A stretch of 64,000 bases of DNA from Dicyema japonicum (taxonomy: Eukaryota > Dicyemida > Rhombozoa > Dicyemidae): assembly GCA_011109175.1 (NCBI GenBank), contig RDEW01000030.1, positions 304,094 to 368,093 on the forward strand, read 5' to 3'. The position numbers were made by a program, and so were the translations under genes. Positions 1 to 64,000 of the stretch are shown here, in pieces. Each line of letters opens with the position of its first letter. Within the stretch, counting starts at the first letter, position 1. The notes under the pieces were generated by a model. That model saw nothing but the letters and a program-made list of their open reading frames with translations. It had not been told where the DNA came from and did no database searches.

Positions 1-369
1 ACTAAACTGTCAATATTTAGGGACAATAGAGCGGGCATTTACATAAAATGCTTCCTGCTACTTTAAATGTATTGAAAATGAAACTGAGAGACAGATGTCT
101 GCAGAGCCATATCCAAAGCAAACAACATGATCTTAAATCGTGTGGCAGATAATATAAAAACTGATTGATACAACATTTTTTTCACTATGCGAAAGAAAGT
201 TTCAATTCCACTAATCAAATGATCCATGATTTCAATTACTTAGATATTTTCGAGTTGTCTGCTAGCGATCCAACATTCTTCCGGAAGTATCTCATCAAAT
301 CTCTGCAAAGGAACTCGGTCTGCGTGTCCTTCTTCATAACTGATTAAGATTTCTTCACATGGTGTAATT
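1..369. other. AT-rich sequence, no gene recognised
   Basis: Short open frames occur here but none shows a domain, a credible micro-intron structure or similarity to other parts of the window. I see nothing to annotate. Confidence 0.5.
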
Positions 370-660
370 TTTTCCCAAATGGAGTTCCTGGTTCTCTACC
401 TTTCTCCCTGACCAACTCCACTGATGAAGATTACCATTATGAAAACTCTTCTACCTATGAATGATGTGATATACATGGGAGTATAATGGAAACGGCGGAC
501 CTACTTCTTTCCCTCTCCTCGGAAGTCGTAGCCTGTAATGGACTATTGGAGGATAGATTTGGTTTACACAAGCAGACTTTTCCATGGGTTCCTTTCATAT
601 ATTAATTGGTTGTGACTGTGTGGGAGTCGTAGACTTGGAAAAGATTGTAAGCTTGTGGTT
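370..660 (+). repeat. Dispersed repeat family D, copy 1
   Basis: This stretch matches 48440-48700 on the same strand and 7080-7345 on the opposite strand. Shared landmarks are CTCCCTGACCAA, GATGAAGATT, ATGAAAACT and CACAAGCAGA near the far end. No coding motif, tRNA-like promoter or inverted termini are visible, so the class (SINE, MITE or LINE 3' end) is unknown. A further short piece lies at 1625-1690. Confidence 0.6.
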
Positions 661-1319
661 AATAAAAAAATAGAAATAAATAACCTTACTATTTCTAGGC
701 GCGAGAATTTCTCGTTTGCAAATCCAACTGTGATCACAGTTCTATAATGTTTCTTCCAAATCCACCAAATGACAAAATTTGACGGGGGTGCTAATCTTGG
801 TGTCTATCCAATTTTCTAATTTTCTCTCATATTTAAATTTAAGTTTACCTTATCCACATAGTTATATGATGCCTCAAACTTGAATTTAAATATCTCTTGA
901 GTTCCTCGTTCAACAATTAGTAATCTCTGCGTCATGCCAGCCGGAAATACTGTTTTTATTCCCCCCAAAGTGGATTGTCTGTATCCCTAATATCTAATAA
1001 TGTTTTGTCTAACCTTTCAAAAGCACGTTTATGTTACATTGTACGTTGGCCCCTGATTATTAGATGTTCTTGTGTTGAGCCAATCTCCAATTTTCGTTTA
1101 ATATTCCTTAATGTTCACTACTACCTCCCCAAATATAAAATAAACCAGCGGTAAAAAGGAGTTTAAAAGTCAAGTAATCAATTTTTCTTTGAATTTTTTC
1201 GTAGAGAAGTATTGATGTTTTCACTATTAACCTCCACGTGAGCGGGAAAAGATTTTTATTTTTTAAAAAATAAGAACAGCTCATTAATGAAGGGGTCGAA
1301 AAAATAAATGTTCTAACTT
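661..1319. other. AT-rich intergenic sequence
   Basis: No coding, RNA or repeat signal that I can support. Confidence 0.4.
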
Positions 1320-1440
1320 TTTTTGATTAAGTGTGAGTCCCGGTAGAAAATCCGGTTCCCATGTGATTTACCACTAATGGCGACATCACTCGTTAAGCCA
1401 GGGAAGATGGTAGATGGAACCTTCAGCGGAATAGAAAACT
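1320..1440 (-). mobile_element. SINE-A fragment (tRNA-derived family)
   Basis: The body of the SINE-A family is recognisable in reverse orientation: the GTCC...AATCCGGTTCC segment, the GACATCACTCGTTAAGCC segment and GGAACCTTCAGCGGAA. The tRNA-like head and the 3' tail are missing or too diverged to see. Confidence 0.6.
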
Positions 1441-1769
1441 TCTACATGACTTCATTAGTAGAAATGTGCCTACCGTGTTATATTCCTTGATTTTTTATTC
1501 TCCCTCCGGTTGTAAAGTGCAGATTCCTTGATCAGTTACTTTATGTATGTACTTACATGCATATTTGATGGCCTTAATATAATTTCAGAACTCTACATTG
1601 CTATTTTCATTAAACAGTTGTCGAAGGTTTCCTTCATTCATTCCCTGACCAAATCCACTGGTGAAGATTTCCTTTGTGAAAATATCTCGCTTATTTAATT
1701 CAACTTTGTAGGAGGATTTATTAGCAATAAATATAGGAATTCATGTCTTAATTACTTTGCTTTATTTCC

Positions 1770-1965
1770 CACACGGTCTCCATCTCTAATCTGATGCAAA
1801 ACATTTCATTTTTACCCTATATTTGAAGAAAAATTTTTCGACCTCTTCTTTACTTGGGAGTCGATCCAATGTGGTCCCTAACTTTAATCTGATAATAAAA
1901 ATGTCATTTTACACTTATGTAGGAATTTTTTACCTCTTCTAAACCGGGGATCAATCTTTCCTTGT
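1770..1965 (+). repeat. Two tandem ~95-bp units of repeat family G
   Basis: Two successive units carry TCTAATCTGAT, then CATTT and a poly-T run, then CGACCTCTTCT (second unit ACCTCTTCT) and a GGG-GTCGATC-like block. The same unit recurs at 22855-23120 in the same orientation. No open frame is shared. This could be a diverged satellite-like tandem or the sub-terminal part of a transposon. Confidence 0.5.
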
Positions 1966-2845
1966 TGCTTTATCTTGGATTCGTGCTAAAAGATCATTTA
2001 CCTCATTTTAGGGTCACAATTTAATTCGCTTCCGATTTCCTTGGAAAACAGCTAATTACCCTGGAAATACTGAGGGAGGAGTTAATAGTTGACAACCTGG
2101 ACAAATGTTTGAAGATCGAAGCTAGTCAAAAAGGGCTTCTAAAATTACGGAACGATGGACTTCTAAAAAGTCACAGTCTCCAATGCCTCTGGAATCCTTA
2201 ATACGTAAGAACCGAGAAAAATTCAGTTGTGACTACGAGGATCCAGTTATATCTCCGATACATGATTGTGTGGTCAATGGAGGAGCATCGGGACAAGTTG
2301 AGGTGTTTATTAGAGCGTAATGGGATCACGCCTAATTAAATGTATTCGATTCCCACGGACCAGAAGCAGAGTCCTTCAATATCACAAGTTCATCCGAATC
2401 AGGTAGATAGCTCCAGCAGAAACCTCGATGATTCTATGACCAAAATCGCTTTCTTTTCTAGGGTCGTTGATACCAAAAAGTATGAGAGACAGCCGCTAAG
2501 AGGGATAGCTGATTGAGCGCATTTCTGTACAAATCCTAAGGGGGATGTGCTCAATCACGATAGCTTACTACTTTATAACACTTTGTAAGGTGAATAATCT
2601 ATTTGAGAGTTCACTTCAACTTGTAAGTCAATTGCCTTCATCCTTTTGATATTTGGGAGTTAAGGGTATAAGCAAGTATAGTTTTGAAGTGAACTAAGAT
2701 TAGAAAAAACTAATAAGGATTTTAAAAATGTTGTTTGCTGAACACACGAGGATTTTAAAGTTAATTTAAACACATAAAAGCGGATTTTCGGATTTTGGAG
2801 AATCAAAAATTTTCTATAATACAAAATAATCGCGTTAGAGTTAGA
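1966..2845. other. Mostly unassigned; weak LINE tail at 2420-2560
   Basis: At 2420-2560 one frame reads KKYERQPLR followed by ERISVQILRGM, resembling the KxRKY and QRISLAxxxG blocks of the restriction-like-endonuclease LINE fragments elsewhere in this window; the same nucleotide block recurs at 15300-15360. The remainder carries no recognisable feature. Confidence 0.35.
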
Positions 2846-2848
2846 AAT

Positions 2849-3724
2849 ATGAACTATCTGGGGGACAATAAGTTGAAAAACAACTGGAATACTTCGGATG
2901 ACGACGAGATTCATAATGTACAGGTCCTCGATATACTTTAGCCTAATGATTCGAGCTGGTCCGTAGATCTGCAGTCTTCAGTTCTCAATATTCAGCAGAA
3001 TCCACAATGTATTCCAATAAACTAACGTTAGATCACAACCGCTTCTATTCTGATAACAGAGTTCCGCATGATTACGAGTTTTATACTCATGCTTACGTTC
3101 CTAATGTTGGGGACAATTTTATATACACCAACTCACTCCCTCCTTTAGAATCACAACTAAAATTGTCTCAGAGTGGCTATGGAGAGTATCCAAGATATAA
3201 CTTCTTCAGAAATAACCGACAATATAACAGTATGAGTGACATATAGCTCAGATTCCGGGTTGATGCCTTCCGTGAACTTTAACCTTAACTATTGCCAAAA
3301 AGAGATCAACATTTACGTTAACAATTATCCCAAACCGAATGAGTACACGAGGACCACTGATAACTGCAGTTACATGCCGGGTGCTCTACCAAATTATGTC
3401 GGTCAAGAAAATAAATTTCAATTCTCCAACAGCAAAATCCACCTTTGGGAATTCCTCCGCGATCTCTTGGACGCGGACTGCACCGAATGTCTGTATTGGT
3501 TAGATAAATCAAAAGGTACAAGTTCACATTACAAAATAGGTATATTTAGGATTGAAAATTCCCACCTGCTTGCTGAATTGTGGGGGAAGAGGAAAAACAG
3601 ACCCTTCATGAACTATGACAAACTAAGCAGATCCATCAGGCAGTATTACAAAAAAGGGATCATGAGGAGAGCAAAGAACTATCGACGTCTTGTTTATCAA
3701 TTTTGTATTCCCGACAAAAAATAA
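2849..3724 (+). CDS. ETS-domain transcription factor (PDEF/ESE-like)
   Basis: A sequence-specific nuclear DNA-binding factor. I join four exons, 2849-2917, 2942-2958, 2982-3229 and 3252-3724, separated by GT-AG introns of 24, 23 and 22 nt, giving 268 residues. The last intron is well supported because it is needed to fuse two long frames; the first two, and the 17-nt second exon, are less certain, and ATG 3007 is an alternative start. The ETS winged helix fills residues about 173-262: IHLWEFLRDLL opens it, LAELWGKRKNRP and MNYDKLSRSIRQYYKKG form the helix-3 recognition region, and RRLVYQF closes it. SRSIRQYYKKGI instead of the usual SRALRYYY is typical of the SPDEF and ESE branches. The domain is C-terminal and the N-terminal half is Tyr/Asn-rich with no Pointed domain. 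The family call is firm; the subfamily is inference. Confidence 0.9.
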
Positions 3725-3894
3725 GCTTTTTAACAATTTTAATGAAAGATGCGTTCTTATTTTGTTTTATTGATTACTTCAGGATTTACTCTAAAAATAG
3801 TCTTAAAAAGATTATCGCATCCGCTTAAAATAATCAGCTTAATACAAAAACCTAGAATGTCATTATTTTCATATCTCACGGAAAATCACTTGTT

Positions 3895-4150
3895 TGGGAC
3901 TCCACATGTGTGAACACCTTCAGTTCGCACTCATCTGGAGGCCGACAAAGTGGAGGTGGGGAAAATACGAAAGTCAGCGATAACTACCATTTGACTCCTA
4001 TTGTGATGGAGACTTCTGGGGTCGTGGGAGAGAAGACGGAAGCATTTCTCTCCAGTATAAGACGAAGGCTTGCTTCAAAGACATGAAAGGCTCTGATTGA
4101 GGCAGAGGCTCGAAATGGTGGTGATCAGAAAATTCGCCTTCGCAATCCTG
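3895..4150 (+). mobile_element. Restriction-like-endonuclease LINE, C-terminal fragment
   Basis: One frame reads TPIVMETSGVVG then FLSSIRRRLASKT, the block that follows the nuclease core in this LINE group (compare VPFAVETSGILG at 61505-61880 and VPVAIETSG at 29430-29640). The last 50 bases recur in reverse at 52733-52800. Stop codons interrupt it; it is a dead fragment. Confidence 0.6.
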
Positions 4151-4494
4151 GCCTCATAACTAAAAGACTTTACTTAATTTTTCCAAACTGAGTCGTCTCC
4201 ACATGGCGGTTAAATGATAAATGAATTTCTCTTCCAAAACGTAGAACGAATAGAAAGACATGTTTACTCCTCTGCAAAGAACCTGGGAACTAATTTGAAA
4301 ACACGTAGTCCTGAAGAAGGACACCCAGATTGAGTTCCCATGTTGACATTGGTGAAGGAAATTACGGAAAAGTTTGGATCGTTGATGGATCATTCTAGAA
4401 GAATTCGGAAATTAAAGGCTAGCTTAATCGGTTGGCTGTGACGCCTTCTTTGATGATGATCTTGGAATGAAATAAAATTTTTAAAGACAAAAGC

Positions 4495-4650
4495 AAAGCA
4501 AAACTATCTAACCCACGTGATCTCAACACACTCCATCAGTGATCTAATCTTTGCTGAGGTTTCTTCCTCAAACCCACACAGGCACGTATTGGGCGATGAT
4601 CATAGTTACACAAACGTACCTTCAGTTCTTAGGAATAGAAGCTTCCAGAA
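4495..4650 (-). mobile_element. LINE 3'-end fragment, repeat family H
   Basis: Matches 24830-24960 (same strand) and 55115-55260 (opposite strand) through CACGTATTGGGC and GATGATCATAGTT. In the 55115 copy the coding orientation reads FYARYVL then RRRNS. It looks like the 3' end of a LINE reverse transcriptase, but the clade cannot be told. Confidence 0.45.
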
Positions 4651-4854
4651 GAGTTGATGAAAAGTATTTCTTCCCAAAAGTTTATCGGTCCGTAACTCTG
4701 ATCGCCCTTTTCAGGCAATCTTCGATCTTCAATGCATTTGTCTTGAAGATATATCATGATTGTAGGAACGAAAAAAATTCATTAAAAATTTAATAATTAA
4801 AGAAAATATAAATGTTAGAATGTGATTATTTTATTCCCCTAACTTTGTTAATGC

Positions 4855-5045
4855 GGCGCTTTCCTTTATGACCGCTATCGACTCCACTGGAGGGGTTTCC
4901 ACAACTGCATGTAATGGACGTCTTACCCTTTATGCTGATTCCGGATGGACTCTCTGTAGAAGTGGAAACTGGATACACTTAATTAGTTGTTTACTTTAAC
5001 TTTTTTCTCTGTGTATCCGGGGTTAATAAATAATAATAATGACCG
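4855..5045 (+). mobile_element. SINE-B family, 3' two-thirds
   Basis: Matches the full copy at 50190-50525 in the opposite orientation: CCACTGGAGGGGTTT, ACATGTAATGGACGTC, GGATACACTTAATTAG and GTGTATCCGGGGTTAATAAA. It ends in an (AAT)n tail, as expected of a retroposed element. Confidence 0.7.
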
Positions 5046-5469
5046 CTATCGAGACAAACTAGAGTTTCACGGTCATCATGCCTTCTGAGCGAAAAAATAC
5101 GTCCGAGTTTCTTGAGGAAGACCGGGGACTTATTGATTACCGTCCGTATGTCTCGACAGATTGCACGGAAGATATATTGTCAAAAAGTCCCCTATAGTTT
5201 TTTTATTTAGTTCTCTCTGCTTTCTCTGTGTCGGAAAGTGCCTTTACCGCACTCCTGATGAAGTTAAGACTCACTGTGTGATCTATATTTGCAAACAAAT
5301 CGAGTGGAAACAACGATAGGTAGGAAACGAGGGTGCAAACAATAAATATCTTTGTAATCGATAAAATAAAAAACATCACATTGATAAAGGTCAGAATCAC
5401 ATCCAACAGTCAGTGAAACAAGTGGAGGTTGAGAAATTGCATAAGTACGACTTGTTTGCAAATGAATTA

Positions 5470-5560
5470 TTATTACCCCAGGATCACTGGGTCAAAGAGA
5501 AAGAAATAAAAGTTCTCAACTAACTAAGTGATCCCAGATCGACAGCGGAGATAACGAGTC
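5470..5560 (-). mobile_element. LINE 3'-tail fragment
   Basis: In reverse orientation this gives GGGATCACTTAGTTAGTTG followed, some 50 bases on, by GGGGTAATAATAATT. The same arrangement ends the LINE copies at 37430 and 60900, so this is a short 5'-truncated copy of that family. Confidence 0.5.
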
Positions 5561-5844
5561 CGGCGGGATCGAGAGACCTGTACTGTTCTTCCCATCGGAC
5601 ATGGCAAATGAAGTAAACGTAATTCTAAAATGGGAATGGTATTCAAATTCTAAGGGAATTACCGCTTAATGTGGAAGGCTTTATACGAGTATATATTCGA
5701 AAAACCTTGAAGTGTATGTGAATAGAATACAATACAAGCTAGAATACCCCCATCTCAAATTAAATGTGAAGAAGAAATTTCCAGAGAAGTGGACACTCAA
5801 CTCCATAATTCAAATGAAGAGCCAAAGTCGAGAAGGGTCTAAGA

Positions 5845-6010
5845 ATTCACTCTCTGCTCTTTGCCTTCTATTTTTACAATCGCTATTGGATCCACATAAC
5901 TCAGCGGATTCCCAATGTCTTGCCGACATCCAAAAAAGAATCCGTCTTTGCATACTTCAATGGCGAGGTTCTGATAATACAGTAGAGGGGTTGGAAAAAA
6001 TTTAGGGTCT
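5845..6010 (+). repeat. Dispersed repeat family E, diverged copy
   Basis: Shares CTATTGGATCCAC, the ACTCAGCGGATTCCC region and AATGTCTTGCCGAC with 22365-22480 and 40860-41060, where the best copies read GGATCCACTTTAC and GGAGACCCCCGATG. No termini are defined. Confidence 0.4.
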
Positions 6011-7079
6011 CAGCCTCTTCCGAAAATATTTGAGAAAATATGGCTGGACTAGTTGGTGTGTTAGTCTATAGAAGATCTTGGACTTGAAATTATAGAGGTT
6101 TGCATGCTTTGTCGTGATAAGAATATCTTCCACATTTATCTGCTTGTGGGTTGATATTGGTCAAATGGAATTTATAAGATTACATCCCCTTTTAACTCAT
6201 TAATATATCTGATTGCTTAATACACTCGGGACAATTTCGGTGAAATCACGGAATCGACTTCACCGTGAGATTGACGACAAATAGGAGAAAAGACAAGCTA
6301 ACTTGGAAGATTGAAAAAGTCTTCCGCCGTACAGCAATATCTGGCCTGATTTGTCCAATAACCACGAAAACTGATGCTCTCCCAACGGTCTATCAGTTGA
6401 CGTGATCCATAGCAACCTTAAAATTAAATGCATGTCAATGACCACTATTTATTTATATATACCCCAGTCCCATCAAGTGAAAGAAACCGGTGGCTAACAA
6501 AAACATAGCAACCAAGAGGGACTCTCATAGAGATCCGACAGGTATATTTGGTTCTTAGAGAACTAGAAGGTGGACCCGTCAATGACCACTATTCAGATAA
6601 GAATGAATTTTAGAAGCAAAAGAACTTGAGAAACGTGGTAAATTTATTAGACTATGAAAGGAAACCTAAGAAAGTTAGTTGCCTCCATCCTTCCTCATAC
6701 TTTCCTACAATTAAATATTAACTTGAACTCTTTGTGAGTCACAGTCATCCAAAGATCTTTAAAGTAATGCTAAATGTACCCAAAAATCGAAGGTAGTATT
6801 GGATTGCAGATTTCCCCTGGTCTATGCCATTCTCCAAGAGGACACTGATACATCTCTTGGTCACTTTTTGCAGTTAAGTCGGAAGGAGGCAACACCTATT
6901 AGTCACACAACAGAAAACCATATCAAATGCGGCAAATATTACTGGCAACTGAATTTATACGAATTTCCCTGCGTTTAATTGATTGATAGGTTGACCGTCG
7001 GGAAATATGCATTGACAGGACAAGTGTCAGTCTATGGTTAACTGCAGGACGCTCAGGTGCACTAGTCTGGTGGACTGTT
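6011..7079. other. No recognisable feature
   Basis: Short frames only, no motif, no clear repeat partner. Confidence 0.4.
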
Positions 7080-7345
7080 TCAATCTTCCCAAGGTGAATA
7101 TAACCAATTTATAATAGACTTGGGAGATACTGGAAAAAAAGTTTGAAATAAAGGGAGAACGTCTGCTTGTGCTATCAAATCCATCTTCCAATAGTCCATT
7201 ACAGGTTTCCACTTCAGAAAAGAGGTTGAGTTAGGTCCACCCTCTTCAATTTTTATGAGACGCCCTACCGCGGACATCACTTCATTCTTAGACAGAAGAG
7301 TTTTCATAACGAAAATCTTCACCACTAAATTTGGTAAAGGAAAAG
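7080..7345 (-). repeat. Dispersed repeat family D, copy 2
   Basis: Reverse-strand copy of the family at 370-660 and 48440-48700. Shared features include TGCTTGTG, ATCTTCCAATA, ACATCACTTCATTCTTA and AGTTTTCATAA. The open frames here are accidental. Confidence 0.65.
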
Positions 7346-7349
7346 GTAG

Positions 7350-7905
7350 GAAGATTCCTTTCAACTAGTGTTCGTCCAAGAAGTACTCATCGTCTCACCG
7401 GTGGGATTTGTTTGACGAGAATTGATTTAACTGAAAAGTCCATCTTTCGGATTCCATCCCACAACTTTAAGATCCGATGTCATCAGACGTTACGTTCAGA
7501 CAAAAAGGCTACTACCTCGTTTGACATTAACTAATAATAACAGCCTTTTCACGAGAGCCATAATATTTATAGCTCCGCATAGGAAGGACACACACTTTAT
7601 TTAAGTAAAGAACAGTTAATTTTAACTAATCTTGGAACCAAGGAATGATCTTCTCTTCTTTTTTTTCTTATGTGTGGGTCCTTTCTAGACAATCCAGTTC
7701 CGCAGTGTGTATCCACTGATGACGGCGTCACTCGTCAAACCCTTTTGGCATCGTAGATGCGTGGAACCTTCCAACAGGTGAACAGCAGCGAGAATCGAAC
7801 CCGTAACCTAAGTCACTTTAGCCCGACACTTAACCACTATGCTACCCGGCTTTTTCAAATAAAAAAATAATTTTATATATCTAATTTATTTAGAAAACAT
7901 GAATA
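7350..7905 (+). repeat. Repeat family F copy split by a SINE
   Basis: Bases 7350-7532 and 7851-7905 are together nearly collinear with the uninterrupted copy at 46790-47004, including CGTCCAAGAAGTACTCATCG, GATCCGATGTCATCAGACG and, after the interruption, ATCTAATTTAT and AGAAAACATGAATA. The intervening 7533-7850 is a SINE-A insertion. At 46790 the family directly follows an RTE-like coding end, so it is probably an RTE-like 3' untranslated region. Confidence 0.75.
7533..7850 (-). mobile_element. SINE-A, full-length tRNA-derived copy
   Basis: In reverse orientation the element opens with a tRNA-like pol III promoter: A box TAGCATAGTGGTTAAGTG and B box GGGTTCGATTCTC about 30 bases later. A unique body follows (GGTTCCACGCATCTACGATG, GTGACGCCGTCATCAGTG, GGAACTGGATTGTCTAG) and then a 3' end carrying GGAGCTATAAATATTATGGC and a (TTA)n tail. 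That 3' end matches the tail of the RTE-like LINE at 59076-60166. Comparison with 46941-46960 shows the empty site; no clear target-site duplication is left here. Confidence 0.9.
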
Positions 7906-8399
7906 ATTTAATTAAATTATTTGTTGTTTTGGAGATAAATAGATCGAAACTGCTAAATTGGATTTTTTGCATTATCGGGCGATACTGTTACACACAGGAA
8001 AAAACTTTGAAAAATCGAAATTGGAGGAAGTTTAAGCATTTTTAGGGCTTCCACGTGCTCATGGGATCAGGGTCATATGGAAAGTTTGTAGGTGAATACT
8101 TAAATCAAAAGATTCAATCAACTCAAAAATGAATATCGTATACAAGTAATTCAAATGGAAAATTTGGCCAATTAACCGACATTTTGAAAAAGATGGTTTA
8201 TGACATTAACTACTATTCACAAGCCATTCGATATTTTTGAGAGTTACTTCGGAAAATGCAAAATGAAATTGAGGTACTTCATTCGATTACCGGAAACGAT
8301 GATTGCCAAGAAATAGACTATACTGATCTACAGAATGACGATGGATTGTTCACGATCAGACAATTGGGAATCTGAAAAGGGTTGTACAATGTGTAAAAA

Positions 8400-8675
8400 A
8401 ACTACAGGACACGCACTTTATTTAAGTAAAGAACAGTTATTATAAATAATCGATGAGGGAGAACCAGGGAATTTTCTTCATTTCTTTTTTCTTTTTGTTG
8501 GGTTTATGTCCTTTAAAGAAGATCGGTCTCGCAGTGAAATGTTCACCGATGACGGCTTCACTAGTCAACCCAAAGCATCGTTTATGTGTGGAACCTTCAA
8601 CCGAAATCTATAACAGCGATAGTTGAATTAGGGACCATCAGGCGCCCGGCACTCGTTACACTGCCCCAGAAACAC
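8400..8675 (-). mobile_element. SINE-A copy, diverged
   Basis: Contains the family tail (CACTTTATTTAAGTAAAG), the body (GATGACGGCTTCACTAGTCAA) and a decayed tRNA-like head ending near CGCCCGGC on the reverse strand. The B box is degenerate. Confidence 0.75.
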
Positions 8676-8787
8676 TGTGTGAAATAAGAAAATGGCAATT
8701 TGATAAAGAGACCGCGATACTATGTACAACAGTGATGAAAACGAAAACAACAGAAACTTTTCATTATATGATTAAGTTTAATAATAA

Positions 8788-9000
8788 CTCAGCCTTTCCA
8801 CCAACGAATATGCATGTTTCCATTACTCATCTAGCTTAGGCAGGACTACACTTTATTTAAGAAGTAAAAAACAGTCATGCTAATTAATCCAAGGCCAAGA
8901 CATTGAAGGTGTTCTTAATTTCTTTTTCTTTTCCTTCTGCTTGCATGTAAGTCCCTGAGACAATCCGATTCCTCAGTGATTAATGACGTCACTCCTCAAT
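8788..9000 (-). mobile_element. SINE-A copy lacking its head
   Basis: Reverse-strand tail starting from AATAATAACTCAGCC, then CACTTTATTTAAG, the T-rich body, and GATTAATGACGTCACTCC. The tRNA-like head is absent and LINE sequence follows directly at about 9001. Confidence 0.7.
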
Positions 9001-9860
9001 TCCAGAAATGACAGAATTTGTACGGAGGTAATTGGGAATTTGTGTGCGAAGAGGAAGACTTCCGCCGTGCAATGGCCGCAATTTCTACTTATCTCCGCGA
9101 CGTCTTGGTCACCCAACTGGAAAATGCAATTTTTCTTGGCTCTCCTCTACACTGCAATAATGTGTCAGCTCTCCTGGAGGAAAAAAGTACATCACTCCAA
9201 CAATTCATTTCCAATTTACAAACCCTGGACTCCCACATGTCTTTATTCTTCTTCATGAATTTTTACCTTACGACTCCTTTTTCTCCTACAGACAGCCCCA
9301 TGTTTCACGGACATGAACTTTCTGAGAGTCATCGACGAGAAGCTGAGGACTGCCGTTGAAGAATCGCTCAACATGTCTTTTGATAAAACTGGCTGGATCA
9401 AATGCAAAATACCCCTTAGCTACGGAGGAATCGGAATACGCTCACAACTAGAACTCGTCCTCCCGGCCTTCCTTTCTTCGACATATGCTTCCAGTGGTCT
9501 CACACGCCAGATCCTACGCTACATTAACGGATCGGCCGCTGAACAAGTGGCATGCATGGCTCGGGAAGTCTGGACGTGACTGGGTTTGGATTCCCGAAAA
9601 AAGCTAATAAACAACGAGAATGTATGACCCGCTGGCATTTAGCACGCAATGGAAGTTACCCTTCATGATCGAGAGCCCAATGTTCAGAAAGAGTCATTGT
9701 GTTACTCTAGGCTCTCCCTTCCGCAGTCCTGCAAGCCGCCTGATGAACTCTGCCGCGCTGGGGTTAACTACGTCAGACGTCTCAACTGAGACTGGAAGAA
9801 GGCGAACCGATCCCCAATATTTTTTATATTATAAAAGAAGTATTGGCAGTTAGACAACTT
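9001..9860 (+). mobile_element. LINE reverse transcriptase, 3' part (restriction-like-endonuclease type)
   Basis: Frames at 9018-9250 and 9313-9579 read LGSPLHCNN, then RVIDEKLRTAVEESLN and KIPLSYGGIGIRSQLELVLP, the post-catalytic region in which P.S.GGLG.R is characteristic. From 9700 a further frame gives RLSLPQSCKPPDELCRAG, a Cys-containing block usually found between the RT and the endonuclease. The polymerase core and endonuclease are missing and frames shift several times, so it is a degenerate remnant. Nearby SINE-A copies lie immediately upstream. Confidence 0.65.
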
Positions 9861-9879
9861 TGTTTTTGAAACCTTCAAT

Positions 9880-10570
9880 AGTTTATGGAAGATTCAGGTT
9901 TTATTCAGGGGACATTATGATCTTCTCATCACTTGTGCAGCACCACGGACAAATTTTCAACGAGACGCCTCCGCGCTCTCTTTTAGGATGTGATTTTCCG
10001 AAGAGCATCTAGGTTCTCTACTCCAACTGGCTTAAGGACATTTTCAAAGAATATTGGCTTGAAAATAGCGAGAAAATTAAAATTTGATTTTTTCAAAGCA
10101 TCAAGCTAATGGCTGTACTGAAAGAGATGGATCTTGGTGCCGGACAGATATTGGGCGTCTCCTAAGTTAGTTGGATCCAATAATGCCTCTAGGAATAGTC
10201 TTATAACGCCCGGAGATCTATTACTCATTCAAAGGGAATCATTAGACATTTACCTCCAGAGGTAATTTCCTTGGCCACACGTAGGTGACACCAATCCTGG
10301 GAGTGATGTTTACCAGGGACTTACATTCACAACACATGTTGAGAATCGGGCGGCAGCACCTACGGGAATGAGGATCCTGAAGATAATCTCAAACCCCTCG
10401 GAAGAAACGCTGTTCCCCTTTCCACTATCTACCGGAAATTTGTACACCCGGCATTGACCTACGCAAGTGAGTGGTGGCCATTTACGCTCCTCTCTCCTCA
10501 AACTGTTCGCAATCCAGGAAGCTTTCAAAGAAGTAATTGACCGCAACTTTGTGTCGTTCCCTGTGGAAAC
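9880..10570 (+). mobile_element. CR1/jockey-like reverse transcriptase remnant
   Basis: At 10320-10520 broken frames read THVENRAAAPTG, RILKIISNPS and YRKFVHPALTYASEWWPFTL. These are the post-YADD thumb motifs of APE-type LINEs (LYR.FV.P.L.YAS). No long open frame remains. Confidence 0.55.
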
Positions 10571-11285
10571 AGTTTTGGTAGGATGACGACGGTAGTTGGT
10601 GAGGGTGACTACTCTACCTAACAGTCCCCTCTACGAAGCCACCACCAAATACTAAAAAAACCACCCAAGATATAAAATAACTCCATGTCCTTTCTGGAGA
10701 GCAATCCAGGATTCTCGTCCACATCGGTTAGGATCTTTCCCATGTTGGTCTGGGGTCACTTAGATATAGGAACTTTCTTTCGTATTAACACGATGATCCT
10801 GGGGTAATAATCTTTAAATTTTATTAACGTAAGAATTGTAAAATGAAAGTCAGTAAGTCCACGAATCGGAGTTGATCATTTCAGTCAGGGAAGAATTGAG
10901 GGATCCCTTATTTCTGATAAGGACTCGTTCGGCAGTTTTTCTGTCGACCTCCATTTGACTAACCTTGTCTATGAAATAACTATAGTACAATGAAATTAAC
11001 GTCAGTTTCTCTGATCTTCACTAACTTCTCCTTCGGGACTGCAGTTTTAGCATTTTCAGGAATTTTTAATGCCTATAGGGATTAATCGGAAAACTACGGT
11101 CGGGGCATCAATTTCACCGTTATCAAGGAAAGTGCCTACATTTTCCATCTTTTTAACTCCGTCGTCATACTTTGATGATTTCTTATTCTTAATGCCCATG
11201 AGAGACACAACGAAATAAATCAGAAAATTTTAAACTTTATAATTTATTTAAATTAAATAAAAATACAATATATTGATTTTGATGC
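10571..11285. other. No recognisable feature
   Basis: AT-rich, no motif and no repeat partner found in the window. Confidence 0.4.
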
Positions 11286-11291
11286 TGGAAA

Positions 11292-11620
11292 GTGTTTGAG
11301 CTGGTGACCTGGCTCGTAAACACTATGTCTGGAAAGCATGGAATTCATGTGCTAGACTTCTTCTTGACGTTCAATGTCAGAGGGCTCCTGGAAGCAAGAT
11401 GGAGACTATTTGGATATATACTTCATCTGAACCTTGGGTCTCGCAAACGTGACCATGGAGGATTAATTTGTTCTGTACGCTCCGCGTTTTCATGGCCGAC
11501 CAACAAACCGTCCTTGATGAGGACCTTAAGGAAATCGGTAGATGCTTCAAGTACGAGGAAGACCTCGAGAGGCTGCGGGCGTAGCAAAGAGTCGTCAAGG
11601 ATTGAAGAAGTTAACTAGTA
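11292..11620 (+). mobile_element. RTE-like LINE C-terminal fragment
   Basis: The frame contains LLEARWRLFGYILHLN, corresponding to DARWRLFGHVLRMN in the well preserved copy at 59076-60166. The rest is out of frame. Confidence 0.6.
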
Positions 11621-11759
11621 GTTTGATTCCTCGTGTTGCACATTTTTTGTCGAAAGTGGCTACCCTTATCTAAAGAAGAACCATTATTACTTATTTTTGT
11701 AAAAACAATCAAGATTTCTGGGCTGGTGGCGTAGTTTTTGAAACAGAATCTAATTGCGA

Positions 11760-12400
11760 CAGACATTAGCCTCCCCTCGTTCAATGTCATGGGACTGTCC
11801 TAAGTCTGGAAGGGAAAAACCTTGTGTGAAGACCTAAAGAAATACAAAGTAGATATATGATGTCTTTATGAGACTAAATAACAAATCGATACGATCAGCA
11901 TCACTGAGATTATTACTTAATCTCCCTGCCTAGTGAATCAAACCATTATGCCCTAGGTTTGCCATATGGTTGTATATCACGATACTGGACCACTAACGAC
12001 AGAATTGGCGTTCTATAATAAATGACTCGCCCTCTAAGATATACCTAACAACTATAAATATGTATGTACCCCAAAACGAATGGATTGAAAGAATCCTGAG
12101 GAAATTGATGGTTTCTGCACTGCATTCTCAACTGTTTACTATGAACATTCTTTATTGATATTTTTTGGCACTTGGATCTAGGTGGAAGAAACATATATGG
12201 GAAAGGGTGGTATGGGGGAAGAAACCTACGAGGAGCCTTGCTCGCCAATTTCTGCCAGGCTAATAACTTAGAATCTGTAACACGGCTTTTATGCACTCAA
12301 CCAGACACATAACTACGTGGTCAGGTCCCAGGACGAGTTCTGACGGCCATGTTAACAAAATCATGAATTCATCACATGCCGCTATAAAGACATAACTATT
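11760..12400 (+). mobile_element. RTE-like APE endonuclease remnant
   Basis: Interrupted frames read FNVMGLS then LCEDLKKYKVDI and CLYETK at the start, and ANFCQANNLESVTRLL followed by ITTWSGP near 12245-12330. These correspond to the N-terminal NVRGL and QET strands and to the FC..N.L...T...TW.SP region of APE-type endonucleases. Several stops make it a pseudogene. Confidence 0.6.
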
Positions 12401-13015
12401 TTAAATAATGCTCGCTCATATGGTGGATCGATCATAAAACGGTCATTGCTAGACTCTCATTAAGGAAGCATCTAGCTTAGCGAAGAATGCAAGGGAAACA
12501 CTAAAATGTACAGGATTACATCCGAGATAATATAATCTGGACAGCTGAAAAAATCGATACCAACTGTGTCTCTGGGTACAGGCAACATTTTGATCGGAAT
12601 TCCACCTATGTATGGAAGAATACATAGATCTCTAAATTAGTGACCTCGAATGTAGAAAATCAAACATTTGATGATGATTCCTATAATCCACAACCTCCTC
12701 ATATAAATAAAGGAAGTGTCTTACTTTAAATTCTACAAATTTGGACAGGTTCTAACAATCCAGCTACATAAATTTCTAATCAGATAAAACCGTGGTTGTG
12801 CCCAAGAGAATTTAAAGAGAAAATAAGTGCCTTCAACTGATAGCTTAGGAATCTAACTCACAGCTAAATGTGACGCAAGCTACAGCACTACCTACTACGT
12901 TACTTAGTCACCTCATAAGTTCTCGCTTCCAAAAACGATATTTTAATATTCTTTTATTAACAATGTTTTAAATTTAAATTATTTTATTTAAAAAAATAAA
13001 TAAAAATAATTCTTG
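12401..13015. other. Unassigned sequence before the TPD52-like gene
   Basis: The first part may be further decayed LINE. The last 90 bases are very AT-rich (AAATTAT and AAATAAAT runs), as seen just upstream of several genes here; no defined promoter element can be named. Confidence 0.4.
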
Positions 13016-13021
13016 TTATCT

Positions 13022-13527
13022 ATGTCTGGTGTTTCAAACGAAGAAGACGAAAAGACTGTAAATAATCTGATTAATAGACATTTAGTTGTTATTGTTAGAA
13101 CAAGAGATAGAAGACCTTAAAAGATTGTTATCCCAGAAAAAATCTGAGGCGTTGGTTTTACGTGAACGCCTTAACTTGTCTGCCTTCGGTTCTCTAAAGA
13201 ATGATATTCAGGATCAAATCGAGGCCATCAAGGATTCGTCAATGTACATAATTTACTGTAATTTTTAGATATGTCAAAACTAACCAAAAATTGGCCGATA
13301 TTCAGACGACAATTAGCAACTCTGAGGCAGTGAAGAACATTCAGAACAGCTCCATGTTTGAATTTTACTAACTGTAGCGTTACTGGAGCGTTTGACTACT
13401 TGGGGAGTCTCGGGAGGACTGTAGGGACAATGACGTATTATAGTTTTGTTATTTCAGGTCTTCTGTGATCGACAACACACTAGAAGCGGTTGGGTTGGCA
13501 CCCAAGGACGAATCAGTTGACATTTAA
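13022..13527 (+). CDS. TPD52-like coiled-coil protein
   Basis: Five exons, 13022-13057, 13086-13243, 13269-13355, 13378-13434 and 13458-13527, joined across GT-AG introns of 28, 25, 22 and 23 nt, give a 135-residue protein with no internal stop. Residues about 12-45 form a leucine-rich coiled coil (LLLLEQEIEDLKRLLSQKK), followed by RERLNLSAFGSLKNDI. This resembles the AEIKRKLGINSLQELKQNI block of tumour protein D52 family members, as does the following Y.KT segment (YVKTNQKLADIQ). The C-terminal half is weaker (GAFDYLGSLGRTVGTM). TPD52 proteins are cytosolic adaptors linked to vesicle and lipid-droplet traffic. The gene model is firm; the family call is moderate, and another short coiled-coil family is possible. 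Confidence 0.75.
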
Positions 13528-13999
13528 TTAGTCTTATTTATTTACTTTTTCTGATTTAATTATTTATGAGAGTTTGGTGTATGAGTCTAAGAAGGATTTG
13601 TCTTTTTCTAGACAGTTTGGAGAGTTGTAAAGCATTATTGTGGCGAAAATGAGGGCTCATTCTGCTAGGTATGGGTGGGTTTGCAGTTAGAATCTCTTGT
13701 GGGAAAGGTGGTATCAATTTGTTGGATTTGTAGCTCAACTTTTTTTAGCTGGAAATATTAAAATCCTTATAAGGAAATTTTTTATTAATGTAATGACGTC
13801 ATCAATGTGTAATTATTGATTAATATAGTTAGTCAATCCAACTTGTGGTTAAGTTGAATTATTGGCTTTTTTAATTAAGGTTCCTTGTACTGCTTTGACT
13901 ACTCTTTTACCATGTCCCCTCTTTCTCAAAAGTTCTGTTATTTCATTGCTGTTTCAAGTTTTTGCTGACACTCTTCAGATTTTTTAAATAAAATAATTT

Positions 14000-14950
14000 T
14001 TTAACAATTAAACAAATGTCAGTTGAGAAAGCCTGCTGCGTGGATTGCGAACGAGTTCCCTCGGAGTATGGCCATTCCAATCTTTTGTCTTAGCCATAAC
14101 CCTTCTCGTTCTCTTCAGATTGTCATTAAAGTTGATTAACAGCCTTGAAGTAGATAACAAAGATAGTATATAATCTCTGTGGAACCCCCCGTGCTGTTTA
14201 AAATAAGTTTGAGGTGGATTTTCTAATTTCGACTTATCGTATTGTGTCTTCTATTAATGACCAGATCAGTCCAATTCCGACTGTGCGAAAAAAATCTCCT
14301 TATGACATTCATGAATATGACTCTACGGACTGAGTCAAAGGCTCGATCCCATGAACTTCAATACCTTTCTTTTATGTTTGGGATAAACCCCCAGGCCAGT
14401 CCAGATCACATACGCTTTGCTTTCCTTGTTCAGAAATTTCGCCAAGTTTTTCAGAAATTTCGGTGGATTCAAATTGAATTAGTTCTGGTGGGATGTTATC
14501 TAGTCCATGAGTTCACTACCTTTCAATTTCCTATATATGTTCACCACCTACTATTCTCATAATCTTTTTTGAGTTTGTCGACTTTTGGCAAAATAATGTT
14601 GCGGAACGTTCCTAACTCCATTTCTTATTTGGTGTCCTTGTATGTTAGGATCTTTAAATTCGTTTGTTCTGTGGATAAGGATGATATTTCTTTATTGTTA
14701 TACATGACTTTTTTTAGAGACCTCAAAACCACTGTAGGTGGTTGTTTCATTACGAGTCAACATTGCCCCCACAAAACTTCTGTGTTAATGGTTGTGCCGA
14801 TTTTAACAATTTTCCTATTTTTTCGCTGTATTCTGCGATCTTTGCTTTGTCATGGAGTAACTTTTCTATATAATTTTGTAGTGACCTCTTCCATTTTTGT
14901 TCCTATACAATTTTCCCAGGGAAAAAAGTGATTCATGACCATTGATTCAT
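14000..14950 (-). mobile_element. RTE/jockey-like reverse transcriptase remnant
   Basis: On the reverse strand broken frames read LDNIPPELIQ, then AFDSVRRVIFMNVIR (motif A) and GVPQR in place of GVPQG (motif B), with DNLKRTRR after it. The order matches an RT core but frames shift between motifs. The long plus-strand frames here are its shadows. Confidence 0.55.
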
Positions 14951-15149
14951 TCGAGATCACTATAGATTCGAAAACATGAAAAGACCTCGAGTCCAAATAA
15001 GATTATTGTTTTTCTATACGAGATGTAGTGATCAAATAGTTCACTCAGATTCCTGTTCTTCTCCACTCTTGACCGAGGACATAACTAACAGTTAGCAACC
15101 ACTGGCTGCTCTCATCTGTGTGGATAACTTCTCTCCCCCAACCTTGCTA

Positions 15150-15400
15150 TGACTAAAACTAACAAGACTCAGCCTCGGAGAAGGCTGAGACCCTAAAGAT
15201 TTATAAATACGAATGTTTCAGTGGACGGTTCATTTTTGAACCAGACGCCGTGGTAAGTTCAGGAATCAGGTCACTGATCCTGAAAAAATGATAGAAGGGA
15301 AAGGAGCTGACTCATTGAGCGCACTTCCTTGCAAATCGTCAGGGGAAATCTCAATTCTGAGAGCAACCAGTGATTACCAACTGTTAGTCTTTGTCTTATA
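15150..15400 (+). mobile_element. Restriction-like-endonuclease LINE fragment
   Basis: One frame reads AETLKIYKYE then GRFIFEPDAVVSSGI, homologous to KDKKYSCLGGQFIFEPVAV in the 48740-49290 copy. The ending, ATTGAGCGCACTTCC, recurs near 2500. Confidence 0.55.
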
Positions 15401-15782
15401 ATAAATAATTTGAAGGAAAAAGATACTTATGGGATAGGGGGTAACTAAATTTTTGTAAAAAATGTATTTGCTGATTTTGAACGGAGTAACCAGGTTTGAT
15501 AATGGCAGCCAGATTTTTGCTAGATGCATATGCTCTTTTGCAAAACTTTGTCACTCAAACGGAATTGTTAAACTGGAAAAGGATGTATCCACTCAGTGAA
15601 GCATTTTTCGGTAGTTGTGGAAAAGGATGTATCCACTAAGTGATACTTTATGCATCAAACTGGACTACGAGAGCACGTGGGACTGGTGTCCAACTTATAA
15701 TAAACCAAATTGGTGGAGACAAATACCGAACTAACAAAATTATTCAGTTTCACCACTTTTCTGAATAAAGTAAAAATTAGTA

Positions 15783-16714
15783 TTAAGACTGATAATAATC
15801 CTGGTGACGGTCACCTATTGGCTTGAGGACAGAACTCCCCTCCCAGTCAACAATCCACCCAGGTTGTAGCCCATAGAAAATCTGTGCATTTGTCTTCTTC
15901 ACTTGAAACTCCGATTTACTGGGCAGGAATAGCCAAACTGCTGAGAGAGCTCATATCTATGATATTAGAGTTTAGTTAACCGTTTTTTATCAACATCATT
16001 CTCCTCCGCCAAATAACCGCGGTTTTCGGGGGAAATGTAATACTTGATGACGTCGTGAGATGGCAGTTTGCACCGTGGAATGGGGGTGCCTTGACGGAAA
16101 AATTTTTCGGGGTCCGTAAGAGCGTATAAGGAGACAGCGTCATAATAGCGAGTTGTAATAACTCCCCCAACTTTCTCAATCGCAGCAATAGTCGGGAGGG
16201 ACGCATATTGCACTTCGATATTGACTTTGCTGGTGAACAAATCATCTCCCTAGATTGAAAACAAAGACCAACCTCTTCTGTGAGGTGGATTCCATACTGG
16301 CACTGTTGGGGATCAATTTGGATATTTAACTTGGCGCATAGGTAAGCCAAATCAAGAGGCTCGGAGGGATCAATGAAGCCAACGTCAATCGCACGTTGTA
16401 ATTTTAGTAGAGAAAATGGAATATACTGCTTTCGGGATCTGTAATTTAATAGCAATCAGTTACTCCCATCCTTCATTGTAGGGTTGAGTTGGAGTTGTGT
16501 AAATCAATGAATTCTGTCGACCTTCATATCCATACGGTGGGAGTAGGTTCCCATGGGAGGCGCTTTTCGACGCGTATCCCCGATTAGCACCAGCACGGAC
16601 TCCTCTGCGGAGTTTTTCCTTGTTAGTGTAATTTCATCACTACTATACTCGCTTTCTTCTAAGTGCAACAGCAGCTGGGACGTCTCGAAGGTTCCCAATT
16701 GTAATCCTAGGCAT
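15783..16714 (-). CDS. MRPL15: Mitochondrial large-subunit ribosomal protein uL15m
   Basis: Six reverse-strand exons, 16714-16649, 16618-16464, 16438-16273, 16249-15981, 15956-15920 and 15893-15783, with introns of 30, 25, 23, 24 and 26 nt, encode 267 residues (the human protein is about 296). The order of conserved blocks matches MRPL15: PRITIGNLRDVP at the N-terminus, then YGYEGRQNSL and QYIPFSLLKLQ, IDPSEPLDL, FTSKVNIEVQYAS, IAAIEKVGGVITT, GTPIPRCKLP, ENRGYLAEE, ELSQQFGY and, in the last exon, QIFYGLQPGWIV and LKP. It is a nucleus-encoded component of the mitochondrial 39S subunit. The start ATG at 16714 follows an in-frame stop. The N-terminus is short, so the mitochondrial targeting signal is not obvious. 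The two longest frames seen without splicing cover only the middle; the C-terminal 50 residues appear only when the 24- and 26-nt introns are removed. Confidence 0.93.
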
Positions 16715-16949
16715 CCTTCGTACAATATTAAGCGCCTTATCGATTCCAACACACATTCTTAAAACAACGTGGAGAATACAGAAATTATAATAATTTTTAG
16801 TAATTCAAAACATTTTTTAAATTTATTTTTATTAACAATTGGAAATTAATATTAACATCAGGAAGTTCAAAATATCTAACAAAACCGCGTCAACGGTTAG
16901 CGGAGTGCTATGTAGTCACTTGATTAAAGATGTCTCTTAGTTTCTTCTG

Positions 16950-17200
16950 TTCTTCTTCCCTTTTTAATAGAGTGGCTTCATGTGATCCACCTGTCTCAGA
17001 GGGAACAAAAAGGGATCATTTTCACTTTCCTACTTCACTGGAGGGTTCCCACAACTGCAAGAAATGGTCATCTTCTACCCTTTATGGTGGTTCTGGGTAG
17101 ACTTGATATTGGAAGGAATCTGTTTCTGTGACAGTGGGAACTGAGTATATTTATTAGTTGCTAACTGTTAATTTTTTCGTTATATCCTGGATTAATAATA
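16950..17200 (+). mobile_element. SINE-B copy
   Basis: Runs from TAATAGAGTGGCTTCATGTGA through CACTGGAGGGTTCCCACAAC, ACCCTTTATGGTGGTTCTGG and GTATATTTATTAGTTG to an (AAT)n tail, collinear with 50190-50525 read in reverse. Confidence 0.7.
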
Positions 17201-17209
17201 ACAGAACCG

Positions 17210-17460
17210 TGTACAAGAAAAGGTACTCGCCAATCGTGAGTGAATTCATGGAGACTCTTTAGACATGTATTGAGAATATAATTGAAGCTCCAGCTAACGT
17301 GGTAATGGAGGACTTCTACTCCAATGCTCCCCGATTCCGTGGACGACCACTCTACCAACGATAAATTATGACCTCCAAAAGATTGGGACGCCTCTCAGAG
17401 AGGGAGAAAACTTTGATGAATTACGAGAGCTTGCTCGCGGGAGGAGCAAGTAGATGACAA
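17210..17460 (+). mobile_element. RTE-like LINE C-terminal fragment
   Basis: One frame reads APANVVMEDFYSNAPRFRGRP and, after a frameshift, NFDELRELARGRSK. These match APANKAMEDYF, FRGRPRSTLP and DDLDELRSLAFDRGRW of the 59076-60166 copy. Confidence 0.65.
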
Positions 17461-17867
17461 TGTTTTTGTTAATTTCTCGTTTGCATATGCTTGTTAATTT
17501 CCAGAAATAGATGTGATCTCGATACATCACAGAAAAGCTCTCAACTCTGCTCAGTGATCTAACCTTAGCCCACCCACATAAGGACGGAGAACTACCCAGT
17601 CACAATGTAAACGCCACCATCCACCGTTTTGACGAATTAAGATTTCCATAGTTTAGTGCAATTGTTTATATAGTGACCGAAGCGGATGGGCGCAAAGTGG
17701 CCACAAACTTCCAGCGATAGGAAAGTTTCGCATACGGAAACATTACAACTCCTCGAAAGAAGGGCTGAAATAATAAAATAATAACCCACATTTTCCAACT
17801 TCAAAATCGATTAATTTAATTTTTTAGTTAAAAATCTAATATTTAATTTTTCCTTTATAAATTAAAA

Positions 17868-18480
17868 TACAGTGAACCCCCATTAATCTCAATAATCCGA
17901 ATTTTTTGGAGTCAGCAAAACTTACTGAAGATATAATCATTTCAAAAGCCATGGTAGTTGTTGAAAAACTTGGAATAAACGATCTTGAATTTTCTTAAAG
18001 CCTACACATACTTAAAAAAAAGATTTAATCTTAACCTAAAAGTTATTCATGGATGAGGCAACAGCCAACACAACATGAAATTAATTTGAATAGTCAAAGC
18101 ATGATTAAGTTTAAAGAAGTTGACCCTAACGTATTGCTAAACATTTTCAATCTTTCATTTCTGGATTCTTTTTCAATCTATCTTTTCTAGAACAATTTCA
18201 TCTAAAAAAGAAAATGTATAAAGCAATCATCAACCAATGGATGCAGTATAATCAATCATTATTATGGTTGAAATGGAGAGTTTCGCCGATACAACTATTA
18301 AATGCAATTAATATTTTAGAAGAAAGTTAAAAAATCAATGACTTTTGTGAAATGATAGACTCTGCAACATTGAAAAATTTAATTACAATAAAAGGGTTAA
18401 TTCAAATGAATAAAAGAAAGGCAACGATTTATGACTTTATTAAACATGATTTTTAGTTACATTTTGAAGGTAACAATTAA
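17868..18480 (+). mobile_element. pogo/Tigger-like element, decayed copy 1
   Basis: Begins with the terminal-repeat-like TACAGTGAACCCCCATTAAT and is collinear with the pogo-like copy at 51155-53275: shared blocks include GATATAATCATTTCA, CTTGGAAT.AACGAT, AAAGATTTAATCTTAA and CTAGAACAATTTCATCTAAA. The translated HTH region (VVEKLGINDLE) is full of frameshifts. It lacks the 151-bp insertion found in copy 2. Confidence 0.7.
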
Positions 18481-19600
18481 TTGATTAACACAGCAATTCA
18501 TCCAAAGTGGTTCCCGCCGACATTATCGACGTTGCGTTGCCTCTCACGATTGCAACAGAGATCAACTCGAGAAGCCACCGGGTTTCACGTGCGTCGTCGT
18601 GGTTTTTTAACTAGGCGTCCGAGTTTCTTTATGAAGCGAAGCGTTGCACTTTTATTATGATGTGTGAAAACTTAAATATTAATGAAAATGAAATTAGTAT
18701 ATGTATTACCTTCACAATGTTCCAGAAGCAATAATCCCCCGAAAAAAATAGATCGAAAACTCATCGAAGGGGATATTCGTCCCCATCCCTCCTTTCAGGG
18801 TGCTTGAAAAATAACACTATTGCCTCCTATTCTAACTCAACCTTGAACACCATCATGCCAAAAGACCATATTTTTGTCGTCCAACGCTGCAATCTCCCAA
18901 TTTCTGTTACTTCAGGGGAGTCAGTTGTTAATGGAATTCGGTCCTTTCTCGATTCCAACTGCAATGAAATTGCTGGTCAATGGCACAGCATGTAAATGAC
19001 CACATTTTTGAAGCATCACTGAGACGAGACGAAACCTAATCAGATCTATTACTAATTTGATCGACATTTACTCAGTGGTGCTATCGACTCTTTCGCGAGG
19101 TACTTATTCCTCAGTGGGCTTTTATACATTTCAACAAATCGGACGGGGGTATTCGCCCAATTGCCGTACGGAATTTTTTCAGACGCTAAGCGTCAGATTT
19201 AAGTGAGATTCGTATGTAACCGACTGAGTGTGGAGATGTCTTCGACGCAACTGGACGTCAGTGTCCCTCACTGCTGTGAGGCTGTCCACCATTAGACACT
19301 CTTGCTTGTCTCCCCCAGACAGAGATTATAAGTGTTAGTTTTGACAAATAAGATTATTACATTCAGTTGAACTATCCTAGATGGTCACGTCGGAATAGGC
19401 CTTCTTTGTTGGTCCATCCCATATGGATAAGGAAAATGTAGGTCTTTCCTTCCAAATGCCACCTCGTAGTCGGAAAATAACATTAAATTAACTTTAAATA
19501 AAAATAATTCGAAAATTAGTCAAAAATGAAATATCTGTTTAAATTCAAATTTATAATTAAATAAATAAACGACTTAAAATTTACTTTGGATTTTAATTAA
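18481..19600. other. Unassigned, includes a GC-richer block
   Basis: 18500-18660 is distinctly richer in CG dinucleotides than its surroundings but no gene, RNA fold or repeat partner could be assigned. The rest shows only short frames. Confidence 0.35.
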
Positions 19601-19629
19601 TTTTGTTACCATGTTGCAATATAATTAAA

Positions 19630-20147
19630 ATGATTGATTCAACGGTCGAGAAACCTCCCTTTAAAGTCCCAGATTGCATAAATTGGTCTATTAGCCAAGT
19701 TTGTGATTGGGTCTCCGAAGAACTAGGCTCCCTGAACTGGCTGTATATCTTGACGATTTATTTTAAAGCAATGTTTCTCCTACAATCACATAAATGGGAG
19801 AAGACTGATCTTTATAGACGCGTCGGTTTTGCCAAAAATTGGAATCCGCGATTGGGAGTTGATTAAAGTCGCTAATTATTTTACTTTTAGTACATTGCCG
19901 GTGAGATAAGAAAACTTTTAGGGATTGGGCTTGAAGATTATTTTCAAAGTATCGCCCTCAAGCCTAGGGAAGACCTAGGTTAATGTTCAAACTTAAAATA
20001 GCCCTATTTCTCGAACTGAAGAGTATCACTGGGAAAAGAGCTGACGGGCTTACTCCCATGGATTTTTGTGAATTGAACAAAGATGCCATATGGAAGCCCC
20101 CACTATCGAATTTGTCAATCACAATGTCATATCTTTTTAAAAACTAA
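19630..20147 (+). CDS. SAM/Pointed-domain-like protein
   Basis: Three exons, 19630-19857, 19891-19978 and 20002-20147, joined over 33- and 23-nt GT-AG introns, give 153 residues. The N-terminal part, CINWSISQVCDWVSEELG, has the W.....V..WV spacing of a SAM or Pointed domain first helix, and the C-terminal part, ITGKRADGLTPMDFCEL, resembles the I.G..L..LT..DF segment that closes such domains. The stretch between (about 70 residues) is longer than normal, so either the domain carries an insertion or one more intron has been missed. No DNA-binding domain follows. The reading is plausible but unproven, and the protein could belong to an unrelated family. Confidence 0.45.
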
Positions 20148-20244
20148 ATTCACTAGCATTCCTTTAACAAACGTTGATTTTATTAAATAACAATTTTAAT
20201 TCGCTTTCCAAGACTTTTTACCTCTTTTGATAATCCTGAAGGTT

Positions 20245-20345
20245 CCATGCATCTACCATGTTTCCTGGCTTGACGAGTAACGCCGTCATCAGTGATATTC
20301 CACTGTGGAACTTGATTGTTTGCAACCAAAAAAGAAATTTCTGAT
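20245..20345 (+). mobile_element. SINE-A body fragment
   Basis: Contains GGTTCCATGCATCTACCATG, TTGACGAGTAACGCCGTCAT and GTGGAACTTGATTG, the central part of the SINE-A family; the tRNA-like head and the tail are missing. Confidence 0.65.
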
Positions 20346-20389
20346 GCCTTAACTCCCTTCCCATGATCAATTAACTTAAATGTGCTTTT

Positions 20390-20675
20390 TCGGGTGGCGC
20401 AGTGTAACGAGTACCGGGCAAAATTCCTGATGCCCCCTAGTTCGAATCTCGCTGCTGTACATTAGAAGGTTCCACACATCTACGATGCTTTGGCTTGACG
20501 AGTGACGTCGTTATTAGTGAGCATTTCACTGCGGGACCGGATCGTCTTCAAACATACACCCACAAAAAGAAAAATGAAGTGAAGAGCATTCCTCGGTTCT
20601 CATCTATGATTAGTGATATTAACTGCTCTTTACTTAAATAAATTATGTGTCCTCCCTGCTGTAGCTAATATGGCT
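20390..20675 (+). mobile_element. SINE-A, near full-length copy
   Basis: Starts with the tRNA-like head GGGTGGCGCAGTG and B box TAGTTCGAATCTC, continues through GGTTCCACACATCTACGATG and GCGGGACCGGATCGTC, and ends with ACTTAAATAAATTATGTGTCC and a partial tail. The head differs from the 7533 copy, so more than one subfamily exists. Confidence 0.8.
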
Positions 20676-20814
20676 CAGCTTATAAGTGCAGTTTTAAAAG
20701 TGAGCTTTCCTTCTTAAAAATAGTGTGTCTTTGGGGCTTTAAGTAGTAAAAGCATTACTCCTCTGCCACGAACTGGGAATTATTATAATTGGGGCGATTT
20801 TTTGATTTCATTGA

Positions 20815-21500
20815 TTCTAACTTTATTGACTAAAAATTTGACCATTTTTGATTTTATTGAAGCGTTTCAGGTTTAAAATTCCGGTCTCCAAAATAATTTT
20901 CGCAATGATAGGAATCTTATCTCAACAGGTATTGATGTAGAAAGAGATTTTTCAAAAAGTTGTAAATAATAATAAATATTAAAACCACACTTTTCGCACG
21001 AGCCATATTACCTATAGCGCCGCCCAGGCAGGAAGCACGCTTTATTAAAGAATAGAACAGTTCTGATAACTAATCGTAGAAAGGGAGAGCCTAGGTTCTT
21101 TGCCCGAAACTTGTAACACTGCGCCATAGATGTATATGTATGGAGAAATAGGTTGTTTTTACTTGTTTGTAACATAAAACACTTGATTTACAAAAAAATC
21201 TTCATAATTGTACCTGAAGCGTAATTTTTGAATTTGTTCAACTGGGCATGGTAGCAGTAGTATTTGCTGGTTGACTATCAATGCGAAATTCATTCGGCGT
21301 TGGAAATAGTAATTCGTTAATTTGATTCTGTTCAGGACAACAAGAGATAAGGTTCTGCGTAAAGTAATAGAATTGTTGATCGACGGTTGTTCCACTGACA
21401 ATTGGCTTTTCCAGGCCGTTTGTATTTCCATAGATTGATTGCTTCCAAGAATCTTTCGATTAAAATTTCAGTTCCATCAAAAGTTTCAGTAATTTTTTAA
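20815..21500 (-). mobile_element. hAT-like transposon remnant, copy 1
   Basis: Bases 20815-20980 and 21126-21500 align with 29300-30100 on the same strand. The coding orientation is reverse: PCPVEQIQKLRF followed by YEDFFVNQVF resembles the EHI..L...F..YF region of hAT transposases of the SCAND3/ZMYM-like kind. A SINE-A piece at 20985-21125 interrupts it. The TTTGAC-rich stretch at 20815-20880 is shared with the second copy. Confidence 0.45.
20985..21125 (-). mobile_element. SINE-A fragment inside a hAT-like remnant
   Basis: Reverse-strand tail (CTTTTCGCACGAGCCATA, TATAGCGCCGCC, CGCTTTATTAAAGAATAGAAC) joined to a few bases of head (AACACTGCGCC); the body is deleted. Confidence 0.65.
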
Positions 21501-21594
21501 CTCTAAAAATTAAAAAAAAACATTCAACAAATTCAAGCAAACGACCCCTTCTGATCATAATTATTTTGGTGGATTTATTATTAATAGCACGTTT

Positions 21595-21960
21595 GAAAAA
21601 TAATAATTAAGTAGAGTTTTCTCTTGTGCCGCAATTATTTGTTGTCTGTTGTGCTAACACATCCAGCGTTTTCTATTGCTCGCCTTTGCTCTCAGTATTT
21701 CTAGATCGTCACTCGTTATCAGACCCAGTTTTGAGAGGTCCTTATTCCTAACTATGGGTAAGTTAGTTATCGGTCTTCCACAGAAGCCATCAATTCCATA
21801 GCAATTAAAGTATTCATACATCGCATCATTGCCGGAACATCAATGTCCAACCGTAGAATGTGACCAGACAATTTCCATCCACTTTATATCTGTAATTTCT
21901 TTTTTGGTGGATAACCAATTGTTGTAAATAATTAACCAGATTCTAATTATTATGCTGAGA
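21595..21960 (-). mobile_element. RTE-like LINE 3' fragment
   Basis: Reverse strand reads KLSGHILRLDIDVPAMM, then FCGRPITNLP, GLITSDDLEILRAKASNRKRW and a short tail of TAATTATTATT. Order and spacing match the C-terminus of the 59076-60166 element; one frameshift separates the two parts. Confidence 0.65.
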
Positions 21961-22364
21961 GTCGGTTAATTCTTTATCCACAAGTCGTCCTTGAGTCTTC
22001 GGTAATTTTCAGGTTATTATGAAGTCTCATCTTCAACCAATTTCCAAAGCCGATGTCCTTAGTCACGTAGCAAATCATTAGAGTTAGGTTATCAAGTTGA
22101 AAGCCAGACGATCGATAGAGAGTGCTTTACTAATATTATAAGATGGCTCTCAATATCGTCCATTGAGTGAAATTATCTCTTACAGTACAAACATTTCTTT
22201 TTTAATATCGTCCATAAAAACGTGGTTATATTTAAGGACCACATTCAACACATGCATAAACTCTTCGAAAAAACGAAGAGTTTTTATTTTGGTGATTTTC
22301 CGTATTTTATTTATTTAGCTTTATCATTTTGACCGTGTGGTATCATGCGGGTACTTGGTTGAAA

Positions 22365-22480
22365 ATTTCTCTTCTTTCTGGTGACGTCATTGGATCCACC
22401 TTACTCAGGAGACATCACACCAAGGTCTTCGTCGTCCCTCAGTGTTTTCTCTACCATCCTCAGATTATTATTGAGAATTC
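22365..22480 (+). repeat. Dispersed repeat family E copy
   Basis: CTTGGTTGAAAATTTCTC, TTCTGGTGACGTCATTGGAT and CCACCTTACTCAGGAGAC match 40860-41060. The opening block also resembles the head of SINE-B copies, so E and B may share a 5' region. Confidence 0.5.
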
Positions 22481-22559
22481 CAGGAAGCGTAGCACAGCCA
22501 TTAAAAATAAATATTGATAAACAAAAATATAATATATTTAAGTTTCCTTTGAGACTCCC

Positions 22560-22830
22560 CGTTGAAAGCTAAGAAGGCAGCCCGAGCATTCGAGAACTAT
22601 AAAATAAGAAAATATGACAGCCTCTCCACCAGATTTTATATACAGTCCGTTGTCATCGAGACGAGTGGAGTATTCGTGCCCAAGGTGGTCTTTTTTTAAG
22701 ATCACTTGCGTCAGTGATATCGAAAGTGAGTAATGAGCGTCTGGAAACCAAGTGACTGTTCCAAAGGATTTCTCTGGCAGTTGTAGGGGGAACAGCCACT
22801 CAATTTTTTCAGCTGGATTATTTTTATTGT
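22560..22830 (+). mobile_element. Restriction-like-endonuclease LINE C-terminal fragment
   Basis: Frames read FENYKIRKYDSLSTRF, QSVVIETSGVF and, after a shift, FQRISLAVVGGTATQF. The K.RKY motif supplies the last nuclease-core residue and VIETSG and QRISLA follow in the order seen in the other copies. Confidence 0.65.
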
Positions 22831-22854
22831 TCTGTTACGTAATAAATTGTTTAA

Positions 22855-23120
22855 CCAAAATTTTGATTGATATTCGACCTCTTTTGATTTGGAGACCGGC
22901 CACCAAATATCCCATCTTAACCTTAATATAAAGAATCAAAATTTTGATATTCTCTATCATGGAGACCTTCCATGAGGTCGATAACCTCGAATTGATCCCC
23001 CAAAATATAAATAAAAAATCGACCTCATCTAACTTGAGGGCCGATTTCTTGTAGTCTCTAACTGCCCAAAATACTATAAAGATCATTTTTACATTATTCT
23101 GGTCTACGTATGAAAATTGT
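22855..23120 (+). repeat. Repeat family G, two to three diverged units
   Basis: The unit AATCGACCTCATCTAACTTG ... GTCTCTAACT ... CATTTTTACATT aligns with the second unit at 1870-1965 over about 90 bases; an earlier unit begins TATTCGACCTCTTTTGATTT. The intervening part contains an imperfect GACCTTCCATGAGGTC palindrome. Confidence 0.5.
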
Positions 23121-24390
23121 TTTTTGCCTAAAAATGGATTGCGAACAAAAAATACAGATACACACTGACACATAAATTCATTATTTTATTGAAGAACAAG
23201 AAAAGGGATAGAAGTTATAGTCTAATTAAGTTATCTCGGTGTCCGTGCTTAACCATCTTCTATGGTTCTCCGTCTATTCGCTACAATGTTATGTCGGATT
23301 TTATTCTCCTTCAAGTTGCTTATCTCCTTGAAAATGAACAATGGTGTTAAATTCAATGTAAGAGGCCACTCAGTCGTTCTGTAAGACACCTTTAATTATT
23401 TGTAATTCTTATCTGACTGACATTAATTATAATTTTTGAGCATAACTGTCATTTTATTCCTCATTTTGAATAATTTACTGATTTGAGACAAATTGGTCTA
23501 TAATTCTCGCCAGTGACGTGAATTATGATTTATTATGACTTAATGTTCTGTCTAGAGCTTTCAAAACCTCGTAAAAATTTATGGGCTGTTCCGTTTCAGT
23601 TAATACAAAGATATTGTAATTCATTGGTAATAATATCTCTTATTCCCTGTTAATGGCCTTTTCAAGAATTTCTCGTGACTACATTTAATTACTCTATGTT
23701 TGCAGATAATAATATAGGGCGGTGGAACTTGGAGATAATACTGTTATGGCACTATTACTGGGGAATGAACAAGATCACTGTTATCGGCACTATCAACCGT
23801 CGAATAGCGCAACTATAAACTGAGAACGATTTATGGGTTTTGGAGAAAGTAGGGGAAATGACTTAGACGAAACTGGTTTGACCCTATTTTTTTGAAACTT
23901 AATTGAGTAATAACATTTTATTAAAATTTATTACTTCAATGTGACGTCTGATTTATCCTGTCACTCTGCCTATTAATTCAAATTAATTTAATTATAAGCC
24001 CATTTAAGTAGCGATTGTTTCCACGCAGAATAGCAATTGACAGGCTTTCAAGAATTCAATTATAGGATTAGAAAACTGAGTAGGAATTATGGACTCGGTT
24101 ACTAAGGATATTGGTTGTAGCTAATTAGTCTCTTGCACACTACACAGGCCGAGTGTTATCAGGGGTCATTTGGACACAGCAGGGAATCCTGGGTAACAGC
24201 TCGCCATAAGAATTAACTGATTTAATTATCTGTTCATTTTGAAGCACTTAAATTAAAGGTTTGACTGTTCACGAATATTTAACGTTTAATTAAATTTCAA
24301 AAATAAATTTGAATATAATTGTGGTGACTAATTGTTTGATAGTCTATAATTTAAGTAAGATAAGACCACAAAGATTAAATTATTCCCTTC
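23121..24390. other. AT-rich intergenic sequence
   Basis: Many TTAATTA-type runs, no coding, RNA or repeat call that I can support. Confidence 0.4.
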
Positions 24391-24394
24391 AAAG

Positions 24395-24600
24395 ATTAAT
24401 TTTAACACTATAATCTGGCAAGATTATTTCTTTTTGAATTACCCAAATCACAATATTGTCGAGACCACTGGGCATAAAAGGGAAATCACTGTCTTTGCCC
24501 AAGAAACTGAGGCGTCTGGCTTCACTCAGAAGCCATGACGTCCGTGAAATCCAGTTGGTTCCTCCAATTGATCTCCATTGCATCATGAAAGGCAGGACTG
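24395..24600 (+). repeat. Dispersed repeat shared with 55830-55930
   Basis: AGAAACTGAGGCGTCTGGCTT and CACTCAGAAGCCATGACG correspond to a diverged copy near 55835-55890. Class unknown; the open frames on both strands look accidental. Confidence 0.4.
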
Positions 24601-24829
24601 TATCAATCCTGTGGCGAGGATCAATTGATAGAATTATATTAAGAAATATTAAAATATCAAATTACACCGTGCACAGACTTGCATTTATACTCACTCAACT
24701 GTAGCAAAGAATATTACAAACAAAAACTCGCGTTTTATTCACTTGCATGCATTCTCCCCCAATTTAAAAAAATCATATTATTTGGGATATACAGATGAAA
24801 TAAAAATTCCACAGTAGCACCAAACTAAC

Positions 24830-24960
24830 CACTCACGAGCTCCAACAGGCACACCATCGAGCCCCCACAAGCACGTATCGGGCTTAGAACCGGATGATCA
24901 TAGTTGAACGTACACCCCTCATGGTTCTCACAGATTAGGGATTCCAAGACGTTCAAAATG
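24830..24960 (-). mobile_element. LINE 3'-end fragment, repeat family H
   Basis: Contains CAAGCACGTATCGGGC and AACCGGATGATCATAGTT, matching 4495-4650 and, in reverse, 55115-55260. Confidence 0.5.
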
Positions 24961-25357
24961 TACCTAAATTACGACAGATTTATTTCTGTCAATTGAATTA
25001 ATTGTCAGATAATATAATTTATATTGGTTTACTTATTCTATTTATTAACCACTTCAAGCCTGGACAACACACAATTATTTTTATTGTGTCAGAATTAATG
25101 GTTGACTGATTTTTAATAGACAAATGGTCGTTAAACTAATTCAAAATAATCCAGTGATTTATCAATAAAGCTATTAAGCACACAAATTAGTCTTTAATTC
25201 ACAATCCCTCTGTGGGGATATTAATGAAATCAGGGCATAATAAAGAAATAAAAATCAATTAACAGTTCTAAAAAGGTTAACGTCCTTTAAATACGCACAA
25301 TAAGAGATAGCGTTACCATTTACTATATAAATATTTATTTGCGGCAAATAAAAGTTA

Positions 25358-26953
25358 ATGTTGGGTACGTATTTTGGGGGAAACTCTCAGTACAATCCTT
25401 ACAGTATCTTACATTATCCACTCCCTTTAAAAGAACGCTATTTTCGTCGTCCAATCGAGGACCTTTCTACATTTGGGAGGCCTCAAAAGGTTGGGAAATT
25501 GGTGATTCCAGGTGAACACGTGCTTCCAAGGACTTGACCGCCCTTTTTTTAATATTGGAAACCCAGATGGACAGGATGACTACCAAATTAAAAGAAATGA
25601 AGTATTAAAATATAATAAAGAGGGCAGATTTTAAATAGTGGAACCTTTAATTACGTAATCAGCGATTATTTGGGAAGAGGGACTTTCGGACAGGTTGCAC
25701 TCGCATGGGAACCTCAAGCTCAGAAATACGTGGCCTTGAAAATCCTCAAAAGGAACGATATATATTCTCAACAAGGATTAATTGAGGTAAATTTTGAAAC
25801 CATTAATTAACAAATTATCATCAATTATCATAAATTTAAAATATTAATTTATCATAAATTGTTTCATTTAAATTATCATAATTTTTAATCTATAATGTAG
25901 ATCTCGCTGCTCAAACAGATCGACCAAAGAATCATGGACCACGTGGTCTCTTTGTTAGACAATTTCTATCACTATGGACATATTGTATGGTATTTGAACT
26001 CCTGGAACAAGATCTGTTCGACTTTATTCAGGATAAGACAACGAATCCGTTCTATTTTCTGGGAATTCGAGCGATTTCATTCCAAATTCTAAAAGTGCTC
26101 GTAAAACTGAAGGAAATTGGAATCATTCACACAGACCTGAAGCCAGAGAACATAATGATCGTCAACCAGCGGAAATGGCCATATTATATCAAAATTATTG
26201 ATTTTGGTCGGCTCTTAGAAGTTCAAGGACTAAGGTCCCCAGTTATATTCAGTCGAGATTTTACAGGTATTCTATTATGGTGATTGTAGAGCTCCAGAGA
26301 TCATTCTTGGATCGGGTTTTGATTACAAGATCGACATGTGGTCCCTTGGCTGCATTATGGGTGAAATGGTGACTGGTTGGGCCATCTTTCCTGGTTCCTG
26401 TCAATACGAACAAATTAAATACATCCAGCGAGCCTGTGGACCATTTCCAGACGATTTAATTTCGACTGGAAGCAATTCCACCAATTTTTTCAAGAAAAAA
26501 AATTCGTGGAAGATAATAGTTGGTTTTATGGCTCATTAAAGGATAATGTTGAGTACTCCAAGATGACTGGCACAAAGACAAGGTCTCTTTCAAGATACTC
26601 AATCAAGGATTTCTCGGTGCTATCTGAGAAGGTAATTTTAGTGAAGCATAAAGCTGTTGAGAGATTCCAAATATTTCGAAAATACCTCGATTCTGCAAAT
26701 TTATAAGCTGGATGTCGAATATTTCATTTCGGCATTGAGGTCCATCCTTAATGTGGATCCAAGTAAGCGTCCATCTCCCGAGGAAGCTATAAATTTTCCG
26801 TTCTGGAAATTCTTCCACCACATTCCCATGAACTCCAGATGGTTGTCTCAGCTTTTTTACTTTAGGTTTCATTCTTCAGTCCAGACAATGTATATTTCTC
26901 GGGCTTGGACTTCAGGAATAGAATATTCTGTATTCACTGTGTTATATGATTAG
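25358..26953 (+). CDS. HIPK: Homeodomain-interacting protein kinase (three apparent 1-nt deletions)
   Basis: A CMGC-group Ser/Thr kinase. Six exons: 25358-25511, 25567-25601, 25628-25786, 25901-26266, 26290-26631, 26654-26953; introns 55, 26, 114, 23 and 22 nt. Kinase motifs in order: LGRGTFGQV glycine loop, VALKILK with the catalytic Lys, FELLEQDLFDF hinge, HTDLKPENIMI catalytic loop, IIDFG, YIQSRFYRAPEIILG activation segment, IDMWSLGCIMGEM, and LNVDPSKRPSPEEAINFPF at the C-lobe end. DYQIKRNE before the loop, the 12-residue DFG-to-YIQS gap and the ISTGSNSTNFF segment point to HIPK rather than DYRK. Three places each lack one base (near 25985, between 26205 and 26245, and in the A8 run at about 26492); restoring the frame at each gives about 452 residues. 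These may be sequencing errors at short homopolymers or real decay. A TATA-like TACTATATAAA lies 37 bases before the ATG. The long nuclear-partner-binding tail of vertebrate HIPKs is absent. Confidence 0.85.
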
Positions 26954-27144
26954 TCGAACTACCGTCCACCAATGCAGACTCTGCAAAACCTTGGGGAGAG
27001 ATACCCAGATCGAATTGGATTGAATTACTGCCCATGTTATATTCCATAGTCGCTTTAGATATTATAGTTTTCTAACAAATTTTTATTCTTTTAAACGTTT
27101 TTTACGTTTGCTTTATTCCTTGCTATCTCATTTACGTTGCTGAT

Positions 27145-27260
27145 TAGGTAGTGTGTCGCTATTGCTTCGAGATTGCCTGTGGGTTTGATTCCCACACTGC
27201 TACCTACCTGGTCTAGGATTACTTTCTTTGCCTTCTTCAGTTCCTAAGAGCTATATAGGA
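27145..27260 (+). mobile_element. SINE-C, tRNA-like head
   Basis: GTAGTGTGTCGCTATTGC followed by the B-box-like GGGTTTGATTCCCAC and the closing ACACTGCTACCTACCT mimic a tRNA gene half with acceptor pairing. The same layout recurs at 32045-32140, with a related post-head sequence CCTACCT(GG/TA)TC. It is a different family from SINE-A. Confidence 0.55.
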
Positions 27261-27860
27261 TCCACTGTTCATGGCTGACAAACAAAAGAATCTCGCTTTA
27301 CATACTCCAATTGAGGTATCACCACATTGTTAGTTATGGATTGATGAGATATTTGGAAATGATGTCTCACGCTGACCACACACCAGGGATCACTTAGTTG
27401 AGTACTTTCTTTGTCTTTAACCCTTGTGATCATGAGGCGATAAATAATCTCATTATTATTGGCACGTGGAATTTATTAACTACACGTGTAGGTCATACGG
27501 ATGATCCTCCAGGCTCTTTCCGAAGGGTCTTCGAGGTTTGATAATTCGCAGGATTCACACTTTCTTATTTGCTAAGAATATCAGGCTTTCAATGCCTTTC
27601 AAGTCGCAAAATTATCCAAGGAAGACAAAGGCTTTCATCTATCTCGATCCAAGTGGGCATTTTGTGTATCCGAAGTACCTCATCGCCTCATCCATCCTAC
27701 AATTAATCACCAACCCAATATCTAATCAGAACTGATAAAGCATTGTAAATCAAAAATGTCTAATATACTTGATTATAGTGGGTTATTAAAGATTCAGCTG
27801 TCCAGGACACTTAAATCTGCGTAATTAATTATTTTGGTTATTAACCATCAGTTTTTAACA
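27261..27860. other. Unassigned
   Basis: 27380-27440 resembles the LINE 3' tail GGGATCACTTAGTTGAG ... seen at 5470-5560. An open frame at 27538-27735 shows no recognised motif. No gene is called. Confidence 0.35.
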
Positions 27861-27865
27861 ATGCT

Positions 27866-28312
27866 TTAACAATCAAACTTGAAATTGCCTGATTTTTGAT
27901 TAAAGTAGACGTCAGCATGAAAATCTGATAATCCCCATGTAATCGTGTTCATGTCTATTATTAACCTTTCAATAATGACTAGCACAATTATACTGAAAAC
28001 AATTACCACGTGGAAACTGGTAAAAGTAATTGGATTAACATTAGTGAATTTAATGTCTACCATTGGATTCCACATGCCCAGATACCTTTGCTAAATCTTG
28101 TGACAGTCCGTAGATGTAACAGAGCCGCTGGTGTAACGCTTGCAAAAAAATAATTTTTTAAAACGACATACTCCCATGGACCAGACAATATTCCTGTTAT
28201 TTTATTAAATGTTGGAGACGGGGGAGTCACTTTCCTAACGTCGGTTTTCAACTACTCAATTAACCAGAATGTGATACCATTATTATGAAAACAGGCAATA
28301 ATACGGCCAATA
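27866..28312 (-). pseudogene. Membrane protein gene, 3' exons only
   Basis: Three reverse-strand exons, 28312-28278, 28251-28086 and 28056-27866, joined over 26- and 29-nt GT-AG introns, give a continuous frame of about 130 residues ending in FKFDC. It has a hydrophobic segment at the start (LAVLLPVFIIM), a second around FFASVTPAALLHL and a third, strongest one (VIVFSIIVLVIIERLII). A fourth, upstream exon is implied by the TTTTAG acceptor before 28312, but a LINE lies just upstream from about 28325 and no upstream exon is visible. The gene is therefore probably truncated by that insertion. I do not recognise the family. It could still be functional if the missing exon lies beyond the LINE. 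Confidence 0.5.
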
Positions 28313-28324
28313 CTAAAACCAGGA

Positions 28325-29280
28325 AGATCGAGAGATGACCCAGCGTTTTTTAGACCGGGAGAGGTCTTTTCAACATGGATTCAAAAATGAGAGATCCACG
28401 TCTACAGTCTCACATCTTCTCCCCAACGGAGTCCCTCAAGGATCTTCTTTATCCCCTGCTCTGTTTGACCCTTTTCTGGCCGATCTCCCGACTCTTGAAT
28501 CTGATAATGATATTCTACTTTCCTATGCGGATGATATTGTGTTGGCTTCGTAAGATCAGGACATCCATAAGGCCATAAAAAAATACAAATTAACTTGAAC
28601 AGGCTTAATGCCTGGATAATGGAAAACCGGCTCGTGGCGAATGCAGAGAAGTCGTCTACGTCACTATTTACCTCTGACAAAAGATTAAAAAGGCGGGAGG
28701 CGGACAGTCGGACAATTATCTTGAAGTTAAACAAGGTCGGCATCCCTTTCCACAGATGTCAAAGGATTTTGGATGTGACATTGATATGCATCTCTGTTTA
28801 ACACCACACGTAGAAAACATTCTATTGAAATGCGAGAATAAACTGAACGTATTGAAAAGTTTATCGGGAATATGGAAGAGTGGTACTCACCCAGTCTTGT
28901 TGAACATGTACAGACAGTACATCGAGCCATGTTTCTCACATGCATGCGCCTCGTGGGGCCCGTCCATATCTTAAACAAATATGAGGAAAATTGAAGAAGT
29001 GCAAAAGGCTTACAGAGTAACGGAGTGAGTGAAGATCACCGAAGTGGACCTACGCCTCTGGAGGCTCTTATGAGACTAGACTCCAGATTACAGGAAGGTG
29101 GTCCTGAAAATTCAGGCAGTCCTGTACGTTCATGCGCGGGCACGAAGGAAGAACACCGGGCAAAGATGAGGTCTCTGTTAGAAAGCATTAAACTTGTACT
29201 GGAAGCCTGAATGTTTTTCACAGAAAACATCTTAAATCCCTATTGGATATACGCTATCTGAAGGTGATCAGTAAAGCGAG
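28325..29280 (+). mobile_element. Jockey/CR1-like LINE, 5'-truncated
   Basis: The frames contain NGVPQGSSLSPALFDPFLAD (motif B) and LLSYADDIVLAS (catalytic YADD), then LNAWIMENRLVANAEKSS, LTPHVENILLKCENKLNVL and MYRQYIEPCFSHACASW. At least two frameshifts separate them. The endonuclease and the front of the RT are missing. From 29050 it merges with the family H 3' end. Confidence 0.75.
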
Positions 29281-29299
29281 ATTTATTTTGTAATCAAGA

Positions 29300-30100
29300 T
29301 TTATTAGATTTATTTTTTTTATTTTGACTTTATAAATCGGAAATTTTGACCTAAAAATTGACTTTATTGACTTTAAAAATTTCAAAATTTTGAATTTTTT
29401 TGACTTGATGATAAATTTATCTAAAAAAAAATTTTTTTTAATATAAAGAAAAACTTCTTTTTTTCCCGATTTCCTTTAGGAAAGAGGCTGTAATACTTCC
29501 AGCCGCACCAGACGTCTCGATTGCTACCGGTACAAAACGGTAGCGGTCTCCAATTTCGCCATATTTTTTGATCTTGATTTTCTCGGCCAGATCGGCTGCC
29601 GAGCTGAGCATCATCGAGTTCGAGAAAGAATCCACAACAGTGCAGTCCCAAACTAATCAAAATCTTTATTAAAATACAGAATGCAATTCAAAACGTTTTC
29701 GGGTTTAAAATTTCGGTCTTTAGATAGTAATTTTTCCAATAAAAATTTCTATCAACAAATAATGATGTGGATGGACATTTTTTCAGATAGTTGTATACAT
29801 ATGAGAAATATGTTGTTTTTTCATTTTTGTGATAGAAAGTACTTGATTGACAAATAATCTTTATTACAGTACTTCATGATTTCACATAAATCGTCCCCGA
29901 AATGCAATTTCTGAATGTGTTCTACCGCGTCTTGCAAAATTCCTTATAACATCGTCAATTGACAGGTAATCGAAGAGTTAGCCGCAGAAGACAGTGAAGA
30001 CAAGATATTAAAAATATTTTCTTGGGATCAGTCAGTTTCATCAATCAAAAAAAATTTTCAGATAATGAATGAAAATAAAACCTGTAACGCTGCTTCTTGC
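29300..30100 (-). mobile_element. hAT-like remnant, copy 2, containing LINE debris
   Basis: Aligns with 20815-21500. Reverse-strand coding hint: AVEHIQKLHF around 29930. Bases 29310-29420 are the TTTGAC-rich part. Bases 29430-29640 are a reverse-strand restriction-like-endonuclease LINE piece: AEKIKIKKYGEIGDRYRF then VPVAIETSG. Confidence 0.45.
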
Positions 30101-30389
30101 ATAAGTTTTCTACACTTTTTCGGCAAGCGTGAGTAGAAGGAAGATTATGTCCAATACTCTCAAACAAGTCTCGTAAGCTTTACTGTTTAACTTATGCAAG
30201 GGAATATCGGATTCAATAAAAATGCTTTTTTGCAGTTACAAATGTTAGTTAGTTAAAACACCTGTAAAAACTGTCTATGGTTTCGCTTGTGCCATTTTTT
30301 CGATTATCCTTTCAGTTAGTCTTCTCCATCCTTTTCGTTGTCATGCTCGTTTCCTGATTTCGTCAGATCGTCCGCATTCATCAGTCGGC

Positions 30390-30640
30390 CCCCGATCACT
30401 GCGTAATCCTCCTGAGTGTCAGTATGGCCGAAAAAAATTTTCCATGGGGCCATTGCATGGTTTCTGTTCACCCATCAGTAGAATATGTCCAAAAAGGTGC
30501 CAGCGTGCTTCAAGTACGTTTAGACTTATTGGTCCACAATCAGTCAGTTTGTATAATTTATTGTTTGAGATTTTCTTTGGCAAGACTATCCAAGGAGTTT
30601 TCTTAGCTGGCCTCTGTGAAAAAGTCAAGTTGTTCCATAG
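30390..30640 (-). mobile_element. RTE-like LINE C-terminal fragment
   Basis: Reverse-strand frame with NVLEARWHLFGHILLM then NGPMENFF, equivalent to DARWRLFGHVLRMN and AMEDYF in the better copy. Truncated at both ends. Confidence 0.6.
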
Positions 30641-30769
30641 TTGTCCCACATAAATTCCAAATAGAAAATTCATCAGGATATTTTCTAAAACAGAGTAAAT
30701 CTTTTCAATGTCATTATTGATTGAACGCGGCAACATAGTGAATGATGATAATTGATCCCACGATAGTAT

Positions 30770-30970
30770 TTTATTTAAAAACTCGAAAAATTAAAAAAAT
30801 GAAAAATAAAAATCAATAAAAATTTTGACTTTATTGACCTAAAAAATTAAAATTTGACCTTTTTTGACATTACCCAAAATTTTGACTTTTTTTGACTTTA
30901 TAACTTTTGATTAATATAATGATTTTTGACTAAAAACTACATTTTTATAAGTTTTAAACAATTTTAAAGA
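30770..30970. repeat. TTTGAC-rich low-complexity tract
   Basis: Repeated TTTTTGACTTT, TTTGACC and TTTTTGACTAAA units. Similar tracts are at 20815-20880 and 29310-29420, both inside hAT-like remnants; the foldback element at 44889-45436 uses a similar motif. Confidence 0.5.
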
Positions 30971-30999
30971 ACATATCAATTTTTGACAAAAATCACCTA

Positions 31000-31275
31000 G
31001 TGATCAGCAGCCAGAACCTATAATACACTACCTGTAAATCTTAAAGCTTGAGGACCACTGTAATGAAAACATTTAGGCATATATTGAGGATGGATCCTGC
31101 TGCTCCCGCAAATAATATCATGGAACTATACTTTCTAAGTACTGGTTCATTTCGGGGCAGACCACGGACAACACTTTCTCTGAGGCGTCTGACGGCAAAG
31201 ATTATCTGGGGTGCGGCACATCGACGTCAATTGATTAACTATATTGTTGTTGCGAATTTGCATTATTATTAACCA
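31000..31275 (+). mobile_element. RTE-like LINE 3' fragment
   Basis: One frame reads MKTFRHILRMDPAAPANNIM then GSFRGRPRTTLSLRR, ending in a short (TTA)n tail. This is the C-terminal region and 3' end of the RTE-like family. Confidence 0.65.
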
Positions 31276-31439
31276 CCTAAAGGTCATCGTTTCCCGAAAA
31301 CTCGGATGATTTTTAGGGCATTGATAAAAATGTTGAAGAGGGCCTGTTTTGTTGTTATTCTAGTAGGAACGTTTCTGGAGTCATAGACGCCGAATTAGTA
31401 CTAGTGATTCTGTTGGCGGCTCTCTGATTTTTTGTCATT

Positions 31440-31890
31440 TTATTCATTCAAAAAAGGGTAAAGATCATTGACCACGTTGCACACAATTCTGGCAGGACAA
31501 ATTGTCTGTAAATAGAGAGAGGGAATCCAAAACCTTTTGAGATGATTCTTAATGCTGTCACCCCATTTCTGAATATTGGCGAAAGTCCCTGGTCACATAT
31601 GACTCCCAAGATGCTTAGCGTACTATCGACTGGATATCGTACTATTACGGAGGATCTTGGTTTGATGTTGTGGTCCCTTTTAGACGAATTGAACAATGTT
31701 GCAAACGACTTGGAGAAATCCCAGTCGTAGTTGAGCAACCACGGGGTCAGAGTGTCATTCAATTTGTGTATGACCCCAGTGGCTGCTTGAAGGACTCTAG
31801 TGATTATACTATCATCTGCATAGGCGAGTATGATAAATTTTTTAGATTTTAGCGTATCGCGCATAAATAGAGTAGAAATCCTTGATGTAC
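31440..31890 (-). mobile_element. LINE reverse transcriptase fragment with YADD
   Basis: A 138-residue reverse-strand frame contains ILAYADDSIITRVLQAATG, LLNYDWDFSKSFATLF and LGVICDQGLSPIFRN, the motif C region and following thumb of a jockey/R1-like RT. Both ends are cut off. Confidence 0.65.
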
Positions 31891-32044
31891 TCCATTGGGG
31901 AGACGAGTCTTTGATTTCATTTAGTCACATTTCACTTGGCCTCATCTTACCTCAGGAGTTAATACGTTTAACATTCAAGAATATCCATGTCCAAAATTTG
32001 CTTTGAAATTTTTGAAATAATTCCACTTTTTGCAAAATTAACCA

Positions 32045-32140
32045 AATAGCATAGTGATAAGCGAATTCACTAGTTAGACTAATTGGGGGGTTCGATTTTC
32101 ACGCCGCTACCTACCTTATCGAAGGATTTTATACCTCTTG
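32045..32140 (+). mobile_element. SINE-C copy
   Basis: A-box-like TAGCATAGTGATAAGCG and B box GGGTTCGATTTTC, closing with CCGCTACCTACCTT as in the 27145 copy. Confidence 0.6.
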
Positions 32141-32366
32141 TGCATTCCTTGAATTATAAGAGTGGTCACGTCATCTACTTTCTCAGGAAAAGCCTACGGG
32201 ATTCGAACCAAGACATTGGGGCATATGATTTTTTCATAAATAAAATCTTCAGCAGTGCTCGCTGCGGAACATGGGCGCAACGATGACTTGAGCAGATGCG
32301 TACTAGAGATAAGAAGCTCCAGGCCTATGAAGGTAAATGCCATTAACTTTATTTCTATTTTAAATA

Positions 32367-33240
32367 CCCACTTTATTTAACAAACAATAAAAAAGTTAAT
32401 ATATTTAATAATCAACAACCTTCCTCGCCTGCCTGTTCGCCAGCCTCCTCAGGCAGGTTCGATTCTGGTTGCTGAAACAACTCCGAGAGCGCCTTGTCCA
32501 ATTGAACCCTCTGCCCATATGGCATCTCAGGGCTCTGCCTCCTATACTCCAGTGTCAGGCTCTCTAGGGTCCGCTTTAACACAGTGGACTGTAGATAGGC
32601 CTGGAGCTTCCTATCTACCTCTAACTGCTTCAGATAACCCTTGTGGTACTTTGTTGCAATTCCTTTTCACGTCATTACTATAGGATAACGAGGACTTGCA
32701 ACCAAGAATCTGCCCCATCTAGTTTGCAAGAAAGTCATACTTCCTTTTTTTCTTCACCTCCACAGTCTGCAAACGGTCTTGAGACGTGATGCCAACCTCT
32801 ATAATAAGGACTTGGCCAAACTCCTTATCGTGTACCACAATGTCCGGTTTATTGTGTTTGATTAGCACCGAGGTACGGATAACACTGTCTACCTTAATTT
32901 GGACCCTGGTGTTCTCTACTACAGATTGCACCTTATGAGTCCGCAACTTTCTGGTGTAGCAATACCATACTTATTGCATAGTAGAAGATGAAGACTCCTT
33001 ACCCCATGTGGAAAGCATTTCCGCGTCCTGCTGAGAACATACACTATGACCATTTTCATGTAAGCGACGGTAAAACAATCTGCGATTAAACTCAAACAGA
33101 TTATTTTCTCTCCTTCTCTTACACCGACTTTCATGAGTTTCCTCTTATACACCATTATTGCCCCCTCTAACTCCACCTTTACCCTCCTCAACTCTTTGAG
33201 GTCCATTTGGGAACACGGAGTTTACTAGTTAGCCCTTTAC
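32367..33240 (-). mobile_element. Second restriction-like-endonuclease LINE family, 3' end
   Basis: Reverse-strand frames read CNKYGIATPE, THKVQSVVENTRVQIKV, then HNKPDIVVHDKEFGQVLII and EVGITSQDRLQTVEVKKK ending in RKYDFLAN. KPDI..D...LIIEVGI...K..KY is the PD-(D/E)XK restriction-like nuclease signature of R2-type LINEs. A 3' untranslated region follows down to CTTTATTTAACAAACAATAA at 32367 and is shared almost exactly with 47007-47231. Frameshifts interrupt the coding part; related but unreadable sequence continues to about 33640. Confidence 0.75.
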
Positions 33241-33877
33241 TATAGGCGGTGCTTTTCCTCTAACCCCTCTCGCCACACTACTTATGTGCCCCTCCAGTGC
33301 TTCCAGCTCAGTCTATCTCAAAGCAATCTTGGCACAGATCTGCTCCCTCCATTTACTGGGTGGTCTGAGCTTGTCTGTCATTTCATCCTAGGTGATCTGT
33401 GCTGCATACAACACTAGGGAGATGTCATCAAATGATCCTACTGACTTAGCTGCCACCGCATAAACCACAGCTTTATTGATACAGGTTAACACTACTCTGT
33501 TAACCTTACAATGAAGTATCTGGCCGGTAAATCTACGGTCCTAAAGTAGGACATATGCCGCTGCAGCAAGATTACGCGCGAAGACCTCATAAACATGCTT
33601 GAGCTGCAACGTATCACAGCTCTGGTGCTCATGCTCTCTTTGACTGTTGTGGTCATCTGGTCCCCGCCCCTTTAGACCAGTACCCTATTTTCCTACAGCC
33701 ATTTTCTTGAGTTCACTCACAGATATGGCAGTACTGAATCTGACACTGCAGAGCTCCGCCAAATATGGCCAACCATTCCAGGGCATTCGAGATAGCCTGC
33801 TACGTACTTGCAGGATTACCTGCCTCGCCATTCTTTTGGGTCATCTGCCACAACGCTCATAAATTCAGTAATACGGA

Positions 33878-33891
33878 TGAAAGTCATAAAT
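33878..33891 (+). repeat. Target-site duplication, left copy
   Basis: TGAAAGTCATAAAT, repeated exactly at 34495-34508 around the LINE insertion 33892-34494. Confidence 0.85.
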
Positions 33892-34494
33892 TCATTGGAC
33901 AAGTTCAGGACTGGTGCGGGGGATGAGATTGTCTACGGAAAAATCCAGCTCTCTACGAGTGAGTCGTTTAAGGAGGCATCAGAAGCAGCCTTACTCATTA
34001 GAGATTCCTAAAGTAAACTCAATGCGCTACCTCGGGATAGCAATCGATGGAAATGGTCCCTTCATGGAGGACATAAGACGGAGAAGGAAGAAGGCGCTTC
34101 AAGCACTCTTATGTACGAGAAAGTTGCTTGTAAGCCTGGAAACCTTCTTGTTCATCTTCATGAGGATCATCCTACCGGAACTGCTATATGGATGCGAAGC
34201 ATGGTTTTTCTCTTGCCAAAGAAAAAGAATAATGTTTCTCATGGAAAAAACCAGAAAGTCGGCAATAAAGTTGGCTTTAGGAAAAAGGCTCTGGGATGCT
34301 CTCAGCACTGAAGAAGACATGATTCTAACTCCTGTTAAAAACATCATAGAGAAAAGAATCAATGGGATCCGACGATAGAAGATAACTAAATGGAGTGTGG
34401 ATACATCGGAAGTGTCCAGGCCGCATAGGCGGACACGTTTAAATATCCTAAAAAAATAACTCCTTACTTACTTTGGAATAAATTTGATTTGATT
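33892..34494 (+). mobile_element. 5'-truncated LINE with a 14-bp target duplication
   Basis: The frame reads MRYLGIAIDGN, DIRRRRKKALQALLCTRKLL and RIILPELLYGCEAWFF, the same RT thumb region as 45840-46020 of the longer LINE at 42700-46290. It ends in TTTGATTTGATTTG repeats. Identical 14-base flanks (33878-33891 and 34495-34508) define both ends. The insertion lies just before the start codon of the small gene at 34507. Confidence 0.85.
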
Positions 34495-34506
34495 TGAAAG
34501 TCATAA

Positions 34507-34686
34507 ATGGTTTGCTGGGTTTAAATCATCATTTAGGGGAACACTCCAGAGGCCCAACTAAAAAATCTCTGTGATGTAGATGAAAGACGTAAGGTTAATG
34601 CACGATGGTACTACCTAAAAGACCCAGGTAGTCCAATGGATAGATTCAAAAGGTGGTGCCCTTTTACTGAAGGTTCTAAAAAGTAA
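34507..34686 (+). CDS. Small MGN-starting protein, paralogue A
   Basis: A one-codon first exon (ATG at 34507-34509), a 27-nt GT-AG intron (34510-34536) and a second exon 34537-34686 encode 50 residues beginning MGNTPEAQL and containing SPMDRFKRW. The paralogue at 36256-36459 has the same architecture, the same intron length and a matching GPMDRFKKA block, which argues that both are real. M-G-N at the N-terminus fits the rule for N-myristoylation, so membrane attachment is possible (inference). A LINE sits immediately upstream and separates the gene from the CAGTAATACG element that precedes both copies. A GTAAG just before the stop could be a further donor, so the C-terminus may be longer. I do not recognise the family. 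Confidence 0.55.
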
Positions 34687-35039
34687 GATTAATCAACTCT
34701 TTGTATACCAAAGGGGTTAATCGTTCGCCATATGGAGGAAATGATCACTATGAGAGACTACACTGAAGACTTTTAATTCTACAATGACAAAAGGGAGAGG
34801 TTCATCATTCCAAAAAATTACAGAAATCCGAAAAAATTATAAGACAATTTTATTAACTTTGCTGCTAATTTGTATTATTGATGCTTAACAACGTGTTTTG
34901 AATCATATTGAGGGACTCTAATAGTAATATCTGGTAGTTGCTTCAGGCTCTCTTCCGCAGTTTTTCGAGCCACTCGATCGGTCTCATAAAAATTGCTGCG
35001 CATGGGCCAAGTCCGTCTTGGAAATTTTGTTTTTGAGAG

Positions 35040-35590
35040 AAATAATTAAGGAATGTTCGAAATCTTAAGACACATCGTCAATTCTTCGCATTATGTCGCT
35101 ATGTTATGTTATCCAATTAAGTCGTGTCCGACCCTTGGAGATCTCATGAACGAGTTTCCTCCACTCTCCCGATCCGTTGCAATTTGGAGTAGCCTTGATA
35201 TAGGCATTCCCGTGACGTCTTCCACCATGGATAGCCACCGAGTCCTTGGTCGGCCAGGTCTTCTCTTCCTAGTAATATTGCTCAGCATAATGTTTCTTTC
35301 CAGTGAATCAGAGCGGACAACATGCCCAAAGAACGCCAATCTGTGTTTTACGATTCTTCCTTCTAGCGAAATGTCAGTCTCTACCCGTTTGAGTACATCG
35401 ATGTTTGTTATTTTGGAAGTCCAAGGGATTCTTAGTAACCTCCTCCAGCACCACAGCTCAAAAGCTTCAATTTTTCGTCTATCCGTCTTTTTCAATATCC
35501 ATGATTCTGCGCCGTATAGAAAAACAAAGAACACGATTGCATTAACTAGTCTGCATTTGGTCCTTAAGGAAATATGTCGCTACTAAATGG
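35040..35590 (-). mobile_element. BovB-like RTE LINE, C-terminal fragment
   Basis: A 141-residue reverse-strand frame reads YGAESWILKKTDRRKIEAFE, LWCWRRLLRIPWTSKI, SLEGRIVKHRLAFFGHVVR, GRPRTRWLSMVEDVTGM and SPRVGHDLIG. This series is the hallmark of BovB-type RTE elements best known from vertebrates and arthropods, and differs from the other RTE-like fragments in this window. It is open throughout and therefore comparatively young. Confidence 0.8.
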
Positions 35591-36255
35591 AATATTTTTA
35601 ATAATTCGGAAGATTCCCTCTCAGAATATGTTTTACAAACAATTCTACACAGAGAAGTACAACTCAATCAGATATCGAATGAGGATTACTTAAATAAATT
35701 AAAATAAATAAAAAGTATTTGCGATAACTCTGCAACTTTATATGAATACAAATGCCCTTAATAGTTTGAGGACTATTAGCTATTTAATGAAGGTCCTTTT
35801 GTTGTAGTTTCTCTTTAGGCTTCTAAAAAATTCAATAGCTTTTTCTAGTGCGTTTTGCGTGTTCTGACAAGCGAGATGGTTTCATCACTTTTTTAGAAAA
35901 ATCCACACCACAATAAAACACAAAATTTTAAGTGGATCCTTTGGATTTCGAATAAAATCATAAAATAAATAGTTCTCTTTGTATTCCCTTATTTTTTAAC
36001 AGTTCCCATAAAAGTTGCACTCTTTTTTATTTAGAACCCCGAAATCACAGAGAAAGAAAGACAGAAAACTGTGTTAGTACACTAAATTATCAATCATGAT
36101 AATTTATCATCAATAAAATCCTCAAGGTCTAACTATAACCTAAAAAATTATCTTTGTTTTTTAAGTTCCTTTAATAAACGTATAAATTTTCCTCTTAGTC
36201 ACGTGGTATCGTGAGATGAGAATATAAAAGGCAGTAATACGAATGGAAAGTAAAA

Positions 36256-36459
36256 ATGGTTGCTGTATTTAAATCATCATTTTAGGGTAACGCTCACTCT
36301 TCCAAAACAAAAAATCCCCTTGAAGTGGAAAAGGAATATAAATTGGATGGGAACTTTTACAACTTTAACGACTCGAAGGGTCCAATGGATAGATTTAAAA
36401 AGGCGATCGGTTTGATGAGGAATAACTCATTTGGAAGCTACTCATTTTACGATGAGTAA
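36256..36459 (+). CDS. Small MGN-starting protein, paralogue B
   Basis: ATG at 36256-36258 is followed at once by a 27-nt GT-AG intron (36259-36285) and a second exon 36286-36459; the product is 58 residues, starting MGNAHSSKTKN, with GPMDRFKKAIG near residue 36 and a C-terminus SYSFYDE. The protein is charged and has no membrane segment; the MGN start and Ser at position 6 suit N-myristoyltransferase. The intron is more similar to that of paralogue A than the coding exons are. Upstream, CAGTAATACGAATG matches CAGTAATACGGATG at 33866-33879, which was upstream of paralogue A before a LINE intervened. Function unknown. Confidence 0.6.
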
Positions 36460-36599
36460 AGTTAAAATTTTTTCACAAATAAATTTTGGACTTTGTTTTC
36501 TAATTTGTATTGCTTCACAACGTGTTTAGAGTTAGGGAACTTGCTATTAATTACCTGTTAGTACTTTGAATTACTCTGTGGACATTTTCAATCCGTATA

Positions 36600-36740
36600 T
36601 AGTTATACTACAATTTTTCCATTCGAGGAGGAGAAGCCATTGGTATGGGATGTCACGTGCATCCATCCAACGTTGTTGACCATACCGTCTGATGACATTG
36701 AAGACCGTGAGTTCTTATTAAAGATTGTAAACCTGGGGTT
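36600..36740 (+). mobile_element. Restriction-like-endonuclease LINE fragment
   Basis: One frame reads EEKPLVWDVTCIHPT, the WDVT strand of the nuclease core, then stops. Too short for more. Confidence 0.4.
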
Positions 36741-37019
36741 AATAATAATCCAACATTTTTGGGAGTGCGGTAGACAGACTGTATGATGAAGGCCAAGGAG
36801 GAAAATATGAAATGTTTCTTGATAACCAACTTGCGAATACAAGTCCACCACGGAGTTAACGTTTTCTTTGGTGTGGAGTCGATATTTCCTTATTGAATGA
36901 ATGCAATATCAAAAAGTGTCTTTCATGAATCTTTGAGTAATATTTTGAGAAATGTCACTAATCCGGGTATTATTCTCCAGTATGCGCTGGGATCACGTTC
37001 CTGAATCTAAAAGTGGATA

Positions 37020-37430
37020 ATCTGAAATCGCCCGGTAACTACAGGCCGATTACATGTATGCCAACGCTGTACAAATTTGTAGATATAACGGGATCTTTTC
37101 TACTAGTCAACTTGGTACTACGCGTGAATTCCAGGGATCAAAGGAACTAGCACTTATTAACAAGCATCATAACTACGGCTTCATCATTCTTTGCAGCTCG
37201 GAATCCATCGCTTCTACTAATCAGCGATAGAAACCGCAGATACACGTAAATTGGGAAGAACTCCACGCCTATCCAAATTATAATGAAAAAAGAGCGTCGT
37301 GGATTCAGAAACGCTTTGTGTACTATGGAAGCTCTCGATCCTGTTGAGGTCTACAGGGATCACTTAATTAGACGGCTTAACAACCTTCTTGATGTTCCCT
37401 TTTTCGGGGTTCGGTAATAATAATAAATTT
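37020..37430 (+). mobile_element. LINE fragment with NYRPIT motif and 3' tail
   Basis: LKSPGNYRPITCMPTLYKFV (RT motif 1 region) is joined within 250 bases to ALDPVEVYRDHLI and the tail GGGATCACTTAATTAG ... TTCGGGGTT(CGG)TAATAATAA. The same tail ends the 60200-60900 copy, so this is an internally deleted element. Confidence 0.6.
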
Positions 37431-37629
37431 CTTGTGATGAACACGTTTATTTCTGCTGATCTCGTTGGAACACTTCCTTCGGATCTACTATGAATGAACT
37501 TATAGGAAAACAATGAGACCCAGTGGTCCAAGGGCTGTTTGGCATACAAAAAACTGTTAGTCCTATAAGTGGACTAGGGGGATAGATGGATATTTAACTT
37601 TAGTTATTGATTATTATAGCTGAGTCATG

Positions 37630-38400
37630 TGAATTCTGAAAAAAACCACACCTCTCCAAATTCTAGTGAATGAAGAGCATTGTGGATACAGAAAAACAGT
37701 GGATAGCTCAGAATAATCTAAAAATATATCAGAACCACCTTGAATTGCACGAGCTCTTCCTGACTTCATCTTTTTTCCCTCTCAGCCTGCAACTTCCAGA
37801 ATTTTCAGATTCCAAAATGGAGGCCTTCGAAGAATTATTGGATGCAACAGATTCACATCGTCCCACCACTTTTACTGGAAAACCATCATTCTGCCATCAG
37901 CTCCACGAGGAACCTCCAATTTTTAAAGGAAACCACGGAACCGGACCACTCTTGCCACTTCTTGAACCACATATAGAACTGCCGTATGATATTCCCTACC
38001 ATAGAGAACCTGTTTCTCGAATTGGAAAGATTCCTCAGCCACCACTTGATAAAACCAAGTCAAAGACAACACATGACCACGTCTCTACCAAAGCAATCCG
38101 AAGACTAGTTTGGAACGATCTACTGGATGTCCCTTTCCACTGTTGGATGACTCGGAGACTACCCTCGACAGAGAAACAAGGAGGACCCTAACACAATTTC
38201 GTTCTGGATACTTCCGCCTAACATACCAATCGAGCTCTTGGCTTCCCTATCGGACCAATTGTCATTGATTCTACAAGAAGCTGTCTCTTACTCGAGACCT
38301 CCGGAGTACATCAGAGACCTATGAAAGCGTTCAGTACTAGCTGTTGCACGCCTGAGGACACCCAGCCTCCTACAAAGTAGCGAGATCGGGGTTAATAACT
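37630..38400 (+). mobile_element. LINE C-terminal coding region
   Basis: A 173-codon frame from 37670 contains TKAIRRLVWNDLLDVPFHCW and, after a shift, TLTQFRSGYFRLTY, like the L.QLRSG.CR block of jockey/R1-type LINE C-termini. Codons 1-20 match the inter-element sequence before 60800. It is not a host gene as far as I can tell, but Pro-rich HRPTTFTGKPSF and LPYDIPYHREP are unexplained. Confidence 0.5.
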
Positions 38401-38883
38401 AACTGGTAGACTAGATTGTTAGCGACATGAGATCTTATAATTTATTATCGACATGAACTTTTTTAAGTTTTTGAGTTTTTCAGACTTTTCTACGTAAATT
38501 AAACCGAGACTTTTCCTGTACTCGATACTTCATTGTTCAGAACTTTGGGTTTCTGATGTCTCCCGAGTTCATCCATGAAACAGAAGCTTAATAAACATTT
38601 TGTGTAATTGAACGACACTACCATCTCGCCACTAACTACTAAGGTGTGATCAAATTGTAATCACATATTAAAAATATCACGTGATTCACGTATGTGGTGG
38701 CATTGCTCATTTGAAGTGTTAAAAAGAGTCACAAACTCGCTTCCAGAGACATGGATGGAGTATACTTTACTCCTCTCCTGCAAGGAAGTCAAGCAAATCG
38801 TATTTCAAATATCACTATAACATTTATTACCAAAGAAGAAAAAACATAAAATTTTAAAAAATTTCACAAAATTAACTGTAATT

Positions 38884-40496
38884 CTAAAAGCCAGTCTTAT
38901 GCCTGACTAACTCAATGCAAGTACAAGCATCAATGAAGCTGTCATGTCCATTAATATCTTCGATAATATATCAAACAACCGTTCTGTATCACTTTATTCA
39001 AAAAATTAAGCGCCAAAGTCCTAAGAGCACACCTATAGGGGAGTCCCATTCTGTGAGGAAATATCACAGAGGTGTCCACCACGGTTTCATGTAAAAGCTA
39101 CAATCACAACAATAACGACTTTAAGGGAGACAAGGTCATTATTCAAGCTGTGTCCAATCAAAATTGATTTACTACACAGAAGACTCACAATCACGTTCTG
39201 AACATCTTTTAAGGTTGTCCTTGTTTCCTTCAAGTTCTCCTCCGTGATCCCACTGAATCTGACACTAACAACCCACGAGACCTTGTATTGTAGTCTATTA
39301 TCTTTCCTAAGGGAAGCACGTGCGAATCATACACCAACTGCAGGTCGTGGTCGACCACACTGATCCTCGCTAACTCGATTCCTTCCGTCGTATAGATCAT
39401 TTCGCAGTCAATCGCGTAAATTCCACACTCACAGTCCTTCCCACCACAATCTGGGGCTCTCACATAACCACTTGTTTCTGCACCTTCATATACGTGGTAC
39501 TAAATTTGGAAGAGATCCTACCCTTGCCGAAGAACATGGAGGAGCTGAGCTGTCAATTGAATTACAGCACGAATAAGTTGGTTCACTGTTCTTTTTGAGT
39601 CTCAAAAGCTTGGAGGGATGATGGTAGCACATATCCTCCAGTGGTTCCCTCAAATAATCACTCTTTGGATTGAATATAGCCTTGCAGCGAATACACGTGG
39701 CCAAACCATCGGATCTTCTGACTGAAATTAAATGTGGAGTACCTTTAGGGCCATATTGAGAAGGGAATAATTTAACAGAGGCCGGATTATCATAATCAAA
39801 GGTCGGATAACCAAAACTTAATCTATTTTCCTCTGACAAGATATACTGAGTTAACCCTGCTCTAATCAGTTTCCCTATTAAATATTAATAAAAGGGGACA
39901 GTCAATGGAAGTCACATTCTTTACTTCCTCGTCATTCGTGAGCTTATTATTGCCGGCCTTAATGTCCGATCTAATCTTCCTAACAAACATGTTCGACAGG
40001 TTCCTGTAGGAGTCCAGACACTTGGATTTCTTGGAAATGTTTTTCTCAGTCGCTTTGACAATGGAGACGGCTGTTACCCGATCTTTCTCGGGATAAAGCT
40101 TAAAGGCTTCTTTCAATAAGAAGGCGACCATGTCCTGTCGGACTTTCCGTGATATCACACAGTCATGTTCGTTGTGAATCCAAATTAGTCCACTGACATC
40201 AACTGACTAGAATATTTGATATCCATTACTTTGTGTACAGCGTTTTTAGGTTCTTCCTTATTATTGGCTGATGCCTCTCTGTTGGGCTCCTCAACGCGGA
40301 TCTTTGGTTTGATGAAGGTAATGCTTTCGACAAAGTCTTCCATCTCCTGTTTTGACATAGAGGTGGACAGTTGATTCGTTTTAGAATCCTTGGGGGAGCT
40401 GATCAGCATTATTTCATCGTCTGAATCATATCCAAATATATCTGTTGATTTTAACAATCCGCAATCTCCACTACGATCAGAAGTTAATTCAGCCAT
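38884..40496 (-). CDS. REXO1: REXO1-type DEDDh 3'-5' RNA exonuclease
   Basis: Seven reverse-strand exons, 40496-40230, 40206-39900, 39874-39522, 39499-39282, 39252-39120, 39097-38980 and 38957-38884, with introns of 23, 25, 22, 29, 22 and 22 nt, give exactly 490 codons (489 residues). The catalytic set is complete: AIDCEM (Asp340, Glu342), then IELARISVVD and KIIDYNTSG, GHSLNND (Asp421), VVDTSVIFPHRMGLPY, and GHDSFID (His470, Asp475). Upstream cysteines CIRCKAIF, MCYHH and CC match the Cys-rich region before the nuclease in REXO1. The N-terminal 90 residues are acidic and Ser-rich and much shorter than in vertebrates. Family members trim 3' ends of structured RNAs in the nucleus. Start at ATG 40496 is the first in frame. 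This is the cleanest demonstration of micro-introns in the window. Confidence 0.95.
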
Positions 40497-40639
40497 ATTA
40501 CAGAATACTAGTTATTTAAACTTATATCATTACTTTATTATTTTTTTATAATATTAAAGAATTTAAAATAGAATATTTAAAAATATTTTCAAAAAAATGG
40601 ATTTATTTAATGACTTAGTGCAAAAGATTAATAAGTTTT

Positions 40640-40770
40640 CCAATATATTTATGTCGCATCAATATTTCGGCCACATGGCGCCATGTGGTGGTGCGGCTAA
40701 TTGGTTGAAGATTTCTGTTTGTTTCGTCTGTTTCTCCTCTTTCCATTTTTACTAGAGTGGCTTCATGTTT
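40640..40770 (+). mobile_element. SINE-B head
   Basis: ACATGGCGCCATGTGGTG, CTAATTGGTTGAAGATTTCT, TTTCGTCTGTTTC and ACTAGAGTGGCTTCATG match the first third of the 50190-50525 copy read in reverse. The rest is absent. Confidence 0.6.
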
Positions 40771-40859
40771 TTTTTATTTATAAATAAGCTGAAAATTCGG
40801 AACCCAAATCGCAAGCAGGAACCAAAAAATATACATAAAAGTAAAAAGATTTACGAAGC

Positions 40860-41060
40860 CCGTCGCTTGGTCACATGTGACTACTTGATTGAAGATTTCT
40901 TTCTTTCTAGTGGCGTCATCGGATCCACTTTACATAGGAGACCCCCGATGTTTGGCCGGTATTCAAAAGGATCCATCTCTTCTCTATTTCATTTACCGTC
41001 TACGAGATCTGGTTTCGACCTCAGCTTCTCGGACAATGTCCTCCGGAAGACTATGCTTTA
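40860..41060 (+). repeat. Dispersed repeat family E, best copy
   Basis: Opens with CTACTTGATTGAAGATTTCT, similar to SINE-B, then AGTGGCGTCATCGGATCCAC, GGAGACCCCCGATGTTTGGC and AAAAGGATCCATC. Matches 22365-22480 and 5845-6010. Confidence 0.5.
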
Positions 41061-41815
41061 ATGAGTACTCTACTGGAATGTGTAAGGATAGAGGGATTAG
41101 TATAACTAATGTGATCCTTAGAACTGATGACTAGCTAATGTTTCAAGAATTCTTCAAAACATATGGGGAAAAGTTCTGAGGTCATACGCAACAACGCTTC
41201 CTGAAGTCCTTAATAGTGACCTGAGACCAGTGAACAGAATAAGAAGACGGTGAAGACCTCAGTAGTCTGCGGAGTCTGGTATCGAACAGGAGAGGGTGAG
41301 AGACTAGCATCGAGAATCACAAAATTCTGAGTCCTTTTAAAATGAAAAGTAACTAAAGCAAACTATTGTTTTCTATTCTATGGTTGTATTTTTGTTAATC
41401 GCGTTGATATAATTTTTTCAAAGTTTCTCGTTTAGACGAATGCATGATTCGCAAATGATACAACAACCTTGGTTGTTTGACAATGCAGTATTCCATATTT
41501 GGCAATACGGCTTTGTTTTATTACTAGAATTCCATGACCTTAAAAATATTAAATAGCAACTCTCTTTCGCCGCTCTGTGCCGAAAATCCAACTTCCTACA
41601 ATGCTCTAATGGATTGTGTATTACTAGAAGACTTTACATCACCCCTCTTGTATTCCTTTCAAAACCCTCCCGTCCTCAGAGAAGCTGTGTTGGATCTCGG
41701 AAGGTCCACCGGAAAAAGATGAGAGACCTGATGGAGGCGGCCGGGATCACCAAATTAGTTTAATACAATTAAATTAACTATTGGTGTTCTTGGGTTAACT
41801 AAATAAATAGCAACT
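41061..41815. other. Unassigned
   Basis: A 62-codon frame at 41534-41722 shows no motif I recognise. No gene is called. Confidence 0.35.
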
Positions 41816-41819
41816 CTCA

Positions 41820-41965
41820 GGTTGAGAAATACTGGTCTATAGGACTCACACGCTACAACAAAAGTTAAGAACCTTCTTGGTCTTTTTTAAATTAGTTACC
41901 ATACCTCTATTTACTTTAAATAAAGTGTATATCCTGCCCATACAGAATTATAGCTACCGCGTAGG
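41820..41965 (+). mobile_element. SINE-A 3' part
   Basis: TACTTTAAATAAAGTGTATAT, CCTGCCCATACAGAATTATA and GCTACCG match the family tail AAATAAAGTGTGTGTCCTGC ... GAGCTATAA; only weak body sequence precedes it. Confidence 0.5.
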
Positions 41966-42489
41966 AAGAAAGCCAATATTGGACGAGGGACATTTAAAAT
42001 ATAATTGGTCAGGCCCCGGAGGATCTGGACTCTCCCCTGAGGTATCTCATCTTCCAGTCATTACTCAGTAATCTTACATATATAGGCAAGTCGCACCCTT
42101 CCAAACGGAAGACAGCTATTTTTTTCACTGTCACCTTCACTGGTCTCAATAGTTTATCCTGGTCCTCATTCAAATTTGGACCTCATACGGAGAGCAACTT
42201 TATAGCGGATCACTATGCCTTTTTCAACAAAATAATTTTTCTCTCCTCGGAGAGGGTCTGTTTTGAGCACATTTTTATTTAACCGCGTAATGGGCGAAAT
42301 ACCTCAGAGATAGTATGAAGACAAAGAAGGAAGTAAGTTGTTGAGCTTCGATAGATCAATAAAAAATTCCATTAAAAGGGATGCAAATTTGATCCAAAAT
42401 ACCATCCAGTAGTTTCCACAGCTTAAACTTCAATTTGGGCACGACACACACTGTTATTTCATGGATCTTAGGAAGAGGGCAAAGGCATC

Positions 42490-42690
42490 AGGAATGTTCT
42501 TAACTCTTTTTGTCGTGCGTGACTCCCTGTATACAATCCGGTTCCGAAATGATGTAACACCGACGATAGTGCCACTCGCCAAGCAAGGAAGCATTATGGA
42601 ACTTTCAGACGTGATAATGGCAGCAAGATTCGAATCAGAAAGCACCCAAATTCTGTCTGGAATTTATGACACTATGCCACTCCGAGTTTA
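42490..42690 (-). mobile_element. SINE-A diverged copy
   Basis: Reverse-strand copy: ACTCCCTGTATACAATCCGG, CCACTCGCCAAGC, TGGAACTTTCAGACG, a weak B box (AGCAAGATTCGAATCAG) and ACACTATGCCACTCCGAG at the head end. Confidence 0.6.
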
Positions 42691-44879
42691 GTGTAAGGGG
42701 CCATTAAGCGGAAAAGAAATATATAATGTCTCATTTTAGTTGAACCCACTAGCCTTACTGCAAGCACATCTCGTGAAAAAAAAATCGATACACTACTAAA
42801 TGAAATGTTTTTCAACTAACTCAACCTTACCCCTGGGAACGGAATTACTAATACCTATACAAAAACCCAATAACCCAAAAGGACCGGTTGAAAACTTACA
42901 ACCATTATCAAATTCTCTACGGAAAGTCTCAGCTAACATTGTATTAGAACGAATAAAAGGACCCGCCTATTAATACCTACCCGAAGAAAATACACGCTGA
43001 AATATCGGAGATTATGTCGCGGTTAAACTATTTGTGCTCGATTGCACATGTGGATTTAATGGAAACGATGACCTTGGCTTTGAAGAAGCAAGGTCACCTA
43101 AATGTTTGAAGCAAGGACTAAAAATAGTGCTAGTGAATGCCCGATCCCTAGGGAAAAGGCATAATGAACTAGCACTACTTGCGAGGACCTCCAAGATCGA
43201 CATCTTGGTGGTCAATGAGACGAAATTAAAGAAAGCGAAGAGTAATATAATGACTGGATACAATTCTGTGGACGTTTTATGGAAGGCTGGAGCAGTTGCT
43301 GGTACGGGAACGTCTATTTTCTACCGGGACTGCCTCCGAATTCGTAATCCAAAAGTCGTTTGTGATGTATTGTGTGAATTTGTAAGCATGGAAGTTTGTT
43401 GCGACGGAGTATGGATTAGTGTTGGAGGTCTATACTCCAAGAATCTTGAGACTTGTTCTACAGATATCACTGAGTTCTACAACAAGAATCCCTATACTAT
43501 CTTAATTGGGGATCTTAATTCGAAGAACACTAGTTATGGTTGTAGCAAGACAAATCAGGATGGACGACGTTTAGAATTATTGTCTGATTCATGTGGCTTT
43601 GTGATCCTTACGTCGGATGACCCAAATCATTTTTCTTATCATGGTGGCGACAAACTCGGCGTATTCCTAGTATCGCCAGCTCTATCTGTGTATGTGGGAA
43701 AGCCAAAAACTCTATGGGATATCGGGAGTGACCATATTCCACAAGAATTAGTTATCACTTTGAGACCAGATGTTATGGAAGATGTCTTCTTGAGGTTCAA
43801 CATATCTAACTTGGATTGGGCCCACTATAGGGTCTTCATATCCAATAATTTGTGTGTTCTACCGAGAGAGTTTTCAACCATAGAAGGTATCAATGCTGCA
43901 AGTAGAGAATAACAAATCTACTGCAGTCATATCTTCATCTGTATTCACGAAGGGTTTTCTCAAAAAAATCATTATTTTGTGTCGCCAATTATTATGAGGC
44001 TTATTCGTGAGAGGAATCGCCTAAGGACAAAGCAAAGGCGTTGTGTCGACAAAATAGACGGGAAATTCATATCAGACAGAATTAGGATGATGAAGGAAGC
44101 AATCATGAATATATGGAAGGAAGAGACTGACCGTATATGGAAGGCTGAGGCTGCGAAAATTGATATAAAGAATCCCTCTTTTTGGAAATGCTATCAGAAG
44201 ATAATGTGTCCGAAGTCGGGAGCAGAAAAAATTATATTGAATAAACCAGACGGGGGAATATGCATAACGGAGGAAACACCTTCGATATTCAGGGATCAGC
44301 TCCAAAAAATTCAGGGTGTGGATCCGTGGAGTTTGATCCCTGATGACAAAAAGAAGGTGTCTGCCGATATATTTAAACACTCCGACGAGGAACTACCTAT
44401 TGCTGATAGCACTGTCAGCATCTTTGAAGTGATGACAGCTATCAGGGAATGCAAGGTCAATGCTCCAGGATATGACCACATATCAATGAAACTTATCAAA
44501 GAGGGTCCGGATATTTTGTTTGACTATCTGCGATGTCTTTATGATGGGTGTTTACGACTTGGCCACCTGCCTTTAATATGGAAGAAAGCTGTTGTGAGGA
44601 TGATTCCAAAACCAGGGAAGCCAAAGAGAGATCCGGCAAGCTACAGACCAATTAGCTTAATATGTTCTTTCGCGAAAGTGATTGAACGTATCATTTTCAA
44701 AAGGCTAAGCAGACATATAGAAGAGAATGACTTTCTGATTCCGGAGCAGTGGGGTTTTCGTTTCTGAAGAGGCTGTGCAGACTGTTTCCTTCTACTGAAT
44801 TCTGAAATCATGAAAGCAAAGGATTCCAAGAACAAATAAACTTATTATGTCTTGATATCTCGAAAGCATTTGACAGTGT

Positions 44880-44888
44880 ATGCCATGA
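44880..44888 (+). repeat. 9-bp target-site duplication, left copy
   Basis: ATGCCATGA, repeated at 45437-45445 flanking the foldback element. Confidence 0.85.
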
Positions 44889-45436
44889 GGAGTGCGGAAA
44901 AAAAGTCAAGTGGAAAAAAGGTCAAGCGGAAAAAAAGTCAAGTCGTCTTTTTTTAGTTTATATCGCATTTTTTGTGATACTACTAGCATCTTTTAATTTT
45001 TAAAAATTTTTTCAATACTTGACTTTTTTTCCGCTTGACTTTTTTTCCATTTTTTGAAAATTTTTCCCTTATAAATTTCGAAATTTAGCGCAAAAATGGA
45101 AAAAAAGTCAAGTCCGCTAACGAAAATCACGGACTTGACTTTTTTTCCGCTTTGGTATAATCGCTTTGACTAAATCAATTTAAGAATTTCTAGGTAATAA
45201 TAAAAATTTTTTTTTTATTATCAAATGAAGTTCCGTAATTTCGTTAACGGACTTGACTTTTTTTCCGTTTATAAGGGAAAAATTTTCAAAATGGAAAAAA
45301 GTCAAGTATTGAAAAATATTTAAAAATTAAAAGATGCTAGTAGTATCACAAAAAATGCGATTATAAACTAAAAAAAGACAACTTGACTTTTTTTCCGCTT
45401 GAACCTTTTTTCCACTTGACTTTTTTTCCTACAACC
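44889..45436. mobile_element. Foldback (long-TIR, Mutator-like?) element
   Basis: A 548-bp element made of two inverted arms of roughly 210-245 bp (44889-45133 and 45224-45436) around a spacer of about 90 bp. Each arm starts GG..G..GGAAAAAAAGTCAAG and contains several copies of GGAAAAAAAGTCAAG in both orientations, then GATACTACTAGCATC and TTTTCCCTTATAAA. Perfect 9-bp direct repeats (ATGCCATGA) flank it; removing the element and one repeat restores the host LINE frame FDSVCHESLLISL. Long TIRs plus a 9-bp duplication are typical of Mutator-like elements. There is no coding capacity, so it must move in trans. Confidence 0.85.
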
Positions 45437-46439
45437 ATGCCATGAATCGTTGTTAATCAGCTTGTGTTCCAAGATATCTATTTGTTTGGCTAAGAAATTA
45501 TCTTCAGGAAAGACAATATTTTGTGAAGGTGTGTGGAAATATATCCGATACAACATCATTCAGAGAGGAGTACCACAAGGTTCAGTATTGAGCCCTATTT
45601 TGTTTAATATATTTATGGCGAGTTTTCCACGTCGAGGAATATTAATACGTAATCGTGTGGACACATCTCTAAAATCTTCTATATCTGAAGGAAGAATCCG
45701 GGAGGATGTCGACCAGATTGAGCATTGGTGCAAACTTGAGAGGGCTAAAAGCTCTCTGCTGAAAATCTTGCGCACCTCCGAATAAGCAGTTTGAAAAAGC
45801 ACCTGAAACAAAGAATACACACTGGGAGTAAAACAATTCACACAGTCTGCGCTACCTGGGGTCGACTATGGACACGCAGGAGATTACATGGACGACATAA
45901 AGGGGAGGAGAAAGAGAGCCTTTCAGTCGCTCCTATGTACACGGAAGTTACACTTTAGCCGTGACACTTACCTGTTTATCTTCAAGGGAGTTTATTCTCC
46001 CTAGCCTACTTTATGGGTGCGAGGGTGGTTCTTCTCTCCGAAAAGGGACAAGATCTTATCCCTCCTAGGGAAGACTAGAAGAGCCGCAATTAAGCTCTCC
46101 TTAAACAAGAAACTGAAAGACTGTCTAATCGAGGACGAGAAAACAAGCTCTTAGAACTGATTAGCAAGATTGTGGAGGATCGAATCGATGGTTTCAGGAG
46201 GAGATCAAAGGTCCAGGACACACGTATATAAAAGCTGGGAGAAACGTCCTGAAAAAAGATTAATAATAAAAAAAAGAAGGGTCCAGGTGTGGAGTCCAAG
46301 CCTTTATTGGTAGGACTCAGATGTAATACCTTCCAAAAATCTCCTTAACTCTTTGTCAATAAATCGTTGTTGTTGTGTTGTTTATCGAACCAATCCTCCT
46401 ATACAACTCTGGGCCACTTCAAAAAGAGGAATTGGAGAA

Positions 46440-46800
46440 GCTAGACTCTTTTCACAGGAATCCATCTAAAAATCATAACTTGGAATGTCCCGGCCATCCA
46501 AGATCTCGAGGAAAAAACTTTACAATATGTGTGATTGTACACCAGTAAGCTCTCGTTAGAGACTCTTTGGACACGTCCTGAAGTTGGACCTGACATCCCC
46601 CCCCCCGAATATCGCCATGGAAGATTACTACTCCTCCCATGTAAAACGCTTTCGTGGAAGACCAAGAACAACCCTCCCTGTCGTTTTACAAAACGATCTG
46701 AAAGGCGTAGAGAAAACATCGGCATCTGGTGACGACCTGGACACACTGAAGGATCAGGCTAAAAACAAAAAAGTCTGGAACAAGCTAACTCATTCTCGTC
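46440..46800 (+). mobile_element. RTE-like LINE C-terminal region
   Basis: Frames read FRGRPRTTLPVVLQNDLKGV then GDDLDTLKDQAKNKKVWNKL, matching FRGRPRSTLPTALNKDLNRV and the DDLDELR...GRWKRL end of the 59076-60166 copy. A run of nine C residues at 46600 marks low-complexity decay. Confidence 0.7.
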
Positions 46801-47004
46801 CAAGAAGTACTCATCGTCTCACCGGTTTGACGAGAATCGACCTTAGCTGAAATGTTCATCTTTCAGATTCCAACTCACAACTTTAAGATCCGATGTCATC
46901 AGACGTTACGTTCAGACAAGAAAGCTACTACCTCGTTTGACATTAACTGTTTTTTTCAAATAAAAAAAATAATTTAATATATCTAATTTATCTAGAAAAC
47001 ATGA
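46790..47004 (+). repeat. Repeat family F, uninterrupted copy (empty SINE site)
   Basis: Follows directly on the RTE-like coding end and is probably its 3' untranslated region. It aligns with 7350-7532 plus 7851-7905; the junction CATTAACTGTTTTTTTCAAA at 46941-46960 is the site occupied by a SINE-A in the other copy. Confidence 0.75.
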
Positions 47005-47006
47005 AT

Positions 47007-47231
47007 ACAGTCCACTGTATTAAAGCGGACCCTAGAGAGCCTGACACTGGAGTATAGGAGGCAGAGCCCTGAGATGCCATATGGGCAGAGGGTTCAATTG
47101 GACAAGGCGCTCTCTGAGTTGTTTCAGCAACCAGAATCGAACCTGCCTGAGGAGGCTGGCGAACAGGCAGGCGAGGAAAGTTGTTGATTATTAAATATAT
47201 TAATTTTTTTATTGTTTGTTAAATAAAGTGG
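47007..47231 (+). mobile_element. 3' tail of the second restriction-like-endonuclease LINE
   Basis: About 225 bases almost identical, in reverse, to 32367-32590: GCGGACCCTAGAGAGCCTGA, GAGGCAGAGCCCTGAGATGC, GAACAGGCAGGCGAGGAAAG and TTGTTTGTTAAATAAAGTG. It is a 5'-truncated insertion next to repeat F, ending about 40 bases before the MGAT2 start codon. Confidence 0.8.
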
Positions 47232-47272
47232 GACTCAATTTTATTAAATTTTTAAATTATTTTAAATCGAAG

Positions 47273-48413
47273 ATGCGGTTTGTAATGAGATACCTTTTTG
47301 TAATCATCATATTTTTACTTTTAATTTCCATTTTAATCAAGTTGATTCCTGAAACCGATGTAAAAAGAATAAATTAAAATAGTTTTGTTGTTATAATTTC
47401 CACAGAATGAAAAAATAAAATCTTTTAAAATCGAAAATTTCAAAATCGATTTTAAATTTAACGACGAATCAATAGTTATCCTCGTTCAGGTCCACAACAG
47501 ACTTAACTACTTGAAGAAACTGATCATGTCTCTTAACAAGGTTAACGGAATCAACGAAAGCTATGTAATATTTTCCTTCGATTTGTTTACCCCTGAAATT
47601 GTGGATTATATTGAAGAAAATTCAAAGTTTTATTTTTCAATAATTTACTTTCCATGTGCTTTGAACCCAACAAGTAGATATTCAAATGCCTTAAACCAAA
47701 AGTCACCTATTAATATCAAACACCACTGGACGTGGAAGTTGTGCTATGTCATGGAATCACTGAGAATTAGGTTGAACTTTTTGGGGTATGTCTTGCTGTT
47801 GGAGGAAGATTATATCGTCTCTCCTGACATTCTAGCATTTTCGAAGGTTCTTATAACCAAGGTGGAGGATTCTGATCAAGAACATTTTCTCCTACTGGGG
47901 ACATTCCACGATACGAATGCTGAGATTGATAAATATGTCATTGATTCCTTCCAAGAAAATCTCGGTCTTGCGATAAATTACAGGACCTTTTCGAAACTGA
48001 AAAAGTATTCGAAGGAGTTTTGCAAATACGATGACTACAACTGGGATTTCTCGATGATCTATTTGAGTGAAAGTGTGACAAAGAACCGAATAAAGATATA
48101 TGCTAGTCCATTCAAACGAGTACAGCATATTGGAAAGTGTGGGTTTCACGCTAAATCCCCCAACTGCAATTCTGAAAGGGAGTTTGCCAAGTTATATTCT
48201 TTATGGGATTTTATAAGCGGGAAAAAACATTACGATGATATTTACTTGCTTTCCAATAACTATGGAAAATTCAGAGAAGTAAATGTTGGTGGTTATGGGG
48301 GTTGGAAGTATCCATATAATGAGTATTTGTGTAAAAATTATTTTAATATTGAAAAATTAATATCCTCTTTTAAAGAACCAACCTGTTTGGATCTTGAAAA
48401 AATTGATTTTTAA
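47273..48413 (+). CDS. MGAT2: Alpha-1,6-mannosyl-glycoprotein 2-beta-N-acetylglucosaminyltransferase
   Basis: Two exons, 47273-47359 and 47406-48413, with a 46-nt GT-AG intron, give 364 residues (human MGAT2 has 447). The enzyme adds the second antennal GlcNAc to N-glycans in the Golgi. Residues about 6-25 (YLFVIIIFLLLISILIKLI) are a type II signal anchor, placed on the short first exon and missed without splicing. Diagnostic blocks: QVHNRLNYLKKLI, KHHWTWKLCYVME (about 134-147), LLLEEDYIVSPD with the metal-binding EED at 162-164, and DDYNWDF (238-244) followed by HIGKCGFH. The stem region is very short. The gene begins about 40 bases after a LINE tail, so its promoter may lie in or beyond that insertion. 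No second-site decay is seen. Confidence 0.93.
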
Positions 48414-48439
48414 TTATTTTTTAATAAAATACTTATAAG

Positions 48440-48700
48440 TTTTAATCTCCCTGACCAAACCCTCTGATGAAGATTGCATTATGAAAACTTTTCCGCTAAA
48501 GAATGAAGTGATGTCCGCGACGGTAGGACGTGGGACAAAAATGGAAGAGGGCGGATCTACTTCTCCACCTCTCTTCGGAAGCGGAAGCCTGTAATGAAAT
48601 ATTGGAAGATGGAGTTGGACGGCACAAGCAGATGTTCTCCCTTTAGTTCCTTCCTTGGATTAGTTAGTTATGACTGCTTGTGCTGGGCTTACAATGGTAA
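48440..48700 (+). repeat. Dispersed repeat family D, copy 3
   Basis: Collinear with 370-660 and, in reverse, 7080-7345. Starts CTCCCTGACCAAACC 30 bases after the MGAT2 stop codon. Confidence 0.65.
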
Positions 48701-48739
48701 GCCCTGACGATTTGCAAGGAAATGCGTTCCTTTTTCTCT

Positions 48740-49290
48740 TATCGTTTTTTTTTCGCGATGAGTGAGCTGATCATGTTTAGCAGATTCAGTGACCTGCTTC
48801 CAATGATTCCTGTCGTTTTAACTGCCACTGGTTCGAAAATGAATTGTCCTCCAAGACATGAGTATTTTTTATCTTTAGGGTCTCTGCCTTCTCCGCAGCA
48901 GAACCTGGGTCAGTTTATGTCGTTGAAAGGTTAGAGGGAGATTGACACAGGTGGCGTCCAAGCAAGTATTTATCATTCTCCCTGGGAAGAGAGTGGTTCC
49001 GTCCAGTCTTTGGTTGGCTTGAGCAAATACAAGAGGCTCCAATTGGACAGGAAATCCGGCAGCCTTAAGTCCCTAAGCAATGACTCCATTTGTTGTGGCG
49101 TGCCTAGGACTCCTTCCAGCACTCGCGAAGACATGTGAAACTTTCTAAAATAAAGTATGCTCTTGGTAAAAAAACCAAAAAGACTATGCTCTGTTTTCTC
49201 AGAGATGTTAACGCAACGCGGAGAACAGTTGATCATCTGACAACCGGTATAGCGGATGCTAAACTCCAACTATATCTGAAGCCATAAGGA
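48740..49290 (-). mobile_element. Restriction-like-endonuclease LINE, C-terminal region
   Basis: Reverse strand: SSRVLEGVLGTPQQMESLLR and RLPDFLSNWSLLYLL upstream, then KDKKYSCLGGQFIFEPVAVK and TTGIIGSRSLNLLNMISSLI. The latter is the KxxKY...F.PVAVET block with Glu replaced by Lys. Two frames are used. Confidence 0.6.
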
Positions 49291-49307
49291 AATTGCTAGA
49301 TATATAA

Positions 49308-49523
49308 CTAAGGCCCCGTTTGTGGCACACGTTTCAAAATTTGTTTCACCAGGCGTCTCCATCGGGCTCTGCTTTGTTCATCTGTTCGTAGATCCTCTAT
49401 GTATTCTGCAGATTTAAGTTTTCTTCCAATTCCATTAAGATCCTTGTTTAGAGCCACAGGGAGAGTGACTCTAGGCTTTCCTCTGAACGATGGTTTGTTC
49501 TCATTGTTAAAGTAATTGTTCAT
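49308..49523 (-). mobile_element. RTE-like LINE C-terminal fragment
   Basis: An open 71-codon frame reads FRGKPRVTLPVALNKDLNGI and then ARWRRLVKQIL, the same C-terminus as in the 59076-60166 element. Confidence 0.7.
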
Positions 49524-49609
49524 TATTATATTTCAGGTTGAGGTGGTGACGACGTCTCTATTGTACTCTCTTATTCGTATTCCTTACCGACTTCTCCGTT
49601 CACTCTGGG

Positions 49610-49930
49610 ATCTTTTAATTGCAGAGGACTTAAACAGCCTTACAAGAAACACCAACTGGCCGATGTAACAAAATACGACGTCTCTGTCTACAAAATACAA
49701 AAACGACCGTACAATATACAGAACTGTTTAGAAAATTCCACCTTTTTACCCTCTCATCGACCTGCCGACATTATGGTCTCGGATTTGCAGTCCATCAAGA
49801 CCTGACTCACTGTGTTACAAGAGTGTGGGCAGCATCTAATATTATAGTGGAAATGGCGGACGACCTAGACTATCTAAGAGAACTAGCGCGCAACAGAGGA
49901 TCATGGTAGAGGCTGACGGAGAGGATGATT
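49610..49930 (+). mobile_element. RTE-like LINE, endonuclease start fused to coding end
   Basis: FNCRGLKQPYKKHQL and DVTKYDVSVYKIQK at 49615-49710 mark the endonuclease N-terminus; DDLDYLRELARNRGSW at 49860-49910 is the extreme C-terminus. Everything between has been deleted. Confidence 0.6.
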
Positions 49931-50189
49931 AAGAATACGGCACAAGGAAACTTTATGTTTTCTCGGGAGTGCTTTTTAATAATAATTAATAATTATATTT
50001 CAGGGGCATTTTTTGATTGAACTGGCTGGAAGCGTGTTTTTTAAATTATGTCTTTTTCACACATATCGAATAATCTGTTCACATTGACTCAAAAAGTTAA
50101 AGAAATTAAAGGGGCATTAAATCCAAACAATTTTCTAACGATGGAGCAAGAATCTGAGTGGATCGATAGACTAGAAAAGTTTCATTATT

Positions 50190-50525
50190 AATTTATTTAT
50201 TTATTAACCCCGGATACACCGAGAAAGAAGTTAAAGTAAACAACTAATTAAGTGTATCCAGTTTCCACTTCTACAGAAACAGAGCCCATCCGGAATCAAC
50301 ATAAAGGGTAAGACGTCCATTACATGTAGTTGTGAAAACCCCTCCAGTGGAGTGGGGGAAAGCAAATAATCTTTTTTCATGCCGGCCTGGCAATGGGCGT
50401 CACCTAGACAGGTAAATCACATGACGCCACTCTATTAGGAAGAGAGAGGAACAGACAAGCAAGCAGAAAAATAAACCAATTAACCACGCAGCACCACATG
50501 GCGCCACGCAGTAAAATCATAAATA
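50190..50525 (-). mobile_element. SINE-B, full-length copy
   Basis: Reads in reverse from CTGCGTGGCGCCATGTGGTG through AATAGAGTGGCGTCATGTGA, CCACTGGAGGGGTTTTCACA and GGACGTCTTACCCTTTATG to GTGTATCCGGGGTTAATAAA and an (AATA)n tail, about 335 bases. The head lacks an obvious B box, so its promoter is unknown. A second head lies at 50815-50930. Confidence 0.7.
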
Positions 50526-51202
50526 TGACCTATATTGCTTATTGTTATAACTTTGGATAGCTTAGTATCCTCGTTTTTAAGAAGACTCGGATATGCAAAT
50601 ATATCCAGGTTACTTCACTCAAGAAAACGCCGGAGAGTGTGTGCGTAGAATACAAACATGGATTTCAAGAATACTCGAAACCTCGGGATTAAGAGGAAGA
50701 CTTTATTTGAAGTTAGCTACAAAGGAAAACAATTATTAACCCCCTAAATTCTTAATAGTCAATACAAATCCGTCTACCACACAATATAAGAATGGCATGT
50801 ATTTGTTATCCTCCAAATAACAACGTTAACTTGATTGAAGATTTCAAATCGTTTCGTCTGTTCTTCCTCTCCCCTTTTCGACTAAAATGGCGTCATATCA
50901 CCCACTTGTCATAGTGCCCAGTGCCAAGGTGGCACGAAAGAGGATAATTTGATTAGCCTTCCACATAATCTCTTTTTAGAGTATTGAGAATATTATAATG
51001 CACCTGGTTGTCACACCCTTTGATTACAGGAGTATAACACTTGACACGTGTTAATAATTCATCTTAGTAATCTTTAACGAACGACTCCAAATAGCTCATT
51101 TGTGGTATTTCTGAGTAGTTTTCTAAGTGTGCTAACATCACCAAGGGAATCAAATACAGTAAACCTTCATTAATCCGAACTTTAATAATCCGATTTTTTG
51201 AT

Positions 51203-51417
51203 AATAATAATAGATCTTCACTTCTTTTTTTTTTCTTGTGTATGGGTCCTTTCTAGACAATCCAGTTCTGCAGTGAGTATCCACTGATGACGGCGTCACT
51301 CGTCAAACCTTTTTTGCATCGTAGATGCGTGGAACCTTCCACCAGGTGAACAGCAGCGAGAATCGAACCCGTAACATAAGTCACTTTAGCGCGACACCTA
51401 ACCACTACGCCACCCGG
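51203..51417 (-). mobile_element. SINE-A inside a pogo-like element, with target duplication
   Basis: Reverse-strand copy with intact A and B boxes (CACCCGG end, GAATCGAACCC). Flanks ATTTTTTGAT (51193-51202) and ATTTTTTTGAT (51418-51428) are a target-site duplication; the paralogous pogo copy at 17868 has a single continuous sequence here. The SINE 3' tail is shortened. Confidence 0.85.
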
Positions 51418-52086
51418 ATTTTTTTGATGAGTTAGCAAAATTTTACAAAGTTTCCTTCCAAACAGGCTTCAATAAACCGAAACTTCATAATCTGCAATCC
51501 GAAGACATTTATTAAAAATTTCGGATTAATTTATTTTGTTTTATCATACATTCAGATGAATTTACATTTAAATTTAAATCTAACAGTACCAAATTGTTTA
51601 AAAAAATAAGTAATATTTGTGAAATAAAAATACATCAAATATGACTCAGAATTATCCCATATCTGTGAAATAAAAATGAACCCTTATTTGGGATTTTCTA
51701 CACTTTCAAATATTCTAAAAAACCGTGAATGAAAACTGTGAAACTACGATTAACAAGTCAAGACAGCCAAGTGGTAAACATCATCAACTTGATAATCCAC
51801 TTGTTGAATGGATGAAATTAATGGTTTTATTACGGAAGATATCATCATTTCACAAGCTAAAGTATTCGGTGAAAAGCTTGGAATCAATGATTTTGAGGTT
51901 AGCAAAGGCTACACAGATTTAAAGGAAGATTTAATCTTAAACTAAAATAAAAGTTCTTCATGGAGGAGCTAACAGCTTAACACAAGATGAAATTAATTTG
52001 AATAGACAAAATGATTAGTTAAAAGAAGTGACCCTGACGTATTGGTAAAAATAGATGAAACTAGACTCTTTTTTCATTCTTACCCT

Positions 52087-52237
52087 ACGAATCGTTACAC
52101 GAACAGGAGATCCTCGTAAGCGTTGCTGGTTATTTGAGCGAATCTCCCTCGCTATCCTGAGAGGGAATAGCCACGCAGTCAGGTCAGCCGCTATATAACC
52201 GTTTACTCTTTCTTCTTTCCTTAATAAAAGTTTATTA
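52087..52237 (+). mobile_element. 151-bp insertion with a 9-bp target duplication
   Basis: Flanked by TCTTACCCT at 52078-52086 and 52238-52246 and absent from the pogo paralogue at 18160-18190. It contains a TATA-like CTATATAAC, an AATAAA about 40 bases later, and a short hairpin CCCTC...GAGGG. It could be a solo LTR of a tiny retroelement, a retroposed small RNA or a non-autonomous DNA transposon. No open frame. Confidence 0.65.
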
Positions 52238-52732
52238 TCTTACCCTTCTAGAACAATTTCATCTAAAGATAGAAATGGCATAAAGCAATCAAAAGTAGAA
52301 TTACTATAGCTCTTTGTGCTAATGAAACTGGAACAATAAAAATTAATCTTTTTTATTGGCCATAATAAAAGACCAAGATTTTAAAAGATTTTGACTTTGA
52401 AAATTACTGTACCATGTAAATAAAAGGCTTTGAATGAGAACAGAATTTTTTAATGTTTTCATCAGTCATCATAGTGATGAATTAAAATGCTACAGAAAAA
52501 AGTTCTTTTTGCTGATTGGTAATGCTCCACGTTTGAACGAAATTTTTTAAAAATTGAAATTTTATTCTTTCCAAAAACAAAACTGCACATCTTCAACCAT
52601 GGATGCAGGCATAATGAAGAACTTTAAGCACTATTGTAGAAAAAGCTTATTTTGGATTATATACCCTTGATTTTTTATTGTCAGCCATTTTATTAACAAC
52701 AAATAAATTAATTTAGACAATAATTAGAAAGA

Positions 52733-52800
52733 CAGAATGGCGAAGGCGTTATTTCTGATAATCGCCATTTCGAGCCTCTGCCTCAACTAGAGTCCCTCCC
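52733..52800 (-). mobile_element. LINE debris
   Basis: In reverse this repeats GAGGCAGAGGCTCGAAATGG and CGCCTTCGC from 4095-4150, the 3' part of the restriction-like-endonuclease LINE fragment there. Confidence 0.55.
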
Positions 52801-53243
52801 GTGGCTACCCTTGATTTGGAAAAAGAATTTTTTGTGAATTTACGGAAAGCCATCAATATGATGTCTCACACACGAAGTAAAGAAGACCATAAAAATTGTT
52901 TTAAAAAGACTGAGGCAATTAAATGTCTTGATTAATTTGCTAATGGAGATATAACGCAAGATCCTGTTTTGAATGAGTATCGAAAGAACTGAAATTGCTA
53001 ATGAATAAAAAATAACTCAAACAGAAGTGCTCGACGAGAACAAAATCGTCACTCTTTGTGAAGATTATAATGTTGACGAGGAAATTATTGATGCTAAAAT
53101 TGGGAGATTACTTTGTGAAAACATAAATATTGACTGCAATGAAATTAACATGTTTATTCCCTTCACATCCGAAAGGCATCCAATTTTTTTAGTTCAGATT
53201 TTTTTTTTATTAAAGGAAAATTTATTAATGAAAAAGAGTTCAT

Positions 53244-53305
53244 AATTAAGGCATCTGAATGGCCATGCTATTTCCCCTAACAATAGCCAACGAGATACGT
53301 TCTCG
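53244..53305 (-). mobile_element. 62-bp LINE 3' terminus
   Basis: Identical over 62 bases to 61509-61570, which is the 3' end (last codons and short untranslated region) of the reverse-strand LINE at 61505-61880. An extreme 5' truncation, or a remnant left after deletion. Confidence 0.7.
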
Positions 53306-53536
53306 ATTAATGAGTGTTTACTGTGTATGCTTAGAATGGACTGACCTATTGAAATCGCTACCTAACAATCGGTAATCATGAAAGAGATTTACATGAAAAA
53401 TTCTGTCAGTTCGTTCTTATGTTGAACTACAAGTATCATGGTACTCGGGAAACACCTTATAATATGGATACTTTCCAATATTAGAATAAATTATTACAAG
53501 AAAAAAACTCGAAAAAACTAGAATACGAGAAAACAA

Positions 53537-53991
53537 TTATTTCTTATTCGCATTAGAATTGGGCCCAATCCTTCTCCCAGTAGTGATTTTAACGGATTTC
53601 AGCCTCTTGTTATATTGCTCCCTTCTATGGGATCTTCCTGTCTTTCCCCTTTTCTTTTCGGACTTTGGAATCTAACCGTGTTATTAACATGGATAAACTT
53701 TTGGAGTACGGTTCCTGACTTTACCCACGTGCATCAGTGAACCGTGTTGACGACCACCAACGCACTTCACCATTAAGTTCATAGATTTGGAAGGAAGATC
53801 TTTCACAGAGTCAGAATCCAAATAAACGTGACTGCTTGAAAACAGAACTTGATCAGAGGATTCAATACCATACTTAACGAACAGGGATTTCTTAAATGAA
53901 GTTACTAGTATACCTTAATATCTGCTACAGTATCATCATTGCCAGCGTTGATAACAAATGATTTCTCAATTCCTTTTACAATCAACTGCAT
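53537..53991 (-). CDS. FAU: FUBI-eS30 fusion precursor (ubiquitin-like + ribosomal protein S30)
   Basis: Three reverse-strand exons, 53991-53914, 53890-53699 and 53671-53537, with 23- and 27-nt GT-AG introns, encode 134 residues, almost exactly the length of human FAU (133). Residues 1-72 are the ubiquitin-like moiety (MQLIVKGIEKSFVINAG, TVADIKKS) ending in the processing site GG; residues 73-134 are ribosomal protein eS30 (RQHGSLMHVGKVRNRTPK, KKRGKTGRSHRREQYNKRL, GRRIGPNSNANKK). The precursor is cleaved after GG and eS30 joins the 40S subunit. No single exon exceeds 64 codons, so the gene is easily missed. Its sequence is intact and it is surely functional. Confidence 0.95.
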
Positions 53992-53999
53992 TTCTATAT

Positions 54000-55110
54000 T
54001 TAGTCACCAAAACAACCACGACAAAACTACTAACACGTTTTATTAATTTTTTAATAATTTAATAATAATATAAAATTTATTATTTTTTATAGAATATAAT
54101 TAGCAAATAAGAAGATTGGTAGGCCACCCTTCTGAAAGTCGTAGAAGGGTAGGGAATGTCGAATGGTACTTTTTCATGCAGAACTCGCATCGAACGCCAC
54201 CACAACAAGCTAGGAATGAGACCACGCTAAAAAACTATATCGGAGGAACATTCAAAAAGAATTCGCGAGATGTTAGACGTTGGGATCACCTTTCTTTCTT
54301 GGTGGTTTTGTGGTTTTAAAATAAATACGGACAAAAGAGAGCCTCCTCATACGATGATGTGACAGGGTAAGAGGAGAGAATGGTTCGTTTTCATGTCTAT
54401 TATCACTTGGCTCTGCCACATTGGTTGAACCTCTTGACGTGCAGGATCACCTAATTAGCTTTTTCAGTGGATAGAGAGCAAGGGTCTTGTCGAGAAGTTC
54501 CAAGGGGAGGTCACGTTTGACTCTCTCACGACCTTTAGACATCAAGTAAGCAACGTGTTGTCGTCTTGCTAAAGAAAACTCAACTTCATAAAGGAACTCT
54601 CGGATAATACAGGAGCTCTTTCTCTACGAAAGCAAGTTCCCTATATACCCAGTACATTGACTCGACCATCAGCTATGCAATAAATCTCGCCAATTCCATT
54701 AAGAAATCTTCATCTTTAGTAATTTGAGGTCTTAGACGTTTTCCTGAAAGTCCCTATATCCTTCGAGACCTTAATCTCACGTGAACCTTTTACCAGTAAC
54801 ACAAGTCTACATGGTGTGGATGGGATCCTGTGAAGAAGATTAAGTGGTTACTTATGAATGTTGAGTTGTGACCTAGTTCGAAGTCTTTATGACGGATGTA
54901 ATCCTTTGCCCTCGTTCTTTCTTGAATTGAGCAACTCGCAATATACTAACGTTCCTGATCCGAATCCCACCTGGGCGAAAGTTCGGGAAAGCTTATATAA
55001 GGGAGACCCACATAGAGGGTACACAGCTGACATAATTGTTGTCATGATAATTTGGATATTAATTTTGTTACTTTGGCGCTCATTTTCACAGCTAAACGTC
55101 TAAAGATATA
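54000..55110. other. Unassigned
   Basis: Short frames and possible decayed LINE (GGATCACCTAATTAG at 54440) but no motif. No gene is called. Confidence 0.35.
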
Positions 55111-55114
55111 GTTC

Positions 55115-55260
55115 TTGCCAGTGGAACTATGAGAATCCGGTTCTACGCCCGATACGTGCTTGTTTTGGCTCGAAGGAGGAACAGCAGGCCAAGATGAGGT
55201 CTCTACTAAAGTGTACTGGGATCACGTGAGTAGTTAGTCTGTTTTATCACGGTCATTGGA
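55115..55260 (+). mobile_element. LINE 3'-end fragment, repeat family H
   Basis: Reads RFYARYVLVLARRRNSRPR in the sense direction and ends GGGATCACGTGAGTAGTTAG, like other LINE tails here. Homologous to 29100-29210, 4495-4650 and 24830-24960. Confidence 0.5.
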
Positions 55261-55299
55261 GTTTTCACGTCATTTCGAATCAAATTAATAAATTATATT

Positions 55300-55530
55300 C
55301 CAGAGATCACGTAAAATTTTAAGTCATGTGATCCCTCTGTCTCATGAAACGCCCAATGGTGGTGATGCAAAAAGATCTCTATTCTCTACTCTACTAAATG
55401 GGTTACAGCTGCGAATGTGAATAGACTTGTTGCTTGGAAAGGATGTGTCTTCTTCGACCGTGGGAACTAGATATACCATAATTAACCGTTAATTAACTTT
55501 TAACCTCTTTCCACTAATCCGAGTTATTAA
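55300..55530 (+). mobile_element. SINE-B, old copy
   Basis: TAAGTCATGTGATCCCTCTG, ACGCCCAATGG, GTGGGAACTAGATATACC and TCCGAGTTATTAAA follow the order of the SINE-B consensus, with about 30 percent divergence. Confidence 0.5.
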
Positions 55531-56186
55531 ATCTATGTGAAAATTCGAGGTACTATAAATTCTCTATAGCGATTAGGTGATAAATCGAGCGTCTTCACAA
55601 TAACGCAATTTTAGGTCAGAATTACGATCAATTGCCTAGAGAAGCACAAGTTTTACTTCCGTTTCTGGTGCTTTGTGTAGATACGGTATTAAATGGCAGA
55701 CAAAAACAACAATTAACGGATTTTACATTTCCGTGAATAAATATTTGTAAAACGTTTCTTTATATATAGAACACTCTCTCAAAGCTTAGATTACGAGACA
55801 ACTTGAGCGATAAAGAAAAATCTTTATCTTTTCTCAGGAGGCTGGGACGCCTGGTTACATTCAGAAGTCATGACTGGTTACTCTGGTTACTCCAGGAAAG
55901 CAGAGGCTCCTCCGGTTAATCTCGATTGATAAATAATATGAACTTAAAGATCACCTGTCTGAAGCTACACGTGCAGAATGATAGTTGATATGACTATATG
56001 TAAGTTGCTAACAAAAATCATTTTTTGTACATTTCATCTATTTGAACTGAAATAATTAAACTAACAGATAAATCACCCATAATTGGATGAGATCGATTCA
56101 AAGATAATGATAATGTATAACAAGGCACATTATTAGCTGCGTGCAATAATTCATATAATTACGGTCAATAGTCCATATTTGAAACT

Positions 56187-58023
56187 ATGTGGTGCTTTAT
56201 TTTTTATTTTTTGCTGAATTTTGTTTCGGGTAGTTTTATCCACCAATCTAAAGGCACGTCTTTATTTCTCTCCAATTCTAAAATTTATGCCAAAAGCGGT
56301 GATTCCAAAAACGTGATATGTACAGTCGGTCCGACAGTGTCTTCTCTTTTTATTATGTGGTACCAAAATGGGGTTGAAGTTAAACAATCGTTGATAATAT
56401 TTTTACGTCTAGAAATGTAATATATTCACTCTAAGATCGACCTCATCCTCCACTTTATACTTCAATAATATAATGCCTTCAATGGCTGGAGTATACAAGT
56501 GCGCATATGGGAACTCGACCTACAACCTGACTCAGGTACCATTTCACCTGTATGTGGATGGTGAGTTGTACATATATTGTGTAGAGGCAATCATCAGTTT
56601 TCCGAACTGTTCAATGACTGACTACATGACTGTCAATATATCCCACACTTACACGTGCATTCCAAGGATAACAAATCAACTCCAGTCGGCCATATTTTGG
56701 GTTAAAGAAATGAATGGTCTGACATATCAAATCTGTGAGTGACGATGTGATATATTTTAGATAATTGTTCCAAAATCCGAATCACGGCCAATTCGATTAC
56801 GTTTAATAACCCCCAACTGAATAATGAAGGAAAATATTCGATGACTGTCTTCAATCCTTCCGAGATTAAATCCTTCTCCATTTCAATATTTGTTAATAGT
56901 AATAAGGCTACTAATCCACTAGCTCCCCCGTTGGTTACTAAGTTTCTAAATGTGACTACAGCAGTCAATACAGTGGGCTGGATCAGCTGTTCAAGTTATG
57001 GGCGTCCCCAGCCGAATATTTCAATTACCTTAAATAATATGGTTATAGCAGAATTTACATAAAGACTTACATGGAACACAATTTATCAGTAAATGCCATA
57101 AATTACACCAAAACTGCATCTCTATCGGTTAATGTCTCCATTCCTGGAATACACCATGCCTTCTGCTACGCACAAAACATGATTGGAAACTCTTCATCTT
57201 CCGCTTTTCTGGAATTTGGATGTTCCGAGTACTTCTCACCTTTAGATAAACCGGGTCCCATTTCATTTCGAAACATATCATGGGGGAGCTTATCATCGAA
57301 TAAAATTGTCTTCAATACTGCAAACATGACGGACTATAAAATCAAAATATTTATTTACGTATTCTTGTGGTTATTTCAGCAAAATTCTACCAACGACACA
57401 GGCTATGAAATCAACCAAACCACGTTTTATATCACAAACGTAACAAAAAACACCAGCTATACCTTCAAAGCATATATCGAAAACAGGTATGGAATGTCCC
57501 GGGTATTCAACACAACGTTCGTCCCACTATTCGGTTACCATAGCACCAAATAATGTTAGGAATTCCGGATAAAGTCAGTTCTCTAACATTCATGGACAAT
57601 AGCATCGTATTATGGACTCCTCCGAACGAGAATGGATACAACATAACACACTACGTCATTCATTATAACATGGTAGTGCCCATTCTATAATTAGATTAAC
57701 GAAATTGTGTTAAACGGGGACACGAATACTTGCGATCTATCATCTTTGATGACCCCTGGAGTTGACCATAATTTTGCTATATCTGCTGTAAATAAAGTAG
57801 GGAGATCTAAAGTGAATTATTTTGTACTAAAAATCCCCAGTATTTGTAATTTTATTTACTAGCGACAACGACATCGACATCAATGCGCACAGTGCATCAC
57901 ACAACGAGTACTCAGATTCATACGACGGTGTTCACCATCAGAAAAAAGAAAAAACCTGTTGACGTGAAAATTTTGAGTGGAAAATTGGCTCTTATTAATT
58001 TAATATTTATTATAATTTTCTAA
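56187..58023 (+). CDS. Secreted Ig/FN3 protein, probable GPI-anchored adhesion molecule
   Basis: Eight exons, 56187-56416, 56436-56734, 56761-57041, 57065-57358, 57380-57533, 57560-57672, 57695-57839 and 57863-58023, with introns of 19, 26, 23, 21, 26, 22 and 23 nt, give 558 residues without a stop. A signal peptide (MWCFIFYFLLNFVSGSF) is followed by three Ig-like domains at about 32-110, 125-215 and 225-315 (VICTVG...MWYQNG...AGVYKCAYG; TYTCIP...IFWVKE...GKYSMTVF; GWISCSSYG...FCYAQN), two fibronectin III domains (FKAYIENRYGMS; IVLWTPPNENGYNITHYVIH and AISAVNKVGRS), a Thr/Ser-rich stalk (TTTTSTS) and a C-terminal hydrophobic tail LALINLIFIIIF after a small-residue SG, with no cytoplasmic residues. 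That is the layout of GPI-linked contactin-like proteins. N-glycosylation sequons are frequent. It is likely a cell-surface adhesion protein; the exact family is not resolved. The 19-nt first intron is the least certain junction. Confidence 0.85.
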
Positions 58024-58314
58024 AAGTGATTAATTTATCTAACAAATTGACAAAAATCGAGTAAAAATTTGTCACGGGCAACTTACGCTACACCGCTTAT
58101 TTATTATTAATAGCAATGTCCGCGGAACCAAAAAGTTAATTAATTTGAGATTTTGCCATGCATCTCAGGATACGCGCTGTAAGTCATTTCCATCCTCCTT
58201 TGTTTTCACCTGATAGTGTAGAAATCCGATTCCCTAGCTAGCCATGCCCAAAGGGGAGCGAGTATTCCAGCAGGATTCCGTGAAAATCATTCTACTACGA
58301 CTCACTTAACAAAA

Positions 58315-59031
58315 TCAATTTGGTACAATATTTTTGATTTGTGTTAAGATTAATTTTTCTAAAATTCGGGACATTGCACATAGTATTGCAATTGGACGAT
58401 ACGAAGAGGGATCGTTTGCAGGTTTGTTTGGCTTCCGAATTGGCAGAATTATGGATTTTTTCCATATAGAAGGTATCATATTATTGTTCACAGATATAGT
58501 ATAAACGTATAATAGGAATTTGGTTGCTTTTTCACCAAGGTGTTTCAGTTCCATCATCAAGACATTGTCAGCACCTCGGGAACGGGAGTTTTTGGCATCC
58601 ATGATTGCGTTTCGAACTTCTTGCGGAGTAAAGACAATCAAATCATATGACGGATACAACTTCTTCTTGTAGACTCTGTGTTCCCTCGAGAAATTTTTAT
58701 GGCTGATTGCGACATAGTGCTTCATTAAAATATTTGGGTCGATGTTACTACATCCCTGTCCATGGAGGACTTTCTCAGAGCCTTCATTGCAACGTCTCAA
58801 ATATTTAATTTTCCTCCATATCAGCGTCTCGGATGTATTTGGTGATAGAGAATCAATAAGTGATGTCCATCGCTTCTTGATTCTAAACTGGGTAACTTGT
58901 TTAATTTGTATATTCAAGGATTTCATTTTTTGGAAATCGTCATTTGACAATTCCTTTTGCTTCTTTAATTTATTTTTTTCTCTGACAAGTGTTTTTGTGT
59001 GCATATTATAATAGGCTGGACACTTAAGCAT
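58315..59031 (-). mobile_element. Jockey/CR1-like LINE, RT N-terminal part
   Basis: An uninterrupted 238-codon reverse frame contains RSRGADNVLMMELKHLGEKA, IPSIWKKSIILPIRKPNKPA and NDPSSYRPIAILCAMSRILE, the pre-motif and finger region of an APE-type LINE RT. It stops at 58315 before motif A, so only the middle of the element is present. The open frame implies a recent copy. Confidence 0.75.
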
Positions 59032-59075
59032 AAATTAGAAAAAATATTTTTTCAATAAAACTTCAGTACTCACAT

Positions 59076-60166
59076 TAATATTATTATTATTAAGGCACTT
59101 TCACGAAAGCCATAATGATTATAGCCCCGCATGTGCAACACTTAAAGAAACAATATTTATAGTTAGTCTTTTCCATCTTCCTCTGTCGAATGCGAGTGAT
59201 CTCAATTCGTCCAGGTCGTCTCCCGTCTTTAGATTTTTTCTCACACGATTTAAGTCTTTGTTTAAGGCTGTCGGAAGTGTCGATCTAGGTCGTCCGCGGA
59301 AGGGTTTTTCGCAACTGTCAAAGTAATCTTCCATCGCTTTGTTAGCGGGTGCGTCCGGGTTCATTCTTAGTACATGCCCAAATAGCCTCCACCGGGCGTC
59401 TATCACATCCTTGCTGATGTAAGAACACATACACTTGTTGTAGATACCAGTGGTTGATATTCTACGTGGCCACTCCATTCCGAGTAAGCTTCTTAGTTGC
59501 CTTCTATGGAACGAATCCAGTTTCAATAGTTCGTTGAAGGAACTTCCCCATGTCCCAGCGTTATACAGTAGGATCGGTTTCACAAACGCGTTGTAAAGCC
59601 TGCATCTGATGTCAATTCCAAGTCCTTTGGCCCTTAGCCATCCTTTCTTCAGTTTAGCCATTGCCGCATTTGCCAGTGTTTTCCTCCTTAGTACATCTTC
59701 AGCGTCTCCTAGTAGAGAGCCGAGCTTATTAGTACGTCTCCATCTTTCATGAGTAATATCGTCTTCTCTTTTGATTTCCGTAATTTCAGTTTTGTTAACA
59801 TTTACGCTGAGAAACCATTTCTCAAGCTCCGCAGGTGCATTTTCTAGCAGGTGTTGGAGTGCGGTCACATCCCGTGATACAAAATCCACATCATCCGCAT
59901 AAGATGTCTCTTCTATGTCTCCTATATAGCATTTACGGAGGTCGCGGAGTGCAAATTCCAAGGTAATGGTAAATAGTAAAGGGGAGAGGGAATCACCCTG
60001 GGGTGTCCAATCGTTGTTTTGAAACTGCGGGAAGTTGCTTCTTCTGTCCTCACAGATAGTCTTGTGTTCGCAAGTAGTATTTTGATTATCCTAACCGACG
60101 ATTCATCCAATATTTGCTCAAGCACATTCATCAGTTTCTGTCTATTTATTAAGTCGAAAGCTCATT
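59076..60166 (-). mobile_element. RTE-like LINE, best copy (likely SINE-A partner)
   Basis: Reverse strand, 5'-truncated at motif A: AFDLINRQKLMNVLE, then TPQGDSLSPLLFTITLEFAL (motif B), TSYADDVDFVSRD (motif C), SVNVNKTEI, RRRQL-like HRRQLRSLLGMEWPRRIS, DARWRLFGHVLRMNPDAPA, FRGRPRSTLPTALNKDLN and GRWKRLTIN. One frameshift lies near 59990-60010; otherwise 280 codons are open. The 3' untranslated region is under 50 bases and ends in (TTA)n, as in RTE elements. Its tail (GGGGCTATAATCATTATGGC TTTCGTGAAAG) matches the SINE-A tail. Confidence 0.85.
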
Positions 60167-60199
60167 AATAGTAAATTAAAAATAAAACTCTCTATATTA

Positions 60200-60900
60200 T
60201 CTTTAAATAATTAGACACGGGCAAGTATACAATCTTCACCACGGACAGAAAAGAAAAACACACTGGATTTGAACATTTATGGAGACCCCTTACCATTACA
60301 GATTCTTCCAACTATCCTGGGAATGACATTTGACTCTTTGATGACATTTTCCCAACATGTGAAGAACGTTATGACAAAGGGTCTCAGGAAACTAAATATA
60401 ATCAAACCGCTCTTGAAGTTCAGGCCTTCACAGGAATGCGCTGTCGTCTTGTTCAATCAACTCATAAAACCGACGATAGAGTATGCTTGTGCCTCATGGG
60501 CCTATGGAGCTTCGATATCAAATTCATTCAAGATCAATTCCCTAATTGGCATACTGGCACGTCTAACGAATCTACCCCCCGATCTTTTCCCTCCAATAAT
60601 TGACCACGCCGCAATCAAAAGTAATGGCTTCAGCTTCATCGGTCTGTGTGGCCAAGAAACAAGTCGTTTCTTCCATTCAAGACTAGAGGCCTCAAATACA
60701 TGAAATTTGGGGAAAAAACCCACACCTTTTCAAACTCTAATGAAAGATGATCGTTGTCTATTCAGGAAAACCGTGGGTACTTTGAAGGAACATAAGAAAA
60801 ACCTCTCGATCCTGTTGAGGTGTACCGGGATCACTTAATTAGTTGGTTTACTCCTTCTTTCTTGATGTTCCATTTTCGGGGTTATTAAATAAATAAATAA
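60200..60900 (+). mobile_element. Jockey/CR1-like LINE, 3' part
   Basis: A 144-codon frame reads LGMTFDSLMTFSQHVKNVM, IIKPLLKFRPSQECAVVLF, IKPTIEYACASWAYGASIS and ARLTNLPPDLFPPIIDHAA, the RT thumb and C-terminus. A 3' tail with LDPVEVYRDHLI-like sequence and GGGGTTATTAAATAAATAAA ends it. Homologous to 37020-37430 and 37630-37700. Confidence 0.75.
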
Positions 60901-60959
60901 TAATAGCGACTGCCCTTCATCGCTGTGGAGATTAATCCAGGACTCCAAAACTAACTGCA

Positions 60960-61370
60960 GGAAAAGGACTGGCATGGACACCGGGATATCCTCTATCATT
61001 ATGCTTGCTGCAGAAATAATTATATCACAAGTTCAAATGTGGATTCAGATGAAATATTATATTCAATTCCGGCAAACAAAACTTGAACTTTATTGTATTA
61101 ATATTGAACGTAACGAGTTATCACAATTTCAAAATTTATCGAAAATACAAAGTACTTTTAAGGAAGAGGATTTACAAGTTTACATATATCATCTTAAAAA
61201 ATGTACAACGATTTTTAAAACGATATATTGATCTTTTCAACTTAGTTATTCCGCCATGGATTATTGATCCTTTCAATGTAAAGCTTTCCACAGTTGAGAT
61301 GGAGATACAAGAAGACACAATAGATTTGCAATCAGGCAATTCAAGCTTTCGATAACCATCAAAGAAATTT
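60960..61370 (+). mobile_element. hAT-like transposase C-terminal fragment
   Basis: Frame 61083-61355 contains RYIDLFNLVIPPWIIDPFNV then EMEIQEDTIDLQSGNSSF. The RF.D.E....I..PF..D......IQ.E.IDLQ pattern is that of SCAND3/ZMYM-like hAT transposases. The pogo-like element that follows begins at 61378. Confidence 0.6.
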
Positions 61371-61504
61371 TTGGATATACAGTGAAGTCCCTCTAATTGG
61401 CCAACCATTAAAAGTTCACGTCAGGCCTTCAAGAAAGCCAATTTTCCTAAGAAATTGGCCAATTCTCAATTTTTTTTAATTTATTTATTATCAAATGAAT
61501 AAAA

Positions 61505-61880
61505 ATTAAATTAAGGCATCTGAATGGCCATGCTATTTCCCCTAACAATAGCCAACGAGATACGTTCTCGGAACCAACCAGTCTCTCGCGAGATCCTTGG
61601 TCACAGCTTGAATCATGGAGCCGATCTTACGAACCAACTCATCTGCTTGGGGGCCAAGGATTCCTGACGTTTCCACCGCGAATGGAACAAAAAGATACTC
61701 CTCCGAAATTCTCTGGTACTTCCTCCTCTTTCGTTCCTCGGCCTGCTTTGAAGCATGTCCTGGGTCTAAAGCAGAAGCAACCAAATTAGACGGGGAATAA
61801 GTATCAACACACGTCGCGTCCCAGATTCTCAAATTAGTCACATATAATAAAAAAACATAAAATTTATTTTTACTAATCTT
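61505..61880 (-). mobile_element. Restriction-like-endonuclease LINE, 3' end
   Basis: An open reverse frame reads LRIWDATCVDTYSPSNLVAS (the WDVTVVDT nuclease strand), AEERKRRKYQRISEEYLF (catalytic Lys region) and VPFAVETSGILGPQADELV, then a short 3' end identical over 62 bases to 53244-53305. It is the best-preserved copy of this group's C-terminus and sits inside pogo copy 3. Confidence 0.75.
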
Positions 61881-61981
61881 TTTCAATTTTTTATTAAAAA
61901 AATCAAAATTTCAATCTAAAAAAATTCCCATAAGTCCATATTAAAAACATCTAAAAATTATTCCTTCAACAAAGACACGCA

Positions 61982-62272
61982 GGTGTCGGACTAAAGTGAC
62001 TTATGTTACGGGTTCGATTCTCGCTACTATTCACTTGGTGGAAGGTTCCACGCATCTACGATGCCAAAAGGGTTTGACGAGTGACGCCGTCATCATGGAT
62101 ACTCGCTGTGGAACTGGATTGTCTAGAAAAGACCCACACACAAGAAAAAGAAAAAAAGAAGTGAAGATCATTATACGATTAGTTAACTGTTCTTCACTTA
62201 AATAAAGTGTGTGTCCTGCCTATGCGGAGCTATAAATATTATGGCTCTCGTGAAAAGGCTATTATTATTATT
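61982..62272 (+). mobile_element. SINE-A with an 11-bp target duplication
   Basis: Head truncated just inside the A box, B box GGGTTCGATTCTC present, body GGTTCCACGCATCTACGATG and GTGACGCCGTCATCATGG, tail AAATAAAGTGTGTGTCCTGC and GGAGCTATAAATATTATGGC, ending (ATT)n. Flanked by AAAGACACGCA at 61971-61981 and 62273-62283. Inserted in pogo copy 3. Confidence 0.9.
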
Positions 62273-62614
62273 AAAGACACGCAAATCGTTAAAATTTCCT
62301 GAACTTGATACTAAGCTTGTTGAATGGATGAATTTGATGGAATCTAATGGTATTTTTAATATGTTTTGTGTGCTTTGTTAAATGATGCACTAATATCAAA
62401 TAAGCACAAAATATTTCTGAAAAGTTATCTATTAGTGATTTCAAGAATTCAAAAGGATTTCTTACAAGATTCAAAAAAGACATGGTTTTCGAGTGCATAA
62501 ATTACATGGGGAAATGATAACTGACAAATAAGAAGGATTTGCAGATCACTTTGAAGAAATTTCCAAACATTCTAAAGAAAACGAAATTTACAGTAAGTAC
62601 GAGGCATGGCTTTA

Positions 62615-64000
62615 TTATAAACTGATTCCGTCCAAATGGTGAATTCTGAAAAAAAGATGAAATAATTGATTTTTTATTGATTTTCCATCAACCCATTTGG
62701 TGGAATGTGGTAAAGTAGTATTACTTACAAAAACGAAGAACGACCTCGATGAACTGCGGAAACGTGTGAGGAGGAGAGTTATACGCAGAAAACTGGTAGA
62801 ACGGATAGTGAAGAGCACAGTAAAGGCGGAACCCTGAGTATTCATATGCTTATGGGTAACTAACTAATTGCTCAATGGACTGAAATCTTACAAGATCTCA
62901 ACTCACAAACTCTAAGTATTGTAACACATTTTAAAGACAGCATACGAGGAAAGCCCGCCTGTATTGTTTCAATGAAAGCAAAGTCAAGTGATCATCTCAA
63001 GTGAGTAAAATTAGTAGAATATTGACTTTTGCATGACGCATCAGCTTAAATTCTTTGAAAGGAGACCAGTTGCTCACATTTATTTGTCGAAATTTTTTAG
63101 AAGTAATGTCCGCCTTAATGAATCTGTCAACTCTGATCTCATCCAAATCATTCATTGCGAAAGCTGGAACAGATTGAGTCTTATGTTTCCTCTCATTCTT
63201 CAACGCCATACTCAGATTGAACAGATTCTGTAAAAAACAGAATGAAGACTCTTTAATCAGACTAGACGAGGACTTCATTTCCAATTCCAAAGTATTGCCA
63301 ACAGATTGCTTGTTTCGAAAAAGTTCTTGTCTTGTAACCAACTGTATTTACTCAAAATTTTCGGCTTGAAGAAATGTGGAGTTACTTTCTTATTCAGTAC
63401 TCCCAATATCCCAATCACACATAAATCCAAGCACCATTTTCCCACATAGAAAAGTGACCACAAGCACCCCTCTCTAGATGTATTAACGCTGTTTCCATCT
63501 GATAGAAAGTTCAAATGTGAGACTAACCTACAACTATTCTTATCACTAGTAAACGGAAGGTTCTCGAAGTCATTTATGAAAACCTGATGACCTTATCACA
63601 TCACACTGATAAATTCTTGACCAAGGGACTCTGGAAATGGAATGTGTTGAGGAGAGTTGTATGGAAGAGCACTTTCTCTCCCGCAGGCTGATTCAGGCTG
63701 TACAATCAGGTCACCAATTCATCAATTGATTATACCTGTCCTGATTCCGTCCAAATGGTGAATTCTGAAAAAGAAGAGAATTTAAGCTGATGCGTCATGC
63801 TTTGGTATCCTCGAGAAATTAAATTCAAAGAATTTTTTACATCTTTCTTGGTGGTCGCTGGGCTCTTTTATAATAATCATTATTAACTGAGATGTCGGGA
63901 GAGATTATAAAAATTTGCAAATCGTTTTATATGTGCAGCTTCCAACAGATAATTAGAGTTTTTAAGCCTTAAACCAAAGGTGTTTGATCGTTAGAAGAAG
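62615..64000. other. Rearranged region with duplicated segments; possible reverse-strand gene
   Basis: 62622-62653 recurs at 63741-63772, and 63034-63056 recurs in reverse at 63779-63801, so parts of this region have been copied and inverted. Reverse-strand frames at 63000-63341 (LKNERKHKTQSVPAFAMNDL, EIRVDRFIKADITSKKFRQI) and 63275-63514 could be exons of one gene joined by a GTAACT...ACAG intron of 44 nt, but I recognise no family and cannot complete a model. Confidence 0.3.

Follow-up and report, generated by a model that had tools for sequence, protein, structure and literature searches.

Dicyemids are tiny animals that live as parasites of octopuses and squids. A first-pass annotation of a 64,000-nucleotide stretch of the Dicyema japonicum genome (contig RDEW01000030.1, here called the window) rebuilt its genes by removing short GT-AG segments, 36 of 39 being 19-33 nt long, a count reproduced by arithmetic recount. 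The question raised by this locus is whether such segments are introns and, if so, how an intron of this size is laid out. They are best explained as U2-type spliceosomal micro-introns of ~23 nt, a reading to which we assign a probability of about 0.95.

Lengths and borders of introns called by homology

Introns were called by alignment to solved or database proteins with every length from 10 to 300 nt at equal cost, which gave 57 introns in ten genes, six of them chaperonin genes elsewhere in the genome and four of them in the window. Clean junctions restoring the conserved protein are present at 47 of the 57. Seven calls adjoining alignment gaps were dropped (HSP60 34, CCT gamma 11, CCT alpha 21, CCT zeta 23, CCT eta 24, MRPL15 30, and HIPK 14 nt), as were three outside a length filter of 18-33 nt (CCT eta 14 and 14, HIPK 37 nt). 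After this filter the 47 retained introns are 21-27 nt long with a median and mode of 23 nt and a mean of 23.2 nt, and those of the six chaperonin genes are 21-25 nt with a mode of 23 nt (23.1 ± 1.0, n = 37). Longer introns exist, with one of 78 nt in the actin gene L053 and one of 114 nt in HIPK judged plausible by eye. Lengths divisible by three occur in 10 of the 47 homology introns and 10 of 43 ab initio introns, numbers insufficient to claim selection, and an in-frame stop lies inside nine of the ten verified introns of this kind.

When the GT-AG rule is removed from the homology alignment, 45 of the 47 lengths come back, in order, and among all 256 dinucleotide pairs GT-AG earns the highest homology score (four genes, 15-40-nt introns allowed). 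Both results oppose the view that the segments are an artefact of reading, in which GT and AG are frequent and short frame-keeping segments can always be found. That view draws support from the raw spacing of GT and AG, which alone has no excess across the window; for the 47 introns it is contradicted by the lengths returned without GT-AG, and we regard it as very improbable.

In the window the ab initio finder predicts 50 introns and 17 genes, whereas the reversed window yields three of each (score >3), under a length prior with 85% on 18-33 nt and with retrotransposon-like frames among the 17 genes, a difference that again argues against an artefact. In its favor, a chaperonin-trained model with a flat 15-300-nt prior predicts 17 introns in the window (score >5), only 5 of which are 19-33 nt long, a weak run that counts against the micro-intron claim. 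In a flat-prior run 33 of 88 predicted introns are 36-80 nt, whether real or mis-predicted. Six introns seeded the splice model of the finder (ETS 24 and 22, FAU 23 and 27, REXO1 23 and one 22), so that the re-finding of ETS 24 and 22 and of FAU 23 is partly circular; REXO1 23 is returned also under a splice model rebuilt from the chaperonin loci. Unsupervised self-training of the finder drifted into spurious long introns and the seed model alone gave few genes, chiefly inside its own training window, and both were discarded as evidence. A first ab initio pass predicted 59 introns across nine chaperonin loci, with lengths of up to 181 nt. Homology reduced one CCT epsilon intron from 89 to 23 nt and added a missed 21-nt intron in HSP60, and because several ab initio introns were replaced in this manner the homology-guided introns alone are counted.

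The site shared by four actin paralogues carries introns of 27, 22, 25, and 78 nt; for two of the four, coding DNA identity is 88.4%. One paralogue also has a 24-nt intron that three others lack, an empty site that further opposes an artefact. Segments could also be kept in the mRNA, with ribosomes shifting frame or bypassing them, or the genes could be pseudogene copies, in keeping with the frame breaks found in HIPK, the actin genes L050 and L054, and the Pax6 gene L048, owing to which some junctions may fall in damaged genes or assembly errors. Such explanations are exceedingly improbable given the five to seven sites in each essential chaperonin gene, which are bordered by GT-AG and have nearly a single length, and given that all six spliced chaperonin genes align across nearly the full length of the supplied reference (partial for CCT epsilon, zeta, and eta).

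Introns of the window genes

Alignment of MRPL15 (uL15m, minus strand) to human uL15m (3j7y_M) places a 25-nt phase 2 intron at 16439-16463, where the junction is gap-free and the length is the same without the GT-AG rule, a 23-nt phase 0 intron at 16250-16272, and a 24-nt phase 2 intron at 15957-15980. A probable 30-nt intron at 16619-16648 adjoins an alignment gap, measures 42 nt in free alignment, and stands outside the 47. REXO1 (minus strand) has its best match in oyster (40%), and a profile of ten REXO1 homologues places 22-nt introns at 39500-39521 (with or without GT-AG), 39098-39119, and 38958-38979. The same profile puts a 23-nt intron at 39259-39281, restoring DYNTRFSGIT as in homologue P0001; the first-pass annotation had 29 nt here, a mis-picked junction of the type that an artefact would produce. 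Frame continuity places a further 23-nt intron at 40207-40229, beyond the region with homologues, and an uncertain 25-nt intron at 39875-39899, which has the odd donor GTCCCC and a 50-nt alternative that breaks the frame.

FAU (minus strand) contains a 27-nt intron at 53672-53698, with in-frame stops inside, that is returned by RPS30 alignment with and without GT-AG. A 23-nt intron at 53891-53913 in its ubiquitin-like part, a model seed placed by frame continuity, is spanned by a below-cut-off Pfam ubiquitin match (10-58). Alignment of HIPK (plus strand) to HIPK2 (7ncf_A) verifies two 23-nt introns at 26267-26289 and 26519-26541, the former of which may or may not be the 23-nt intron listed previously. 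The boundary of a third HIPK intron, at 26632-26653, is uncertain, being 22 nt ab initio and 37 nt (GT-AG) or 28 nt (free) by homology.

In the TPD52-like gene (plus strand) the 28-nt and 25-nt ab initio introns at 13058-13085 and 13244-13268 are the first two junctions and fall inside the part of the spliced protein that Pfam TPD52 matches, and frame continuity gives introns of 22 nt at 13356-13377 and 23 nt at 13435-13457. The ETS gene (plus strand) has, on frame continuity, introns of 24 nt at 2918-2941 and 22 nt at 3230-3251, both model seeds, and one of 23 nt at 3009-3031, for which a rival frame-keeping 23-nt candidate lies at 2959-2981; the ETS domain itself is within the last exon. A HYPK-like gene at 10850-11199 (Pfam UBA_HYPK, 41.4 bits), absent from the genes named earlier, has a 22-nt ab initio intron at 11073-11094 on the minus strand.

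Eight of the 39 lengths first listed are thus exact by homology at flat 10-300-nt cost (MRPL15 25, 23, and 24; FAU/RPS30 27; REXO1 22, 22, and 22; HIPK 23), and one, the REXO1 29, is corrected. Another 17 agree with ab initio frame continuity (ETS 24, 23, and 22; MGAT2 46; TPD52 28, 25, 22, and 23; FAU 23; REXO1 23; one MGN 27; FN3 26, 23, 21, 26, and 22; HIPK 22), the ETS and MGAT2 calls coming from a run other than the one with the 85% prior, in which the ETS gene is not listed and MGAT2 has no intron. The remaining 13 are not confirmed (MRPL15 30 and 26; SAM-like 33 and 23; HIPK 55, 26, and 114; membrane protein 26 and 29; the second MGN 27; REXO1 25; Ig 19 and the other 23), and these 17 and 13 count on the side of an artefact. 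The two SAM-like introns appear solely in the rejected self-training run, in a 90-amino acid piece with no Pfam match; HIPK 26 and 114 are plausible by eye, the membrane-protein introns were not located in the window, and the 19-nt Ig intron has no homology support. Identification of MGN as Mago nashi was rejected, as human MAGOH yields no convincing match. The statement that complete models are divisible by three holds for the four checked (TPD52, FAU, corrected REXO1, and HYPK-like), each with a single terminal stop, and keeping any single intron in them leads to an earlier stop.

Internal layout and splicing machinery

Among the 40 introns that are 21-25 nt long, 24 carry a TNAY motif at -7/-8 from the 3' end, compared with 8 of 159 same-length exonic GT..AG decoys (Fisher 5.5e-14); the other 16 true introns have none at this position. 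The position was first noticed on the 47 introns and then tested on the decoys and at six other loci, where 16 of 43 ab initio introns carry it and 5.6 are expected (0 of 2000 shuffles). Counted from the other side, an A 7-8 nt from the intron end lies ~15-16 nt after the first base. GTRAG donors are scarce, in 3 of the 47 verified and 6 of the 43 ab initio introns. The canonical donor GTRAGT is a typical but non-obligatory feature that is relaxed here, and its absence is no ground against the U2-type class. By eye, none of the 47 has both the RTATCCTT donor and the TCCTTAAC branch of U12-type introns, and the one that begins GTATCCTC is without the U12 branch motif. A search for U12-type introns in 361,942 bases gave nothing decisive.

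Removal from DNA rather than RNA would resemble the internal eliminated sequences of ciliates, the shortest of which are similar in size to these segments. A further point for it is the 24,065 circular contigs reported for Dicyema sp. (PMC6543705). It is nonetheless highly unlikely, as the borders are GT-AG instead of TA repeats, TNAY has a set position, and the introns of D. acuticephalum were identified by comparing cDNA with genomic DNA (PMC2222250).

Genes for the U1, U2, and U6 snRNAs of U2-type splicing are present in the genome. Matches over cut-off number 22 of 25 for U2 and 9 of 10 for U6, and U12 also exceeds its cut-off; none of 11 U1 matches passes that of Rfam, the best scoring 69.0 versus 69.5 bits. 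The U1 5' end is intact in both U1 sequences aligned (ACUUACCUG), U2 keeps GUAGUA, and the pairing regions are intact in the five snRNAs aligned. SLU7, PRP18, and ISY1 are matched over cut-off. U2AF-like pieces are found with 0 of 32 matches reaching the full-length cut-off, and since the U2AF model also matches in 2 of 14 control genomes they count as RRM-like evidence only.

The segments are most probably U2-type spliceosomal introns shrunk to ~23 nt in a dicyemid-like animal, with a general layout of GT, a T-rich and poorly conserved stretch, a branch-like TNAY with its A 7-8 nt from the end, and mostly YAG. The ordinary spliceosome would remove them from RNA with the TNAY A serving as putative branch point, and the machinery may read intron length itself, as in intron definition by length. 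Since the donors are highly degenerate despite the intact U1 end, much of the specificity would have to come from short and near-fixed distances. A molecular ruler, in which the 23-nt set point with a branch A lying 15-16 nt into the intron and 7-8 nt before its end replaces donor strength in a spliceosome otherwise standard for metazoans (SLU7, PRP18, and U12 kept) and unlike that of Stentor, where SLU7 and PRP18 were not found, is a tentative proposal that we hold to be possible rather than probable.

Relation to published short introns

Micro-introns in dicyemids are already in print. The introns of D. acuticephalum are likewise very short and uniform, with a mean of 26.2 ± 1.9 nt (n = 16; Aruga et al. 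2007, PMC2222250) compared with 23.1 ± 1.0 nt here (n = 37) in a different gene set, and the Pax6 introns have, by eye, the phases published for that species across the paired domain and homeodomain, phases common to many animals. The genomes of Dicyema sp. and D. japonicum (the latter 67.5 Mb, GC 36.7%, 4.1% gaps) also contain micro-introns and have 4.9-6.2 introns per gene, with a median of 27 nt in Dicyema sp. (PMC6543705) and a mean of 38.2 nt in D. japonicum gene models (PMC6543705, PMC6736024) compared with 23 nt here. The fit to dicyemid literature claimed in the first-pass annotation is borne out, published values being of the same length class, and the measured lengths are less spread out and a little smaller than those listed there. 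The portions of PMC2222250 consulted give no branch site, and those of PMC6543705 do not contain the term "branch point". These dicyemid passages likewise do not mention a 23-nt set point, TNAY at 7-8 nt, degenerate donors with an intact U1 end, or retained SLU7, PRP18, and U12, and the branch geometry may be in print elsewhere.

Stentor coeruleus, with introns of 15-16 nt (PMC9505925), is similar in having tiny GT-AG introns, a weak branch consensus, and a branch A at a set place close to the 3' end, at position 10 of 15. It differs in length from the 23 nt seen here and in SLU7 and PRP18, which are matched here and entered as N/A for Stentor in PMC9505925. The orthonectid Intoshia linei has short spliceosomal introns at similar density, with a median of 57 nt (quoted in PMC6543705) versus 23 nt here.

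Use of a larger minimum intron length in gene models or read mapping would lose or distort most such junctions. To our knowledge these introns are among the shortest in any animal. At 23 nt they approach the steric limit of the spliceosome, and the fixed branch geometry makes the handling of 23 nt by a megadalton machine testable.

Intron lengths from spliced alignment and ab initio prediction

A spliced aligner written for this work, which compares a profile or protein with DNA at a flat cost for all intron lengths of 10-300 nt (10-200 nt for REXO1), was run with references comprising Protein Data Bank chains, an RPS30 sequence and ten REXO1 homologues. Of the nine chaperonin loci that a Pfam search identified in the same genome, all but L035, L038 and L043 served as targets, six in total, together with four genes of the window (MRPL15, REXO1, FAU/RPS30 and HIPK). 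Under the GT-AG requirement 57 introns are placed, 53 in nine genes and 4 in REXO1, and keeping those of 18-33 nt with no alignment gap within 3 columns leaves 47, three of the ten dropped (14, 14 and 37 nt) being lost by the length filter alone. The 47 verified introns have a mean length of 23.17 nt (SD 1.13), with two of 21 nt, nine of 22 nt, 23 of 23 nt, seven of 24 nt, five of 25 nt and one of 27 nt. Removal of the splice-site rule brings back 45 of the 47 lengths in the same order, the comparison outside REXO1 being of lengths and not of places; the exceptions are a CCT epsilon intron of 44 instead of 23 nt and a 21-nt HSP60 intron that is apparently translated through. For introns of 15-40 nt in four chaperonin genes, GT-AG scores highest among the 256 donor/acceptor dinucleotide pairs (5696 versus 5358 for the next, mean 4610).

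The first-pass annotation rebuilt 39 GT-AG introns in eleven genes of the window and placed 36 of them at 19-33 nt, which is the correct count. Eight are reproduced exactly by homology and one is corrected, 17 are recovered solely by ab initio prediction (three being partly circular as seeds of the finder's splice model), and 13 are unconfirmed. GT..AG pairs spaced 18-33 nt in the window show no excess over shuffled sequence, so motif counting cannot reveal introns here. The finder predicts 17 genes with 50 introns in the window versus 3 genes with 3 introns in the reversed window, a contrast that supports the existence of introns and not their length, since the finder's prior favors 18-33 nt. 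When the prior is flat over 18-80 nt and the sequence scanned comprises the window plus 200 kb of contig C1 (~26 kb N), the length distribution peaks at 22-23 nt. Of the 88 introns scoring >12, 23 have these lengths and 33 are 36-80 nt long; in the reversed control the peak lengths account for 1 of 14. Blocks of N of 2.2-9.9 kb, which may be scaffold gaps or withheld sequence, lie in loci L009, L013, L016 and L017 of the 200-kb sample.

A HYPK-like gene with micro-introns at 10850-11199 (-), absent from the first-pass list, is predicted by the finder and matches Pfam UBA_HYPK; its second intron is ambiguous at 22 or 25 nt. The HIPK gene at 25358-26953 (+) appears, by eye, to have kinase-domain frame breaks that GT-AG introns of normal size do not explain, which would point to a remnant or an assembly error. 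Between the host genes lie many reverse-transcriptase-like open frames and remnants, judged as such by eye, at window positions that include 31448-35586, 43001-44767 and 58315-60090. The aldehyde dehydrogenase gene at 2347-4122 (-) of L019 has ab initio introns of 23, 25, 28 and 24 nt among others, and over the 90 N-terminal residues of the predicted protein it matches human mitochondrial ALDH (E 1.4e-26).

Intron anatomy and the splicing machinery

A branch-like TNAY motif with its A at -7 or -8 from the intron 3' end occurs in 26 of the 47 verified introns versus 6.1 in interior shuffles, and in 16 versus 5.6 of 43 ab initio introns (20-27 nt) from six loci outside the window, predicted with an acceptor model blind to -8 to -4; neither count is reached by any shuffle (0/2000). 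Real exon sequence is a better control, and here the motif is present in 24 of 40 introns of 21-25 nt (three gap-adjacent ones included) versus 8 of 159 GT..AG pairs of the same length inside chaperonin exons. The A lies 15-16 nt past the first base of the intron in 22 of 26 verified and 14 of 16 ab initio TNAY introns, largely because of the 23-nt length, so that in these data either interval, donor to branch or branch to acceptor, may be the one held fixed. Donors are degenerate, with G at +5 in 11 of 47 verified and 12 of 43 ab initio introns and GTRAG in 3 and 6, respectively.

Despite the degenerate donors, the pairing regions of the aligned snRNAs are intact (U1 ACUUACCUG, U2 GUAGUA and U6 ACAGAGA). 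One U12 snRNA exceeds the cut-off at L046 1501-1629 (-), corresponding to 163471-163599 of contig C68, which suggests that this animal has kept a minor spliceosome. Profile searches place SLU7, PRP18 and ISY1 over cut-off, and U2AF-like pieces on contig C114, each below the full-length cut-off, cover model positions 168-510. A gap of 19 nt separates the two PRP18 matches, which have one profile position in common, pointing to an intron of ~22 nt within a splicing-factor gene. In Stentor, introns are 15-16 nt with the branch A at position 10 of 15, and the entries for SLU7 and PRP18 read N/A (PMC9505925), whereas both are matched over cut-off in D. japonicum. Set against these Stentor figures, the branch-to-acceptor end is almost equal in length and the donor-to-branch part is longer in D. 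japonicum.

Removal by the ordinary spliceosome is most likely, with specificity that would derive from a near-fixed length together with GT, a TNAY branch and YAG. That the machinery itself reads intron length is a tentative part of this mechanism, to which we assign roughly one chance in three.

Dicyemid introns, Pax6 and the actin paralogues

Dicyemid micro-introns are already published; the reports give a mean of 26.2 nt in D. acuticephalum (PMC2222250), a median of 27 nt with ~2/3 below 30 in Dicyema sp. (PMC6543705), and a mean of 38.2 nt in D. japonicum gene models at a genomic GC content of 36.7% (PMC6736024). The GC content of the window is 35-41%. Pax6 at L048, read by eye, has a paired-domain intron of 24 nt in phase 0 and homeodomain introns of 23 and 25 nt in phases 1 and 0, matching the phases stated for D. 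acuticephalum Pax6 introns (a) 0, (c) 1 and (d) 0 (PMC2222250), at sites common to many animals and hence not species-diagnostic.

Four actin loci (L050, L051, L053 and L054, with L052 left out) were compared using a human actin sequence as reference. An intron follows residue 113 in the same phase in all four, with lengths of 27 nt in L050, 22 nt in L051, 25 nt in L054 and 78 nt in L053; the coding DNA of L050 and L051 is 88.4% identical. A 27-nt intron follows residue 41 in three of the four loci, and a 24-nt GT..TAG intron follows residue 191 in L054, where L050, L051 and L053 are uninterrupted. An insert that stays at one site but varies in length, that alters the reading frame in two of the four copies, and that is missing in some cases is what would be expected of an intron. 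Elsewhere in the gene L050 and L054 have frame breaks, at which the aligner placed false pieces (32 and 13 nt). These two loci and the Pax6 paired domain at L048 each carry a frame break or internal stop, and may thus be pseudogenes or heterozygous alleles or may contain assembly errors. The genome has at least ten actin-like loci that differ in exon layout, including an equal-scoring inverted pair on contig C94, and the actin loci of this genome are suited to tracing intron gain and loss.
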